Assembly: GCF_000186865.1 (NCBI RefSeq)
Contig: NW_008705566.1
Location: 27,890-91,889, forward strand
Origin: Aureococcus anophagefferens
Lineage: Eukaryota; Sar; Pelagophyceae; Pelagomonadales; Pelagomonadaceae
Direction of reading: 5' to 3'
DNA length: 64,000 nucleotides
Below are positions 1-64,000 of this stretch, piece after piece (position 1 is the first letter of the stretch; each line of letters opens with the position of its first letter). A program made the translations under genes and the position numbers. A model generated the notes under the pieces. That model worked only from the letters and a program-made list of their open reading frames with translations, was not told the DNA's origin and ran no database searches.

Positions 1-826
1 ACGCCTTGCAGCCCAGGGGGTGGTCCCGGCCCCAGGCGGCGACGCCGTTGACGTAGCCGCCCCACAAGATCCCCGACGACGCGACGCTCCACCACGCGTC
101 CTGGTTCGCGTGCTGGCCGATGAACCAGGTCAGGAACCAGTGGTGCACGTGAAACTGCGAGTCGCGCGCGCGGGGCAGCCAGAAGATCAGGACCGTGACC
201 GCGATCTCGGCGACGCGGCCGCCCACGAGGCCGTCCTTGCAGGCGCGCCAGACGTGGAGCAGCGCGAGCGCCAGGACCAGCGCTACTACGCCGCCGAGGA
301 GCGCGACGAAGGCCCGCGGCCAGACGCACTTGATCGCGTAGAGCGAGATGCTCTCGTGCGTGACCGGCCACGAGCCGACGGCGGAGAAGACGTACGCGCC
401 GAGCACGCAGGGGCCCAGGAAGCACGCGCTGTCGACGCCGTTGCGCCGCCAATACCGCCCGACGACGAAAAACCACAGGGCGTCGAGCGCGCAGGGGTGC
501 AAATCCAACAGGTGGAACTCGTCGAGCGAGTAGCGCTCGTCGCGCTCCCACTTGTCCGTCGACGCGTGCGCGCGGATGAAGGCGTGGGTCGCGACGACGA
601 GCGCGTAGCTCACGAGCATGAATTTGAGCAATCGTACGTGCTCCGTCGGCAAAAAGCGCCATGTGTCCGGCGTGAGTGGCTGCGTGAGGCAGCGCCAGCG
701 CGACGGCGGCGCCGCCGCCGCCTCGTCGACCCACTGCTTCTCTTCGTCGGGCTCGCGCTCGCGGGCGAGCCAGGCGCGGTCTTCCTCGTCGTCGTGCGTC
801 GGAACGAGCTCGACGCCGCCTTTCAT
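1..826 (-). CDS. Partial multi-pass membrane protein, family unknown
   Basis: The gene runs off the left edge. The frame is open from an ATG at 826 down to base 1, about 275 codons. The first 60 or so residues are acidic and hydrophilic. They are followed by about five hydrophobic segments, including FMLVSYALVVATHAFI, ALDALWFFVVG, FVALLGGVVALVLALALL and IAVTVLIFWL. After the last comes a His/Trp-rich stretch (FHVHHWFLTWFIGQH) and a Gly/Trp-rich tail. The frame has consistent hydropathy, while the opposite strand gives only Arg-rich low-complexity peptides, so minus is preferred. It is divergent from the gene starting at 1027. The His cluster near a membrane could bind metal or haem, but I recognise no family and assign no function. 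The C-terminus is missing. Confidence 0.6.
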   Translation of the reverse strand, partial: MKGGVELVPTHDDEEDRAWLAREREPDEEKQWVDEAAAAPPSRWRCLTQPLTPDTWRFLPTEHVRLLKFMLVSYALVVATHAFIRAHASTDKWERDERYSLDEFHLLDLHPCALDALWFFVVGRYWRRNGVDSACFLGPCVLGAYVFSAVGSWPVTHESISLYAIKCVWPRAFVALLGGVVALVLALALLHVWRACKDGLVGGRVAEIAVTVLIFWLPRARDSQFHVHHWFLTWFIGQHANQDAWWSVASSGILWGGYVNGVAAWGRDHPLGCKA

Positions 827-886
827 GCTAGACTATGCACTTCATCCACATGCTTGGTGCGTGCTCATCATGCACGCGCACATTAC

Positions 887-935
887 TGCAGGCTACCCCA
901 GTCGCTTTGGTCGATGGGATGCAGGCTACCCCAGT
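887..935. repeat. 16-bp direct repeat in a divergent promoter region
   Basis: TGCAGGCTACCCCAGT occurs at 887-902 and again at 920-935, a 33-base period. It lies in the 200-base space between the divergent starts at 826 and 1027. It could be a duplicated regulatory site or a simple duplication. Confidence 0.6.
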
Positions 936-1026
936 GGCTCGAAGCTTGGGTGCAGCCCATGCTCGACGGCGTCATCGTCGACCTCGGAACAACCTTGAAC
1001 TTGACGTTTAAGGCCTCGAACAGGGC

Positions 1027-2520
1027 ATGGCACGAATGCTTGCGCTCCTTTTGCTCCCTGTGGCGACGGCCCTCGTCGCACCGCTGCGATGCGGCGCGCG
1101 GCGCGCGAGCATCCGACATGTGCTGGCCGAGCCTGAGCAAACAACGGCGGAGGACGTCGTGTCCGACGCGGACAGCGTGCCCAAGGCCCTGGCGGACCTC
1201 TGGAAGGTCGTCGCGGCGCCGCCCGAAGGGGGCGCGGTCCTGCGGTTCCCGGCTTGCGCGGAGATGGGCTCCCCAACCGTGCGCGCCGCGCTCTTCGAGC
1301 ACCTCGAGTGCTGCAAGGACAACTGCGACTCGTTCGGGAGCGCGGTCGTCGTCGCGCCCGAGGGGCGGTCGGACGTCCGCGTGCGCCGGGTAGGCCGGGC
1401 GTCGTCGGACCCCTACGCCTTCGACGACGACGATGACTGGGGCGACGACGACGACTTCCTGAGCCCGGAGATGCGTGCCATGCTCGCGGGCGCCGGCGCC
1501 GGCGACGACGGCGACTTCGACGCCAAACCGCCGCCGTCGGCCGCGGCGCACGCGCCCCTGGACGACGCGGGCGTCGTCCGCTGCTGCAAGGACTGGACCA
1601 ACGCCATCGTGAGCGACGCGGGCATCTGCCCCTTCAGCCTGTCCGCGGACCGCGCGGGACTTCCGCTCGGAGACGTGCGCTACGACGTCACGCGGGCCGC
1701 GGACGCGGAGAGCGTCTACTCCTGGTACTGGAAGGAGGTCGCCTGGCTCGAGGACCACCCGCGGGCGGCGACGTCGCTGCTGATCTGCGCCGACGAGTTC
1801 TGGCTGAAGAATCTGGAGGCGTTCGAGACGTTCGGGGCTTCCTTAGCGCAAGCCCTGCAGACAGGCACGGAGGCGCAGGCCGCGGGCTTAGGGTTGGAGT
1901 CGCAGCTCCAGCTCGTCTTCTTCCACCCGGACTACGTCTTCCGGGACGGCGCGGAGCGCACGGGCGCCGACGCGGCCGCGAACTTCGCGCGGCGGAGCCC
2001 GTTCCCGATGATCAACATCCTGCGGACGCCGCAGGTCCGCGCGGCGCAGAGGGGGCTGCCGACGGGCCTCGTCTACCAGCAGAACGAGGAGACGCTGCGC
2101 TTCGTCGGCGCGGGGTTGCTGGACGACATGCTGCGGACGCGCGACTGGTCCGCGATGGAGGGGAACCGCGTCGACCGCACCAAGATCGAGGTCCTGAAAT
2201 TGGCGCGGGGCATGATGGAGGCGTCGGGCGTGGCGGCGACGGACGACCTCTCGAAGACGGGCGCCGCGGCGGAGCGGGCGACGGGCGACCTCGCCAGAGC
2301 CGCCGCGGCCGGCGGCTGCCCCTTCGCGGCGGACGTCGCGGACGCGGCCGCCGCGGCGGCGCCGGCGATCGCGGAGGCAGAGGCCACCGTCGCGGGCGCG
2401 CCGGCGCACGCGTCGGCGGACCTGTCGGACTGGCGCTCCGCGGAGGACGCGGCGTCGGGCAAGACGTACTACTACAACGAGGTGACCCAGGCGACGTCCT
2501 GGGTCTGGCCCCCGGCGTAG
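1027..2520 (+). CDS. DUF1415 protein with C-terminal WW domain, secretory/plastid-type N-terminus
   Basis: 497 residues. Residues 1-16 form a hydrophobic signal (MLALLLLPVATALVAP) followed by an Arg-rich stretch, as in secondary-plastid presequences. An acidic linker covers about 125-160 (FDDDDDWGDDDDF). Residues about 180-390 match DUF1415 as I know it: CCKDWTNAIVSDAGICPF at the start, then a LVFFHPDYVFRD segment, and RRSPFPMINILRTPQV near the end. The biochemical role of DUF1415 is not established. The last 32 residues are a WW domain (DWRSAEDAASGKTYYYNEVT followed by the second W), which usually binds Pro-rich peptides. An Ala-rich linker separates the two domains. The stop at 2520 is 6 bases from the convergent stop at 2527. 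DUF1415 is usually bacterial and single-domain, so the WW fusion is unusual. Confidence 0.85.
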   Translation: MARMLALLLLPVATALVAPLRCGARRASIRHVLAEPEQTTAEDVVSDADSVPKALADLWKVVAAPPEGGAVLRFPACAEMGSPTVRAALFEHLECCKDNCDSFGSAVVVAPEGRSDVRVRRVGRASSDPYAFDDDDDWGDDDDFLSPEMRAMLAGAGAGDDGDFDAKPPPSAAAHAPLDDAGVVRCCKDWTNAIVSDAGICPFSLSADRAGLPLGDVRYDVTRAADAESVYSWYWKEVAWLEDHPRAATSLLICADEFWLKNLEAFETFGASLAQALQTGTEAQAAGLGLESQLQLVFFHPDYVFRDGAERTGADAAANFARRSPFPMINILRTPQVRAAQRGLPTGLVYQQNEETLRFVGAGLLDDMLRTRDWSAMEGNRVDRTKIEVLKLARGMMEASGVAATDDLSKTGAAAERATGDLARAAAAGGCPFAADVADAAAAAAPAIAEAEATVAGAPAHASADLSDWRSAEDAASGKTYYYNEVTQATSWVWPPA

Positions 2521-2526
2521 GCGCGC

Positions 2527-4026
2527 CTAATCGTCGCCGTTACTCTCGCTGTCGTCGTCCGACTCCGAGGACGCGTCCTCCTCGCCGATGGCCGGCGCGC
2601 CCTCCTCGAGGAAGCGGAACCGGTGCTCGCGGATCATCGTCGCGAGCTCCGGGTTGGGGATGTCCGCGAGCGCGAGCCGGCCGCCGCCGCCGACGGCCGA
2701 GCTCACGTTCTTGCCGTGGTTCGTGTGCGCGTAGTAGCCGTACGTGTCCTGGACGACGTGGTGGCTCTGGCCGTGGACGAAGGCGCCCTCCTCGCCGACG
2801 CGCATGCCGCCGAACTCCTGGACGCGGTGCGGCTTGAAGTAGACGAAGGACTCGCCGCGGCCCTCGATGCCGCCGCCGATGCGGTCGACGTTGCCCGAGC
2901 GGATCCAGATCGCGAAGGCCTGGGACAGCGACACGAGCTCCGCGTCCGCGGCGCGCAGCTGCGCGACCATGATCTCGAGGTAGCGCGCGCAGTAGAAGTT
3001 GTCGTCGTCGAAGTTCGCGCAGATCTCGCCCGTCGCGAGCTCGAGGAGCCGGTTCCGCTTCTCGCCCGTCGTCAGGTCGGCGCGCTGGTAGACGTAGGTC
3101 ACGCGGTCGTCGTCGCACGCCTCGAAGAACGGCGACCGCGCCCCGCCCGTGTCGAAGACGACGAGCTCCTTGTCCGGGACGCCGACCTGGCGGTCGAAGC
3201 AGTCGTAGAGGAGGGCGTGGAGCCGGTGGCGGCCGTCGTAGGTCGGGCAGACGACGGACACGCGGCCGGCGACGGCGTCCGCGTCGCGGAGCAGCCGCGT
3301 CTCGGCCGCGCTCCGCGGCGCCGCGCGCGCCGCGCGGCAGGGCCCGCCCATGACCGAGGGGCGCTTCGGCGCGTCGCCCATCTCCTGGCGCCGCTTGTCG
3401 ACGAGCTGCGCGCGGTCGCGGCGCAGGGACCCGTCCATGCCCTCGGCCGCCGCCGCGAAGGCCTTGATCGCGCCGGGCAACGCGCCCGTGGCCGTGTTCT
3501 TCGCCCAGACGTCGGCGAGGCCGGCCCGGCAGTGCATGGAGAAGTCGCGGAAGCTGCCCATGCGCACGTCGCCGTGGTCCAGCACCTTGACGGACGTGCC
3601 GAGGGTCGCGGTCGGCACCCAGCCGGCGAGCGGCGCGAGGAGCCGCGTGTAGCTCCGCGCCTTCCAGTGGCCCGGCGGCGTCGCGCCGTCCACGAGCACC
3701 TCCGTGCCGAGCGCGAGGTCCCCGACCTCCTCGCTGTGGAGCTCGACGCCGACGCGCACCGTCGCGGGCCGCTTCCCGGCGATGCGCGCGGGCGCGCCGG
3801 CGACCTCGACGTCCCCGAGGCACTTGCGGCTCACGTAGCCGTGGCAGGGGTAGACGACCCGGGCGCGCTCCGTGCCGCCGTCGACCACGACGTGCGGCCG
3901 CGCGACCTGGACGCGCGTGCCCGGCTCCAGCGTCTCGACGAGCGCCGACTGCAGCGCCGGCGACTCGCGCACGAGGGCGCCCTTCTTGGCGGCGACGACG
4001 TGCCAGGAGAGTTGCGTGGCGGCCAT
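2527..4026 (-). CDS. Glycosyltransferase family 2-like protein with N-terminal SH3-like repeats
   Basis: 499 residues from the ATG at 4026. The frame stays open upstream but crosses the neighbouring gene there, so this start is chosen. Residues about 10-170 look like tandem SH3-type beta modules (GALVRESPALQSALVETLEP; a second centred on GVELHSEEVGDLALGTEVLV). The GT-A fold begins near residue 245: VSVVCPTYDGRHRLHALLYD is the nucleotide-binding first strand, ELVVFDTGG follows, then YVYQRADLTTGEKRN, and ICANFDDDNFYCARYL carries the acidic DxD-like metal site. The tail is acidic (EEDASSESDDDSESNGDD). It should transfer a sugar from a nucleotide-sugar; donor and acceptor cannot be read from sequence. 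There is no signal peptide, so a cytosolic or organelle-surface enzyme is likely. Confidence 0.8.
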   Translation of the reverse strand: MAATQLSWHVVAAKKGALVRESPALQSALVETLEPGTRVQVARPHVVVDGGTERARVVYPCHGYVSRKCLGDVEVAGAPARIAGKRPATVRVGVELHSEEVGDLALGTEVLVDGATPPGHWKARSYTRLLAPLAGWVPTATLGTSVKVLDHGDVRMGSFRDFSMHCRAGLADVWAKNTATGALPGAIKAFAAAAEGMDGSLRRDRAQLVDKRRQEMGDAPKRPSVMGGPCRAARAAPRSAAETRLLRDADAVAGRVSVVCPTYDGRHRLHALLYDCFDRQVGVPDKELVVFDTGGARSPFFEACDDDRVTYVYQRADLTTGEKRNRLLELATGEICANFDDDNFYCARYLEIMVAQLRAADAELVSLSQAFAIWIRSGNVDRIGGGIEGRGESFVYFKPHRVQEFGGMRVGEEGAFVHGQSHHVVQDTYGYYAHTNHGKNVSSAVGGGGRLALADIPNPELATMIREHRFRFLEEGAPAIGEEDASSESDDDSESNGDD

Positions 4027-4155
4027 CGTAGCGTAGTAGCAGGCGAATGAGTAGAATTGAGCTCGAGCTAGCCACGCAGCCTCGCGGAAGCCATGCTGAA
4101 TGGCTGGGCTGCCAAATTCAACTTGTGCGATCTGGCCAAAGTTACCCCTGGCAGG

Positions 4156-5289
4156 ATGGAGAGGCCAATTCCGCGGCGAGTCGTGCTCGCGATCCTCTGC
4201 GCCGCCGGCGCCCATGCGCTGTCGGCGCCCGCGCAACGCGTCGCCGCTCCCACTCCGGCGACGCCGGCGCCGGCGACGCGCCGCGTCGCCCGCCTCGACA
4301 AGCCCATCCGGCTGCCGGTGTGGCCCGTCGTCAACGGCCTCGCGTGCATCGCGCTGGACCTCGTGGGCCTCGGCGACGCCGCGGCGGCGCTCGAGGAGAG
4401 GTTCGGCGGCCGCGTCGCGCCCATGAGCCTCGGCCCGGACGCGAACCCCTTCGTGCTCCTCGTGCACCACCGCCACGGCTTCGACTGTTGGGATCCCGTG
4501 CGCCCCGTCTTCGAGAAGCTCATCGTGCCCGAGGGGTTCCCGGCGCACCCGCACCGCGGCTTCGAGACGGTGACGATGACGCTCCGCGGCGGCCTCGCGC
4601 ACCGCGACTCCGCGGGCGTCAAGGAGACGTACGGCGACGGCGACGTCCAGTGGCTCACGGCGGGCAAGGGCATCCTCCACGAGGAGATGTGGCACTGGGC
4701 CGACAAGAGCCGGCGCGGCGAGTGCGAGCTCTACCAGCTCTGGGTCAACCTGCCCGCCGCGCTGTCCATGTCGAAGCCGGCCACGGAGGTGCTCCGCGCG
4801 GCGGACTTGGCGACGGTCGCGGGCGACGGCGTGCTGGAAACGGACCTCGGCGGCGCGCTGACGCCCGACGGCGCGATCCGGGCGCCGGGCGCGGCGCGCG
4901 AGGACGTGCTGCTGCGCAAGGTCGAGCTCGCGCCGGGCGCGTCCTACGCGCGCGACGTGCCCGCCGACGCGACGGCGCTGCTGTATACTCGGCGGGGGGC
5001 GGTGGCGGTGGGCGGCGACGCCGTGCCGCGCCACACGCTCGCCTACACGGAGAAGGGCGCGGGGGCGCTGCGCGTGACGAACGACGGCGACGCGCCCGCG
5101 GAGATCCTGCTCCTCGTCGGCATGCCCATCCGGGAGCCCGTCGTCTCGTCGGGCACGTGGGTCGTGTCGAGCGAGGCCGAGCTCGCCCAGGCCAACGCCG
5201 ACTACGCCGCGGGCTTCCTCGGGAGGCCCTGGGACCACACGATCTCCGACGGCGAGTGGGAAGAGTGGAATCGTAAGTACGGGATTTAG
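4156..5289 (+). CDS. Pirin-family cupin protein, predicted plastid-targeted
   Basis: 377 residues from the ATG at 4156. An in-frame ATG at 4093 would add 21 residues ahead of the signal and is less likely. Residues 1-20 form a signal peptide (RRVVLAILCAAGAHA) followed by LSAPAQR, the pattern of secondary-plastid presequences. The pirin metal site is intact: HPHRGFE gives His131 and His133, and GILHEEM gives His175 and Glu177, the expected three His and one Glu. The first beta-barrel contains TVTMTLRGGLAHRDSAG and VQWLTAGKGILHEE. The second cupin-like half is more divergent. Pirins bind iron; some act as quercetin dioxygenases and others in redox-sensitive regulation, and the exact role here is unknown. 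It ends convergently, 6 bases from the LRR gene stop. Confidence 0.88.
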   Translation: MERPIPRRVVLAILCAAGAHALSAPAQRVAAPTPATPAPATRRVARLDKPIRLPVWPVVNGLACIALDLVGLGDAAAALEERFGGRVAPMSLGPDANPFVLLVHHRHGFDCWDPVRPVFEKLIVPEGFPAHPHRGFETVTMTLRGGLAHRDSAGVKETYGDGDVQWLTAGKGILHEEMWHWADKSRRGECELYQLWVNLPAALSMSKPATEVLRAADLATVAGDGVLETDLGGALTPDGAIRAPGAAREDVLLRKVELAPGASYARDVPADATALLYTRRGAVAVGGDAVPRHTLAYTEKGAGALRVTNDGDAPAEILLLVGMPIREPVVSSGTWVVSSEAELAQANADYAAGFLGRPWDHTISDGEWEEWNRKYGI

Positions 5290-5295
5290 AATGCC

Positions 5296-6606
5296 CTAGC
5301 GCCGGAGATAGAACGCGGGGTCCGTCCATGGTATGCCACAGCGCGCGTGCCAGTGACGGGCGGCGTCCTCAGTTTGCCGAGGCTTATCATCAAAGCTGAT
5401 CCTGAGATCTGGCAGCGCAAGCGAAATTGCCATCAGTTCGTCGGTGCGCCGCTGGATCTCAGAAGCGGGCACACTGCTGAGGGGCACACGAGATCTCCGG
5501 ATGCTGGCACCAGGAAGGCGCATGCTCACACGACCAATTTGGTCGTTAAGGAATGTTTCACAGTGAAGCGCGGTCCCGAGCGCTGTGTTCGCCAGCCCCA
5601 GAAAACGCAGCGACTGGCAAGCGCGCAGCGATGCCGGAAGTGTCTCGATGCTCGATACTGAGAGCTGAAGTCGAACAAGTGGGTGGTTGCCGAGCCATTC
5701 GGGGAGCTCTCTTACATCCGTGTCGGAGATGTCGAGCGACGTCAGACGAAGATTGCGAAGACCCTCGGGCAAAGTGGTGAAGGGTTGAGAATGGAAACAA
5801 AGTTCGCGGAGCGTCTGGCCGCACACAGTTCCATCGAATGCGCGCGCGACTGCCTCGTACAACTCCGGCTTTTCGGTCTTGAACTTGGCATGTTGGGGAC
5901 AGAAAGCGATGTACTCCAGTTTTCGGTCGCGAATTCCCTCCGCAGATTCGATGAAATCACTCCAGTCGAAGTAGATCCGCTTCAGTAGGGGCAATGCGGG
6001 AAGTTCTGGCACGTGGAAGTGTTCGTATTGATGTACGCGAAGCTCTTCGAGGAGAACAAGGTTTCCCAACCAGGAAGGCGACGATAGGACTCCTCTGACT
6101 TGAGGGAAGTTCCAATCGCAAACGCCGATAAGGCTGATATCGAGCTTCCGAACGCATCGAAGCGGAAAAGGCACGACGTCGCCCGTTGCCGCCGTCGAGA
6201 CCGTCCGGAGCTCCCGATCGTAGCCCGTTGCCGAAATGCGCCAACTCTTGGCCACGAGGCGCAGCGGTAGCAGAATCGTGTACCGCGCGCGTTCGACGGC
6301 TAGCGCGCGTTCGGCGGCACCGAGGAAAAGCTGCTCGCCGGGGGCTAGCGTATAGTATCCCTGGATCAGGGTATGCTCATGCTGCTGGTCTTCTAGCGGA
6401 GGACGAAAGAAGGTGAGGGAGGAGAGCGGGCCGTCGCTGCCGACGAGGAACTCGGCGACGAGCGGCAGCGCGCTTAGGAAGCCGCCATGCTGGGCGAGCG
6501 ACAGAGCGGCGGGGGCGGAGGGCAGCGGAGCCGGACGCAGGTGCGCGCGAGGCGGGGGCGAGTCACCACGGCCTCCCCTTGACTCCATCGTGCCGAGCCG
6601 GGGCAA
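5296..6606 (-). CDS. Leucine-rich repeat protein
   Basis: 436 residues. Met7 (6588) is an alternative start. Residues about 60-130 form a helical region (LIQGYYTLAPGEQLFLGAAE) resembling the non-LRR N-terminus seen in algal LRR proteins. LRRs of the LxxLxLxx(N/D)xxxxLP type cover about 150-380: LVLLEELRVHQYEHFHVPEL, LRLTSLDISDTDVRELPEWL, LVRLQLSVSSIETLPASL and LRFLGLANTALG. The last 50 residues mention FDDKPRQTEDAARHWHARCG and have no known motif. No catalytic domain is visible, so a protein-interaction role is the most that can be inferred. Its codon use is less GC-biased than that of its neighbours, which may mean a younger or transferred family member. Confidence 0.75.
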   Translation of the reverse strand: MPRLGTMESRGGRGDSPPPRAHLRPAPLPSAPAALSLAQHGGFLSALPLVAEFLVGSDGPLSSLTFFRPPLEDQQHEHTLIQGYYTLAPGEQLFLGAAERALAVERARYTILLPLRLVAKSWRISATGYDRELRTVSTAATGDVVPFPLRCVRKLDISLIGVCDWNFPQVRGVLSSPSWLGNLVLLEELRVHQYEHFHVPELPALPLLKRIYFDWSDFIESAEGIRDRKLEYIAFCPQHAKFKTEKPELYEAVARAFDGTVCGQTLRELCFHSQPFTTLPEGLRNLRLTSLDISDTDVRELPEWLGNHPLVRLQLSVSSIETLPASLRACQSLRFLGLANTALGTALHCETFLNDQIGRVSMRLPGASIRRSRVPLSSVPASEIQRRTDELMAISLALPDLRISFDDKPRQTEDAARHWHARCGIPWTDPAFYLRR

Positions 6607-6704
6607 CAGGGTCCAATAAGCCGCCGATGCCGACCGGTTGCCGCGAGAGCCGAGCGACGAGGTGGTCCATCAATCGAGGCCAGCGTCGCGCCGCCGCAGC
6701 AGCC

Positions 6705-7223
6705 ATGTTCCTGAGCCGCGTCGCGACGCGATCCGTGCGGCCGGCGCTGGCCGCCAAGGCCGCGCGGCGGCCCGTGGTGACGAAGACGACGACGGGGCTC
6801 GTCGGGTTAAAGGTCGATCCCGAGGGCCGCGTCAACCTCATCGCGCTCAACGAGGAGCTTTTGGAGGCCGTCAAGGAGGCGCGTCGCCGGCGCCCTTTGC
6901 TTCGACGCCGTCCCGGCGCGACGCCCCGCCCCCGCGCAGATCCCGGCGCACAACGAGTACAGGAAAAGCATCGAGGCGACCGCGGCGTACCGCATCAAAG
7001 TCGCGTCGGCGACGGAGGACGCGCGTCGCCCGGCGCCCGCGGAGCGCGCGCGCGCCTGGACGCCGCGCCCGCGCAGGAGGAGGCCATCGAGGAGGAGATC
7101 GGCATGGGCCAGCTCGAGGAGCTCATCGAGTCGCAGCAGGAGGAGATGGGCGTGCTCAAGATGTACATCGAGCACAAGATGTGGGAGCACATCGACGAGC
7201 TCGCCACGGAGTTCAAGGGCTAG
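6705..7223 (+). CDS. NDUFA5: NADH dehydrogenase (complex I) 1 alpha subcomplex subunit 5
   Basis: Three exons: 6705-6878, 6940-7020 and 7077-7223, giving 133 residues. It is an accessory subunit of the mitochondrial complex I matrix arm. Residues 1-25 are a basic, Ser/Ala-rich mitochondrial presequence (MFLSRVATRSVRPALAAKAA). The family signature follows: TKTTTGLVGLKVDPEGR, LIALNEELLEAVKE at the first junction, IPAHNEYRKSIEATAAYRI in exon 2, and EEEIGMGQLEELIESQQEEM with HKMWEHI in exon 3. With this splicing, the distance from the IP pair to the GQ pair matches the family as I know it. Both introns must then start with GC (GCGCGTCGCC in each), because no GT donor keeps frame and length. An unspliced reading would scramble the middle. 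Confidence 0.88.
   Translation: MFLSRVATRSVRPALAAKAARRPVVTKTTTGLVGLKVDPEGRVNLIALNEELLEAVKEARRRRPLLRRRPGATPRPRADPGAQRVQEKHRGDRGVPHQSRVGDGGRASPGARGARARLDAAPAQEEAIEEEIGMGQLEELIESQQEEMGVLKMYIEHKMWEHIDELATEFKG
6879..6939 (+). other. GC-AG intron 1 of NDUFA5 (61 bases)
   Basis: The donor is GAG|GCGCGTCGCC and the acceptor CCGCGCAG|ATC, phase 0. The nearby GT at 6883 would give the wrong phase. Family spacing supports this junction. Confidence 0.8.
7021..7076 (+). other. GC-AG intron 2 of NDUFA5 (56 bases)
   Basis: The donor is GAC|GCGCGTCGCC, the same ten bases as intron 1. The acceptor is CCGCGCAG|GAG, phase 0. An alternative GT donor at 7000 would remove nine conserved-length residues. Confidence 0.8.
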
Positions 7224-7309
7224 GGAACGCGCCGCCGCCGGTTGACTAACCGCCTAGCTGCGCGCCCGTCGTCGCGGCGGAGTCGGAGAGGGTCCGGGTT
7301 GCAAAATTA

Positions 7310-7984
7310 CTAGCTGCACTTGTCGCCCTTCGCGGTCCGGCCGTCGCCCTCCGCGAAGGCGAACGCGGCCTTGACGGAGGACCAGCCGCCGTCGGGCGTC
7401 GGCGGCCCCGCGGGGTCCTCCTCGTCGACTTCGTCGTCCGAGTCGTCGTCGCCCGCGTCGAGCGACGCCTCGACGCGGTCGCAGAGCGCGAACGCGATGG
7501 CCGACCAGACGTAGACCATGGCGAAGGCCGCGCGGTTCGCCGGCGCGCCGAGGTTCCGCCGCTCCCAGGCCGTGCAGAGGAGGTCGCCGCGGTGGGCGAC
7601 GACCTGCGCGAAGAGGCCCGCCATCGCGATCTGCGAGAGGCGGAGCCACGTCGCGCGGCGGCACAAGCCCTGGAAGACGGCCGTCTCGAGCGTCAGCGAG
7701 AGCAGCGCGCCGCAGAAGACGACGCCGAAGGCGACGAGGCACCGCCGCGCCGCCGGCGCCTCGCCCGCGCAGGCCAGGGCGACGTCGACGCGCGTCGGCG
7801 CGAGCGTCGCGCCCGCGAGCGCGGCCATGGCCATGGACGTCGTCACGTGCAGCGCGCGCACGAGGCTCGACAGGCTCGTGCGCGCCTGCAGCATGAGGTC
7901 GCCGTGGAAATAGCACGCGGCGCTCAGCGCCGCGGCGAGCCACCAGCACAGGAGCGCGGCCGACGCGTGGGCCTCCCCCGCCAT
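7310..7984 (-). CDS. Small multi-pass membrane protein, family unknown
   Basis: 224 residues from the ATG at 7984. Four or five hydrophobic segments are visible: AALLCWWLAAALSAACYF, LHVTTSMAMAALAGATLA, CLVAFGVVFCGALLSLTL, IAMAGLFAQVVAH and FAMVYVWSAIAFALCD. The tail from about residue 175 is acidic and soluble (DAGDDDSDDEVDEEDPAG) and ends TAKGDKCS. No active-site motif or family is recognised. The gene is divergent from the one starting at 8272, with 287 bases between them. Hydropathy supports this strand over the Arg-rich opposite frame. Confidence 0.65.
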   Translation of the reverse strand: MAGEAHASAALLCWWLAAALSAACYFHGDLMLQARTSLSSLVRALHVTTSMAMAALAGATLAPTRVDVALACAGEAPAARRCLVAFGVVFCGALLSLTLETAVFQGLCRRATWLRLSQIAMAGLFAQVVAHRGDLLCTAWERRNLGAPANRAAFAMVYVWSAIAFALCDRVEASLDAGDDDSDDEVDEEDPAGPPTPDGGWSSVKAAFAFAEGDGRTAKGDKCS

Positions 7985-8271
7985 CGTAACCAGCGGTTGC
8001 ACGGCTCGAGCTTCGCGGTCTCGCGGTCGACTTGGCGCTGCTGCAGTACGCCGGTCCAGGACAGCGCTCGACTTGCGGCGGCTGCCGGGCGGGGAGGAGC
8101 TGCCACAGCGGTGTCTGGCGAGCCGCATCTGGGATTTCACAAAAGGTCAACCAACGAGATTTTGGCAGCCCGGCATCCAGCCCGCATCCAGCAGTCCAGT
8201 CGCCTTCGGTGCCGGCGTCGCGAGAAGCCAAGGACCCCCGCGCCCGGCATCCGGTCGCCTTCGACGTCGTC

Positions 8272-10803
8272 ATGGCGGCCCGCAAGCCGCAGCACACGTT
8301 CACGAAGCCCAAGTGGCCCGCCGTGGGCATGCGCGTGCGCGTCGAGCGGGACGGCGAGTGGTACGAGGGCGAGGTGACGGCCCTGACCGCGGACCGGAGC
8401 GAGGCGGCCGTCGTCTACACGGAGGACGCGGACCGCTTCGAGGAGGGCGGCGTGGACGTGGGCGCGCGGCTCTGCGGCGACTCCTTGCTCCGCGCGCGCG
8501 AGGGCATGGACGTCGAGGTCCGCCGGGGCAAGCAGTGGCGGCGCCGCGTCGTCGTCGGCGCGGAGCGGACGTCGCAGACGACGGCGGACCTCACGCTCGA
8601 AGACGACGCCGGCGAGCGCGTCGAGGTCGTGAGCGTCGACGCGTCCCTCGACATGTCGGCGTCGATGCGCTGGCCGCGGAAGCCGAGCGCGTTCCTCCAG
8701 GACATCCGCGCGGCGCAGAAGGCGCGGCAGCGGGAGGCCAAGGACGCGAAGCGGCGGCGCGACGCCGAGCGCGCGGCCGCGGCGCCGGCGCCGGCGCCCG
8801 CCGCCGCGGCGCCGCCGGCGCCGGGCGGGCCGCACTGGATCGGCGCCGCGCGCGAGCTGTCCGTGCTCTGCGAGGGCCAGTGGTACGACTGCTGCCTCGT
8901 GGGCCAGGAGAAGGACGGCACCTTCGTCGTCGCCCACGACGACGGCTCCCTCGAGGCGCGCGTCGACGCCGACCGGCTCCGGGAGCGGCTCTGGTGCCGC
9001 GTGGGCAACAAATGCCGCGTCGCCTACCAGGGCCGCTGGCACGACTGCAAGGTCCTCGCGCTGAGCCGCGACCTCGCGACGTGCACGGTGCGCTACGAGG
9101 ACAACGGCTACGCCGAGGAGGACGTCGTCGTCTCCGAGCGGCTCCGCGCGCTCCGCTACGGCGAGGGCGGCGACGCGCCGCCGCCGGCGCCCGCGACCGC
9201 GTCGCCGACGTTCTCGCCCGTCGCGACGGCCGGCGGCCACTTCGACCGGAAGCCGCGCGCCGCGCCGCCGCCGAAGAAGCCCGGGGCCGCGCCCGCCGTG
9301 GCCCACTCGCCCGTCGTCGACGCGCGCAAGAAGGCGCCGCCGCCGAAGAAGGCCGAGCCCAAGCCAAAGCCCGCGCCCGCGCCGCCGAAGAAGGCCGCGC
9401 CCAATCCCAAGCCCATGGCCGCGCCGAAGAAGGCCGCGCCCGCGCCCGCGCCGAAGAAGGCCGAGTCGAAGCCCAAGCCCGCGAAGGCGGCGCCCGCGCC
9501 CGCGCCGCCGGCGCCGGCCAAGGAACCGAAGCAGAAGAAGAAGGCCGCGAAGGACGCCGCGCCGCCGCCGCCGCCGGAGAAGGAGCTCAAGCAGAAGAAG
9601 AAGCCCGCGAAGGACGCCGCGCCGCCGCCGGAGAAGGAGCCCAAGCAGAAGAAGAAGCCCGCGAAGGACGCCGCCGCGCCGCCGCCGCCGGAGAAGCCCG
9701 CGGCCAAGGAGCCCAAGCCGGCGAAGGAGCCCAAGCCGAAGGCGGCACCGAAGGAGCCCAAGCAGAAGGAGCCGGCGGCGAAGGAACCGAAGGAGCAGCC
9801 CAAGGCGAAGGAAGCGAAGCAGCCCAAGGAGCCCAAGGCCAAGAAGGCGAAGGAGCAGGAGCCGCCCAAGGAGAAGGGGCCCAAGGCCAAGGAGCAGCCC
9901 AAGGCCAAGGAGCAGCCCAAGGCCAAGGAGCAACCCAAGGCCAAGGAGCAACCCAAGGCCAAGGCCGACAAGAAGAAGGGCCCCGAGCCGGAGAAAGAGG
10001 CGCCGAAGAAGGACGCGCCGAAGAAGAAGAAGGCCGAGCCCAAGGAGCCGGAGAAGGCCGCCGCCGCCGAGCCGGAGGAGAAGAAGCCCGCGCCGAAGAA
10101 GGCCGAGCCCAAGAAGCAGCCCGAGCCGACGAAGGCCGCGCCGAAGCAGGCCGAGCCCGAGCGGCCGCCCGAGCCCGAGCCCGAGGCGCCGCCGACGCCC
10201 GCGCCCAAGGCCGACAAGGCCGACACGCCGCCCGAGTCGACGAACCCGCGGGGCTTCACGCACGAGGACGCGCTCAAGGCGCTCCACGCCGCGGCGCTCG
10301 CGCAGTCGCGCAAGGCCGCGCCGCCCGAGGCGACGGCCGAGGCCGACGGCGGCGCCGCCGAGGACCCGCTCGCGCCGCTGCCGCGGCGCGCGCCCAAGCC
10401 CATCGACGGCGGCGGCGGCGGGAGCGACGCCGCCGCGGGGCCCGACTCGCCGGCGACGCCGTCCTTCTCGCCCATCGCGGCCGCCGCGCCGGCCGCGGCG
10501 TTCGCGGACGCGGACGGCGCCGCGGCGACGACGGCGACGGTGCAGCTCCACTACCGCTTCGGCGAGTTCGTCAAGACGCACGAGATGACGCTGCCGGAGA
10601 AGTGGCTCGCGAAGCCCATCAGCCTCCTCAAGACGGCCTTCGTGAAGCGCATGAAGACGAACCTCGGGCCCGACGACGCGCCCATCGACGCCGCCGCCCT
10701 CGCCATCCAGACCCCCGGCGGCGACCCCATCCCCGAGGGCGAGTGCATCCGCGACGTCCTCAAGCACGATAGCAACGTCGTCTTCAAGCAGCGGAGCCCC
10801 TAG
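8272..10803 (+). CDS. Tudor/agenet-like protein with long Lys/Pro/Ala linker
   Basis: 843 residues from ATG 8272. The frame is open further upstream, but only through the divergent promoter region. Three Tudor-like beta modules can be seen: about 15-60 (MRVRVERDGEWYEGEVTAL), about 195-245 (ARELSVLCEGQWYDCCLVGQ) and about 245-300 (NKCRVAYQGRWHDCKVLALS...VRYEDNGYAEEDVV). Tudor domains often bind methyl-lysine or methyl-arginine, so a chromatin or RNA-associated role is possible. From about 305 to 680 the chain is an extended low-complexity Lys/Pro/Ala/Glu region with tandem KAKEQP. The last 90 residues (VQLHYRFGEFVKTHEMTLP to HDSNVVFKQRSP) look like a small folded domain, possibly beta-grasp. 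The linker should be disordered and strongly basic. Confidence 0.72.
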   Translation: MAARKPQHTFTKPKWPAVGMRVRVERDGEWYEGEVTALTADRSEAAVVYTEDADRFEEGGVDVGARLCGDSLLRAREGMDVEVRRGKQWRRRVVVGAERTSQTTADLTLEDDAGERVEVVSVDASLDMSASMRWPRKPSAFLQDIRAAQKARQREAKDAKRRRDAERAAAAPAPAPAAAAPPAPGGPHWIGAARELSVLCEGQWYDCCLVGQEKDGTFVVAHDDGSLEARVDADRLRERLWCRVGNKCRVAYQGRWHDCKVLALSRDLATCTVRYEDNGYAEEDVVVSERLRALRYGEGGDAPPPAPATASPTFSPVATAGGHFDRKPRAAPPPKKPGAAPAVAHSPVVDARKKAPPPKKAEPKPKPAPAPPKKAAPNPKPMAAPKKAAPAPAPKKAESKPKPAKAAPAPAPPAPAKEPKQKKKAAKDAAPPPPPEKELKQKKKPAKDAAPPPEKEPKQKKKPAKDAAAPPPPEKPAAKEPKPAKEPKPKAAPKEPKQKEPAAKEPKEQPKAKEAKQPKEPKAKKAKEQEPPKEKGPKAKEQPKAKEQPKAKEQPKAKEQPKAKADKKKGPEPEKEAPKKDAPKKKKAEPKEPEKAAAAEPEEKKPAPKKAEPKKQPEPTKAAPKQAEPERPPEPEPEAPPTPAPKADKADTPPESTNPRGFTHEDALKALHAAALAQSRKAAPPEATAEADGGAAEDPLAPLPRRAPKPIDGGGGGSDAAAGPDSPATPSFSPIAAAAPAAAFADADGAAATTATVQLHYRFGEFVKTHEMTLPEKWLAKPISLLKTAFVKRMKTNLGPDDAPIDAAALAIQTPGGDPIPEGECIRDVLKHDSNVVFKQRSP
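9883..9963 (+). repeat. 18-base coding tandem repeat (KAKEQP)
   Basis: CCCAAGGCCAAGGAGCAG is repeated about four and a half times in frame, giving KAKEQP units. The last copies carry a G-to-A change (CAA for CAG). Confidence 0.85.
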
Positions 10804-11061
10804 ACCCGGCGCGGAGGGCCTCTACATAGTTTAAGGGCCTCAACAATGAGTCAACATACCTCCCTCCCCCGGCCAAAGGGCGCTCAGTCGAGCGCGCATC
10901 CCCTTCAATAACTTGGTCAACATAGCCGTTGTCTAAAAAGAAGCTGAACCCAATCGAGTGGTCCTTCGGGGTCGGGGCGCGGCGCCGCGGTGCAGCACAG
11001 AAGTTCTCCTCTCCGGGCTCCGCTGTCCCCCCCCTCGGGGCTGCCCCCGGCGCGTCGCCCC

Positions 11062-12210
11062 ATGGCGCAGCCCGAGGCGCAGAAGTACCGGGGCCTGGAG
11101 GCGACGCCGAACATCTTCGCCGCGACGAAGGAGAAGGACGCGTCCCTCCAGGAGGAGCAGGCCTTCTTCGCGCAGATGGAGAAGTTCTCGGAGCGGCCCA
11201 TGATCAGCATCGAGGTCGACCGCGAGTCGAGCAGCTTCGCCGTCGTCGGCGCCCTGCCGGCGCAGCCCAGGTCCGCGCCGGCGGCGGACCGGCGGCGGCC
11301 GTCGCCGTCGCCGCCGTCGCGGAGCCTCCTCGTGCCCCCGCGCCGGTCCAGCGGGCGCGAGTCGCCCGTCGGCGTCGGCGAGACCGTCCCGCGCAGCAGC
11401 GCGACCTACGACCCGGGGACGGACACGGACGACTCGCCGCGGCTGTGGCGGCCGCCGAAGAAGGGCAAGGGCCTCTTCTCCCGCAAGCCCCGGCCCGACG
11501 CCGGCGCCGCCGCCCCGGCGGGCGCGCGGGCCTGGTCGCCGCCGCCGGCGCCGCGGCCCGGGGCCGCGCCAGGGAGGCGGCCGCCCGCGCTCGAGTCCGT
11601 CCGGAGCCGGGCCGCGGCGCCGCCGCGGCCCAGGGCGCGGTCCTCGTCGGCGCCGCCGACGCAGGCGTCGCCGGGCGAGGTCGTCTTCCGCGCCGACGCC
11701 GCGGGCGCGACGGACCACGGCGAAATGCTGCCCGCGCTCGCCGACGACGGCGCGGTGTCGACGTGTGGCCACGGCGGCCTCGGGCTGGGCCTCCGGTGCG
11801 AGCGCGGCGACGCGCTGTCGCGCATCGGCGCCACGGCCCACGGCGTCGAGATCTCCGGCTCGGCGCCGAACCGGCAGGCGTCGGACTTCGACGCGATCTT
11901 CGCCGCCGTCGACGCCGCGGACGCGATCGAGCCCGCGGGGCGGAGCCACCGCCCGGCGCCGCACCGCGACAGCAGCGACGTCGCCTGCGGCTGCATGGGC
12001 TCCTGGGGCGAAAACATCGCCTACGACGACGGCTGCGCGGACGTCGGCTGCGCGGGCGACGCGTGGAGCGACGGCGACGAGGCCGCGCTCTCGACGTCGC
12101 CGGACACGTACCTCGGCTCCGTCCTCGCCTACCTCAGCATGACGCCCGCGACCTGCGCCGGCGACCAGAGGTACTACGAGACCGACGACGAGGTCGGCCT
12201 CACGGACTGA
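11062..12210 (+). CDS. Unknown Ser/Pro/Arg-rich protein
   Basis: 382 residues from ATG 11062. An in-frame ATG at 10990 would add 24 Pro/Arg-rich residues. The N-terminus (QKYRGLEATPNIFAATKEKD, then EEQAFFAQMEKF) looks structured and helical. Residues about 60-220 are Pro/Arg/Ser-rich and probably disordered. The C-terminal 150 residues are acidic and contain several Cys/Gly segments (STCGHGGLGLGLRCERGD, DVACGCMGSWGENIAYDDG) and end LSMTPATCAGDQRYYETDDE. I recognise no family. It is supported by a long frame with non-random composition, but evidence for function is absent. Confidence 0.5.
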   Translation: MAQPEAQKYRGLEATPNIFAATKEKDASLQEEQAFFAQMEKFSERPMISIEVDRESSSFAVVGALPAQPRSAPAADRRRPSPSPPSRSLLVPPRRSSGRESPVGVGETVPRSSATYDPGTDTDDSPRLWRPPKKGKGLFSRKPRPDAGAAAPAGARAWSPPPAPRPGAAPGRRPPALESVRSRAAAPPRPRARSSSAPPTQASPGEVVFRADAAGATDHGEMLPALADDGAVSTCGHGGLGLGLRCERGDALSRIGATAHGVEISGSAPNRQASDFDAIFAAVDAADAIEPAGRSHRPAPHRDSSDVACGCMGSWGENIAYDDGCADVGCAGDAWSDGDEAALSTSPDTYLGSVLAYLSMTPATCAGDQRYYETDDEVGLTD

Positions 12211-12306
12211 CGGGGCCGGCGTTCCGAGGTCGGAGCCTAAGTTGAAGTTTAACATATCTATAGCCCAGCCGGCGGGGTGTGTGGGCCCGGGGAAGATTCC
12301 GGGGGC

Positions 12307-12324
12307 GCCCTCTCTCTCTCTAGC
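12307..12324. repeat. CT microsatellite
   Basis: A short run of CT dinucleotides (CCCTCTCTCTCTCTCTAG) lies in the 250-base space between two convergent genes. No gene is visible in 12211-12459. Confidence 0.7.
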
Positions 12325-12459
12325 GCACTACAATAGTAGACGAGCTAGCCCGCCGGCGCGCCGCTCTCTCCCTCATCTTCCCTCAGTACCGCGCCGAGGC
12401 GACCTTCCCGTCGGAGATGAGCGACGGACGACCGCGGACCGTTTGCGCGCGCTCCGCGC

Positions 12460-12750
12460 CTACTTTTTTCCTTGGGCCCCTAATCTGAGCTCGATGAGCT
12501 GGTTGCGCTGCTCGTCGGACATCTTGTCGACGGTGTCCTCCGAGAGCTCGTCGCCGACGCGGCCGCGGTCCGGCGCGCGCAGCTGCGCGAGGTAGTGCTC
12601 CCAGGCGCCGCGGAACGCCGCGAGGTGCTCGGGCTTCGTCACGTCGCGCGTGTCCTTGAACTCCTTCATCACGTACTTGTCGCCGAGCTTGCGCATCTCG
12701 CCCGGCAGGCCCCGGTGCGCCCGGAGGAGGCTGCGCAGCAGGGAGCGCAT
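12460..12750 (-). CDS. SDHAF3: Succinate dehydrogenase assembly factor 3 (ACN9, LYR family)
   Basis: 96 residues from ATG 12750. SDHAF3 helps mature the iron-sulfur subunit of mitochondrial complex II. The family core is clear: SLLRAHRGLPGEMRKLGDKY, VMKEFKDTRDVTKPEHLAAF and RGAWEHYLAQL. It is slightly shorter than usual because there is almost nothing ahead of the LYR-type helix. The LYR position reads SLLR, so the Tyr is replaced by Leu. The frame stays open another 52 codons upstream to an ATG at 12906 with basic, Arg/Ser-rich sequence that could be a mitochondrial presequence, so the true start may lie there. It ends EQRNQLIELRLGAQGKK. Confidence 0.88.
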   Translation of the reverse strand: MRSLLRSLLRAHRGLPGEMRKLGDKYVMKEFKDTRDVTKPEHLAAFRGAWEHYLAQLRAPDRGRVGDELSEDTVDKMSDEQRNQLIELRLGAQGKK

Positions 12751-13456
12751 GGGGCCGCGTGCGCCGGCGCTTCGCGGCGCGGGCGCGTGCGTCTCGGTAC
12801 GCACTCGTCGGTCGCGCGTCGGTACCCGCTCGTCGACGGCGGGCTCGGGCGGCCGAGGGAGCTCTGGCTGCCAGCTCGATCCAGCTCGGGGAGAGCGAAT
12901 TACCACAGTGAAGTTTGTGTCACAGTCTACAACAGAAAGTGTGGGGGGCGGGCGGGCTTGGCGTAGCTCGCCAGCCCCCGCTTGGACAACTGCATGCTGC
13001 TACACTCGGCGGACCTCCTCGCCGACTTCTCCGCCGACCGCGCAGTCCGATGCGAAGCACGTCCCGGAGTTCCGACTCGACCGCGCTTAACTGTGCGTGC
13101 GCAAGTTCGACGTCATTGTGCCGTCGTTCTACAGCGTGCCGAGCCCAGGACCGGTTGCCGGTCTTAAAAAACCTCGAAGGATGCCGCCTCGCGGACATGC
13201 AGCGCGCCGGGAGAAAGAAAATGCCACGCCAGCGCAAGTGTGTTGATGACAATCGTGCACCGACGATCGACTCAACTCACATCGACCGCCGAGGACCACA
13301 GCCTTAGCCTTCCTCTGTCGCAGGTCTGGTCATCGCGCGTTTGTGCTTCCGTGCTTCCTTGCCCTGGGTCCGCCCGTTCCCACGGGCGCGGGCGCGGGGG
13401 CCACGCTGGCGCGCCCCCCGCCCAGCGGCGGGGCCTGGTCCAGCAGCGCGACGACG
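12751..13456. other. Intergenic space with no recognised gene
   Basis: About 700 bases separate the SDHAF3 start and the KH-gene start. Open frames on both strands are short, Arg/Ser-rich and resemble nothing I know. The stretch should hold the divergent promoters of both genes. Parts (about 13090-13290) are less GC-rich than the genes. I see no RNA gene. Confidence 0.5.
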
Positions 13457-15048
13457 ATGAAGAACATTTCTCTCGAATCTTCGGCCGACCCGGAGGCGCG
13501 GGCCCGCCGCTTCCCCGAGCCGGCGGGCGCGCCGCACGCGCTCGTGTCCCCGGAGAGCTCGGCACGACGGATAAACAACGAAACGCCGGCGGCCGACGAG
13601 GGCGAGCGCGCGGCGGCGGCCGCGGCGGAAGAAACGGCCGGACCGGACGCGGGCGCCGCGCCGCGGGAGTTTTCCGACGGCGCGCCGTCCGGCTCGCCGT
13701 CGCCCGAGGAGCCCGGGACGCCCCGGGGGTCCGACGCCGAGGACGACGCGCTGGCCGCGGCGACCGCGGCCGTGGACCTCGGCGGCGGCGCCTACGAGGC
13801 CGGCGGCGCCGAGGCCGGCGGCGACGAGGTCTACGGCGACGACCCCGACGGCTTCAGCCCGTCGTCGCCGCAGATGGGCGCCGGCGGCCTCGCCTACCTC
13901 CAGAACTGGGGGCCCGGCGGGCCCCTGGGCATGCACGACGCGAGCCTCGGCCCCGAGCAGCTCGAGACCGTGCACTGCCCCCAGGCGCTCGTGGGCCGCC
14001 TCATCGGCAAGCAGGGCGACACGATCAAGGACCTGCAGCGGCGGTCCGGCGCGCGCATCCAGATCGACCAGAACTTCCCCGAGGGCACGCCGCGCGTCGT
14101 CACCGTCGAGGGGAGCGCGCAGTGCGTCGCGCTCGGCGTCCAGCTCGTGCGGTCCCTCATCGGCAACTCGCCGGCCGTGGGCAACGGCAACCCGGGCAAG
14201 ATGACGACCTTCGAGTGCCCCAAGGCCCTCGTGGGCCGCGTCATCGGCAAGGGCGGCGAGACGATCAACGAGCTCCAGCGCCGGTCCGGCGCGCGCATCC
14301 AGATCGAGCAGCGCGTGCCCGAGGGGGCGCCCTGCATCATCGAGGCGCGCCGCGGCGTCTGCGGATGTTCGTCGCGGCTTCATTGCTCGTCGTCTCGGCG
14401 GCCTCCGCGCGCGCGCGCGCGGCGGTGTCGCGGGATCGCGCGCGCGCCCGTCCGCAGGTCCAGGGCAGCGACGCCGCCGTCGAGGAGGCGCGGCGCCTCA
14501 CGCACGACGTCATGGGGGGCAAGCGCCTCGAGCCCTTCGCCGGCGGCGACGCCTACTACGGCCCGGGCGCGCCGCCGGGCGCCGGCTACGGCATCCCGCC
14601 GTACCTCGTGCCCCAGACCGGCGGCGTCGACTTCGCCGGCGGCCTCGCCCAGTACAGCCGCGCCGCGCGCCTCGAGAACGAGAAGCTCGCGACGAAGGCG
14701 CGGCTCCGCGGCGTCCCGCGCGCGCCGCCGCGCGCGCCGACGCGCGCCGACCCGCAGGCCGACGGCCGCGCGCCGAGCGGCGGCGTGCTCTACCCGCCGC
14801 CCGGCGCCTACGGCGTGCCGCCCTACGCCTACGCCTACGGCGGCGGCGCGCCCTACGCCTACGCGCCCTACTACGCGCGCGGCGGCCTCGTGCCCGGCGC
14901 CTACGGCGGCCCGCCGCCGCCGCCGCCGGCGCAGGCCGTCACGCCCGACGGGTGGACGAGCCACGTCGACGGCCAGGGCCGCCAGTACTGGCACCACGCG
15001 ACGAGCGGCCAGAGCTCCTGGGACGCGCCCCCGAGCCAGTCGCCCTGA
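13457..15048 (+). CDS. KH-KH-WW RNA-binding protein
   Basis: Exons 13457-14344 and 14458-15048, 492 residues. An upstream in-frame ATG at 13343 would add 38 residues. The first 165 residues are acidic and disordered. KH1 (about 175-235) has VGRLIGKQGDTIKDLQRRSG, with the GxxG loop GKQG, and ends RVVTVEGSAQCV. KH2 (about 255-315) has VGRVIGKGGETINELQRRSG (GKGG) and ends across the splice junction as CIIE|VQGSDAAVEEA, exactly the spacing of KH1. A Tyr/Pro/Gly-rich region (YGVPPYAYAYGGGAPYAYAP) precedes a C-terminal WW domain (DGWTSHVDGQGRQYWHHATS, then SSWDAPP). It probably acts in pre-mRNA binding or splicing, with the WW domain contacting Pro-rich partners. A paralogue of FUBP/SF1-like proteins is possible. 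Confidence 0.88.
14345..14457 (+). other. GC-AG intron in the KH gene (113 bases)
   Basis: The donor is ATCGAG|GCGCGCCGCG and the acceptor GTCCGCAG|GTC, phase 0. It joins KH2 at exactly the length of KH1. A GT donor 15 bases downstream (GTCTGCGG) is also in phase, but would insert four residues (ARRG) into the last KH strand. Confidence 0.75.
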
Positions 15049-15146
15049 GCGCGCGCGCCCCCTTCCCCCGGAAATCATACGGCATCATCGCGCCGGCCCC
15101 GCTCGTAACCCGCACTGTCTGTGAACTCCAACTGCCCGCGATCGCC

Positions 15147-18100
15147 TTACAGGTTCGGCATGTAGCCCTCGAGCTCGACGTCGTAGGTGAAGCTCTCGGG
15201 GGACCCCTTGAGGTGGACCTTGGCGACGGTCTTGATCCAGCGGCCGACGTCGAGGCCGTTGCCCGCCTGGGCCTCGGGCGGCGTGAAGGTGAAGGCGACG
15301 GGCGCCGTGCCGCCCGCGGGCACCGTGCCCTTGTCCGGGCTCGCGGCGAAGTAGCCCGCGGCCTTGGTCGCGGCGTCGAGCTCGACCTCGAAGGTGCCGT
15401 TGGACCCGAGGCTCGCGGGCTTCTTCGGTGCGCGGGGCCCGCCGTCGGGCGCGTCGGCGGCGCAGCAGCCCACGAGCACGGACGCGGACGCGGCGCGGTC
15501 GCCGTCGTCGCCGCCGTCGTCGGCCTTGGGCCGGTCCGCGACGCGCGGGAAGCGGATGGCGATCTTCGGGTTCACGGGCGGGCCCAGGCCCATCATGTCC
15601 CGCACCTCGGCCGCGGCGTCGTCGAGCTCCGCCGGCAGCCCGAAGGGGTCCTCGAAGGCCGCGCCGAGGCTCAGCGGCCGGTCGTCCGCGACGACGTACA
15701 TCTGGTGGTCGTGGCAGCGGCCGAGCACCGTGAGCACGTGGCGCTTGTCCTCGTTGGGCACCTCGACGCGCAGCTTCTGGTAGTAGGCCCAGACGCGGCC
15801 GTGGTCCGGCCGGAACTTGATCTTCACGGCGAGCGTCGCGCCCGGCGCGACCTGGGCAGCACAAGAGTGATTCAAGTTCGCTTCAACGTGAGTGTGCCGC
15901 GCGCGCGCGTTCCGGAAAAAGCATCCACGCTTCGAGACCGTTCCGAGAGATGATCGCTCGTCCAAAAATCAGCCAAAACGAGTGGAAAACGGCCGAGATC
16001 GGAGCCTTTGAAGTTGGGAATTTCGCTCTCTTTTGCTGCCCCGGGCGCGACCGTCGCCTCGGACGGCACGCACACGAAGGGCGCGGACGCGTCGCGGTTC
16101 TCGCGCGGCACGGGCTCGCCCAGGGGCGTGAGGCAGAAGGACAGCGGGAACACGGACGTGTTGTGCAGCAGCAGCTCCTTCGTCCGCGCGCAACCCACAA
16201 ACACGTGGCCCATGTCGACGAAGCCGTCCGGCGGGTCGAGCTCCAGCGTCGGCGACACGCCCTCGCCGCGCAGGGCGACGCGCACCGTGCGGCCCAGCGC
16301 CGGGCAGACCAGCTCCAGGTGCTCGGACCGCACGCCGCGCGCCGTCGGCGCGAACTGGAGCAGCGCCGAGTGCGGCGGCGCTTTCGGGTGGAGCGGCCGG
16401 AGCGCGTTGACCATCATGAAGGGCCCGACGCCGTTGAGGCCCGGCACGGCCTTGACCTCGAGGGGCGGGCCGTCGGCCGCGAGGTTCCGCAGGCGGAGCG
16501 GCAGCGTCGACGTCTGGCCGACGGCGAGCTGCCCGAAGTCGATCTTCTCGCAGTCGCACCAGAACGTGCGCTCCACCGTCGTCGTCTGCACCTCGAGGAA
16601 GAGGGGCGGCGGCGGCTCCGCCGCCGACGACTGCACGTAGCAGGGGATCTTCCAGACCGCGTGCTCGCTCCACGGCTCCCGCGCGTCGCGGTCGCTCTTG
16701 GGAGGCCCGCCGTAGCCGTCGAGGCCCTTGACGCCGTGGACGCTCACGGTGAGCGTGCCCTCGAAGGGCTCCGGCGGCGTCGTCGCCGCGGCGTAGGCCG
16801 CGTCCCGGGCGGCCTTGAGCTCCGCGTCCCTCGCCCGCTTCGCGGCCGCGGCGGCCTCCCGCGCGTCGTCGTCGGGCTCCGGCTCGGGCTCCGCGTCGTC
16901 CGGCGGCGGCGGCGGCGCGTGGCCGAAGACGGCGTCGAGGTCCCGCGCCTTGGGCTGGACGTTGGCGTCCCGGAGGCTCGGCGTGTCCCGGGGCCCCTTG
17001 GACCGCGGCGGCGCGAACGAGATTTCCACGCGGCGCGTCTCGCCCGGCGCGACCGTCGCGACCGCGGGCTGCACGGTCAGGAAGCTCAGCAGGGGCTTGG
17101 GGACGACGAGTTCGAAGGTCCGCGGCGCCGCCTCGCGCTTCGCGCCGGGCGCCGACGGGTGCGACACGAGGACCGACGCGACGACGCGGTCGCCCGGCGA
17201 CGCGGGCGGGAACTTGAGCACGGTGAAGGAGAACTTGAGCGCCGGCTCCAGCCCCCGGCCCCGCACCTTGATGGCGTAGGTGTTGTTCATCGTCGTGCGC
17301 ATGGTCAGGTTGAGGTCGACGTTGACCGCGGACACGGGCTTGAAGATGACGTCCACGGTCCGCGACTCGCGCGGCAGGAGCACGCCGAAGCCGTCGTTGG
17401 GCTGGACGTCGACCTCGGCGCTGAGGTTGACGAAGCCGAACTTCTGGGGGAGCGCCGACTCGTTCGTGAGCACGACGGGCGCGCTCAGAGCTTCCGTGAC
17501 GTAGCACGGCCCGTAGTCGAGCGCGGTCGTCGAGAAGGACACGTCGGACCGCGTGAGCTGGGCCCGCAGCGTGTAGTAGACGGGGAGGGCCTGGTCCGGC
17601 ACCATGATCCGCATGGGCACCGCGATGATGCCCCGGTCCTTGATGCAGTAGGGCGCGCAGCGGTCGACGACGGCCGGCGTCGGCCGGAACTTGATCGACA
17701 TCTCAAAGTCCGCGCCCGGCTGCACGAAGCCCATGTCCGGCTGGTACTCGAAGAACTCGCGGAACTCCTTGGGCGCCCGCGCGATGGCCTTGAAGGCGAT
17801 CTTGCCCCGGTTCCGCAGCATGAGCTTCTTCCGGTAGAGTTTGCCGTAGACGGCGCAGCGCATGTCGACGACGGGCTCCGCGACGTAGATGGGCACCTCG
17901 ATGGACGACCCGATGATGCTCAGCGGGATGGTCTCGGCGAAGCCCTCGAAGCGGATGGCCACCTGCTCCCGCGCGTAGCCCGCGCGGAGCGGCGCGAACT
18001 TGATCACGTGCGCGACCTCGGCGTAGCCCGCGACCTCGCCGCCGTTCGCGTACTGGATGGGCCCGAGGCCGTCGGCGTACTTGAGCGCCGCCGCGCCGAC

Positions 18101-20578
18101 GGACGCGGCCTGGTCCAGCAGGGCGCGCTCCCTGGCGTCGTCGTCGTCGTCGCCGTCGTCGTCGAGCGACGCGTCGTCCTCGGGCGCCGCGGCGTCCGCG
18201 GCCGCGGGCGCGGGCGACGCCGCGCCGCCGCGCGGGCTCTTGCCGCCGGGCGTCGCCGGCCGGGACACGATGCCCGCGGGCGCGCCCGTCTTCGGGTCGA
18301 AGAACTCGAACTTCGTGGGCAGCGCGCCCTGGTTCTTGATGATCAACGAGAACGTCGACGTCTCGCCCATGACGACGTTGTCGAACTGGACGTGGGGGTC
18401 CGAGATCGACGGCACGACCTTTTTTTTCGTGCAGACGATGGGCACGGAGAAGGGCCCCGTCGCCGCGAGGAGGGGGAGCTCGTCGAAGATGTCCTCGTCG
18501 ACCTGGGGCGTGAACGTGACGTCGATGACGCAGGACGTGCCCGCGGACATGCGGCCGGGCTTGACGTAGGACACGTCGAAGAAGTCGACGATGGCGTCGC
18601 CGAGGGGCAGCACCTTGAAGTTGTTGAAGGACAGCGACACGTTCGTGAGCGTGATCTTCCGGTGGTGGCTCTCGCCGACGGCGAAGTCCTTGAACTCGAT
18701 GCGCGTGGGCTCGGCGACGAAGGCCGCGGACCGCAGCGTGCGGCCCGCGATGATCTGGGGCGCGCCGGAGGCGAGGCGGTCCTTCTGGCGCCGCTGCGCG
18801 CGCGCGAGGCAGTCGCGCTCGAATTTCGAGAGCTCCGAGCCGTGCTTCCGCGGCGCCTTGGCGGCCTCGGCCTCGTCGCCGGCGCCGGCCTGGGCGACCT
18901 CGCCCGCGAGCTTGGCCTGGGACGCGTTCAGCGCCTCGCCCGGCGGCGCCTCGTCGGGGGGCAGCAGGCCCTGGAGCGTCTTCAGCGCGCCGCCGCCGCC
19001 GTCGCCGCCGTCGTCCTTCTTCTTCCGCGCGACGCTCGAGTCGTCGACGCTGCGGAGCTTGGGGATCAAACGCCCGAACTCGCCCAGGTCCTCGGCGACG
19101 GTCTCGTTCGCCGGGAGCTTCGCCAGGTCGCGGATGAGCTCGCGGCGCTGCGCCTCCGTCTTCCGCGAGTTCTTGCCCGTCCCAAAGGTGTGGTCCAGGA
19201 TCTTCGTCTCCTGCGAGGGGAACATGGGCACGGTGGACCGGCCCGTCGGGTCCACGAGGCTCTTGCCCGTGCGGCTCAGCAGGTACTCCATCGTCCGCGC
19301 CTCCGTGAAGTTGCGGCCGAGCGCGTCGCGGTGCGCCTTTTCCAAAGCCGCCGCGTGGGCCTCGTGGGCCTCGATCTTGCGCTGGCGCGCGTCGTCGACG
19401 GCGATGCGCTCGATGACGGCGCGGCGCTTCGCCTCGATCTTCGCGTGCGCGGCGGCCGCGCGCGTCCGCGCCTCGTCCTCGACCTCGCGGCGCCGGAAGA
19501 CCTCGTAGGGGTTCTCGCCCCGCGCCTCCAAGCGCGCCTTCTCCCGGGCGAACTCGTCGCGCTTCGCCTGCTTGCGCATGGCCGCCTTCTCGTTGCGGCC
19601 CCGGAGCTCGACCGTCGCCGCGTCCGTGTCCGCCTTGAGCTGGAGCACGGCTTCCGCGCGGTCCTCGCGCTCCGCGCGCCGCGCGTCCTCGCAGTGGGCG
19701 CGCACCTCGCGCGTCACGGCGCCGCTCCGCGCCACGCGCCGCTTCGCCTTCGTGCGGCCCTCGACGGCCGCGCGCGCCTTGCGGTCGTCGAGCGCTTGTT
19801 TTTCCGCGCGCCGCGTCCGCGCGGCGTCGAGGCGGCCCTCGTGGGCCCGCACGCGCCGCTCCGCGCCGGCGATCTCGAGGTCCACGGTCTCCCGCGCCTT
19901 GAGCGCCGCGGCCTCGAGCTTCTCCGCCTTGGCCGCCTTGGCCTTGAGCGCCTTCTCCGCGAGGGCGGCGCACGACCGCTCCGTGCGCTGCGCGACGTGC
20001 TCCGCGACGCGCTCCGCGTCGCGCTCCCGCGCCGCCGTCGCCCGCTGGCGTTGAGCGGCGGCGTCGGCGCCCAGGGCCGCGCGCTTCGCGTCCGCGAGCG
20101 CCGCGAGCTCCGCCTTGGACAGCGAGCTCCGGCCGAGCGGGTGCGCGTTCGCCGCGGCCTCGAGCTCCCGGTAGACCCGGGCGGCCTCGCCGGCGAGCCG
20201 GTCCTGCTGCACGGCCCGCGTCAGCTCCTGGTCCGCGACGAGCGCCGCCTCGTCCGCGGCCTTGCGCGTCGCCGCGCGCTCGCCCGTCGCGCCGTCGAGC
20301 TCGCGCACCATCTTCACGAGCTCCTTGTCGCTCATGGCGCGGAAGCGCGCCGTCGCGAGCGTCGCCAGCGTCTTCTGCGTGCCGCCGGAGGCCACCGTCT
20401 CCTCCGCCGGCGACCCGAGCGCCTCGCCGTCCTCGTCGTAGCCGGCGAAGAGGTCGCCGTACTTCGACTCCAGGGCGCCGTCCATGGGACCGTCGAAAAA
20501 TTCGCCCGCGTGCGTCTCGTATTTCGCCTCGTCGTAGGCGCCCGTCTCGCCCAGCTCGTCGGCGCGGCCGGCCATCAT
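15147..20578 (-). CDS. Coiled-coil plus ASH/MSP-repeat ciliary protein (CFAP74/HYDIN-like)
   Basis: Exons 20578-16052 and 15851-15147 give 1,743 residues. Residues about 60-560 are highly charged coiled coil (Ala/Arg/Glu/Lys). From about 640 on there are repeated immunoglobulin-like ASH/MSP modules, e.g. FKDFAVGESHHRKITLTNVS, VVMGETSTFSLIIKNQGALP, FGQLAVGQTSTLPLRLRNLA and DMGHVFVGCARTKELLLHNT. Each carries the (V/L)GxxxxxxxxLxN pattern. This order is typical of axonemal central-apparatus proteins; CFAP74 and HYDIN are the closest I know, and CFAP74 fits best by size, but I cannot settle the name. The intron at 15852-16051 is an introner element; splicing restores SEATVAPGATLAVKIKFRP. The start MMAGRADEL is chosen because upstream codons overlap the neighbour's promoter. 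Confidence 0.78.
15852..16043. mobile_element. Introner-like element, ~200-bp group, inside the ciliary gene
   Basis: 192 bases flanked by a perfect 8-base duplication (GGCGCGAC on the plus strand, 15844-15851 and 16044-16051). Ends are imperfect inverted repeats (CTGGGCAGCACAAGAG / CTCTTTTGCTGCCCCG). On the gene strand the donor is the GT of the upstream duplication copy (GTCGCGCC) and the acceptor is the element end (CTGCCCAG). The intron is therefore 15852-16051, phase 0, and its removal restores one copy. It contains TCGTCCAAAAATCAGCC, shared with the two VWA8 elements, but otherwise is a diverged member. Confidence 0.85.
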
Positions 20579-20704
20579 GGCCGCGCGCCGCCACGGGACG
20601 CTGCGACGGCCGGCAGCCCCCACAACCGCGCTGCCTCTCGTTACAGCAAAGATGTTGCATTTCAAGGTGCCGTCCGTGTATGTATCCCAGCGCGCTGTTA
20701 CAGC
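20579..20704. promoter_or_regulatory. Short divergent promoter between two ciliary-type genes
   Basis: Only 126 bases separate the start codons at 20578 (minus) and 20705 (plus). GTTACAGCA occurs twice (about 20640 and 20697), the second copy touching the plus-strand ATG. I see no clear RFX X-box palindrome. Shared control of the two genes is inferred from the layout. Confidence 0.45.
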
Positions 20705-21148
20705 ATGGACAAGACCATCGGCACGAACTCGCTCCGCGGGGGGCGCAAGATCTATGGCCATAAGACCTTGATTAGTAACTGGATCGAGGAGACCTACCGC
20801 CCGAACCTCACGCCCGCCGGCGGCTTCACGACGTCCCGCTTCGTGACGACGACCATGGAGCAGCAGGCCACGGGCTACAGCGGCCAGCCCGTCGTCGCCC
20901 AGACCTTCGGCTCCGGCGTGAAGCGCGACGACACGAACGAGCGCTTCGACTACGGCAACGTCATCGCGCCGGACAAGCAGTCCAACAGCAAGGAGTGGAA
21001 GACGGTCACGCAGGACTCCAAGGAGTTCTGCACGAGCTTCGCGATGAAGGGCGGCCTCCAGAACGAGGCGCTCGTCGAGTACCGAAATCGCTGGACGCGC
21101 GACACGGCCGAGGGCGCGTCCGTGCGCTTCCCGAACCGCGCGTTCTGA
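20705..21148 (+). CDS. Small conserved-looking protein, possibly CFAP68-like ciliary protein
   Basis: 147 residues from ATG 20705. The sequence is Tyr/Trp/Arg-rich with short motifs rather than a globular hydrophobic pattern: GGRKIYGHKTLISNWIEETY, GFTTSRFVTTTMEQQATGYS, DDTNERFDYGNVI and VEYRNRWTRDTAEG. This texture is typical of microtubule inner proteins. The YGxxTLxxNWxExxY stretch recalls the C11orf1/CFAP68 family, but the match is from memory and short. The gene is divergent from the ASH/MSP ciliary gene and probably shares its promoter, which supports a ciliary role. An unrelated hypothetical remains possible. Confidence 0.6.
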   Translation: MDKTIGTNSLRGGRKIYGHKTLISNWIEETYRPNLTPAGGFTTSRFVTTTMEQQATGYSGQPVVAQTFGSGVKRDDTNERFDYGNVIAPDKQSNSKEWKTVTQDSKEFCTSFAMKGGLQNEALVEYRNRWTRDTAEGASVRFPNRAF

Positions 21149-21264
21149 GGGGGCGTCCGCGCGCGTCGTAAGACCGGCGCTCGCCCGGGCGACTTAGCGC
21201 GGTCGGGTCGATAGACTCGTGTGTCGTTACTCTGTAGCAATCGGAGCCCTAGACTCGTGTGCCG

Positions 21265-24200
21265 TTACCTCGAAGCGACCGCGGGCCCGCCGGCGACCAT
21301 GGCGGCGACGTCCTTCAGCGGCGCGGTGTCGACGCCCGCGGCCTCGCACTCGCCGATGAAGTCGAAGAGCGTCTTGGTGATCGTGGCGTCGCGCTTGTGC
21401 GCGGCTTCGGCCTCCTGCAGGCATCGCAGCCGCTCCTCCGTCTCGCGGATCTCGCGCTGCAACCCGTCAGCGCTCGACTCGGCGGCGCTCAGCGCCGCGG
21501 CCCGCGCGCCCGCGGCGGCGGCGGTCTTGGCGGGACCGTCCTTCGCCAGCCAAGCTTGGACGCTCGCGAACCAGGCCGGCGTGGACGAGCCGCCCGCGGG
21601 CTTGCCCTTGAACGCGCCCGCCGTCGACGGATGGATCGGGACGCCAACGGCGGCCTTGGCGGGCGTTTTCTCGGCGGAGGCGAGAGCGGCCGCGGGCGAC
21701 GCCGGCGGCGCCGCGCCCAGCGAGTCAGGAGTCCCGGACGAGGCGCCCGTGGCCGCCTTGACGTCACGGTCCTTGCCCTTGAACGAGGGCGCGGGCGACG
21801 CGAAGTGGTCCATGTAGCCCTCGCCGGCGGGCTTGTCGGGGGTTTCGTCCTTGCCCTTGAACGTGCCCGCCGTCGTCGCGAAGCGGTCCCTCGAGCCGCC
21901 GGCTGCGGCCTTTTCGCCAGAGTCCTTGGCGGAGGCGAGAGCGGCCGCGGCCGAAGCGTGCTGCACCGGGTTCAGCCAGTCAGGAGTCCAAGACGAGGTG
22001 CTCTTGGCCTTGGATTCACGGTCCTTGCCCTTGAACGAGGGCGCGGGCGACGAGAAGTGGTCCATGAAGCCCTCGCCAGCGGGCTTGTCGGGGGTTTCGT
22101 CCTTGAAGGCGCGCGACGACGACGCGAAGCGGTCGCTGTTGCCGCCGGCGGGGGCCTTGGCGGGGGCGGCCCTGGCCGGGGCGGGCGGGGCCGCGGGCGA
22201 CGCCGGCGGCGCCTTGAAGTCACGGTCCTTGCCCTTGAACGAGGGCGCGGGCGACGAGAAGTGGTCCATGAAGCCCTCGCCAGCGGGCTTGTCGGGGATT
22301 TCGTCCTTGAAGGCGCGCGACGATGACGCGAAGCGGTCGCTGTTGCCGCCGGCGGGACCCTTTGCGGGGGCGGTCTTGGCCGGGGCGGGCGGGGCCGCGG
22401 GCGACGCCGGCGGCGCCTTGAAGTCACGGTCCTTGCCCTTGAACGAGGGCGCAGGCGACGAGAAGTGGTCCATGAAGCCCTCGCCGGCGGGCTTGTCGGG
22501 GGTTTCGTCCTTGAAGGCGCGCGTGCTGCCGCCGGCGGTAGCCTTGGCGGGGGCGGCCCTGGCCGGGGCGGGCGGGGCCGCGGGCGACGCCGGCGGCGCC
22601 TTGAAGTCACGGTCCTTGCCCTTGAACGAGGGCGCGGGCGACGAGAAGTGGTCCATGAAGCCCTCGCCGGCGGGCTTGTCGGGGGTTTCGTCCTTGAAGG
22701 CGCGCGTGCTGCCGCCGGCGGTAGCCTTGGCGGGGGCGGCCCTGGCCGGGGCGGGCGGGGCCGCGGGCCTGGCCGGGGCGGCCGTGGTCGAGGGCGACGC
22801 CAGCGGCGCCGCGCTCATCCCCGCGACTTCGCGAAGACGGCCGTCGGGGCCGCGCTCGACGCGGCGCGGCTCGCGCCCGGCGACGGCCTGGGCTGCATCC
22901 GGCACCAACGAGGCCGAGACGGGGCGTGGCGGGGAAATCGCGGCCTTGGCGGGCGCGGGCGTGGCCGCGGACGACGCCTGCGGCGCCGCGCCCAGCCAGT
23001 CAGGAGTCCCGGACGAGGCGCCCGTGGCCGCCTTGAAGTCACGGTCCTTGCCCTTGAACGAGGGCGCGGGCGACGAGAAGTGGTCCATGAAGCCCTCGCC
23101 GGCAGGCTTGTCGGGGGTTTCGTCCTTGAAGGCGCGCGTGCTGCCGCCGGCGGGGGCCTTGGCGGGGGCGGCCCTGGCCGGAGCGGGCGGGGCCGCGGCC
23201 CCGGCCGGGGCGGCTGGGGCCGCGGCCTCGGCGCCCCCGCCTGCAACTTCGCGAAGACGGCCGTCGGCGCCGCGCTCGACGCGGCGCGGCTCGCGCCCGG
23301 CGACGGCCTGGGCTGCTTCCAGCCCCAACGAGGCCGAGACGGGGCGTGGGGGCGGGGCCGTGGCCCTGGCCGGGGCGGCCGCGGCCGCGGGCGACGCCAG
23401 CGGCGCCGGGCTCAGCCAGTCAGGAGTCCCGGACGAGGTGCTCTTGGCCTTGAGGTCATGCTCCTTGCCCTTGAACGAGCCCGCGCTCGACGAGAAGTGG
23501 TCCATGAAGCCCTCGCCGGCGGGCTTGTCGGGGGTTTCTTCCTTTGCCGCCGCAGGGACCCTCAGCGGGGCCCTTGGCGCGGCCCTTGGCGGGGGCGGCC
23601 TGACCGGGGCGGCCGTGGCCGCGGGCGACGCCGCCGGCGCCGCGCCTAGCCAGTCAGGAGTCCCGGACGAGGCGCCCGTGGCCGGCTTGACGTCACGGTC
23701 CTTGCCCTTGAACGAGCCCGCGGTCGCGAAGTGGTCCATGAAGCCCTCGCCGGCGGGCTTGTCGGGAGTCTCGTCCTTCACCGCCGCCGGGGCCCTCGGC
23801 GGAGGCGGCCTGACCGGAGCCGTCGTGGCCGCGGGCGACGCCGGCGGCGCCGCGCCCAGCCAGTCAGGAGTCCCGGACGAGGCGCCCGTGGCCGGCTTGA
23901 AGTCACGCTCCTTGCCCTTGAACGAGCCCGCGGTCGCGAAGTGGTCCATGAAGCCCTCGCCGGCGGGCTTGTCGGGCGTCTCGTCCTTCACCGCCGCCGG
24001 GGCCCTCGGCGGAGGCGGCCTCGCCCTTGGCGGGGGCGGCCTGGCCGGGGCGGGCGGGGCCGCGGCCCTGGCCGGGGCGGCCGCGGCCGCGGGCGATGCC
24101 AGCGGCGCCGCGCCCAGCCAGTCAGGAGTGCCGGACGAGGTGCTCTTGGCCTTGAATGCACGGCCCCTGCCCTTGAGCGAGCCCGCGCTCGACGCAAAGT

Positions 24201-27200
24201 GGTCCATGTAGCCGTCGCCGGCGGCCTTGTCCGGGGGAGCAGTCGTCGCGGGGGCGGCCGCGGCGGCGGAGGTGCCGGAGAGCCAGGCGGCTCTGCGCTC
24301 CGCCTGGTCGGCCCACGTGCCTGGGTCCGTGCCCTTGAACCCAACCAAAGGGGGGCGGTCCGCCACGGGGGTGGCCGCCTTGTCGGGCGCGGCCGTGGCC
24401 GCGGGGGCGGCCGTGGAGGCGGCAGAACCGGAGAGCCAGGCGTTTCTGCGCTCCGCCTGGTCGGGCCACGTGCCTCGGTTCGTGCCCTTGAACCCAACCA
24501 AGGCGGGCGTCGCCGCCGTGGCCTCCTTGGCGTCCTCGTAGGCCCTGGCCTTGGCGGCGGCGTCGGCCTTGGCCCTGGCAGTCGCGTCGGCCTTGGCCTT
24601 GTCGGCGAGGCGAGCCGCGACGACTTGGCGCTCTTTGGCAGCCGCGTCGGCCTTGGCCATGGCCGCGTCGGCCTTGGCCTTGGCGGGCGCGGCCGTGGCC
24701 GCGGGGGGAGGCGTGCCGACGGCGGAACCGGAGAGCCAGGCGGCTCGACGCTCCGCCTGCTCGGCCCGCCTGCTTTGGATCGTGGTCTTGTAGTCGTAGG
24801 CGCCCGCGGAGGGTGCGAAGCGGCGCATCGAGCCACGGCCCGCAGCCGTGGTCGGGGCAGCAGCGGCGGGGCGGGGCGGCGGCCGCGGCGGGGCGGCCGC
24901 GGCGGGGCGGGGCGGCGGCCGCGGCGGGACGGCAGCGGCGCGGCGCGGCGGCGGCCGTGGCGGGGCGGCAGCGGCGCGGCGGGGCGGCGGCCGTGGCGGG
25001 GCGGCGGCCGTGGCGGATTTCGAGAAGGAGGGCCAAGCGGGGCCGGACGCGGTGGAGTCGCGGTCCATGCCCTTGAACGCGCCCGCCGTCGACGCGAAGC
25101 GGTCCATAATGCCGCCACCAGCGGCCTTGGCTGGAACGGCCTTGGCGGCGGGTGACGCCCGCGACGCGGCGTCGACGCCCGCGGCGACGGCGGCCTGGGC
25201 CGCCTTCAGGCGTCGCAGAAGCTCCTCGGTCTCTCGGACCTCTCGCTCGAGATCATTCATCAAGCCGCTGTCAACGTCCTTGGTCGCGAAGTGGTCCTGC
25301 GCGCCGCCAAAGGCGGGCTGAGCGACGGAGGCCATGGGCGGCGCGGCGAAGGACGGCTGCGGCGGCGCGCTCAGCCGGTCGGTCCCGGACGAGAAGCCCG
25401 TGGCCTCGCGCTTGTCCTGCGCGAAAGCGTCCAGGGACCCGGCGACGCGGCCGCCGAGCGGCGGCACGTAGCCCGCCGTCGCCGCGAAGTGGTCCATCGA
25501 GATGCCGTCGGCGGCCTTGGCGCCCCCATCCGCGACTTCGCGAATGCGACCGTCGGGGCCGCGCGCGACGCGGGCGGGCGCGGGCGTGGCCGGGGCGGGC
25601 ATGTACGTGCCGCCTGCTTCAGGCTTCCTCGTAGGAGTCCACGTAGGCGCCGGCGCCTCGCTCAGCCAGTCGGGAGTCCCGGACGAGGTGCTCTTGGGCT
25701 TGGAGCCGCCGTCCTTGCCCTTGAACGAGCCCGCGGTCGTCGCGAAGTGGTCCATGAAGCCCTCGCCGGCGGGCTTGTCGGGCGTCTCGTCCCTTGCCGC
25801 CGCCGGGGCCCTTGGCGGGGGCGGCCGCGCCCTTGGCGGAGGCGGCATGACCGGAGCCGCCGTGGCCGCCTTGAACGAGCCCGCGGGCGACGCGAAGTGG
25901 TCCATGAAGCCCTCGCCGGCGGGCTTGTCGGGGGTAGCGTCGGCCGGAGCGAGCCTGGCCTTGGGCGCCGCAGCGGCCCTGGCCGGGGTGGGGGCGGCCT
26001 GACTGGAGCCCCCGTACGTGCCGCCCGCCGCAGGCTTCCTCGTAGGAGTCCAAGTAGGCGCCGGCGCCTCGCTCAGCCAGTCGGGAGCCCCGGACGAGGT
26101 GCTCTTGGGCTTGGACTCGCCGTCCTTGCCCTTGAACGAGCCCGCGGGCGACGAGAAGTGGTCCATGAAGCCCTCGCCGGCGGGCTTGTCGGGCGTCTCG
26201 TCTCTTGCCGCCGCCGGGGCCCTTGGCGGGGGCGGCCGCGCCCTTGGCGGAGGCGGCATGACCGGAGCCGCTGTGGCCGCCTTGAACGAGCCCGCGGGCG
26301 ACGCGAAGTGGTCCATGAAGCCCTCGCCGGCGGGCTTGTCGGGCGTCTCGTCGATTGCCGCCGCCGGGGCCCTTGGCGGGGGCGGCATGACCGGAGCCGC
26401 CGTGGCCGGAGCGGGCGTGTACGTGCCGCCTTCCGCAGGCTTCCTCGTAGGAGTCCACGTAGGCGCCGGCGCCTCGCTCAGCCAGTCGGGAGTCCCGGAC
26501 GAGGTGCTCTTGGCCTTGGAGTCGTCGTCCTTGCCCTTGAACGAGCCCGCGGGCGACGAGAAGTGGTCCATGAAGCCCTCGCCGGCGGGCTTGTCGGGCG
26601 TCTCGTCCTTTGCCGCCGGCGGGGCCCTCGGCGGAGGCGGCCTGACCGGAGCGGCCGTGGCCGCGGGCGACGCCTGCGGCGCCGCGCCCAGCCTGTCAGG
26701 CGTCTCGGTCGAGAAGCCCAGGGGCTCGGGCTTGTCCTGCGCGAAGGTGTCCAGGGACCCAACGACGCGGCCGCCGAGCGGCGGCACGTAGCCCTTGGCG
26801 GACTGCTTCGCGGTCCTCAGGTTTCTCACGATGTGCGCGACGCTGGCCACTAATCTCTCCGCCGAAGCCGCTAATCTCTCCGCCGCGGCGATGGCGTCAC
26901 CCGTCGGCGTCCACCCGTCGCCGCCGCCGTAGGCGAGGGCGGCCATGGCGGGGCCGGCCGTGGCGGGGACGGCCTTCGCGGACTCCCGCGGCGCCGCGCC
27001 CAGCCAGCCAGGCATGGCCTTGAAGTCGCGGCCATTGCTGGAGAGCGCGCCCGCCGTCGACGCGAAGGCCCAGCGGCCCATCGACGCCTGCGGCGCCGAG
27101 CGCAGCGAGTCCGTGCCGGACGAGGTGCCCATGGCCGTGAAGTCGCGCTCCTTGCCGACGAACGCGTCCGCCGTCGACGCGTAGTGGCCCATCGAGCCGC

Positions 27201-29007
27201 CGCCGGCGGCGGCCTTCGTGCGATCTGCATAGAGGTTGGGCGAGGCGAAGGCTGAATAGCGCGATTCGACATCATTGACACCAAGATCGAAGCCAAATTG
27301 CGACTTGACGGGGGCGGCCGTGGCGGCGCGGCCCCCCGTCGGCGCCGCGTCGACGGCCTCGGCGGCGACGTCCCTCAGCGGCGCGACGTCGACGCCCGCG
27401 GCCTCGCAGTCGCCCATGAAGTCGAGGAGCGTCTTGCAGATCGCCGCGGTGCCGCCGGCGACGTCGGACTCGAGCTGGACAGACACGAGGGGCTCGTGGA
27501 GCGACGCGCGCGCGATGATCCAGTCGTTGCCGATGCTGCAGCGGAGGCCGTCGTGGTTCACGGGCTCGACGGCCCAGGCGTCGACGGCGCCCGCCGCGGC
27601 CCGGAGCGCGGCGCAGAGCGCCTCCTCGGCCGCGGGCACCGCGGCGAGCGACGCGACCTTCATCTTGACCTTGATCGACTCCGCGGGCTCCGCGAGGCCG
27701 TCGCCGAGCACGTCCAGCAGGCCCGCGTCCGGCCGCGCCTCCTCGCGGCGGAACCGCGCGAGGCGGCCCAGCAGCTTCGCCGCCGTGTAGCAGCCGTCGT
27801 CGACGAAGGCGTTGTCTTTCCACGCGCTGTGGCCCGACGTCTCGATGGCCAGGAGCGCGGGCTCGGGCTTCGTGTCCGCGGCCCGGTCGATGACGTTGCG
27901 GTAGCCCATCTTGTAGCGGTCGTGGACGCCGCCGCGCGCCTCGATGAAGTCGCGCATGCCCCCCGACGTCACGGGGTCCGTCACGATGACGCCCGCGTCG
28001 CGCTCCAGCGCCACGGCCGCGCAGAGCGCCACGAGGCGGTTCTGGTGCACGGGCTCCGGGGGGCTCCGCCAGCATGACGCCGACGTCGGCGCCGGAGGAC
28101 GCGACGGCCTCCGCCGTCGCGGCGACGTGCGCCTTGTCCTCGGGATTCGCCGGGTGCGCGGGGAAGGTGCCGTCGGGGTCCAGATGGACGCTGCTCGACA
28201 CGTCGGCGCCGAGCGGTTTCAGGACCTTGGTCGCGAAGAAGCCGCCGGCGCCGTTGCCCGCGTTGACGCAGATCTTGAAGCCCGCGAGCGGTTTCGCGTC
28301 CCCCCCGCCGGCGACGTCGATGATGGTCCGGCGGAGCTTGTCCACGTAGGGGTCCATGAAGCGGTAGGCTTCTTTGCGCCCGCTGAAGCCCGCGGCGGCG
28401 CGCCACGCGTCCTCGGCCGTCGGCGCCTCGTCGGGCCGCGCGCCGGCCGCGGCGGCGGCCTCCGCGGCGGCCATGACCTCCTTGACCTCGCGCTTGTTCA
28501 GGCCGCGGCCGAGCTCCTTCGAGAAGAACTTCAGGCCGTTGTACTCCGGCGGGAGGTGGCTCGCCGTCACCATGACGGAGCCGCAGGCCTCGCCGTCGCC
28601 GAGGAGCGTCTCGAGCATGGCCGGCGTCGTCGCCGCGCCGGCGTCGACGCCCCGGGACCCCTCGACGAAGGACTCGGCGATGGCCTCGCTCGTGAGGCGC
28701 GGGTCGCGGCCGACGGCGACGGGCTTGTCGGACCTGCGACGGGTTTTGGATGTTGCTTCGAAGTGTGGCTGTCGCAGGACGCGGCGCCGCGCCCGAGCCA
28801 GGCGCGGAAGCCGGCGCCGATCCAGTAGACGCTCTCCGGCGCGAGGGCCACTCGGCCTGACAGATCTGCCGCGGCGTCGGCGACGCCGCGCACGTCGTCG
28901 CCGGCCGCCTGTGTCAGCGCTCGAATGGCATCAAGCTTCGGCGGCGGCGTCAGTGCAACGGCAAGCGTCGCGAGAGCAGCGACGAGCGCTGGAATTGATG
29001 CGCGCAT
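21265..29007 (-). CDS. Phosphoglucomutase-like enzyme continuous with a ~2,000-residue repeat tail
   Basis: The start is ATG 29007. Residues 1-20 form a signal peptide (SIPALVAALATLAVALTPPP), suggesting a plastid enzyme. Exon 1 ends near 28793; exon 2 begins at 28733 with SDKPVAVGRDPRLTSEA. The active-site serine loop VMVTASHLPPEYNGLKFF is intact, and the sugar-binding region GVIVTDPVTSGGMRDF...AIETSGHSAWKDNAFVDDG matches the plastid phosphoglucomutase-like family of plants. The Mg loop (DxDxDR) is absent: the frame shifts between about 28075 and 28050 exactly where it should be. After the C-terminal domain (VEPVNHDGLRCSIGNDWII) the same frame runs open for about 6 kb of repeats (DETPDKPAGEGFMDHF, SSGTPDWLGAAP). 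It ends TLFDFIGECEAAGVDTAPLK, a near copy of the mutase tail TLLDFMGDCEAAGVDVAPLR. The gene could be one fusion or a mutase and a repeat gene merged. Confidence 0.68.
21800..27200 (-). repeat. Large coding tandem/interspersed repeat array
   Basis: Units of roughly 40-75 residues alternate two modules: DETPDKPAGEGFMDHFSS with (A/S)GSFKGKDRDFK, and SSGTPDWLGAAPxASPA. They are separated by Pro/Ala linkers (RPPPPRAPAA) and occasional ADQAERRAAWLSG units. Copies differ by a few bases, so they are old enough to diverge. All six frames are open over long stretches because of the composition. The minus frame is preferred because it is continuous with the mutase domain and ends in a copy of its C-terminus. 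Confidence 0.85.
28734..28792 (-). other. Intron 1 of the phosphoglucomutase-like gene, donor ambiguous
   Basis: Joining CTCGG to GTCCGAC gives AWLGSDKPVAVGRDPRL, with a GC donor (GCGCGGCG) and 59 bases. A GT donor at 28780 (GTCCTGCG) is also in phase, leaves RGAA in the protein, and gives a 47-base intron. The acceptor is CGTCGCAG in both cases. Confidence 0.6.
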
Positions 29008-29326
29008 CTGAACCGCGCGGCGCGGCGGTCAATATTGGCGCGTCGCAGCACTGCTGAAGAGTCCGGGGGAGTGCCTCTCTGTCACGGTGTCGCGGGTGTC
29101 GGTGTCTCAAGTGGTACGCATGACGCGGAAGCCGCCTCAAGTTCTAGCGGCACCGTTAATTCAACGTCACAAGTTGCAGCTCACTAATCGGCCCCCTCTC
29201 TTCCGATATAGCCCAGCTCCTAGCCTTCATCGTCGTCGGCGGCGCCGGGACGCGAAGCCGCCTCCGAGAGCGACACACGCGCGCACGCTCGCTTGAAAAG
29301 TCCCCGCCGCGGGCGCCCCGTCGACG
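29008..29326. other. Divergent intergenic region
   Basis: About 320 bases separate the mutase start from the small plus-strand gene at 29327. The region is less GC-rich than the genes. I see no gene or RNA in it and infer only promoters. Confidence 0.5.
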
Positions 29327-29578
29327 ATGGCCGCCGTGACGCCGGCGATGCTCAACGGCGAGTACGGCGCGGTCTACAAGGCCTGCGCGGAGAAGGACGC
29401 CCAGCTCAAGGTCATCAACGACCAGATCAACGCTCTGGAGCGCCAGAAGGACCTCATCATGGAGGAGTTCGCCAAGAAGTTGAAGGCCTCCGCGGAGGCG
29501 CGCGGCGTCCCCTTCACGGCGCCGCTCACCGGCCCGAAGCGCATCGACAAGGACGAGGAGGCGAAGATGGGGCACTGA
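29327..29578 (+). CDS. Small coiled-coil protein, function unknown
   Basis: 83 residues. Residues about 12-60 form an amphipathic helix with a heptad pattern (YKACAEKDAQLKVINDQINA, then ALERQKDLIMEEFAKKLKAS). A short Pro/Gly tail follows (FTAPLTGPKRIDKDEEAKMG). Composition is balanced and not Arg-rich, unlike the shadow frames around it, which supports coding. There is no signal or membrane segment. It could be a small subunit of a larger complex; no family is recognised. Confidence 0.6.
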   Translation: MAAVTPAMLNGEYGAVYKACAEKDAQLKVINDQINALERQKDLIMEEFAKKLKASAEARGVPFTAPLTGPKRIDKDEEAKMGH

Positions 29579-29733
29579 GGGGGGGCGGTGCGCCGCGTAA
29601 CGTGCCCGCAAACCCGTTTCACGCCGGTTCGAAGCGCGGGATCCGCGCGCGCGCGCGGGGCCGCGCGGCGCGGAAGACCGGCGCGCCTCGGGACCCCGGC
29701 ACGCGCCCCTGCCGTTTAGCCGGAGAAGGGGGC

Positions 29734-30144
29734 CTAGAGGACCTCGTCGTAGGGCGACGGCGCGGCGGTCCGCTTGGGCTTCCGCGTGACGACGGCGCCG
29801 GCGCCGCCGCGCGCGACGTTGCCCCGGAGCGTCGGCTTCGCCGGGAGCCAGCTCTCGAGGCCGCCGCCGGGCTTGGGCTTGCGCGCCCGGTTCGTCGCGC
29901 CGTACTGGGCCGACACGGCGCCGCCGTCCGCGAGCGACGGCCGCGCGACGACGGCGCGCGCGTTCGCCGCGTAGCCGCTGCGCTGGGCGAGCGCCGACGC
30001 GCGCTGGGACGCGGGCACGCCGCTGTTGCGCTTCAGGAACTTGCCGTCGGGCGCGGAGCCCGCGGCCGCGAGCACGCCCGCGCCGGGCCGGTAGATCGCG
30101 TCCGACGCGGACGCGTCCTCCTCGCGCCGCGGCTCGAGGCCCAT
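29734..30144 (-). CDS. Small basic hypothetical protein
   Basis: 136 residues from ATG 30144. It is Ala/Gly/Arg/Ser-rich with a few structured-looking segments (SDAIYRPGAGVLAAAGSAPD, SAQYGATNRARKPKPGGGLE, SWLPAKPTLRGNVARGG) and ends SPYDEVL. The frame is open upstream through a Lys-rich stretch (KKKTKKSQRRPKQPKTALPP, about 30146-30215) with no ATG, so a spliced upstream exon is possible. The short Tyr/Pro/Arg motifs resemble ciliary or cytoskeletal small proteins, but I assign no function. Confidence 0.45.
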   Translation of the reverse strand: MGLEPRREEDASASDAIYRPGAGVLAAAGSAPDGKFLKRNSGVPASQRASALAQRSGYAANARAVVARPSLADGGAVSAQYGATNRARKPKPGGGLESWLPAKPTLRGNVARGGAGAVVTRKPKRTAAPSPYDEVL

Positions 30145-30562
30145 CTTCCTCCGCAGGCCGGGGGGCAGCGCCGTCTTGGGCTGCTTGGGCCTACGTTGTG
30201 ATTTCTTTGTTTTTTTTTTGCATTCGGTCGTGCGCTCGTCGGCGCGGCTCGCGCACCTCGGAATCCGCGTGTCGAGGTCCGAGCCGTGGGAGCAGCGCAG
30301 ACCTGCGGGTGCGTGTCACGGTGGACGCTTCGCGTCGCGGTGCGCACGCACCGCTGCCAGAGGCGCCGTAGTGCTGGAGCGGCCGCGACATGGAGCCGCT
30401 GCGCGGGGCTGCCGCGCTGCTCCGACGCCGACGAGGGGCTGCTGCCCGCCGCTGGACGATTGCAACGACCGAAAGCGGCGCGGCACGTTGACCACGCTGA
30501 GGCTCACGTTGCCCCCCCCCGCTCCGCGGCGCGCGTCCGATGTCGACGATTACGGCGCCCTT
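30145..30562. other. Intergenic space, no recognised gene
   Basis: About 420 bases between the small hypothetical protein and the MgtE-like gene stop, both on the minus strand. It contains a 10-base T run near 30210. It may hold the promoter, or a 5' exon, of the gene at 29734-30144. Confidence 0.4.
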
Positions 30563-31342
30563 CTACAGCTCGCCGCGGTGGCCTCCGCCGCCGGCCGGCG
30601 CGACCTTGAGAACCAGCTGGGCGATGGTGAGGTAGATGACGAGGCCGAGCGCGTCGATGAGCGTCGTCACGGCCGGCGGCGCGACGGTCGCGGCGTCGAA
30701 GCCCGCGGCGTCGAGCGCGAGGGGCACGACGGCGCCGACGACGGCGGAGAGGGCCGTGATGGCGGCGAGGGAGAAGACGACGACGAGGCAGACGCCCCGG
30801 TCGAAGCCCAGCGGCGGCAGCGCGACGGCCGTGAGCGCCGCGAGCTGGACCGCGACGCCGAGGCCGCAGACGAGCTCGCGCGTCGCGACGCGGTAGGCGT
30901 GGCTCCGCGTCGGCACGCGGCCCTTGGCGATGGCGCTGATGATCGCGCCCACGGACATGCCGCCCGCGTTGCCGCCGTGGCCGATGAGGAACGGCACGAA
31001 GAACGCCAGGGACACGTGCTGCGCGAGCGTGTGCTCGTAGCCCTCGAGGATCACCGTGGTCACGCTGAGGAAGACGAGGAAGAGCGCCAGGGCCCGCGCG
31101 CGGGTCAGCGCGAGCGCGAGCGGCGACCGCGTGCCGTCGTCTTCGGCCGGCGCGGGGCCGTGGCCGCCCGCGGCCGGCGCCCGGAGCGCCTTCGCCGCCG
31201 CGGCCTTGAGCTCCGCGTTCTCCTTGCGCAGCTTCTTCACCTCGTCCTCGAACTCGGCGCGCGCGTAGCCGAGGGCCGCCTCGGCCATCTTGCGGTACCG
31301 CGGGTCCGTTGTCTCGGCGTGGACGCCGCCGGTGCGAGCCAT
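30563..31342 (-). CDS. MgtE/SLC41-type divalent cation transporter, membrane domain
   Basis: 259 residues from ATG 31342. A charged helix (DPRYRKMAEAALGYARAEFE, then VKKLRKENAELKAAAA) precedes five transmembrane segments. The MgtE signature is clear: VSLAFFVPFLIGHGGNAGGM (the Asn-Ala-Gly loop of the ion pore) and TVAPPAVTTLIDALGLVIYL (the conserved Pro and Asp of the last helix). It has only the membrane domain; the CBS and N domains of bacterial MgtE are absent, as in many eukaryotic SLC41-like single units, so it should dimerise. Mg2+ is the usual substrate. The frame is open upstream to an ATG at 31531, adding a possible signal peptide (IRVFLLAVVASLEMART), but that would share bases with the start of the divergent neighbour. 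Confidence 0.82.
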   Translation of the reverse strand: MARTGGVHAETTDPRYRKMAEAALGYARAEFEDEVKKLRKENAELKAAAAKALRAPAAGGHGPAPAEDDGTRSPLALALTRARALALFLVFLSVTTVILEGYEHTLAQHVSLAFFVPFLIGHGGNAGGMSVGAIISAIAKGRVPTRSHAYRVATRELVCGLGVAVQLAALTAVALPPLGFDRGVCLVVVFSLAAITALSAVVGAVVPLALDAAGFDAATVAPPAVTTLIDALGLVIYLTIAQLVLKVAPAGGGGHRGEL

Positions 31343-31529
31343 CTCGAGGCTCGCGACGACGGCGAGCAAGAAGACGCGAATGCTGCCGTGCCGTGCGGGC
31401 AGCGGTGAGGCTGCTTGTGGTGCACCGCGCTGTGCAGCAGCGGCCGTCGGCGGCTGTGGCAGGCGTCGCGTCGAGCGAGCGCGAGCGCAAGCACCCCATC
31501 TGATTCGCGCGCGCGCGCGACACCGCCTC

Positions 31530-33692
31530 ATGGCACCACCGTCGCCGCCCGTCGACCGCGCGGCCCTCCTGCGCAACTGGAAGAGCGAGAGCGACGAAAT
31601 CGACGCAGAAATCACCGCCGTCCACAACAACATCGACGCCGAGAACCCACTCGTCCACGCCAAGTGGGTCGCCGGCGAGGACGCGTCGGCCCTCGGCGGC
31701 CGGCTCGACGGCCTGCTGGCGCGGGCCGCCGACGTCGAGCGCCGGGCCGGCGCGCTGACGAGCGTGCTCGACGAGCGCGCGCGGACCCTCGCCGCGGGCG
31801 CGGGCGCCGACGCGGCGGCCGCGGCCGCGGCCGCGGCCAAGTCGCGCGACGGCGCGGCCGCGAGCCGGCGCGCCGCCGCGCGCCTCGCGGCGTCGGCGCG
31901 CGCGCTCGTCTGGGTCGCGCGCGGCGCGGGCGACGACGGCCGCGGCGTCCTCCTCAACGTCCGCGACGACGAAGCCAAGCCGTGGCTCGAGCGGCGCTAC
32001 GCGGCGCGCGCGGCCGCGGCCGCGCCCGGCGAGCCGCTCCTGGCCCTCCTCGCGCGGCGCGGCCGCGCGGCGCCGCCCGCGACGGGGCCCGCGGGCGACG
32101 CGCGGTGGCTCGCGCTCGCCGCGGCTCCCGACGGCGCCGCCGCCGCGGCCGCCGCGCGCGACGGCGCGCTCGAGCAGCGGCTCTGCGCGCTCTGCTACGG
32201 CGCGGGCGACGTCGCCCTCCGCCGGGGCTTCGCGACGGGCGACCAGGACGCCTTCGCGTGCGGCCTCGACGCGCTCCGGTCCTTCGGGTCGCACGCGCGG
32301 CTCGAGGCGTCCGCCAAGGACCTCGCGGCGACGCTCTGGGCGCTCGACGTCGCCGACGGCCTCGAGGCCGAGGGTTTAGGGGCCCGCAACGCGCGCGAGG
32401 TCGCGTCGGCCGTCGACTTCGCCCTGGCCGCCGTCGCGCGGCGCGCGGCCGCGGGCCGCGACGACGCGCGGCTTCGCGTCGCGATCGCGGCGCGCGTCGC
32501 GCGCGTCGCGCACCTCGCGCCGGCGCGCGCCACGTGCTGCCTCGCGGCGCTCGAGGCGGGGGGACACGAGAGCGCCGTCGACTTTGCGCGCGCGCGCGCG
32601 GCCGCGGCCGTCCGCGTCGGCGACCACGCGGGAGCGTTGGAGGAGCTCCGCGGCGTCGAGGGCGCGGGCGCGCCCGTCCACGCGGCGAAGCGGCGGGTCT
32701 ACGCGGACCTCTGGGCGGCGGGCCGGTCCGCGGACGTCGCGGCGCTGCCCCTGTCGCGCCTCGACGAGGTCGCGCTCGCGGACTTCCTCGCGGCGGAGCG
32801 GCGCGCGGGCGACGCCGCGGCCGCGGACTGCGCGGTGTCGCTGCTGCTGCGGCGCCGCCGCCTCGGCGACGCGTTGGGGCTCGCGCCCTACGCGACGTCG
32901 CCGGCCGCCGCCAAGGCGCTGGCCTTCGCGCGGCGCGTCCTCGGCGCGGGCGCGGCGCCGCCGCCGCCGGCCGCGGCGGCGTGCCCCTACTACGCGGCGT
33001 TCTCCGCCGAATCGGACCTCGCGCCGCCGAAGGAAGCCCCGCGGGCGCCCATCGTCAAGACGAACTTCTTCGACGGCGACGTCGCGCCCATCGCCGCCGA
33101 CTACCGCCGCGCCGCGCCCGCCCCGGCGCCCGCCGACGACGCCGCCCGGGCCGCGTCGCCCGTCGCCCCCGCCGCCGCGCCGCCGGCGCCGCCGCCGGCC
33201 GCGGCCTTCTCCTTCGCCAACCCGCCCGCGGCGCCGCCGAGTACGTTCTCCTTTGCGAACCCGCCGGCGCCCGCGGCGCCGCCGAGCACCTTCTCCTTCG
33301 CCAACCCGCCCGCGGCGCCCGCGGCGCCGCCGAGCACCTTCTCCTTCGCCAACCCGCCCGCGGCGCCCGCGCCGCCCTTCGCCCCGGTCTTCGCGGCGCA
33401 GGGCGTCGCGCCCTTCTCCTTCCGCGTCAACGCGCCGACGTCGACCGCGCCCAACGTGCTCCACGCCTCCACCGGCGCCGAGAACAAGGAGCACACCGAC
33501 GACGAGGAGGACGATGAGGAAGACGACGACGACGACGACGACGAGCTCATGCCCCAGGGCGGCGAAGAGGAGGAGGACGAAGAGGAGGACGACGAAGCAC
33601 TCGGCGACCTTGATCGCCAAATTCTCGAAGCCGGGGCCCGTTATATACAAAGCAACGAAGAGGAGGAGGAGGAAGAGGAGGACGACGAGATG

Positions 33693-33727
<35 letters not shown>

Positions 33728-35355
33728 CCCGCTCTTCGACCAGCCGCCGCCCTTTGCGCCGGCGTCGGCGCTCGCGCCCGCGGCCGACGACGGCATGGCC
33801 GTCGACGAGGACGCCATGGACGAGGACGACGACTCCGCCGTCGGCGCGGCGCTCCAGGCCCTCGCGTCGTCGGCGTCGTCGTCGCCGCGGTCCGCCGAGC
33901 CGCCGGCGATGACGTCGCCCATCGACCGCGCCATCGCCGAGGCGCGCGCCGACATCGCGGCCCGCGTCGAGGCCCGCGTCGCGCCCGCGCCCGCGGCCGC
34001 GGCGCCGGCGCCCGCGGCCATGGACGTCGAGGACGACGCGCCCGCGCCTGCGGCGGAGCCGGTGCCCGAGCCCGAGCCGATGGCGGCGGAGCCCGAGCCG
34101 GAGCCGGTCGCGGCGCCCGAGCCCGAGCCGGAGCCGGTCGCGGCGCCCGAGCCCGAGCCGGAGCCGGTGGCGGCGCCCAGCNNNNNNNNNNNNNNNNNNN
34201 NNNNNNNNNNNNNNNNNNNNNNNNNNNNNNNNNNNNNNNNNNNNNNNNNNNNNNNNNNNNNNNNNNNNNNNNNNNNNNNNNNNNNNNNNNNNNNNNNNNN
34301 NNNNNNNNNNNNNNNNNNNNNNNNNNNNNNNNNNNNNNNNNNNNNNNNNNNNNNNNNNNNNNNNNNNNNNNNNNNNNNNNNNNNNNNNNNNNNNNNNNNN
34401 NNNNNNNNNNNNNNNNNNNNNNNNNNNNNNNNNNNNNNNNNNNNNNNNNNNNNNNNNNNNNNNNNNNNNNNNNNNNNNNNNNNNNNNNNNNNNNNNNNNN
34501 NNNNNNNNNNNNNNNNNNNNNNNNNNNNNNNNNNNNNNNNNNNNNNNNNNNNNNNNNNNNNNNNNNNNNNNNNNNNNNNNNNNNNNNNNNNNNNNNNNNN
34601 NNNNNNNNNNNNNNNNNNNNNNNNNNNNNNNNNNNNNNNNNNNNNNNNNNNNNNNNNNNNNNNNNNNNNNNNNNNNNNNNNNNNNNNNNNNNNNNNNNNN
34701 NNNNNNNNNNNNNNNNNNNNNNNNNNNNNNNNNNNNNNNNNNNNNNNNNNNNNNNNNNNNNNNNNNNNNNNNNNNNNNNNNNNNNNNNNNNNNNNNNNNN
34801 NNNNNNNNNNNNNNNNNNNNNNNNNNNNNNNNNNNNNNNNNNNNNNNNNNNNNNNNNNNNNNNNNNNNNNNNNNNNNNNNNNNNNNNNNNNNNNNNNNNN
34901 NNNNNNNNNNNNNNNNNNNNNNNNNNNNNNNNNNNNNNNNNNNNNNNNNNNNNNNNNNNNNNNNNNNNNNNNNNNNNNNNNNNNNNNNNNNNNNNNNNNN
35001 NNNNNNNNNNNNNNNNNNNNNNNNNNNNNNNNNNNNNNNNNNNNNNNNNNNNNNNNNNNNNNNNNNNNNNNNNNNNNNNNNNNNNNNNNNNNNNNNNNNN
35101 NNNNNNNNNNNNNNNNNNNNNNNNNNNNNNNNNNNNNNNNNNNNNNNAGCGCCCGCGCCCGCCGAGGACGCGCCCGCGCCGCGGCGGTCGACGCGCCGCG
35201 CGTCCGCCGCGCCCGCGCCCGCGCGCGCGACGCGGGCCGCTCGCACCCGCGACTCCAACGCGAGCCGGTCGACGAGCCCCCCCAAGCGCACGTCCGGCGC
35301 GGGCGAGATCGACGCGAGCAACATCCTCCCGTCCCGGCGCCGCCGCCGCGAATGA
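31530..35355 (+). CDS. Large acidic protein with FSFANPP repeats, nucleoporin-like; interrupted by assembly gap
   Basis: The start is ATG 31530 (MAPPSPPVDRAALLRNWKSE). A helical N-terminal part (residues 1-70) is followed by an alpha-solenoid-like Ala-rich region to about residue 480 (e.g. LAATLWALDVADGLEAEGL). Four FSFANPP units follow (about 558-620), then FSFRVNAP, long Asp/Glu runs, and PEPEPVAAP repeats into the gap. After the gap the correct frame reads RRSTRRASAAPAPARATRAA and ends EIDASNILPSRRRRRE with TGA at 35353-35355. This does not match the upstream frame number, so the N run is not true length. FxF-type repeats, a solenoid and a basic Arg/Ser tail suggest a nuclear-pore or chromatin protein, perhaps ELYS-like; this is tentative. 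Confidence 0.6.
34182..35147. other. Assembly gap (966 Ns)
   Basis: The run of Ns begins within PEPEPVAAP coding repeats and ends in Pro/Ala coding sequence. The frames on its two sides disagree, so its length is an estimate. Confidence 0.99.
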
Positions 35356-35399
35356 GTGAGTGGCTCTAACGTGGCTTCTTACGACTCGGCTTGCGCGGT

Positions 35400-36275
35400 C
35401 TAGACGTCATGGACGTTGACCATGGTGCCCCGCCTCGATGGCGACGATGCCTTTGGAGACAAGTTGGCCCACACCTTGGGGCTCGCGGCCGGCGCGTGCT
35501 CCGTGCCGTGTTTCCGAACGGTCAGCGCGAGGCTCAGGAGGCTCTGGATCAGGTAGCACGCCGACCCCGAGACGTACATGACAGAGCCCTGGTCGACAGG
35601 TATGCGAGGAGCCATGCCCGTCGTGCATTCGTCGAGCTTCGCCTGGTACAGGAACGAGCCCGCGAAGAAGAGCACGGACCCGAACTGCGTGCAGAAGAGC
35701 GACACCTGGATGAGCCCGCGGCCGTCGCGCTCCGTCGCCGCCTTCGTGAGCACGCCCTCGTGGGCGATGGAGATCGCGTTGAGGTAGCTCGCGAGAACGT
35801 AGAAGGCGCTGCCGACGACGAACGTCGTCGCGCCCCACTGCGAGAAGACGTGCTCCTCCTTCGCGGTGTCGAGCGTATTTTCGAAGCGAGGCTCGTAGAA
35901 TATGCTGCCGACTACGAAGAACGCCGAGCCGAGCATGTAGCACATCTCCTCGAAGAAGAGCTTCAGCTGGTCGTACGCGGCCGCGTCGCGGTACGATTCT
36001 TGCTCGCTCAAATGCGCGCGGTGCTCGAGTACGCCGACGAACGACGTCGCGCCCATGACGAGCGCGCCGCCGAGGAAGCAGTGCGCGCCGATTTTGGAGC
36101 CCCACCAGGGCATCATTTTGAAGAAGCAGAACGACCCGAAGACGAAAGCGAGATTGCAGATGATCGATATCGCGTGGATGGCGTATTCACTTGCATGGCC
36201 ATGGACATCACGCCGCACCGATTTCGTGCTAAACAGGCGCGCGTAGCGACGCGGGCGGAGCTTGACTTGGCGCAT
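35400..36275 (-). CDS. YrhK-like multi-pass membrane protein
   Basis: 291 residues from ATG 36275. Upstream codons to 36389 cross intergenic repeats and are not included. Eight hydrophobic segments form repeated pairs built around a FxxGSxxF motif: LAFVFGSFCFFK, YMLGSAFFVVGSIFYEP, TFVVGSAFYVLASYL, FGSVLFFAGSFLYQ and VMYVSGSACYLIQSLL. This is the pattern of the YrhK family, here duplicated. A loop contains EHRAHLSEQESYRDAAAYDQ. The function of YrhK proteins is not known. The tail is hydrophilic. It is convergent with the nucleoporin-like gene, with 44 bases between the stops. Confidence 0.75.
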   Translation of the reverse strand: MRQVKLRPRRYARLFSTKSVRRDVHGHASEYAIHAISIICNLAFVFGSFCFFKMMPWWGSKIGAHCFLGGALVMGATSFVGVLEHRAHLSEQESYRDAAAYDQLKLFFEEMCYMLGSAFFVVGSIFYEPRFENTLDTAKEEHVFSQWGATTFVVGSAFYVLASYLNAISIAHEGVLTKAATERDGRGLIQVSLFCTQFGSVLFFAGSFLYQAKLDECTTGMAPRIPVDQGSVMYVSGSACYLIQSLLSLALTVRKHGTEHAPAASPKVWANLSPKASSPSRRGTMVNVHDV

Positions 36276-36345
36276 CCCGCTGCTCAGATCGGCGATCAGT
36301 GTCAAAAAAAACAGAGGAGGAGGACCGACGCGCCCCGCTCGCGGA

Positions 36346-36440
36346 CACCACGCCCCAAGAAATCGTACCACGCCCCAAGACACCGTCACCCCTAAAGCCT
36401 CGCGACACCACGCCCCAAGACACCGCCACCCCTAAAACCT
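36346..36440. repeat. Short tandem repeat upstream of the MYND-RING-Sel1 gene
   Basis: ACCACGCCCCAAGA occurs at about 36347, 36367 and 36407. The last two start a 40-base unit (ACCACGCCCCAAGACACCGY, then CACCCCTAAA). It lies in the divergent region between 36275 and 36473. Confidence 0.8.
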
Positions 36441-36472
36441 CCAAACAAGCGACGGTACGCAATCTCTAGACG

Positions 36473-38396
36473 ATGGACGAGCAGAAGAACGAAGCTTTGA
36501 TGGACTGGCAGATCAAGCAACGCGAGTTCGAAGTGAAAAAGGCCCGGGCCAAAGCGCTACAGTTGCGTTTGACGTGTACGATTTGTGGGACGAAACCGAG
36601 AACCTTGCTGAACTGTCCGTGCGGAACTACGCAGTACTGCTCGACCGAGTGCCAGCGAATCGACTGGCGCGAGCGCGGGCACCGTAAAGCGTGCAAGAAG
36701 ATCCGAAACGAGCGCGCGGCGGAGGCGGCGCGGGCGGAGGCGCCGACGCAGCCGCCGGAGGAGGTCGTCTACGGCCCCGCGCCCCGGTCGCACGCCGACG
36801 AGGTCCGCGCGCGCATCGCCGCCGAACACGAGGCGGCCCGGGCGCGGCGCGAGGCGAACCCGGAGCCGGAGCCGGCGAAGTCGGAGCGGTGGGGGTCGCG
36901 GTGCCCGATCTGCATGGAGGACTGGGACGTGAATGCGCAGGACGTGCTTCGCGTCTGTTGCTGCCGGACGGTCTGCCGATCGTGCGAGGATAAGATCGGC
37001 ACCGGCGCGTGTCCCCTCTGTCGCTTACCGTGCGCAGAAAACGATGCGGAAAACCTCGCGCGTCTTCGCCGCCATGTGGAGAACGAGGTGCCCGAAGCGA
37101 TTTGCGGTTTGGGTGACGCGTACAGCGACGGTGCCCTCGGCCTACCCAAATCCGCGAAGAACAGCGTCCTGCCGGCCGTGACAATTTTCGAGAGCTATTG
37201 ACCGGGAAAAGGTTGAAATTCGTTACTGACGCATTTGGTAGGCGAAGAAGTCCGCAAAGCTATTCAAGCGCGCCGTGGAGCTTGGCAACGTGGACGCGAT
37301 GTCAAACCTTGCGCACTTGTACGATAACGGAGAGGGCGTCAAGCTGGACAAGAAGAAGGCGGCGCAGCTGTGGCGCATGGCCGCGGATAGGGGCGACGCG
37401 TCCGCGCAGCAAAACGTGGCGCTCGTGTACTTCAACGCTGGACGATTCGCGGAGGCCATCCGTTTCTACAAGCGGGCCGCGGAACAAGGGCTTTCCGACG
37501 CGCAATACAGCCTCGCCGTCTGCTTCGAACAAGGTAAGGGCACGGAGGTCGACCTCGCCGAAGCCAAACGCTGGTATCGGAAAGGGGTTGATCGCGGAGA
37601 GGCACAGTCTCGGAACAACCTCGCGGGCCTATTAGGCGCGGAAGGACGCCATCGCGAGTCCTTCGAGCTCGTCAAACTCAGCGCTCAACAAGGCTACGCT
37701 GTATCCGAGACGAATCTCGGCCTCTGCTACGAGTTTGGACGTGGTACCTCCAGAAACCCTGAAGAAGCCAGACGCTGTTATGCGTCTGCCGCGGCCAAGG
37801 GCTGCGGGAATGCCGCGGCCGCGCTCGAGCGCATCGACGCGGAGTCGGCCGGCCTCATTCCCCCCCGCGAGACCCCGGCGGCTTATCTAGCGCGGCTTCG
37901 TCACCACGCGGAGGACAAGAACGATCCGGAGGCTCTGACAACCTTGGCGGGAGCGTACCGAGCCGGCAAATTCGGCCTCGTGAAATCGACCACGAAGGCC
38001 GCGGAGCTGTACGAGCGCGCCGCGGAGCTCGGAGAGGTGCACGCGATGGTGAACCTGGGTATGCTGCTGAGGACGGGAGATGGAGTCAATCAGGACCGGG
38101 AGAAGATGTTCCAGCTGTATCGCTCTGCCGCGGACCGCGGCTTCGCTTGGGCGCAATTGAAACTCGGCAGCGAACTGCATCAGGACGGAAAAGATGAGGA
38201 AGCTTTTCCGTTCTTGAAACTGTCAGCAGAACAGGGCAATGCCACGGCCGAGTTGTTCGTCGGATATTATCTGTCGGGGTTATGGCCAGGTGTCCCTCAG
38301 GACCGCGCAGAAGCTATACGCTGGTTCGAGCGCGCGGCCGCCAAAGGCGACGAGGGTGCCATCCGCGCTCTCGCGAGTGAGCTGGTTCGTACTTAG
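36473..38396 (+). CDS. MYND zinc finger - RING - Sel1-repeat protein
   Basis: Exons 36473-37153 and 37242-38396, 611 residues. The MYND finger (35-74) has its ligands: CTICGTKPRTLLNCPCGTTQ, YCSTECQRIDW, then H and C. A RING-like finger follows at about 144-187 (CPICMEDWDV, CCCRTVCRSCEDK, GACPLCRLPC), suggesting E3 ubiquitin ligase activity. At least nine Sel1-like repeats fill the rest (e.g. LAHLYDNGEGVKLDKKKAAQ, YKRAAEQGLSDAQYSLAVCF, WFERAAAKGDEGAI) and should bind partner proteins. The intron falls inside the first Sel1 repeat. Removing one 8-base duplication copy plus the element gives LGLPKSAKKSAKLFKRAVEL, the same length as the later repeat FGLVKSTTKAAELYERAAEL. Codon use is less GC-biased than that of its neighbours. 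Confidence 0.85.
37162..37241 (+). mobile_element. Introner-like element, ~80-bp group, in the Sel1 gene
   Basis: 80 bases (CAGCGTCCTGCC...CGCATTTGGTAG) flanked by a perfect 8-base duplication GCGAAGAA (37154-37161 and 37242-37249). The acceptor is the element end (TTGGTAG). The donor that restores the repeat length is the GC of the first duplication copy, making the intron 37154-37241 (88 bases, phase 0). A GT inside the element (CAGC|GTCC, 37166) is also in phase but would add four residues. Confidence 0.82.
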
Positions 38397-38502
38397 TAAT
38401 ATCTCGCCCACTCTACGGCCCAGGAGGCCTTGCTCGTAGCGACGAAGTAGCGAGCCACCTTGAGCCCGCGACTGTCAGGGGCGAGGGTCACAGTCGTATA
38501 TT

Positions 38503-41500
38503 TTAAAACAGCACCACGGTCCGCTTGTTCCGCCGGTCGTCCTCGGCGAACTTGACGTAGTCGAGGTCCGACACGAGGTCCAGCGGCGGCGTCGGCAGGG
38601 GCCGCGGCGCGTGCGCGACGAGCAGGCGGACGTGGTCCGCGGGCAGCGCGGCGGCCGCGTCGTCGTCGGGCGGCGGCGCCGGCAGGGGCGTCTTCGGCGG
38701 CGCGAAGCCGAAGAGGCGGAGCTCGTCGTACTGGTCCGCGACGACGTCGCGCATCTGCTCGCGCGTCATCGGCCGCGACGTGCCCAGGGGCGTCGTCCGC
38801 GCGAACAGGGGCTCGGGCGTCTTCGGCGGTCCGCCCTTGTGGCCGCCGCGGTGGAAGGCCGCCGCGGCGCCGGCCTCGTTGAGGTCGAGGAGCCTGAGCT
38901 CGTCGTGCGCGGCCGCGAGCGTCTCCGCGATGTCGCGCACGGCCATCTTGACCGTCTGGCCGTCGCGCGCGACGAACTCGACGGTCTTCCGCGGGCCCGA
39001 CGCCGACGGGGGACCCGCCGCGGCCGCCCCGCCGGGCTTCCGCAGGAGGTAGCGGCTCACGGACTCGACGAAGCCGCCCTGGTGCTCGTAGCGGACTCTC
39101 GCGTGCGACCGGTCCAGCGAGACGACGTCCGCGGACCGGTACCGCGACCGCTGGCCCTTGGCGCGCTGCTGGAGCCAGCGGACCTCGACCCGGTCGCCGA
39201 CGGCGACGTCCATCGGCGGCAGGAGCGCCGCGCCGGGCGCGTCGTCGCGGAGGTCCGGCGGCCGGAAGCCGTAGGACCCGTAGCCCGCGTCGCCGAGCTG
39301 GCCCGGGCCGCCGTACTCGAGGCGCGCGGCGCCCTCGCGCGCGTCGTCGACGTCGCGGCAGACGTCGCGGACGTCGCAGCGCTCGAGCCGCGGCCGCTGC
39401 CGCGCGAGGCCCAACGTCCAGAGGGGCACGGGCCGCCCCAGCACCACGAGGCGCACGAGGTGCTTCGCGCCGAGGCGGCTCAGCTCGTTGCCCTCCACAT
39501 GCAGCTCCTTGAGCGACGCGTTGCCCGCGACGCCGCCGCCGAGCACCTCCGCGGCCGCGTCGCCGAGGCGCGCGTGCGCGACGCGCAGCGCCACGAGGTT
39601 CCGCGCGGCGCCGACGGCGCGCGCAAAGGCCGCGTCGAGCGGCAGGGGCTGCGGCGCGGCGACCTTGCCGTCGCGGCGGTCGCCGCAGGCCTCGAGCCGC
39701 GCGAGGTTCCCGTTGGTTTCGAGGAGGCCCGCGAGCGCGCGGAGGCCGCGCGCGTCGAGCGCCGCGTCCCCGCGCTCGACGCGGAGGCTCGCGAGCGCCG
39801 GCAGGCGGCCGCAGGCGTCGGCGAGCGCCTCGAGGCCCAGGCCGCCGAGGCGCGGGCAGTCGAATTCGAGTGCCTTGAGGCGACGCGCGCTCCGCGGCGT
39901 CGCCTCGGGCCGCGGCGCGCGCGCGGCCTCGAGGACCCGCGCGAGCCGCAGCGCGTCGGAGGACGAAAAGAGCGCCCGGCGCACGACGAGCGTGTCGGCG
40001 TCGACGAGCGCCGCCAGGACGTCGTCGCGCGCGGCCGCGACAGGCGCGCCGCGCCGCGCGGCCGACGCCGCGAGCGTCGATACGGACGCGGGCCGCGCGG
40101 ACCCGAGGGGCGGCAGGTTCCGGCTCCGGGCCGGCGCGTAGCGCAGCGGCGACGCGCCGGCGTCGGCCGCGGCGACGTCGAGGACGACCGTGAAGCCCGG
40201 CGCGTGGGCCACGCGCGCGCGGAGCGCCGCGCGCGCGGCGTCGCCGCGGTGCCTGCCCTGGAGCGTGCGCAGGGCCTTGGCGACGGCCCGGTCGCGCTGC
40301 GCCGCCGACTCCAGCGCCTTCTCCTCGTCGCTCGGCTCCGGGACGAAGATGGCGTCGAGCTCGTGCTTGCGCCGCGCGAGCGCGCGCTCGCGCTGGTTGT
40401 CCGACATGTCCTCGAGCTCGGCCATGAACCGCTGCTTGCGCTCCTTGGCGGCCTCGTCGACGACGGTGCCCGCGACGAGGCCCTCGTCGGCGCGGGCGCC
40501 CGTGGCGATGCGCAGCCACTCGCGCATGCGCCGGTAGTCGCGGCGCGCGCGGTAGAGCGACGCGACCGTCGTCGCGGCTTTCGTCCGCCGCCGCGCGCGG
40601 TGGCCGCGCCAGCGCCGCTGCACGAGGCGCGCCGCGCGCGCGTCCAGCGTCGCGACGCGCTTGTAGGCGATGGACGCCTCGGACCGCGGGCCGAGCACCC
40701 TGGGCGCGACGCGGCCCAGGAGGTCCGCGGCGCCGGGCAGCGCCTTCGCGTCGCGGCCCCTCAACGCCGCGCCGACGGCCGCGAAGGCGCCGACGAAGTC
40801 GCGGAGCTCCTCGAGGCACTCGGCCTTGTGCAGGTGGCACTCGTCGACGACCGTTTGCAGCGACAGGTCGACGACGCCGTCGCCGCCGCCCGCGAGCGCC
40901 CGCGCGCCCGCGGCCGCCGCGCGGTCGAGGAACGCGACGGCCATCGCGAAGCTCAGCGCGTCCCGGTAGCGGCCGGCCATGGCCACGCAGGGGTGCGGCG
41001 ACGCGAGCCAGTCCTCGTAGGGCGCCGCGTCGGCGCCGAAGCGGTCGTCGACGCCCTCGACGCGCGGGTCCGCGAGGTAGGAGTGGAGCTCGTAGGCCGC
41101 GAAGCCGAAGCCGTCGCCGCCGCCGGCCGCCCACTCGAGCGCGAAGCGCTCGACCTTGTCGTAGGCCGCCAGGGGCATGGCCGGCAGCAGCACGACGGCC
41201 CCGGGCTCCGCCGTCGCCCAGGTCGCCAGGAACGGGAACCGCGGCTTCTGGTGTTTCCGGAGCGCGAGCGCGTCCGCGGGCCGCTTCCCCGCGAGCGCGA
41301 CGTGGCAGAGCGCGTACTCGCCGTCGAAGGCGACGGCGTCGCCGGGGTACATGCCCACGGCGAAGTTCGCCAGGTCCGCGGCGCGCTGGACGTTGCCGAG
41401 GCGCAGCTCGACGCCCGCGGCCTCGAGGATGAGCGACGGCCGCCGCGAGCAGAGCGGCACCGCGAGCACCGCTAAGGCGCCCGCGCGCGCGCGCCGCAGG

Positions 41501-41886
41501 TGGTGCTCGAGCTCCTTGCGCTCCAGGGGGCCGGGCCGCCGCGACGCCCGGCGCAGGGCCCGCCAGCAGGCCGCGTGGGCCCGCATGATGACGAGGTGCA
41601 CGGGCACCTCGTCGACGCCCTGCGCTATACACTTCTCCGCGGCGTCGGCGGCGCCCGCGTGGTCGCCGAAGAAGAAGCGCAGCCGCGCCGCCGTCATGAG
41701 CGCGCGCCGGTCCTTGGGCCGCACGCGCAGCTTCAGCTCCGCCTCGGCGAGCTCGGCCTCGGGCGTCGGCCCGCGCCGTTTCTTCGACGCCTCCTTGACG
41801 ACGACGGTCTTCGACGGCTTGTACTTGGGGTGCGTGCGCGCGCCCCGGCGGTACTTGTCCCTGATCTTGGACACGGCGCCGCCCAT
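38503..41886 (-). CDS. TPR - IQ - LRR scaffold-like protein, possibly N-myristoylated
   Basis: 1,127 residues from ATG 41886. The N-terminus MGGAVSKIRDK fits an N-myristoylation signal, so membrane attachment is possible. Residues about 45-400 hold TPR-like helices (RLRFFFGDHAGAADAAEKCI, VQRAADLANFAVGMYPGDAV). An IQ-type calmodulin motif is seen at about 410-430 (ARLVQRRWRGHRARRRTKAA). LRRs cover about 640-830 (LKALEFDCPRLGGLGLEALA, LVALRVAHARLGDAAAEVLG, LKELHVEGNELSRLGAKHL). A further small domain (VAVGDRVEVRWLQQRAKGQR) is SH3/Tudor-like, followed by FDL-type tail segments. No enzyme motif is present. A calcium-responsive scaffold, perhaps ciliary or membrane-linked, is a reasonable guess. 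Confidence 0.7.
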   Translation of the reverse strand: MGGAVSKIRDKYRRGARTHPKYKPSKTVVVKEASKKRRGPTPEAELAEAELKLRVRPKDRRALMTAARLRFFFGDHAGAADAAEKCIAQGVDEVPVHLVIMRAHAACWRALRRASRRPGPLERKELEHHLRRARAGALAVLAVPLCSRRPSLILEAAGVELRLGNVQRAADLANFAVGMYPGDAVAFDGEYALCHVALAGKRPADALALRKHQKPRFPFLATWATAEPGAVVLLPAMPLAAYDKVERFALEWAAGGGDGFGFAAYELHSYLADPRVEGVDDRFGADAAPYEDWLASPHPCVAMAGRYRDALSFAMAVAFLDRAAAAGARALAGGGDGVVDLSLQTVVDECHLHKAECLEELRDFVGAFAAVGAALRGRDAKALPGAADLLGRVAPRVLGPRSEASIAYKRVATLDARAARLVQRRWRGHRARRRTKAATTVASLYRARRDYRRMREWLRIATGARADEGLVAGTVVDEAAKERKQRFMAELEDMSDNQRERALARRKHELDAIFVPEPSDEEKALESAAQRDRAVAKALRTLQGRHRGDAARAALRARVAHAPGFTVVLDVAAADAGASPLRYAPARSRNLPPLGSARPASVSTLAASAARRGAPVAAARDDVLAALVDADTLVVRRALFSSSDALRLARVLEAARAPRPEATPRSARRLKALEFDCPRLGGLGLEALADACGRLPALASLRVERGDAALDARGLRALAGLLETNGNLARLEACGDRRDGKVAAPQPLPLDAAFARAVGAARNLVALRVAHARLGDAAAEVLGGGVAGNASLKELHVEGNELSRLGAKHLVRLVVLGRPVPLWTLGLARQRPRLERCDVRDVCRDVDDAREGAARLEYGGPGQLGDAGYGSYGFRPPDLRDDAPGAALLPPMDVAVGDRVEVRWLQQRAKGQRSRYRSADVVSLDRSHARVRYEHQGGFVESVSRYLLRKPGGAAAAGPPSASGPRKTVEFVARDGQTVKMAVRDIAETLAAAHDELRLLDLNEAGAAAAFHRGGHKGGPPKTPEPLFARTTPLGTSRPMTREQMRDVVADQYDELRLFGFAPPKTPLPAPPPDDDAAAALPADHVRLLVAHAPRPLPTPPLDLVSDLDYVKFAEDDRRNKRTVVLF

Positions 41887-42035
41887 GGTCGTCGAACTCT
41901 CACGGGGTACGGGTCCGGACGAGGGCGGGGCAGCCCATTAGCGCCGTGAGGCCGCGGGGTGATGGTGAACACTCAATGAGCAGGCTGGGTGCCGTCGAGC
42001 GCGAACCATCAGGAGGAGTCCGCGTGCTCTCGGCC

Positions 42036-43651
42036 ATGTCGCACGGCCGCACCGCTGATTTCTTGGAACATCTTCTTCCAAAGCGCCAGGAAATCGACGC
42101 GTACGTCAATCGCCTGGATGATGGCGAAGGCGAATCTGTGCTGGTCCTGGAGCACCTCGGAGAAGGTGACCGCCGCGACCTGCGACAGTACCTGAAAAAG
42201 CGCCACGGCAAGGTGCAGCACTGGACCGTCGGCGACAATTTGCACATCGCGCCGCCGCGAGAGGTCGACCTCGCGGGCTTCGTGCGCCCCGAGGAAGCGC
42301 GCTCGGACGAGGACGCGGCGCCGCGGCGCCCGGGCCCGCCGGGCCCCCGCCGCGTGCGCGTCGTGTCGTTCAACATCCCCATGGGCGTGTCCTTGGACAG
42401 TCATCCCATCAGCTGGCGCCACCGCGTCGACTGCGCGGCGGCGCAGCTCGCGCGGCTCGACTGCTCGGTGGCCGGCCTCCAGGAGGTCCGCGGCGCGAAG
42501 CTCTTCGAGTTGCTCCAGCGCATCCCGCGCCTCAAGTGCGCGACGAACCCGCACTGCTTCCAGCCCATCGTCTACGACCCGAGCGTGGCGCGGCCCCTCG
42601 AGTGGGGGCGGCTCGTGCTCTCGGACCGGCCGATCTGGAAGTACGAGTGCACCTGCGGCACGCAGTACGCGTCGTCGTGCAAGTGCGGCGAGCGCTGGGC
42701 CGAGGGCGCGCCGCGCTGGGTCGGCGGCGCGACGACGTGGTGCGCCTTCGAGCTCGCCGACGCGGACGTCCGCTTCGTCGTCGTCAACAGCCACGTGTCG
42801 CAGCAGTCGCCGGAGGTCCGCGCCAGCGTCGAGCGACGGGAGTGTTTTTTCGCGCAAGTCTCGCCGGGAAACGAGAAGACATCCGACCCTGTCACCCTTG
42901 GTAGGTCCGCGCGCGGGCCGTCCGCGAGGTCCTCGCGCCGCTCGTGCGGGCCCTCGGCAAGCGCTACGGGCGCCGCGTTCCAGTCATTTGCACGGGCGAC
43001 TTCAACGCGGCCAAGGACCAGAGCGGCGAGCAGAGCAACAAGACCGCCGACGCGTCCGGCACGGGCGAGCACGCGGCCCTCTGCGGCATCCGCGGCGCCC
43101 GCGGCTCGAACAGCGACTACAGGACCGCATTGAGGGAGTGGCTCGCGCGCGAGCGGCGCCGCGTCGCCCGGGGCCAGGTCCGCCTCGCGCGCGGCCGCCC
43201 GGGCCGCGGCCGCGGCGACGGCTACGACTCCACCGACGACGAGTTTTACGACTTCGTGTTGGAGCACCCCTGCGTCGACACGTGGGACGTCGCGCGGAAG
43301 CCGCCGACGGCGAACGGCTGCTTCGCGTCGACGTGCCATCAGATGAAGGGCCTCCGCGCCGACCAGCAGCACGCGGTCGCGGGAACGCAGGGCGTCGGCG
43401 CGAACCGCGTCTACTGCGACGAGAACCACAGCGGCAGGTCCACGAAGAGGCAGAAGTTGACGTACGGCTCGGACCGCTACATCGACTGGATCCTCGTGTC
43501 GTCGCCCGCCTTCGTCGAGGGCACGGCCGCGGTCCTCGACGCGGAGGTCCACACGAAGCAGTGCGCGGCCTGGTCCGCTTACAACCACACGCGCTACGGC
43601 TCCGACCACTACCCCGTCTCCGTCGACTTCGAGCTCCACCCGAACCAGTAA
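42036..43651 (+). CDS. Endonuclease/exonuclease/phosphatase-family enzyme with N-terminal R3H-like domain
   Basis: Exons 42036-42815 and 42905-43651, 508 residues. ATGs at 41946 and 41976 are alternative starts. Residues about 5-75 (DFLEHLLPKRQEIDAYVNRL...LRQYLKKRHGKVQHWTVG) resemble an R3H single-stranded nucleic-acid-binding domain. The catalytic fold follows with VRVVSFNIPMG (metal Asn), VAGLQEVRG (metal Glu), FVVVNSHVSQQSPE, VICTGDFNAAKDQ (Asp and Asn), YIDWILVSS and the terminal GSDHYPVSVDF (Asp-His pair). All expected metal and catalytic positions are present. It could cleave RNA ends or a phosphoester metabolite. A Cys cluster (CTCGTQYASSCKCGE) is inserted in the fold. The intron is an introner element. 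The stop at 43651 is one base from the convergent stop at 43653. Confidence 0.85.
42824..42904 (+). mobile_element. Introner-like element, ~80-bp group, in the EEP gene
   Basis: 81 bases (CAGCGTCGAGCG...CACCCTTGGTAG) flanked by a perfect 8-base duplication GTCCGCGC (42816-42823 and 42905-42912). Donor is the GT that begins the first copy; acceptor is TTGGTAG. The intron is 42816-42904 (89 bases, phase 0) and removal gives QQSPEVRARAVREVLAPL. It shares CAGCGTC, CCGGGAAA and TTGGTAG, and nearly the same length, with the element at 37162. Confidence 0.85.
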
Positions 43652-43652
43652 G

Positions 43653-44633
43653 TTAGATTTGTGATCGGCGGCGCTGCGGCGACATCGGCCCGTAGCCCGT
43701 GTGGCCGCCGTCGCAGTCCCGTTCCATGATCCTGCCCGTCGCGCGGACGCGGAGGAAGCAGATCGGCTTCAGCTCCACGGGGACGTCGCGCAGGAGCCAG
43801 AGCATGAAGCTCTCCGAGTGGAGCGTGTTCCCGTGGGACGCCGCGTAGGCGTCGGCCTGGGGGAAGCGCGCCGTCGCCCAGTGCTCCGCGTAGGCGCGGC
43901 CGCCGTAGAACGCGCGGTCGTTGAGGCCCTTCGCGGGGTCGTTGAACCAGTGGCCGAAGTTCGGCACGGCCGCGACGGCGCCGTCGCCGAGCCGGACCGG
44001 CGTCACGTACTTGACGTCGAGGCGGAAGAGGCCCACGCGCTCGTAGCGGCGGCCCCGGCGCCGCTCGCCCTCGACCATCGCGCCCCACGCGAGCTCGATG
44101 CTGTGCCACTGCTTGATCATGTTGTCCATCTGCTGGTGGCTCGGCCAGTCGGCGGGCTTGTACGCGCGGTAGCGCGCGAGGTCGTGGGGCAGCGCGTCCG
44201 GCGCGTCGACGACGACGTCCCGCGTCAGCGCAAAGACCTCGTCGACGTGGATCGCGGCGTGGTCCTCGCCGTTCCGCGCCGTCGTGACCGCCGTGACGTT
44301 GTACGTGTGCGCGAAGACGTCGCAGCCGGGGTTGTGCGCGAGGATCTCGCTCCGGATCGACGGGAGCACGACGTCCGCGAAGTGTTTCGGTAGACCGAAG
44401 AAGAGCAGCGCGCAGTTCGGCGGCGGCGGCGGGAGCGGCGGCGTCGGGAGGGCGGGCATCGGGGCGGCGACCGTCGAGGCGTCGTCGGGTACTCCATCCA
44501 GCTCGGGTCGCCTAACATAAACTAATCGCCGTTGTCCCCGATCTCGGCCGACGATGTGAGGCGGCCACCACGCGTCGTCGCAATCGACGGATGCGCCGAC
44601 CGCCGACGCCGCCGCGAGCATGAAGAGCCGCAT
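43653..44633 (-). CDS. Secretory glycosyltransferase-like protein, family uncertain
   Basis: 326 residues from ATG 44633; an ATG at 44681 adds 16 residues before the hydrophobic signal. Residues 1-17 are a signal peptide (MRLFMLAAASAVGASVD), so the protein enters the secretory pathway. The core starts NCALLFFGLPKHFADVVLPS, then NPGCDVFAHTYNVTAV (a nucleotide-sugar-enzyme-like first strand and helix). QQMDNMIKQWHSIELAWGAM follows, then GLFRLDVKYVTPV, where RLD could be the acidic metal site. The end has SESFMLWLLRDVPVEL and CDGGHTGYGPM. This layout resembles algal and plant proteins annotated as glycosyltransferase-like. Substrate is unknown. Confidence 0.65.
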   Translation of the reverse strand: MRLFMLAAASAVGASVDCDDAWWPPHIVGRDRGQRRLVYVRRPELDGVPDDASTVAAPMPALPTPPLPPPPPNCALLFFGLPKHFADVVLPSIRSEILAHNPGCDVFAHTYNVTAVTTARNGEDHAAIHVDEVFALTRDVVVDAPDALPHDLARYRAYKPADWPSHQQMDNMIKQWHSIELAWGAMVEGERRRGRRYERVGLFRLDVKYVTPVRLGDGAVAAVPNFGHWFNDPAKGLNDRAFYGGRAYAEHWATARFPQADAYAASHGNTLHSESFMLWLLRDVPVELKPICFLRVRATGRIMERDCDGGHTGYGPMSPQRRRSQI

Positions 44634-44869
44634 CGGTTTTACCGGCGAGGGGAGGCCCCAATCAAGACCTGCGCTACGCAAGTGGTAAAATTTTATCGAT
44701 CGCTGATATCTCGCTGATTATCTGCCGCAGGGGAGCTCCGGAGTGCAGCAGCAGTGTGAGTACGCCCTCGCGTAAAATAGAGGAAGTGTCGGAACTATTG
44801 TTTGAGTTGAGTTTGACCCCCGTGGAGTGCCTCCGCACGCTCGACGGACACTTGAACCAAAGCGTCGTC

Positions 44870-46228
44870 ATGGTCCTGCGATGGCTCGTCGTCGCCCTGG
44901 CCGTGGACGGGATGAAGCGGGAGCGGCACGGCGCGGACGTCGCGTCGTGGGTGCGCGACCGCACGCACCACCTCAACGCGAGCGAGGAGGCCGGCGACGA
45001 GTCGAGCTTCGCCGGCACCTACGAGTGCCCGGACGCGGGCGAGGCCTACAGCGCGGCCTACCTCTGCACGCGGGCCGTCTTCCTCCAATCCGAGGTCGCG
45101 GAGAAGCGCCTCTTCGAGGGCTTGGCGAACATGGAGGGCGCGTCCCACACCATGTGGCGCAAGAACCGGCTCCTGAAGACCGTCGACATGTTCGACTTCT
45201 TCATCGAGCACCTCTCCTGGTACGAGCGGCGCTTGGGGGGTGACGCCGAGAGCTTAAGGGCGCGGACGCTGCGGCGGCTCAAAAATTACACCTACCGCGA
45301 CAGCGCGGCCGTGAACCCGTCGGGCCGCGCGCGCGACGACGTCGTCGTCGTCATGCCCTACTACGCGACGGCCGGCGGCGACAGCGGCCACAGCGCCCTC
45401 GAGAGCCGCCGCGCCTACCTCAAGCTCACGCTCGAGTCCCTGAAGCCGACCTTCCCCAAGTACACGGTCTGCGTCGCGACGGAGCCGGACTACGCGTACG
45501 TGACGAACGCGACGAACGGCCTCGGCTTCTACGACGTCCTCAAGCGCTTCGACATCCCGAAGCCGTCGCGCCTGGGCTTGGCCACGCTCTACACGGCGCA
45601 GCAGGCCCTTCAGCACGACCCGCGGTGGGCCGACTTCAAGTTCGTGTTCTATACGGAGAGCGACCAGATCCTCCACGTCCGCGACGTGAACCAGCTGCTC
45701 CACATCGCGGGCAACGGCGCCGTGCCCAACCTCGTGCTCCCGCACCGCGTCATGCCCGCGCCGCGGCGCCGCGACATGGGGCCCGAGCCCCTCGACTGGA
45801 CGGGCCGCCCGGGCGCGGATAGCTCGAACGCGGACGCCGGCGACGCGCCGAAGAAGCCCGGCAAGGCCAAGGCCCGCCGGAACTTCCGGTGGCCCCTCGA
45901 GGAGTTCGCGCGCAACGACGCCAAGACCCTGCACCGCGTCGTCGACGTCACGCGGGCGAGCTGCTGCTTCGACCGCGCGCCGTGCGCGAAGCACCGGAGC
46001 CACTGGAAGGACGGCCGCGACCGCGCCGTCGAGCTCTTCCAGATCGCCGACCCGGCGTCGAGCCCGAGCGACGAGGCGCCGGGCGACTCCTTCGCGCTCG
46101 TCGCGGGCGAGGGCAACTTCCTCCGCCAGCATTTCCGCGTCTGCGCCGTCAACGCGGACGCGCGCGACTTTTGCCACGACCAGAACCGGACGCGCTCCGC
46201 CACACGCGAGGCCAACCTACGCCGCTAA
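44870..46228 (+). CDS. Secretory or Golgi glycosyltransferase-like protein
   Basis: 452 residues from ATG 44870. An upstream in-frame ATG at 44756 would put 38 residues ahead of the signal. A short hydrophobic N-terminus (MVLRWLVVALAVDG) suggests a signal or anchor. The core from about 140 reads DDVVVVMPYYATAGGDSGHS, YLKLTLESLKPTFPKYTVCV, then FKFVFYTESDQILHVRD. The ESD triplet after a beta strand is a plausible DxD-type metal site of a GT-A fold. Cys residues (CCFDRAPCAKH) suggest disulfides. N-glycosylation sites NAS, NYT and NAT are present. It is divergent from another secretory glycan-enzyme-like gene, which suggests joint work on cell-surface glycans. The family is not certain. Confidence 0.68.
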   Translation: MVLRWLVVALAVDGMKRERHGADVASWVRDRTHHLNASEEAGDESSFAGTYECPDAGEAYSAAYLCTRAVFLQSEVAEKRLFEGLANMEGASHTMWRKNRLLKTVDMFDFFIEHLSWYERRLGGDAESLRARTLRRLKNYTYRDSAAVNPSGRARDDVVVVMPYYATAGGDSGHSALESRRAYLKLTLESLKPTFPKYTVCVATEPDYAYVTNATNGLGFYDVLKRFDIPKPSRLGLATLYTAQQALQHDPRWADFKFVFYTESDQILHVRDVNQLLHIAGNGAVPNLVLPHRVMPAPRRRDMGPEPLDWTGRPGADSSNADAGDAPKKPGKAKARRNFRWPLEEFARNDAKTLHRVVDVTRASCCFDRAPCAKHRSHWKDGRDRAVELFQIADPASSPSDEAPGDSFALVAGEGNFLRQHFRVCAVNADARDFCHDQNRTRSATREANLRR

Positions 46229-46248
46229 GGAGGTAAACATTCGCCCTA

Positions 46249-47365
46249 CTACTGCCCCTCGGCGCCGCCGAGCCCGTGGGGCGCCGCGCTCCAGAGCTTG
46301 ACGGACTTGTCGAAGGAGCACGTCGCGAGCTTGTCGCCGGAGACGGCCGCGTCGAGGTTGCGGATGCCCTGCTCGTGCGCGCGGTCGATCTTCGTGAGCA
46401 GCTTGCCCGAGGCGAAGTCCCACTGGAAGAGCGCCGGGTCCGCGGAGTTGGACACGAGCGACGCGGCGCCGTCGCCGAGCCAGCCGACGCGCGCGTTCGC
46501 GTACTCGTCGGCGCTGTGGCCCGTGAGGACGCGCGCGTGCGCGTTCGTGCCCATGGGGTAGACGACGTGCTTGTGCTGGTCCGTCGCCGCGGCGAGGTAC
46601 TTGCCGTCGGGCGACGCCGCGAGGTGCAGCGCCTCGAAGCTGACGTGCGTGTCCCACGCGGACCGGTTCTTGGACACGCGCGTCTCCGCGAGCGTGTGCA
46701 GGTCGACGTGGCGCATGAAGGGCTCCTCCCGCGCGGCGACGATGAGCGTGTCGCCCGCGAAGCACAGGCTCTCCGGGTTCGTCGGGAGCACGAACGTGTG
46801 CTTCTTCGCGAGCTGCCCGCCGTGGGGCGCCGACGCCGCGTAGATGACGACGCTCTTGTCGCGCGCGCACGTCGCGAGGCACCGGCCGTCGCGGCTCCAG
46901 CTCAGGCAGACCACGCGCTTCTCGTGGTCCTTGACGCGCCGCGCGCCCGCGACGTCGCAGTGGCCCAGCGGCACGTCCAATAGCCGGAGCGACCCGTCCA
47001 TGCAGCCCGCGGCGAGCCGCTCGCCGTGCGTCGGCTCCCAGGCCAGGCAGATGGCCGGGCTCCCGCAGGCCGTCGTCCGCGCGGCCGCGGCGGCGTCGCA
47101 GGAGCTCCAGTGGCCGGCCGCGTCGCCGTAGAGCCGCACGGCGCCGTCGGCGCCCGCGCAGGCGACGTCCCAGGTGCCCGCCCAGCCGCCCGCGGCCTCG
47201 CGGCCCTGGCCGGGCCGGAGCGCGCACGCGACGACGTTCGCGCCCTCGCACGCGCCGAAGATCGACGCGTCGGGGAACCGGCGCAGCGCGTCGCACTCGC
47301 CGTGGACGCGCAGCGCCTCGAAGCCGTCGCCCGCGTCGCGCTCCGGCGCGCCGGGCGTGCCCTCG

Positions 47366-47396
<31 letters not shown>

Positions 47397-47565
47397 GGAG
47401 GTCCGCGTTCGCGAGCGCGAGCAGGTCGTTCTCGCTCTCGAGCTCCGCGACGCGCTTCTGCAGGCGCAGCACCGCGGCCTCGCTCTCCAGGGCGCGCTGC
47501 TTCCACATCGCCGCCTCGCCCTCGTCGACGGCCATCTCGCCCAGCGACCCGAGGAGCTCCGTCAT
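46249..47565 (-). CDS. WD40-repeat protein with N-terminal coiled coil
   Basis: 438 residues. Residues 18-55 form a leucine-zipper-like coiled coil (ESEAAVLRLQKRVAELESEN), followed by a Gly run encoded by a GGC/GCC microsatellite (about 47376-47400). Seven WD-type blades follow, e.g. GWAGTWDVACAGADGAVRLY, LAAGCMDGSLRLLDVPLGHC, VVCLSWSRDGRCLATCARDK and LATCSFDKSVKLWS. The blades form a propeller that docks other proteins. No enzyme or F-box motif is seen. The stop is 20 bases from the convergent stop of the preceding gene. Met11 is an alternative start. Confidence 0.82.
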
Positions 47566-48573
47566 TTTGGTGCGTGTTTTGTAGCCTTACGGAGGACGGT
47601 CGAGACGACGCGGAAGACGCGGCTCACCTCGTCACGAGAGCTGCCACAAACTCGGCCCTGCGAGTTGTGTTGGACTAGTTATTGAAGGGGGTGCGCACCC
47701 GAAGACCCCGCCCGGAGGCTCAGACGGAGGCGTAGCCGGGGGGTTGGCGTTCCCACACCGGCCCCTTCCTCCGACCCAAAGATCGCGCGTGCACTCGGAT
47801 CGGAGGTGTGGCGGCGGTACACTCGCGCCAAGCCTGGTACCGACCGCCACGCCGAGAGCACGCCGGGATTGGCGCAAGGCAGTAGCATCCTGAGTCGCCT
47901 CATTCAGACGACACTCAACGGACTCTCCGTGGACCGGGGGAGATTGAGAACGAAGGCACTCGCACGCAACGAGCAGGACGTCCGGCTCGACTGGGCCGAT
48001 TCAACCCCGGGGACCACGAATGGAGGCCGAGGGCACCGCCGAAGAGGACACCCGTAGTCAGCGGGACCGAAGAGAGCAAAGACGCCGACGTCGACGGAAC
48101 CGCACAGAGCGCCACGCTACGAGGAGACGCTGCAGAATGCAGAGAAACGAATGGACACGGGCACATCGAAGCCCGCACACCGAAGCCACCGAGGGCGCCG
48201 ACCCCACCAGCCCCCTCCGAGACTCACGTCGAAGGCATCCGAACGAAGCGAGCGCGCGCGGCAGCCCCCCGGGCCCGTGGGCGACGTCGCGCCGATGGCC
48301 AAGCCCTGCAAGTCCTCGCGCTCGGCGCCCCGCCGCCCAATCGACGCGCGCAGCGGAGTGCTCCGCCCCGGGCGCCCACCGGAGCCGACGCGGCGGGCCC
48401 CACCACCGGCCGCTGCGCGAAACCACCTCTGCGCACCCTGGAGAGCCGCCCCATAAGCTTCGGCGTTATCATTGTCATGTTTATGTTGTGTTGACGGCAA
48501 TAATGTCATGATGCCGCCCGTAGTAATGGTGGTCCGTCAACTGTGAACCGCTGCCCGTGCGCTGCCCGGACTC
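47566..48573. other. About 1 kb without a recognised gene, unusual composition
   Basis: This stretch lies between the WD40 gene start and the LRR gene start. It is rich in purine runs (GAGA, GAAGAG, CGAAG) and differs in texture from the coding regions. Open frames are short and give Arg/Ser/Pro-rich peptides (e.g. EASERSERARQPPGPVG-like) with no known relatives. It could be a degenerate repeat or transposon, a non-coding RNA, or long untranslated regions. I see no tRNA or rRNA. Confidence 0.4.
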
Positions 48574-49650
48574 ATGGGCTCCGGCCCGTCGCTGCCGTCC
48601 ATCGACGAGGGCAGCGGCAAGGGCGCGAGCGCGGCGGCGGATCCGGTCGTCACGGCTTGGCTCCAGGTGCTGGTCCAGACGCGGGAGCGGCCCCTCTTCA
48701 GCGCGAACGGGCGCCAGGGGCTGGATCTCAGCGACACAAAGTTGACGGACGCCGTCGTCGACGCGCTCGTCGAGGGCCCCCACGCGCGGCTCCTGGAGCA
48801 GGTCGTCGAGCTCGACTGCAGCTGCAACAGCGAATTGACGACGTTCCCCGACCGGCCGCTGCGGCTCAAGAAGCTCGACGTGGGCTTCTGCCCCCTGGTC
48901 GACGGCGCCGTCTTCCGCATCGCGCGCAACTGCCCGGGCCTTGTCGCCCTGGCGCTGACGGACTGCGGCGACATCACGGACGCGGGCGTCGTCGCGGTGG
49001 CCCGGGGCTGCCCGTCGCTCAAGGTGCTGAACCTGCGGGGCTGCCGCCACGTCTCCGACGCGGCGTTGGGCGCCCTGGGCCGGGGCTGCGCGGGGCTCGG
49101 CGTCCTCACGCTGGCGCACTGCAAGCGCGTGTCGGACAACGGCGTCTTCGGCCTCGTCTCCGGCTGCCGGCGGCTCACGTCGCTCAACCTGCTCGAGTGC
49201 GGCGAGATCACGGACGAGGCGGGCTGCGCCATCGCCCGGGGCTTCCCCGCGCTTCAGGTGCTGTCCCTGGCCTGCTGCGCGCGCGTCACGGACCGCACGA
49301 TCAGCGCGATCGCGTCCGCGTCCGGCGAGCTCCGGTCGCTGAACCTCTCCTTCTGCGAGAGCGTGTCCGGCCGCGCCGTCGCCGAGGTCGCCGCGTCCTG
49401 CGCGGCCCTGAGCGAGCTCCTCCTCACGGGCTGCGCCATCAACGACGCGGACGTCGCGAACATCGTCGGCGACTACTCGAAGCTCCACACGTTCATTTTG
49501 GCGGGCTGCCCCATCACGGACGCGTCCCTCACGACGATCGCGTCCTGCCCCTGGCTCTTCTCCCTGTCGCTCGTCGGCTGCCCCAACGTGAGCAACGACG
49601 CCGTCACGACGCTGCGCAACGAGTGCAAGGGGCTCCAGGTCCTCCGATGA
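48574..49650 (+). CDS. Cysteine-type LRR protein (FBXL/AMN1-like)
   Basis: 358 residues. The start MGSGPSLPS could be N-myristoylated. Ten or more LRRs of the cysteine-containing subtype cover about 75-355 in 26-residue steps: LVALALTDCGDITDAGVVAV, LKVLNLRGCRHVSDAALGAL, LTSLNLLECGEITDEAGCAI, LRSLNLSFCESVSGRAVAEV and LFSLSLVGCPNVSNDAVTTL. This is the LRR type of FBXL F-box proteins and AMN1. No F-box is visible in the first 70 residues, so it is closer to AMN1 or the free LRR halves of SCF-type receptors. It probably recognises a protein partner. Confidence 0.85.
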   Translation: MGSGPSLPSIDEGSGKGASAAADPVVTAWLQVLVQTRERPLFSANGRQGLDLSDTKLTDAVVDALVEGPHARLLEQVVELDCSCNSELTTFPDRPLRLKKLDVGFCPLVDGAVFRIARNCPGLVALALTDCGDITDAGVVAVARGCPSLKVLNLRGCRHVSDAALGALGRGCAGLGVLTLAHCKRVSDNGVFGLVSGCRRLTSLNLLECGEITDEAGCAIARGFPALQVLSLACCARVTDRTISAIASASGELRSLNLSFCESVSGRAVAEVAASCAALSELLLTGCAINDADVANIVGDYSKLHTFILAGCPITDASLTTIASCPWLFSLSLVGCPNVSNDAVTTLRNECKGLQVLR

Positions 49651-49671
49651 TGAGCACAGGTGCATTTTAAT

Positions 49672-50397
49672 TTAGAGGTACGCGACCGCGCTTCGCAGGA
49701 ACGCGAAGGCCCAGTGGCCCCGGTCGTGGGCCTCGGCGACGAGTCGGCCGAGCGCGCCGGCGTCGGGACGCGGCGCCGCGCGGCCGCGGCGACACAGCGC
49801 AGCCAGGCAGAGCACGTGGCCCACCGCGGACCAGCGGTCGAGGTCCCGAGTCATGCGCACGAGGGGCGGGCGGTCCTGGCTCCGCAGCCGCCGGAAGCCC
49901 AGGGACGCGCATACGTCGGCGAAGGCCGGCGGCACGTCGCTGCGGACCCGCGTCGCGGCCGTCTCGCGCCGCAGCCGGCGGAGCAGCTCGCCGACGACCG
50001 CGCGGAGCGGCCCCGCCGCGGCGCCCGCGCGGAAGTGCACGCCCGCGTCCGCCGTCCGCGACCGCGCGCCGAGCTCCGCGGTGCAGACGCCGAGGTAACC
50101 GCCGTCGCCGGCCCGCGCGAAGAGCGCGACGCGCCGGCTCCCTTGAGCGCTCAGCCGCGTCACGAGCTTGCGCCGCTTCCGCAGGCGCCACTCCTCGTCG
50201 TCGACGCGCCGCGGCCGCGCGCCCATGAGCTTGTTGAGTGCGTCGTCGTCGGCACTATAAGCTCCCAGGACGTCGTCGGCCAGCCGGCCGCCGCCGGCCT
50301 CGAGCGCCGCGCGGATGCGCTTCGCGCCGCGCACGACTTCGATCGTCGCGCCGCTTGGCAGCGACGGCGACGGCGGCAGCGCGAAGGAGGCGCCCAT
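49672..50397 (-). CDS. Hypothetical protein, weak GNAT-like pattern
   Basis: 241 residues from ATG 50397. An N-terminal Leu-poor stretch (GATIEVVRGAKRIRAALEAG) and a basic helix (EEWRLRKRRKLVTRLSAQ) are followed by VALFARAGDGGYLGVCTAEL, an alpha-helical LRAVVGELLRRLRRE and FADVCASLGFRRLRSQD. The order of strand, helix and the terminal LGFR phrase recalls acetyltransferases of the GNAT fold, but the acetyl-CoA loop (Q/RxxGxG/A) is not clear. It ends AHDRGHWAFAFLRSAVAYL. Function is unassigned. Confidence 0.5.
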   Translation of the reverse strand: MGASFALPPSPSLPSGATIEVVRGAKRIRAALEAGGGRLADDVLGAYSADDDALNKLMGARPRRVDDEEWRLRKRRKLVTRLSAQGSRRVALFARAGDGGYLGVCTAELGARSRTADAGVHFRAGAAAGPLRAVVGELLRRLRRETAATRVRSDVPPAFADVCASLGFRRLRSQDRPPLVRMTRDLDRWSAVGHVLCLAALCRRGRAAPRPDAGALGRLVAEAHDRGHWAFAFLRSAVAYL

Positions 50398-50630
50398 TGG
50401 TTCTCAGGTGGCAGCTCAGTTGGCAGCTCTCAGATGGCAGCTAATTTGATGGTTCTCGTTCCAGGCTCAGGCCATGCCGATTGGGCCCTGCCTCAGCGCT
50501 TTGCTTGAAGATCAAGTCGCCTGAGGCGAGCCGCTCGTTAGCCCGGGCCGCTCGTTCCTTACTCGTTCCATGCGAGCGCAAGGCCGGCGCGATCCTCGAG
50601 GCGGGAAGTGAAAGCATCAGTACACAAAGG

Positions 50631-52013
50631 TTACGTCCTGCCCTTGCCCTGGACCGCGGCCGCGGGCGCGCCGGGCGCGAGGAGCGCGCTGAAGACGGCG
50701 AACTCCGCGCCCTCGTCGCGCACGACCTCGGCGATCTTCAGGAGCGCGGCCTGGCGCCGCTCGCGGAGCGCGAGGCCGCTCGATCCCTTGAAGTGGACCT
50801 CGACCTCGATCTCGACGTCCGTCTCGCGGAGGGCCTTGACGAAGATGTAGAAGCGGCGCGCCGGGTCGACGCCGTCGACGGCCCGGAGCTCCGCGCGGAG
50901 CCGGTCGCAGATGGCCTCGGCCCGGGGCAGGTCCTCGTAGCGGATCCGGAAGGCCTGCTTCATGTAGCGGTGCTTGCGCTGCGACAGGTTCGAGACCTTG
51001 TTCGAGAGGAACTTGGAGTTGGGCACGGTCTGGAACTGGTCGTCGTCGCCGCGGACGAGGCACTGGTACCAGCCGATCTGCTCCACGACGGCCTTGTCGA
51101 GCGACGTCATCTGGATCTTGTCGCCGGGCACGAAGGGCCGCGTGAGCACGAGGAGCGCGCCGCCGACCCAGTTCGACACCAGATCCTTCGTCGCGAAGCC
51201 CAGCGCGATGCCGCTGATGCCCGCGAAGGAGACGATGGAGCCCAGCGTGAGGCCGATGTTGAAGCGCAGCACCTCGAAGCAGACCGCGCAGCAGACGAAC
51301 CAGACGGCGACGCCCGAGCCGCGCTTGACGACGAACGCGCTCGCGCGGCCCCGGACCTTGCCGAGCACGCGGCGCTCGAGGAACCGGTCCTTGAGCGACG
51401 TCAGGAGCGTGCCGCCGGCGAGCGTGTAGCCCGCGCCGGCGACGAGCTGCGGCAGGCGCCACGGCGGCGCCAGGTCCGCGAGCGACGCGAGCACGTAGGC
51501 GACGTCCATCGCGTAGAGCGCCGCGAGCACGACGCCGAACGCGCGGAGGCCCGGCTGCAGCGCCGCGAAGATCGACGCGTCGAAGGGCTCGTCCGCGCGG
51601 TTCCGGCGCCGGTGCAGGAACCGGAGCGCCGGGTCGAGGAGCAGGTTGAACGCGACGATGACCACGAGGTCGTCGAACTGGATCGCGCGCTGCGCCTCGC
51701 GGAGGAGCACCATCTTGTCCAGCGACGCGACGCGGCGCATCTCGGCGAAGCCGCGGGCCAGGAAGCCGACGATGTTGATGTTCTCGAAGACGACCTCGCT
51801 GCCCGGCGCCGCGACGCCTCGCGCGTGGCGGCGCGTGAGCGCGCGCGGTCCACGAGGCCCCGGCCCGCGGCCAGGCTCACGAGCCCCTGTTTTGTGCGCT
51901 GTTCTCGGAAGCGCTGGGAGAAACGCCGCGCTGTGGTGCACGGCCACGGCGAGGAGCACGGCCAAGGCTCGGCCTCGCACAGAAACCATCGGCGCGTGCG
52001 TTCGAGAAGCCAT
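50631..52013 (-). CDS. MscS-family mechanosensitive channel, predicted plastid-targeted
   Basis: 460 residues. Residues 9-31 form a signal peptide ending HHSAA|FLPALPR, a good secondary-plastid cleavage motif (ASAFAP type). Five hydrophobic segments lead to the MscS pore helix: SIVSFAGISGIALGFATKDL then VSNWVGGALLVLTRPFVPGD, followed by the beta domain (GDKIQM, GWYQCLVRGDDDQFQTVPNS, KFLSNKVSNLSQRKHRYMKQ). The C-terminal alpha/beta cage is FIFVKALRETDVEIEVEV-like. Such channels relieve osmotic stress; plant plastid homologues (MSL2/3) act at the envelope. The frame of residues 40-65 is Arg/Gly-rich, consistent with a transit peptide. It is divergent from the sulfotransferase gene. Confidence 0.88.
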   Translation of the reverse strand: MASRTHAPMVSVRGRALAVLLAVAVHHSAAFLPALPRTAHKTGAREPGRGPGPRGPRALTRRHARGVAAPGSEVVFENINIVGFLARGFAEMRRVASLDKMVLLREAQRAIQFDDLVVIVAFNLLLDPALRFLHRRRNRADEPFDASIFAALQPGLRAFGVVLAALYAMDVAYVLASLADLAPPWRLPQLVAGAGYTLAGGTLLTSLKDRFLERRVLGKVRGRASAFVVKRGSGVAVWFVCCAVCFEVLRFNIGLTLGSIVSFAGISGIALGFATKDLVSNWVGGALLVLTRPFVPGDKIQMTSLDKAVVEQIGWYQCLVRGDDDQFQTVPNSKFLSNKVSNLSQRKHRYMKQAFRIRYEDLPRAEAICDRLRAELRAVDGVDPARRFYIFVKALRETDVEIEVEVHFKGSSGLALRERRQAALLKIAEVVRDEGAEFAVFSALLAPGAPAAAVQGKGRT

Positions 52014-52057
52014 GCGATAGGCCTTAAGGTAAGCTGCACTGCAACATCAACTCATTG

Positions 52058-52189
52058 CAGCCCACGACATCGACGATGTACATGCGTGATCACGGAGGAA
52101 TGCGCAGCCCTTTTGCGATGAGGCAGCCCATGACATCGATGATGTACAATCCGTGATCACGAGGGAACGCGCGGCCCTGTTGCGATGAT
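52058..52189. repeat. 66-base tandem duplication with palindromic cores
   Basis: Two copies of about 66 bases start at 52058 and 52124 with CAGCCCAYGACATCGAYGAT. Each copy keeps two palindromes, ACATCG-A-CGATGT (ACATCGATGATGT in copy 2) and GTGATCAC, while the bases between vary. It lies in the 191-base divergent promoter between 52013 and 52205. Confidence 0.8.
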
Positions 52190-52204
52190 GCAAGATTTTT
52201 AACA

Positions 52205-53599
52205 ATGGCGCGGACGCATCTCTTGCTCGCGCTGCTGCCCTGCGTCGCGAGCATCCTGGCGACTCCCAGCGCCAACCGGTCCCGCCGGGTCTTCGTCAAC
52301 CGGTCGAGCGCCGACCTGCGGCGCCCGAACCGCTCGAGCGCCCTCGCCGGCGCCCTGCTGCAGCACGCATTGCTGGAGAGCGCCGTCGCCAACCGCTCGC
52401 GCGCCGCGAACGCGACGGGCGCGTGCAGCGACCGGGCCTGCGGCCGGCGGTGCGCCGTCGTCACGAAGAAGAGCGGCCGCTTCGGCGTGCACTGCAGCGA
52501 CGACCCGACCTGCAACGCGACGGCGGCCTGCGCGGCCTCCCGGGACGGGGACGCGCGGCGCGAGGCCGCGCGGGCGCGGGCCTTCAACGCGACGACGAGC
52601 TGCCGCTACGAGGCCGGGAAGACGAAGCCGCGCCGCGCGCTCGAGGCCAAGAGCGCGTGCTGCTGCTGGCCGCGCGTCTTCGTGCTCGGCGCGCACAAGA
52701 GCGGCACGACGGCGCTCTTCGCCTTCCTCGTCAAGCACCGGACGCAGATGGTGTCGCCCGGGCCCAAGGAGAACAACAAGATCTGCGACGTCGCGGCGTC
52801 GCGGCCCGACGCGATCCGGAGCTACGAGCGCGGCGTCGGCAACAACCTCGCGCTCCGCGTCGCGGACCGGGGCAACGCGGAAAACCTGCCCATGTACACC
52901 GTCGAGGCGACGCCGTCGAACACGTTCTGCCGCGGGCCCGAGGGCCTGTCGGCGCGGGTCGGCCTCGTCGAGGCGCGCTACCGGCCCCGGGTCATCTTCG
53001 TGCACCGCGACCCCGTCGACCGCGCCTGGTCCGACTTCCGCTACTTCTCGACCTTCAACGACCTCAACGGCGCCCACGCCTGCTACCCGACGGTGGCGCT
53101 CTTCGCGGCGTCCGTGGAGAACCAGACCGCGGCGCTCGAGGCGTGCGCGCCCTACTACGACGGGACCGCGGACCTCTCGAAGGCCGCGGCGGCGGCGTGC
53201 GACGCCGAGCTCAAGCACCAGCTCCAGGCGAAGCTGCCCTATTTACCGTGCACGCACCTCGTGCGCCTCGTGCCGGGCTTCAGCGCCTACTTCGAGCGGC
53301 GCTGGCGCGCCGCGGTGCCGGACGACCGCTTCCTGTCCGTGAGCATGGACGACATGCTCGGCGACGCGCAATTCGGGAGGCGCGTCTGGAGCTTCCTCGG
53401 CCTCGAGCTGAGCTACGCGCCCCGCTTCGCCCGCGGGCCGCCCACGGGCCCCGTGCCAAGGAAGGACCCAAAAGTCGGCGGCGGCAACAAGAACCTCACG
53501 TTTGACTTCGACGGCGTCGCCATGCCCGCGGAAACGCGACGCCGCCTCGCGCGCTTCTACGCGACCTTCGACACGTCGGTCTTCGACGCCGTAATTTAG
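52205..53599 (+). CDS. Secretory sulfotransferase
   Basis: 464 residues. A signal peptide (LLLALLPCVASILA) is followed by about 130 residues rich in Asn-x-Ser/Thr sequons (NRS, NAT) and Cys, a lumenal stem. The PAPS-binding loop is RVFVLGAHKSGTTALFAFLV (about 157-176) and the second phosphate site is VIFVHRDPVDRAWSDFRYFS (about 260-279), both intact. A helix-turn end segment LELSYAPRFARG and the tail RLARFYATFDTSVFD match carbohydrate and heparan-type sulfotransferases. It should move sulfate from PAPS to a polysaccharide or glycoprotein in the Golgi, consistent with sulfated algal cell-surface polymers. Its stop codon overlaps the convergent stop of the PhoD-like gene. Confidence 0.88.
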   Translation: MARTHLLLALLPCVASILATPSANRSRRVFVNRSSADLRRPNRSSALAGALLQHALLESAVANRSRAANATGACSDRACGRRCAVVTKKSGRFGVHCSDDPTCNATAACAASRDGDARREAARARAFNATTSCRYEAGKTKPRRALEAKSACCCWPRVFVLGAHKSGTTALFAFLVKHRTQMVSPGPKENNKICDVAASRPDAIRSYERGVGNNLALRVADRGNAENLPMYTVEATPSNTFCRGPEGLSARVGLVEARYRPRVIFVHRDPVDRAWSDFRYFSTFNDLNGAHACYPTVALFAASVENQTAALEACAPYYDGTADLSKAAAAACDAELKHQLQAKLPYLPCTHLVRLVPGFSAYFERRWRAAVPDDRFLSVSMDDMLGDAQFGRRVWSFLGLELSYAPRFARGPPTGPVPRKDPKVGGGNKNLTFDFDGVAMPAETRRRLARFYATFDTSVFDAVI

Positions 53600-54987
53600 T
53601 CGAAGGGCACGTCGTACCGCTGGAGCGCGCAGCCCGCGCACCACGTCGAGTTCCGCGCGACGTCGTCGAAGACGCTCAGGTGGCCGTTGCCCTGCTCCGT
53701 CTCCGCGCGGCGCAGCGCGACGGACGCGACGCGACGGTCCCAGTCGACGTCCACGGTGCCGAAGTGGTTCACGTGGACCATGGGCCCGAGCCGGTGCGGC
53801 CCCGGCTCGTCCTCGTCCTCGCACTCCACGGCCCGCGGGTCGCGGTCGCAGGGCGTCGTGTGCGTGAAGGAGCTCGCCGTGAACTCGCGGAACCCGTCGA
53901 GCGTGCGGTAGGCGCCGCCCTTGTGCCGATCGCCCGACAGGCCGATCACCGCGCCGCCGCGCCGCGCGGCGAGGACGGCGTAGAGCCTCTCGCGCTCCCG
54001 GGGGATCATGCGCCAGCACTCGAAGGCGTGGCCGTCGGCGACGATCTGGATCGACGACACGAGCAGCCGGAGCGCCGCGGGCTCGCGGAGCCGGTCTTCC
54101 AACCACTGCCACTGGAGGTCGCCGAGCATGAACCCGTCGGGTCGCGGCGCGTAGGGCCCCGTCGCGTTCGTCGCGTTCGAATCCAACGAGAAGTCGGACC
54201 GGAAGGACCGCGTGTCGAGGATGACGATCTGGACGCGCCGGTCGCCCGCGCCGAACGCGTAGGACGTGTAGGTCCCCGGCCGCGACCGCCGCTCGTCGCG
54301 CGGGCCCGCCTCGACGAAGGACAGGAACAGCTCCTTGGCGTGCGCGAGATAGGGGTTCGCCGCGCCGCCGTCGTTGAGCCCGAAGTCGTGGTCGTCCCAG
54401 GCGAAGACCATGGGGATGGCCGCCGCGGCGCCGACGAACGAAGGCTTCGTCGTGAGATTCCGGTAGGCGAACGCGAGCTCGGGGCAGCCGGGCGTTTCGC
54501 AGTCGCCGTAGACGTTGTCGCCGGCTAAGATGAGCAGATCGGGCCCGTAGCGGTGGACGGCGTCCCAGTAGGGCTGCGGGCCCATCTGGTCCGCGCACGA
54601 GCCCCAGGCGAATTTCGTCAGCGTCGCGTCGCGCCGCGGGAGCGCGGCGCGCCGCGGCGCCGCCGTCGTCGCGCACGAGTGGGTGGTGCGATCACTGTGG
54701 ACGAAGAAGGCGCCGAGCGCGGCCATCGTCGCGGCCCATAAGACCGTCGCCCAGACGCAATAGAAGCGGGCGCCGCGGTGCCGCTTGAGCCGCTCCTCGT
54801 GCTTGTCGAGGAACGCGTCGACCTCGCGGTTGAACGACGACACGCCGGGCGTGTTGGGCGTCAACGGGCTCATTGGCCGGCCGCGCGGCGAGGACGGCGG
54901 CGTGAGCCGCACGTCGCCGAGCTCGATCTTGTGCGTCGCCAGCGGCGTGTGCGTGGTCTCGTCCGACGGCCGCTGCGCGTCGCTCAT
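53596..54987 (-). CDS. PhoD-like metallophosphatase, single-pass membrane protein
   Basis: 463 residues from ATG 54987. The frame is open upstream to 55197, but through tandem repeats and promoter sequence. A cytosolic N-terminus of about 80 residues precedes one hydrophobic helix (YCVWATVLWAATMAALGAFF), so it is a type II membrane protein with a lumenal or extracellular catalytic part. Metal motifs of the PhoD family are present: KFAWGSCADQ, LLILAGDNVYGDCE, MVFAWDDHDFGLND, VQIVILDTRSFRSD and VIGLSGDRHKGG. It should hydrolyse phosphate mono- or diesters and may serve phosphorus scavenging. Sequons (NAT) fit the lumenal side. Its last codon overlaps the sulfotransferase stop by four bases. Confidence 0.85.
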   Translation of the reverse strand: MSDAQRPSDETTHTPLATHKIELGDVRLTPPSSPRGRPMSPLTPNTPGVSSFNREVDAFLDKHEERLKRHRGARFYCVWATVLWAATMAALGAFFVHSDRTTHSCATTAAPRRAALPRRDATLTKFAWGSCADQMGPQPYWDAVHRYGPDLLILAGDNVYGDCETPGCPELAFAYRNLTTKPSFVGAAAAIPMVFAWDDHDFGLNDGGAANPYLAHAKELFLSFVEAGPRDERRSRPGTYTSYAFGAGDRRVQIVILDTRSFRSDFSLDSNATNATGPYAPRPDGFMLGDLQWQWLEDRLREPAALRLLVSSIQIVADGHAFECWRMIPRERERLYAVLAARRGGAVIGLSGDRHKGGAYRTLDGFREFTASSFTHTTPCDRDPRAVECEDEDEPGPHRLGPMVHVNHFGTVDVDWDRRVASVALRRAETEQGNGHLSVFDDVARNSTWCAGCALQRYDVPFD

Positions 54988-54989
54988 GG

Positions 54990-55059
54990 TCGCTGCGCGT
55001 AGTGCTACGGCTGGATTCGTCGCGTCGCTGCGCGTAGTGCTACGGCTGGATTCGTCGCA
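54990..55059. repeat. 35-base tandem duplication
   Basis: TCGCTGCGCGTAGTGCTACG with GCTGGATTCGTCGCG is repeated exactly at 54990 and 55025. It lies just upstream of the PhoD-like start, between divergent genes. Partial copies (CTACGGCTGG) recur to about 55105. Confidence 0.85.
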
Positions 55060-55199
55060 GGCGGTGACGGCTGGACGTCGCGTCCTGCCTGCTACGGCTG
55101 GCTTTCTTTTTGGCCCATGCCTCGACGAAAAGTTCACAATAAACAAGTTGCACTTTCGAGCCCAGAAACTCGAGCTGTCCACCATCGTGCCCACCAAGC

Positions 55200-58100
55200 A
55201 TGCTGCCCGGCGAGTACCGCGTCAAGGCGCCCGGCGCGCTCGTGCGCGCCGGCATCGAGCAGTCGTCGGCGCGCGTGACGGAGCTCGCGACGGATGCGGC
55301 GCTCGTCGTCGAGGAGGTGAAGCTCAACGGCCGCGGCGTGGCGCGCGCGCGCGTCAGCCAGCCCGTGGAGGGCTGGCTGAGCTGCAAGTGCGTCGTCGGC
55401 GGCGAGATGCTCGCGGCCGCGGCGCCTCCCGCGCCCGCGCCGCCGCCGCCGCCGAAGGCGCCGGCGCCGCCGCCGCGACCGCGACCGCCGCCGGAGGCGC
55501 GCGCCGCGCCGCCGGCGCCCGTGGCGACGGAGGTGTCGTCGGACGCGGGCGTCGTGTCCATCGGCGGCGTGTCCCTCTCCGTGGCGCGCGACTTTGACGC
55601 GGCGCTCGTGCCCGCGCCGCCGCCGCTGCGCGGCTGCGGCTTCGAGTTCTCGCGCGAGGCCGCGGCGACGCTGCAGTGGATGCTCCGCAAGGCGGCGCTG
55701 AGGCAGGACATGTTCCTCCTCGGCGACGCGGGCCCCCGCTGCCGCCAGCTCGCCCTCGCCTTCTGCGAGCTCGCGCGGCGCGAGGCCGAGTTCGTGTCCC
55801 TCACGCGCGACAGCAACGAGAGCGACCTGAAGCAGCGCCGCGAGCTCCGGGGCGGCGACCTCGCCTGGGCGGACCAGCCGCCCGTCGCCGCGGCGAAGCG
55901 CGGCCGCGTGCTCATCCTCGAGGGCGTCGAGAAGGCGGAGCGCAACGTGTTGCCGCTGCTGAACAATTTGCTGGAGAACCGCGAGATGGCGCTCGAGGAC
56001 GGCACGTTCCTGACGCCGCGCGCGAATGCCGGCGACGCGCGGCTCGCGCGCGTCCACGACGACTTCCTCGTCGTCGCCATCGGGCGGCCGGCGGCGCGCT
56101 ACGCGCGGCGGAAGGACGACGACGCCGTCGCGCCGCTGGCTGTGTGGAAATCAACCACTGGTTTCGGTGGTCCTGACCAAACTTGAGAATTCTCTAGCTC
56201 GGTCAAATCGAAGTCGATTCGGCTGATTTTTGGACGAATCGATTGCTCTCGTCGAGTTCTCGAAGCACAGGAGAGAGTCTCGCGTCGAAACTGTCGCATA
56301 CGCTCACATTGAAGTCGGGTTGAAGATTTGGTTTCCACACAGGCCGCTCGACCCGCCGCTGCGGAGCCGCTTCGTGTCGCGGCGCGTCGGCGGGCTGGCG
56401 CCGTCGGAGGACGCGGCGTGCCTCGCGGCGCTCGGCGTGGACGACGGCCCCACGCGGGACGCGCTCGCCAGGTTCTGCGCCGGCGCGCGCGCGCTCTCGG
56501 ACGCGTCCGCGGCGGAGGACGGCGCCGTCGCGGCGCCGCGGTTCCCCGAGGGCGGCGGCCTCTCGGTCGGCGCGCTTCTCGTCGCGTTCCCCGGCGCGCC
56601 CTTCTACGGCTTCGCGGGCCGCGCCTTCCCCGCCGCGGCGCTGGCCCTCGACAAGGCCGCGGAGAAGGCGCTCCGCGATCTCGGCGGCGCGGTCGAGGCC
56701 GCGCGCGCGCGCGCGGCGGGCGCCGCGCGCCGCGACTACGCGCTCGTCGGGGCCAGCAAGACGTCGCGGCGCGCGTGCCGGCTCGTCTTCCGCGCGGGCG
56801 CCGACGAGGTCGTCCTGGAGACGGCCTGCGGGCCCGGCGCCGTCGCGGCCGCCGCGGCCGCCGACGCCGCCGACGCCGGCGCGGCCGCGGACGACGACGG
56901 CGTCGACGCGCTGAGCGTCAAGGAGCTCAAGCGGCGCCTCGACGCCGCGGGCGCGCGCTACGCCGACTGCCGCGAGAAGGCCGAGCTCCGCGCGCGGCTC
57001 CGGTCCGCGTCCGGCGCCGCGCCGGCGGCCGGCGACGCGCGGACCGCGGGCGCGGCGCCCGCGGCGCCGGCGACGTGCCCGGACCTGCCGCTGACGCCGT
57101 CGCAGCGCGTCGCGGTGACGGCCGTCGTCCAGGACTTGGCGTGCTGCCGGGGCGTGGGCGCCTGCGTCGTCGGCGAGCGCGGCTGCGGCAAGTCGGCGAT
57201 TTTGCGGGCGGCCTGCGCGGCGCTCGGCTACGGGCCCGGCCGCGCGCGCTACGTCTTCTGCCACCGCGAGCTCAGCGCGCGGGAGCTGCTCCAGCGCCGG
57301 GGCGCGGAGAAGGGCCGGACGTCGTGGCGCGACGGCGCCGTCGTCGCGGCGGCGATCCGGGGGGACGTCGCGGTGCTCGACGGCGTCCACCGCCTCGCGC
57401 CGGGCGTCCTCGCGGGCAGCCTCGGGCGGCTCATCTGCGACGGCGAGGCCCAGCTCCCGGACGGCCGGCGCCTCGTGCGCGCGGACGACTGGGACCGGCT
57501 CGCGGCCGCGTTCTCCGCCGAGGAGCTCGAGGCCAAGGGGCTGGTGAAGGTGCGGCGCGGGTTCCGCGTCGTCGCCGCGGCGGAGCCGCCGCCGTGCTTC
57601 GACGCCGCGGCGCTCGCCGGGCGGCCGAAGGGGCCCGCGGCGCGCCGGGGCAGCGGGTGGCTCACGGACGAGGTGCTGGGCCTCTTCCACTTCCACGTCG
57701 TCGCCGCGGTCGCCGGCGACGAGGCGCGGACGCTGCTCGAGGCCGCGGCGCCGCGCCACGGCGGCTCCGACGCGGGCCGCCGCGCGTGCGGCGCCGTCGT
57801 GCGCTTCGGCGAATTGCTGGCGCGCGCGGACGACGAGCACCTCCGGGGGCTCCGCGTGTCCGCGCGGCAGCTCGCGCGGCTCGGCAAGCGGCTCGACGCG
57901 GCGGCGACCCTCGACGGCGCCGCGGCGAAGCGCGCCATCGACGGCGCCTTCGCCGCGCGCCTGCGCTTCGCGCCCCGCGACGCGCGCGCGGCCGCCGACG
58001 GCCTCGCGGACCGCGCGCTCCGCGAGCACGGGTTGCGGGGCGCGGGCGCGGCGGCCGCGGCGCCGCGGCAAGGAGCTCGAGGACGCGGCGATCCACGTGT

Positions 58101-60962
58101 CGCGCCGGCGCGGCGCGCCTCCGCGGAGCGCGCGCGACGCTCCGACCCCTCGCAGGCGCGGACGGCGGCCATGTACGGCGACGCGCGCGGCGCCGCCGAC
58201 GCCGGCGCGCGCGTGGACCGGGCCGTCGAGGACCGGCGGCGCCGCGGCGCCGCGGACGCGCGCGACGAGCGCGGCGCGGCCCGCGCCGAGGGCCTCCGGG
58301 TCCTGCGCGCCGCGAGCGCCGCGGAGCCCCGGCGCGGCGACGCCGCGGCCGTCGTCGGCGGCGCCCTGCGCGTGACCTCGTCCCTGCGGAGCGGCGGGCC
58401 CGTCGACGTCGCGCGGCGATCCGCGGCGGACGCGTCGCTCGTGCCGCGCGTCGCCGACTTCTACCCGACGCCGGAGCACGTCGGCGTGCTCCACGACATG
58501 GCCCGCGACTGGAACGTGCCGCGGGAGCCCCTGCTCCTCGTCGGGAACCAGGGCGTGGGCAAGAACATGCTCGTCGACCGCTTTCTGGAGCTGCTCGACG
58601 CGGAGCGCGCGCCGGCGCCTTCCCGGGGGGAGAATTGTCGATCGTCGCGCGCCTTCACAGGCGCGAGTACGTCCAGCTGCACCGCGACACGACCGTCGCG
58701 TCGCTCACGGCGGCCCTGGACCTGAGCGACGGCGCGCTCACGGCGCGCGACACGCCCCTCGTCCGCGCGGCGCGCCTCGGCCGCGTCCTCGTCGTCGACG
58801 AGGCGGACAAGGCGCCGCTGGAGGTCGTCTGCGTGCTCAAGGCCCTCGCCGAGGACGGCGAGCTCGCGCTGGCCGACGGCCGCACGCTGTCGCGCGCGCG
58901 CGGCGCGGCGGCGGCCGGCGGCGACGTCGACGGGTCGTCGACGGACGACGACGACGACGACGTCGCGCGTCGGCGTCCCGTTTTTGCGCCTAGTGAACGG
59001 GCGGCGCAGGTCGTCTTCGTGCACGACGACTTCCGGCTCATCGTGCTCGCGAACCGGCCGGGCTTCCCCTTCCTCGGCAACGACTTCTACCGCGAGTGCG
59101 GCGACGTCTTCGCGTGCCACGCGGTCGAGTCCCGTGTGGAAAGCAAATCTTCAACCCGAATTCAAGGAGAGTTCATCGAAAGGATTGGACCAGTCTCGCC
59201 AACCGTGCTTTCGGAACTCGACGAGAGCCATCGATTCGTCCAAAAATCAGCCGGATCGACTTCGATTTGACCGAGCTCGAGAATTTTGACGTTTGGCCCC
59301 GACGTCCCAGCTCACTGGTTGATTTGCACACAGGTCGAGTCGTGCGCCTACGAGAGCGAGCTGCGGCTGCTGCGCGCGGCGGCGCCGCGCGCGCCGGCGG
59401 AGGCGCTCGTCGACGCGTCGCTGCTCTGGCGCGACCTCCGCGGCCTCGTCGACGAGGGGCGGCTGAGCTACCCGTACAGCACGCGCGTCCCCGGCGTCGA
59501 TGCGCCTCCGCCGTCCGGGGGGGACGCGGCGCTCGTAGGCGCGAGCTCGTCAAGGTCGCCAAGCACCTCGACGCGTACCCGGGCGACGGCCTCGCCGCGG
59601 CCTGCGCCGACGTCTTCGCCTTCGACGGCTTCGACGCGCGGCTCGCGACGCTCCTCGCGACGGTGCTCGAGGGCCACGGCGTCGACGCCGACGAGGCCCT
59701 CGGCGGCGGCCAGAGCTACGGCGACATGACCCTGAAGCTCCCGGAGGGCTTCAAGACGATCAAGCGGCCGGGCGCGCCCGCGGGCATGCCCAGCGACGGG
59801 CCGAAGCACGGCGCCTGGGACGACGAGGCCCACATGGGCGGCAACATGTTCGCCGGCGGCAGCGGCGGCAGCGGCACGGCGGGCCTCGGCGGCCGCGGCG
59901 GGCCCTACCGCCTCGACGTCGGCCAGCAGCTCGGCCACATGACGCAGCAGGAGAAGGACGCCGTCGACGACGCGAGCCTCGCGGCGGCCAAGGACATGGC
60001 GACGAAGGCCCACGCGAAGAAGCTCGAGGAGCTGGGCTTCGGCCCCGCCGAGGCGTCGGCCTACGAGGCCGCGCGCGACGCCGTGCTCCTGGGCGCCACG
60101 GAGCTCCGGGCCGCGCTGCTGGACCGGGAGAAGCGCGACCGGGAGCGCGTCTGGAAGACGCGGCAGACCGTCGGCGAGCTCGACGACAACCTGCTCGTGG
60201 ACGGCGTCGCCGGCGAACGCGGGGTCTACCGCCGCCGCGTCGCGCCCGACGGCGCCGACGACGACGACGACGCGGACCGGCCCGCGCCGACGTCGAAGCA
60301 CGGCGAGACGCGGGACCCGATCCGCCTCCGCTTCGTCTTCGACTGCTCGGGCTCCATGTACACCTTCAACCGCATCGACCGGCGCCTCGAGCGCCTCCAG
60401 CAGATCGCGCTTTTCGTCTTCGAGGCGCTCGACGGCCTCGACGACGACTACGACTATTCGGTGGTGGCGCACTCGGGCAACGGCCCCGAGGCCGAGCTCT
60501 TCGTGCCCTGGGGGCCGGGCGGGAAGCCCAAGAGTCCCAAGGAGCGCTGGGCCGTCTGCCAGCGCATGGCGGCCCACGCCCAGTACTGCTCGCCGGGCGA
60601 CCACACGCGCGTGCCCGTGTCTGAAATTCTGTGGAATACGATCACAGTCGCGTTTTAGGCTCGACGGCACCGCGGCCGCGATCCGCGACGTCGCCAAGGG
60701 CCGCGCCGACGAGCGCTTCGTCTTCCTCATCTCCGACGCGGACCTGAAGCGCTACGGCATCGACGCCGCCAACTGGAACGCCATCATCATGAAGGACCCG
60801 AAGGTCCAGGCCTTCGTGCTGCTCATCTCGTCCAACGACGACGAGGCCGCGGAGATCCAGGCCAAGATCCACCCGGGCCGCGCCGTGACCTGCTTCGACA
60901 CGGCGAACCTCCCGACGGCCTTCAAGGAGATCTTCGCGGCGCGGGTCTTGAAGCTGAGTTAA
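55200..60962 (+). CDS. VWA8: von Willebrand factor A domain-containing protein 8 (AAA+ ATPase)
   Basis: Exons 55200-56131, 56343-58604, 58661-59123, 59334-59482, 59539-60606 and 60659-60962, about 1,725 residues. VWA8 is a mitochondrial dynein-related AAA+ ATPase. An SH3-like N-terminus precedes AAA module 1 (LLENREMALEDGTFLTP; PLDPPLRSRF). A SAP-like segment (LSVKELKRRLDAAGARYADC), then a Walker A GERGCGKSAI with VAVLDGVHRL follow. The third module is canonical: LLVGNQGVGKN, REYVQLHRDTT, RVLVVDEADKAPLEVVCVLK, FRLIVLANRPGFPFLGNDFY and LSYPYSTRELVKVAKHLD. The C-terminal VWA domain has FVFDCSGSMYTFNR (MIDAS DxSxS), YDYSVVAHSGNG and FVFLISDADLKRYGI. The long central propeller-like part of animal VWA8 is absent. 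Around 58040-58140 the family peptide KELEDAAIHV lies in another frame. Confidence 0.88.
56140..56342 (-). mobile_element. Introner-like element, ~200-bp group, VWA8 copy 1 (inverted)
   Basis: 203 bases with inverted ends CTGTGTGGAAA / TTTCCACACAG. Flanks GCCGCTGG (56132-56139) and GCCGCTCG (56343-56350) match at 7 of 8 bases. The acceptor is CCACACAG. A donor at the GC of the first flank gives precise excision (VAPLDPPLRSRF). A GT inside the element end (56144, GTGGAAAT) is also in phase and leaves VAPLAVPLDPP. Read on the minus strand it is a close copy of the element at 59132, so it sits in the opposite orientation within the same gene. Confidence 0.85.
58605..58660 (+). other. GC-AG intron in VWA8 (56 bases)
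   Basis: Donor GCGGA|GCGCGCGCC, acceptor CCTTCACAG|GCGCGAGT, phase 2. It joins LLDAE to REYVQLHRDTT, the family order. No GT lies in a usable position. GCGCG is repeated at both boundaries. Confidence 0.85.
59132..59333 (+). mobile_element. Introner-like element, ~200-bp group, VWA8 copy 2
   Basis: 202 bases (CCGTGTGGAAAGCAAATC ... GTTGATTTGCACACAG) flanked by a perfect 8-base duplication GTCGAGTC (59124-59131 and 59334-59341). The donor is the GT of the first copy, the acceptor is CACACAG. The intron is 59124-59333 (210 bases, phase 0); removal gives CHAVESCAYESEL, as in the family. It contains GATTCGTCCAAAAATCAGCC and CGACTTCGATTTGACCGAGC, both shared with copy 1. Confidence 0.88.
59483..59538 (+). 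other. GC-AG intron in VWA8 (56 bases)
   Basis: Donor AGCAC|GCGCGTCCCC, acceptor GCTCGTAG|GCGCGAGC, phase 2. It joins YPYST to RELVKVAKHL, the family order. The GT four bases later is out of phase. GCGCG is repeated at both boundaries. Confidence 0.85.
60607..60658 (+). other. GC-AG intron in VWA8 (52 bases)
   Basis: Donor CACAC|GCGCGTGCCC, acceptor GCGTTTTAG|GCTCGACG, phase 2. It joins SPGDHT to LDGTAAAIRDV, the family order. Both nearby GT dinucleotides are out of phase. Confidence 0.83.
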
Positions 60963-61205
60963 GAAGCGGGGCTGAGTTAAGAAGTGGGGAGTTAAGAAAT
61001 GGTGTCAAAGGGACGGCAACATTGGTCAAACACAGCAGCACTACAAACCATCTCCTTCTTTGCCGACCGACATCGTGTCAGAGGCCAGCTCCGCAGCAAG
61101 GTGTAGACGCGGATAGCGTCCATCGCCACCCAGCGACACACTACCACCGCAACGGCAGCGCGAGCGCAGGCTCGCCTCCGCGCCAGCGCTCGCGAAAGAA
61201 CAGCG

Positions 61206-62183
61206 ATGAGCCGCCTCCTGCGCGCCGCGCTGGTGCTGCTCCCGCTGGCCCAGGCCTTCGTCGGCCCGAGCCGCCGCTCGCCGCTGCCGCGCAGCACGCG
61301 GCGCGCCCCGGTGCGGTCCGCGCCCGTCGCCGCGCTGCCGGCCTTCGTCGCGCCGATCGCCCAGGGCGCGAGCTTCCTCGCGTCGCCGGACTTCCTCCGG
61401 TTCCCCGTCATGTACGGGTTGATGTCCGTGAACGAGTACTTCACGCACCGCTACTACCAGCACGCGGAGTTCAACAACTCGCCCTGGCTCCAGGCCATCG
61501 CCCGGGCCGTGCTCAAGCCCTTCGGCAAGCCCGTGCCGCGCACGCGCGGCGGCGGCCACGTGGAGCACCACGCGGAGACGCTCGACGACATGACGCTCAA
61601 GACCGACGACCGCTGGCGGGCGACGAAGACGGCGAAGAGCCTCGACGACGACACGTACCGCGGCACGGCCTTCACCTGGCAGGTCACGGGCCTCATGACC
61701 GTCCAGATGCTGCCGACGGTGCTGCCCGCGTGGCACCTCATGGGCTACTCGCTCGCGTCGACGTTCGCGTTCCTCCTGCCGGCCATGGCCGCGCACGCGC
61801 TCGTCTGGAACGCGCTCCACCCGAACATGCACGCCCTGCCCGACGTGCCCCTGCGCGACGGCTGCCCGTCCTGGGTCCTCGCGCCGCTCCGGAAGACGTG
61901 GTTCTTCCGCTTCCTCTACACGAACCACGAGGGCCACCACGTCGTCGGCGGCCGCGGCAACTACAACGTCGCCTGCCCGGGCACGGACCACCTCGTCAGC
62001 ACCTTCATCAAGGAGAAGGACTGGCGGCCCAAGGTCCGCACGAGCTACGCGTCGCACCACGGCGACGACGTCTCCATCGAGCAGCAGATCAAAAACCACA
62101 TCGCGCGGGAGAGCTTCGGCGGCGGCCCGGCGCCCGCCATCGCCGTCGTCGACGACACCGCGCCCGTCGCCGTCGCCGCCTGA
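61206..62183 (+). CDS. Fatty-acid-hydroxylase-superfamily membrane protein, predicted plastid-targeted
   Basis: 325 residues. A signal peptide (LLRAALVLLPLAQA) is followed by FVGPSRRS and an Arg/Pro/Ala transit region, the secondary-plastid pattern. His clusters typical of di-iron membrane hydroxylases and desaturases follow: NEYFTHRYYQHAEFN, GGHVEHHAETLDDM, ALHPNMHALPDV and NHEGHHVVGGRGNYNVACPG. Hydrophobic segments lie between them (TGLMTVQMLPTVLPAWHLMG, FAFLLPAMAAHALVW). It should use iron and oxygen to hydroxylate or desaturate a lipid, sterol or carotenoid; the substrate cannot be named. The promoter side (60963-61205) carries a short duplicated phrase, GAGTTAAGAA. Confidence 0.82.
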   Translation: MSRLLRAALVLLPLAQAFVGPSRRSPLPRSTRRAPVRSAPVAALPAFVAPIAQGASFLASPDFLRFPVMYGLMSVNEYFTHRYYQHAEFNNSPWLQAIARAVLKPFGKPVPRTRGGGHVEHHAETLDDMTLKTDDRWRATKTAKSLDDDTYRGTAFTWQVTGLMTVQMLPTVLPAWHLMGYSLASTFAFLLPAMAAHALVWNALHPNMHALPDVPLRDGCPSWVLAPLRKTWFFRFLYTNHEGHHVVGGRGNYNVACPGTDHLVSTFIKEKDWRPKVRTSYASHHGDDVSIEQQIKNHIARESFGGGPAPAIAVVDDTAPVAVAA

Positions 62184-62232
62184 GGTCGGTCGCGCGTCGC
62201 CTAACGCGGATATCATCGTAGATTACGGCGGC

Positions 62233-63045
62233 CTACTCGCGGTGCATCTCCGGCGCCGCGGGGCCGCCGACGGAGACGGTGCCGCCCTTCTTGTCCTTCT
62301 CGATGACGACGCCCATCTGGCGGCGGTACTGCTCCCAGGGCATGGACTGGACCCAGGCCGTGCCCGGCCCCAGGAGCGTCGTGTTGCAGCAGCCCTCGCC
62401 GTTGCAGCAGCACGCCAGGCAGGACCCCGCGGTGCGCACGCCCAGAGTGGCGCCGTGCCACGCGACGAGCGAGTTCGAGTCGATGATGAAGAGCTCGCCC
62501 GGCGCGAGCTCCTTGCGCTCCACGGTCCCAGACGCCTCGACGAAGGCCGTGCCCGAGCCGGTGATCGTCTGGCGCACGCAGCCAAAGCCCGCGAAGCAGC
62601 ACGTGAGCGGGTTGCAGTCGACCTCGCAGCCCGGGACGGCGTCGCCGACGGATGACATGTAGGCGCCGGACCTCGCCGAGATCTTCCCGCCGTAGCGGTC
62701 CATGTCGAGCGCGACGATATCCGCCGGTTTCGCGGACGTGAGCGCGACGTAGCTCGGCGCGGCGCCGCGGTTCGTGTAGTTGAGCATCGCGCAGGCCTCG
62801 CCGCCGAGGCATCGCGACAAGCAGTCGGAGCAGTCGACGTGTGCGTCGATGCTCGAACCCATGAACATCATCGACCCGGGCTCCGTCGCCATGGTCTCCC
62901 CCGGCGCGAGACCCACGTTCAGGATGTGCATGCTGTCGCCGATCAGGTCCCAGTTGCCTTGCGTCCCGACATTGTTCTCGCCGGAAATCCGCGTGAAGCC
63001 GAGGGACGACCCCTTGGCGCCCTTCTTGGCGGCTTTGGCGGCCAT
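62233..63045 (-). CDS. AIM24-family protein with Cys clusters
   Basis: 270 residues from ATG 63045. ATGs farther upstream exist in frame (e.g. 63189). The AIM24 (DUF124) beta structure is visible: MHILNVGLAPGETMATEPGS, MMFMGSSIDAH, YVALTSAKPADIVALDMDRY, then a second half with ELAPGELFIIDSNSLVAWHG. The yeast member is a mitochondrial inner-membrane protein; the wider family has no agreed activity. Three Cys clusters are unusual: CSDCLSRCLGGEAC, CEVDCNPLTCCFAGFGC and CLACCCNGEGCC. They may bind metal or form disulfides. A basic stretch at the start (MAAKAAKKGAKG) would fit a nuclear or organellar surface. It is head-to-head with a truncated relative at 63248. Confidence 0.8.
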   Translation of the reverse strand: MAAKAAKKGAKGSSLGFTRISGENNVGTQGNWDLIGDSMHILNVGLAPGETMATEPGSMMFMGSSIDAHVDCSDCLSRCLGGEACAMLNYTNRGAAPSYVALTSAKPADIVALDMDRYGGKISARSGAYMSSVGDAVPGCEVDCNPLTCCFAGFGCVRQTITGSGTAFVEASGTVERKELAPGELFIIDSNSLVAWHGATLGVRTAGSCLACCCNGEGCCNTTLLGPGTAWVQSMPWEQYRRQMGVVIEKDKKGGTVSVGGPAAPEMHRE

Positions 63046-63247
63046 CGCGATGATGCGGCGCGCGCCGCCTTGCAGATGGTCGAGCACAGGATCGGCGACT
63101 GCCTGTGGTGAAACGCCTTGAGCCCCCGGATCGGGCCGCCGCGCGACGCCGCCGATCGCGTCGAGCCCCGCCGTCCGCGCGTAAATCTTCATAGATCGAC
63201 GGCGCCAACCGTCGTCGCGTCCCGCCGTCAGCACAAACCCTCATACA

Positions 63248-63601
63248 ATGGCCCTGGCGATCCCCGTTTCGGTCCGCCAGCTCGGTCTCGATGTCATCGC
63301 CACCCACGACACGGCCAAGTACGAAATTGTGGGGACGGACATGCAGATGCTTCGCATACACCTCGATCCCGGCGAGAAGGTGACGGCCGAACCCGGCGCG
63401 ATGGTTTACGCGCACTCGGCGACCAAGGCCGGGTGCAACGGCGACGACTGCTGCGCGCGGTGCCTCTCCGGCTCGCCGTGCATCATGGGCACGTTCGAGG
63501 CGACGGGCCCGGGCGCGTACGTCGGGCTCACGCCCGTGCGGCCGGCGAAGGTCCTGCCCCTGAATCTCAACGGCCGCCGCTTCCTCGGCAAGGACCGCTA
63601 G
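63248..63601 (+). pseudogene. Truncated AIM24-family paralogue (N-terminal half)
   Basis: 117 residues: TDMQMLRIHLDPGEKVTAEP, GAMVYAHSATKAGCNGDDCC, ARCLSGSPC and YVGLTPVRPAKVLPLNLNGR, then FLGKDR and a stop at 63601. The same order appears in the first half of the AIM24 gene on the other strand (SMHILNVGLAPGETMATEPG; CSDCLSRCLGGEAC; DIVALDMDRYGG). The second half is missing, and downstream sequence is low-GC repeats with no matching frame. It may be a broken copy or a short functional form; both start codon and Cys cluster are intact. Confidence 0.7.
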
Positions 63602-63614
63602 TGAAGTCCGATGC

Positions 63615-63705
63615 TCAGGTTTTAAACCCAGGTCTTTTGGTCTGATTCCCAGGTTTGATGCTTTTCCAGGTCTTTTTGAGTATGAAACCCAGGTCTTTTG
63701 GAGGT
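63615..63705. repeat. Degenerate short repeats, low GC
   Basis: AAACCCAGGTCTTTTGG occurs exactly at 63624 and 63685. Weaker copies (TTCCCAGGTTT, TTTCCAGGTCTTTTT) lie between them at about 20-base steps. The base composition is clearly lower in GC than the genes. It starts directly after the truncated AIM24 frame. Confidence 0.75.
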
Positions 63706-63726
63706 CCATTTTTTTATTATCCCCCC

Positions 63727-63734
63727 TATATAAA
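63727..63734 (+). promoter_or_regulatory. Possible TATA box
   Basis: TATATAAA, about 30 bases ahead of an ATG at 63765, inside a low-GC stretch. No experimental support. Confidence 0.35.
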
Positions 63735-63764
63735 TTACAGATATGTTTGCCGCTTGACGACAGG

Positions 63765-64000
63765 ATGCCCCAACCCGTTTGTCCGCAGGAGTGCGCATGC
63801 GACGTCTGGGCTGCCCCGACGCCGCCAGAACCGCTATCGGGGCCCATCCCGGGCCAAGGAAGTGCACTGGAGCACGCCAGTGAGTTGCGCCGGCGCTGCC
63901 CCATCCTTTTGGCGGAGTACATTCGGTCGATCACTGCGGCTGCGGGCTGCGCGCGCGCCCACTCGATTTCGGGATCCCGTCTATTACCGTCACAGTTTCA
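63765..64000 (+). CDS. Possible partial gene at the right edge, unknown
   Basis: The frame is open from ATG 63765 (MPQPVCPQECACDVWAAPTP) to the window end, 78 codons. It includes ELRRRCPILLAEYIRSITAA, which could be a short helix. A TATA-like box sits upstream. No family is recognised, and open frames are common here, so support is weak. Confidence 0.25.
   Translation, partial: MPQPVCPQECACDVWAAPTPPEPLSGPIPGQGSALEHASELRRRCPILLAEYIRSITAAAGCARAHSISGSRLLPSQF

Follow-up and report, generated by a model that had tools for sequence, protein, structure and literature searches.

The window analyzed here is a 64,000-nt stretch of DNA from Aureococcus anophagefferens, a brown-tide pelagophyte with a genome of approximately 70% GC, and it carries the genes for NDUFA5, a KH protein and VWA8. 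Six introns with a GC donor had been predicted in these genes. All six donors were present and the AG ends matched; the lengths were 61, 56, 113, 56, 56 and 52 nt, placing five of the six in the predicted range of 52-61 nt. A seventh GC-AG intron (14698-14757, donor GCGCGG), overlooked in the original prediction, was revealed by a match to the database protein P0150. The first two bases were GC and the last two AG in 7/7 short introns, and donor position +4 was C in each of them. The exons before them ended, in order, in GAG, GAC, GAG, AAG, GGA, CAC and CAC.

Table 1. Short GC-AG introns and introner-type introns in the window (a slash marks an exon-intron boundary).
Feature	Position	Strand	Length	Ends	Class	Basis
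NDUFA5 intron 1	6879..6939	+	61 nt	GAG/GCGCGT...CGCAG/ATC	GC-AG	P0121, identical spliced copy; gapless PDB alignments
NDUFA5 intron 2	7021..7076	+	56 nt	GAC/GCGCGT...CGCAG/GAG	GC-AG	P0121; gapless PDB alignments
KH-protein intron 1	14345..14457	+	113 nt	GAG/GCGCGC...CGCAG/GTC	GC-AG	P0150 join; Pfam KH_1 score
KH-protein intron 2	14698..14757	+	60 nt	AAG/GCGCGG...CGCAG/GCC	GC-AG	P0150 without these 20 codons
VWA8 intron	58605..58660	+	56 nt	GCGCGC...ACAG	GC-AG	gapless join, 8/8 homologues aligned
VWA8 intron	59483..59538	+	56 nt	GCGCGT...GTAG	GC-AG	gapless join YPYST/RELV, 8/8 homologues aligned
VWA8 intron	60607..60658	+	52 nt	GCGCGT...TTAG	GC-AG	gapless join GDHT/LDGT, 8/8 homologues aligned
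Family-1 introner as VWA8 intron	56132..56342	+	211 nt	donor GC = first bases of target duplication GCCGCTGG/GCCGCTCG		terminal inverted repeat CTGTGTGGAAA...TTTCCACACAG
Diverged family-1 introner as VWA8 intron	59124..59333	+	210 nt	target duplication GTCGAGTC, donor GT		ends by eye; gapless versus homologues
Second-family introner (ends like CTGGGCAG...CTGCCCAG)	15852..16051	-	200 nt	target duplication GTCGCGCC, donor GT		in predicted CFAP74-like gene (gene model, Pfam)
Short element-like intron, predicted only	42816..42904	+	89 nt	exact 8-bp repeat GTCCGCGC at donor and after CTTGGTAG		

When both NDUFA5 introns were taken out exactly at GC...AG, the product was identical (133/133 residues) to P0121, a database protein from contigs no longer than 2131 nt. 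The three alignments listed between spliced NDUFA5 and NDUFA5 chains of the PDB run across both junctions without a gap. Left unspliced, the two introns together leave an open read-through of 172 aa, and P0122 corresponds to this read-through, sharing 170/172 residues with the window. Spliced at the GC donor, the KH protein agreed with P0150 (from a 1677-nt contig) in 471/472 residues, the sole difference being D327V. The original prediction had noted a GT option for KH intron 1 that inserts four residues; it is disfavored, since the four residues that the GT donor at 14357 would add were missing from P0150 and the KH pair scored 125.5 bits against Pfam KH_1 when spliced at the GC donor, the GT donor giving 113.7. 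KH intron 2 is stop-free, in frame and a multiple of three in length; six placements of it give the same protein, and GC...AG occurs in one alone.

All three GC-AG junctions of VWA8 joined without a gap against 8/8 homologues aligned. At none of the six predicted junctions did script enumeration yield a GT...AG pair that preserves the mRNA; in-frame GT alternatives no more than 30 nt away altered the protein by at least one residue, and for the donor at 58605 none exists in that range. Two other VWA8 introns were excluded from every count, one (58060-58155) because it sits in unconserved sequence and one (58962-59009) because a GT donor (58962) fits.

The open NDUFA5 read-through (P0122) and the stop-free, in-frame KH intron 2 would suit a reading without introns at these junctions, in which the stretches are translated or retained or GT donors are used. 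However, exactly these stretches were missing from P0121 and P0150, neither protein was obtained from any GT placement found, and the NDUFA5 and VWA8 homologues had no residues at the joins, leaving this reading exceedingly improbable. The 'lgn' contigs are probably cDNA because the introns were lost exactly, and if P0121 and P0150 represent cDNA, the non-intron reading is refuted for four junctions. Three of the six predicted introns, and the extra one, are supported as true GC-AG introns by spliced copies and the remaining three by homology. Removal from mature RNA is thus indicated for 4/7 by P0121 and P0150 (taken as cDNA) and for 3/7 through homology alone, and the exact joins rest on these two sources. 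The six predicted introns are real.

U12-type introns have the donor RTATCC; all seven short introns begin with GCGCG instead. In mammals and plants, AG/GCAAGT is the strong remaining consensus of GC-AG introns. This context, typical for those lineages and not defining for this alga, was absent from the seven short introns. The U2-type GC-AG introns of mammals and plants resemble those of Aureococcus in GC donor, AG acceptor and U2 machinery; however, they are rare, and in Aureococcus neither the exon side nor +4 follows that consensus.

Introner elements of A. anophagefferens were reportedly described by Huff et al. in 2016. Introners are reported to be of DNA-transposon origin, with an 8-bp target duplication and a length of approximately 210 nt (PMC9481584). 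Several example families carry one splice site and take the other from the target, and in some families as many as 50% of the 5' splice sites are GC (Gozashti et al. 2022, PMC9860276). The Aureococcus example of that paper brings both splice sites with it and an extra 12 bases, whereas the introners examined here take the donor from the target and add nothing. Genome-wide, 957 family-1 ends were found; base 1 of the target duplication was G in 634, and GC in 347 of those 634. GC or GT stood at the would-be donor position in at least one orientation in 109/110 introners listed, versus 37.1% of exon 8-mers. The introners qualifying in one orientation only had 43 GC and 40 GT donors, against a background GC:GT ratio of 3.0:1, and donor positions +3 to +6 were indistinguishable from background (p 0.33 to 0.87). 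All 13 script-found introners of families 1 and 2 at the fetched loci lay inside predicted coding sequence, with 7 GC and 6 GT on the predicted coding strand; the strand of one (L018) is less sure because its gene model looks out of frame. The unusually high frequency of GC donors that had been predicted is borne out by these counts and was already published for the species (PMC3033335). Relaxed 5' splice-site recognition is likewise supported, because nothing beyond G followed by C or T was detectable as a requirement at introner donors, where a G and a following pyrimidine seem to be enough.

At least two introner families occur commonly in this genome, and GCGCG is repeated at the donor and directly after the acceptor in two VWA8 introns (6/8 bases each). 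The short introns could thus be old introners that have since shrunk and that drew their donor from the target duplication, the motif only mirroring a GC-rich target. However, matches between the 8 bp at the donor and those after the acceptor (1, 2, 3, 2, 6, 6 and 4 of 8 in the seven short introns, in order) were not above shuffled pairings (24/56, permutation p 0.95), versus 7/8 and 8/8 bases of the target duplication in the two VWA8 introners. The family-1 terminal inverted repeat CTGTGTGGAAA...CACAG, present in 56132-56342 and diverged in 59124-59333, was absent from the ends of the seven short introns, which thus differ from the introners of this species in lacking terminal repeats and a target duplication beyond chance. 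Further, GCGCG accounts for a small share (9-12%) of either GC sites or the GC donors of introners, and an origin as shrunken introners is unlikely. At 42816..42904, no terminal inverted repeat was found.

The original prediction described a single donor motif. This held for the seven short introns and failed for the introners, in which GCGCG was found in 5/43 GC donors (7/7 versus 5/43, Fisher p 8e-6). GCGCG accounted for 8.9% of GC sites in predicted exons, so its occurrence in six of six introns did not come from composition alone; these six may have been picked partly by motif, the seventh (14698) having been missed. A core of this kind is suggestive of more than 'any GY' would demand. A self-trained coding HMM was meant to learn donors without assumption, but it drifted and called many doubtful introns. 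The HMM gain was alike for the GC-type pentamer GCGCC (3383) and the equally abundant non-donor GG pentamer GGCGC (3388), and the wrong donor was often favored at known junctions (58605: 0.06; 60607: 0.02). Because it had no power for donors, the HMM was used solely to sample exons and coding strand, and the exon background and coding strands accordingly come from a model that calls doubtful introns; the sample excluded L001, L002, L015, L027 and pieces below 1500 bases. In a 323-kb sample, 13/32 predicted introns had a GCGCG candidate versus 10.5 expected. The motif fit on these 32 predicted introns (LLR 17.2 versus a null of 12.3, sd 3.4, max 22.0 in 40 runs) did not support a general GCGCG consensus and counts against one. 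No donor-deciding domain was found in five sampled genes. A phosphomannomutase-like gene (~27.7-28.9 kb, minus strand; intron end near 28734) was dropped as an extra test, GT (GTCCTG) and GC (GCGCGG) donors, judged by eye, both fitting.

No U1 was found in this assembly, part of which reads N, with Rfam U1, exact sequence, or stem-loop and Sm-site patterns. Exact ATACTTACCTG occurred in two places, both of them CAGGTAAGTAT on the opposite strand and negative in cmscan. With cmscan, no U1 was detected in 10 loci, in 11 of 28 pattern places or in 3 places picked by stem-loop/Sm-site patterns; the other 17 of the 28 were seen as matched letters only. U6 and U2 were found with cmscan, and this U6 carries the canonical ACAGAGA. 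U1 may lie in a part that reads N, be absent from the assembly or be too diverged for the searches used. An altered U1 or U1-like snRNA dedicated to splicing a special class of short introns through pairing with GCGCG would agree with the motif's enrichment over introner donors and with the failure to find a U1 with a canonical 5' end in the assembly. However, a putative U1 with the canonical 5' end AUACUUACCUG is reported for the species (PMC3033335), the introner GC donors carry no such motif, GCGCG candidates in the 323-kb sample were close to expectation, and no altered U1 was brought up by the patterns tried. Such an snRNA is decidedly improbable.

The survey of Iwata and Gotoh (2011; PMC3033335) put GC-AG introns at 39.6% in A. 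anophagefferens and at 1.3% over 61 species, and the authors called this abundance an enigma. The introns described there share with ours the species, the GC...AG ends, the very high frequency and a canonical putative U1; however, the main text of the survey does not mention GCGCG, and the survey is not known to describe two donor kinds. Because the survey gave both the 39.6% and a putative U1 with a canonical 5' end, the abundance of GC-AG introns in this species is already known since 2011, and the adapted U1 of the original prediction is unsupported.

The short introns are very probably U2-type spliceosomal introns with GC donors, removed by a spliceosome for which a G followed by either C or T is acceptable as the 5' splice site. 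U1, canonical according to the literature, would tolerate mismatches at +2 and +4; pairing would persist at +1, +5 and, in 4/7 introns, +6, with a wobble at +3. GC would be accepted at approximately 0.36 of the GT rate per available site, and the product of this acceptance and the exonic surplus of GC over GT would yield many GC-AG introns, with introners that take their donor from the target duplication as one major source. More tentatively, and with the odds against it, Aureococcus might have two kinds of 5' splice site: G plus pyrimidine in introners and a fixed GCGCG core in older short introns (~50-115 nt), so that some additional recognition, whether by a U1 protein, by a modified U1 or through U6 pairing at +5, would read a motif with which canonical U1 cannot fully pair.

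P0151, P0154 and P0155, NCBI models from A. anophagefferens, were near-identical over long stretches, the first 89 residues being exactly common to P0151 and the window protein, and the GC intron was mis-handled in all three of these public KH-gene models looked at. These matches identify the genome as that of A. anophagefferens or of a strain very near it. Stop-free, GC-rich introns such as 14698-14757 escape ORF-based reading. For both reasons, similar annotation errors may affect further proteins of this species. The target duplications of introners amount to a natural selection experiment on donors: the acceptor comes with the transposon, the 8-mers come from the gene, and persisting copies hint at which donors the spliceosome of this alga accepts. 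In the 110 elements examined these were GC or GT (109/110), with nothing measurable further.

The donors and acceptors of the six short GC-AG introns in NDUFA5, the KH gene and VWA8 were confirmed where the original prediction had placed them, and that observation was right. When boundary shifts of up to 12 nt that left the mRNA unchanged were enumerated, no GT...AG placement was found at any of the six introns. When in-frame GC/GT...AG pairs within 30 nt were enumerated, the 58605 donor had no GT alternative, and at the other five donors every GT alternative altered one or more residues of the product. NDUFA5 spliced at both GC donors gave 67 residues covering Pfam PF04716 profile positions 1-67 of 67, and was gap-free at both joins against PDB NDUFA5 chains (three alignments, of 22 matches). 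The VWA8 joins LLDAE/REYVQ, YPYST/RELV and GDHT/LDGT were gap-free in all eight homologues aligned (P0001-P0005, P0020, P0043 and P0056, among 120 listed). P0005, the best A. anophagefferens match to VWA8 among those listed, had only 53% identity at 41% query coverage and therefore looks like a paralogue. This weighs slightly against assigning the window to A. anophagefferens, but the KH and NDUFA5 matches carry more weight.

The spliced copies were the decisive step for real GC-AG splicing. Protein P0121, a 133-aa 'lgn' entry with 6 contigs of up to 2131 nt, was identical to NDUFA5 without both introns. Protein P0150 (472 aa; 'lgn', contig of 1677 nt) was the window KH protein made with GC donor 14345, the sole difference being D327V, and a further 60 nt of the window gene were gone from it, revealing a seventh GC-AG intron. 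Among the placements tried that yield these two proteins, GC...AG was the only one with GC/GT...AG ends. Because two unrelated genes each lost exactly their own introns, we infer that 'lgn' consists of assembled public reads and that its contigs are cDNA. By contrast, P0122, an 'ena' entry of 172 aa with 25 contigs, was an unspliced read-through of NDUFA5, with 170 of 172 residues matching the window. The KH domains scored 125.5 bits (Pfam) with GC donor 14345, compared with 113.7 with GT donor 14357. All three NCBI A. anophagefferens models of the KH gene mis-handled the intron at 14345: P0151, identical to the window protein over its first 89 residues, overran the donor and continued in another frame, P0154 kept the intron, and a mis-join in P0155 dropped about 10 conserved residues. 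In an ORF reading, the seventh intron passes as coding sequence.

Introns, introners and other features in the window
Feature	Position	Length	Donor	Details
NDUFA5 intron	6879	61 nt	GC	
NDUFA5 intron	7021	56 nt	GC	
KH intron	14345	113 nt	GC	
Seventh GC-AG intron (KH gene)	14698-14757	60 nt	GC	AAG/GCGCGG...CCGCAG/GCC; P0150; in frame, stop-free, 92% GC
Second introner family	15852-16051	~200 nt		ends CTGCCCAG; 8-bp target duplication
CFAP74-like gene	15969-20575 (-)			Pfam Ig-CFAP74 domains
Phosphomannomutase-like gene	27700-28930 (-)			
Element-like predicted intron	42816-42904			ends CTTGGTAG; exact 8-bp repeats
VWA8 introner	56132-56342		GC	8-bp target duplication; terminal repeats CTGTGTGGAAA...TTTCCACACAG
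VWA8 intron	58605	56 nt	GC	
VWA8 introner	59124-59333		GT	8-bp target duplication; terminal repeats diverged
VWA8 intron	59483	56 nt	GC	
VWA8 intron	60607	52 nt	GC	

Introners provided a natural test of donor choice; in both VWA8 introners the donor was the first two bases of the 8-bp target duplication. The A. anophagefferens genome (49.05 Mb) held 957 family-1 introner ends (reversed-pattern controls, 1 and 4 matches), with G at duplication base 1 in 634 and not in 323; at 347 ends the duplication started with GC. A complete listing for sequences C1, C2 and C3 to 1,332,858 gave 154 ends from 110 elements; both ends were present in 44, with identical duplications in 37 of these. In 109 of 110 introners, one orientation or both placed GC or GT at the donor, compared with 37.1% of predicted-exon 8-mers. 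A symmetrical transposase preference would be expected to act at both ends and is disfavoured, because 83 introners qualified in one orientation only (both, 26; none, 1). The donors of these 83 were 43 GC and 40 GT, whereas exon 8-mers were 3.0 to 1 GC:GT (chi-square p 9e-7), indicating that GC was accepted at about 0.36 of the GT rate. At donor positions +3 to +6, the GC and GT groups alike kept to background composition (p 0.33-0.87 over eight tests). In fetched sequence, 13 of 13 introners from two families, counted where the duplication was recognisable and thus leaving out decayed ends or duplications, lay between predicted coding flanks, with coding-strand donors GC in 7 and GT in 6 on predicted strands (the gene model at locus L018 seems out of frame). 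At least two families occurred in the window and genome-wide, with ends CCACACAG (~211 nt) and CTGCCCAG, both with 8-bp target duplications. The element-like intron type in the table was also seen at locus L039.

GCGCG was present in all seven supported short introns compared with 5 of 43 introner GC donors (Fisher p 8e-6), six of the seven having been chosen in the original prediction and the seventh (14698) being independent of that choice; the test restricted to the four introns with spliced copies gave p 7e-4. Among the GC sites of predicted exons, 8.9% read GCGCG. However, 13 of 32 predicted introns in a 323-kb sample had a GCGCG candidate when 10.5 were expected, which counts against a general core. 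The motif fit for GCGCG in this sample was no better than its null, under a method that could not separate donors from non-donors.

The usual donor is GURAGU. GCGCGU kept the G at +1, the purine at +3 and the G at +5 and differed at +2 and +4; U was found at +6 in 4 of 7 short introns. By established pairing rules, canonical U1 would pair with GCGCGU at +1, +5 and +6, with a wobble at +3, and the U6 of this genome retained ACAGAGA. The original prediction, which had proposed an adapted U1 or relaxed donor recognition, was half right in its interpretation. Given the pairs that U1 would keep and the retained U6 motif, the GCGCG donors are most simply explained by a machinery that is canonical but tolerant. 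No U1 snRNA gene was found in the assembly by Rfam and sequence-pattern searches, a result neutral on a U1 altered to pair with GCGCG; U6 gave one match and U2 three. The only two places found with ATACTTACCTG (L001 and L002, both 1501-1511) were rejected as U1 genes, the other strand reading a perfect canonical donor, CAG/GTAAGTAT. Their surroundings were AT-richer (58.3 and 47.6% GC).

Two other window genes were unusual. In the phosphomannomutase-like gene, domains I and II shared a frame that differed from that of domain III, the frames meeting at a CCCCCC run; the segment between II and III, which should carry the metal-binding loop, was apparently missing. This may reflect an assembly error, a pseudogene or an odd enzyme. 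The CFAP74-like flagellar protein contrasts with the non-motile habit of A. anophagefferens.

The abundance of GC-AG introns in A. anophagefferens is already known: they make up 39.6% of its introns, their origin was called an enigma, and a putative U1 with 5' AUACUUACCUG was reported (Iwata and Gotoh 2011, PMC3033335); GCGCG is absent from the main text of that paper. GC 5' splice sites reach up to 50% in some introner families (Gozashti et al. 2022, PMC9860276), and A. anophagefferens introners are ~210 bp long (Pelagomonas paper, PMC9481584). No paper joining GCGCG, splice site and Aureococcus was among the best 10 of 88 matches listed, in a search covering subscription journals thinly. Beyond what was known, the present analysis adds the spliced copies, a seventh GC-AG intron and a measured donor tolerance.
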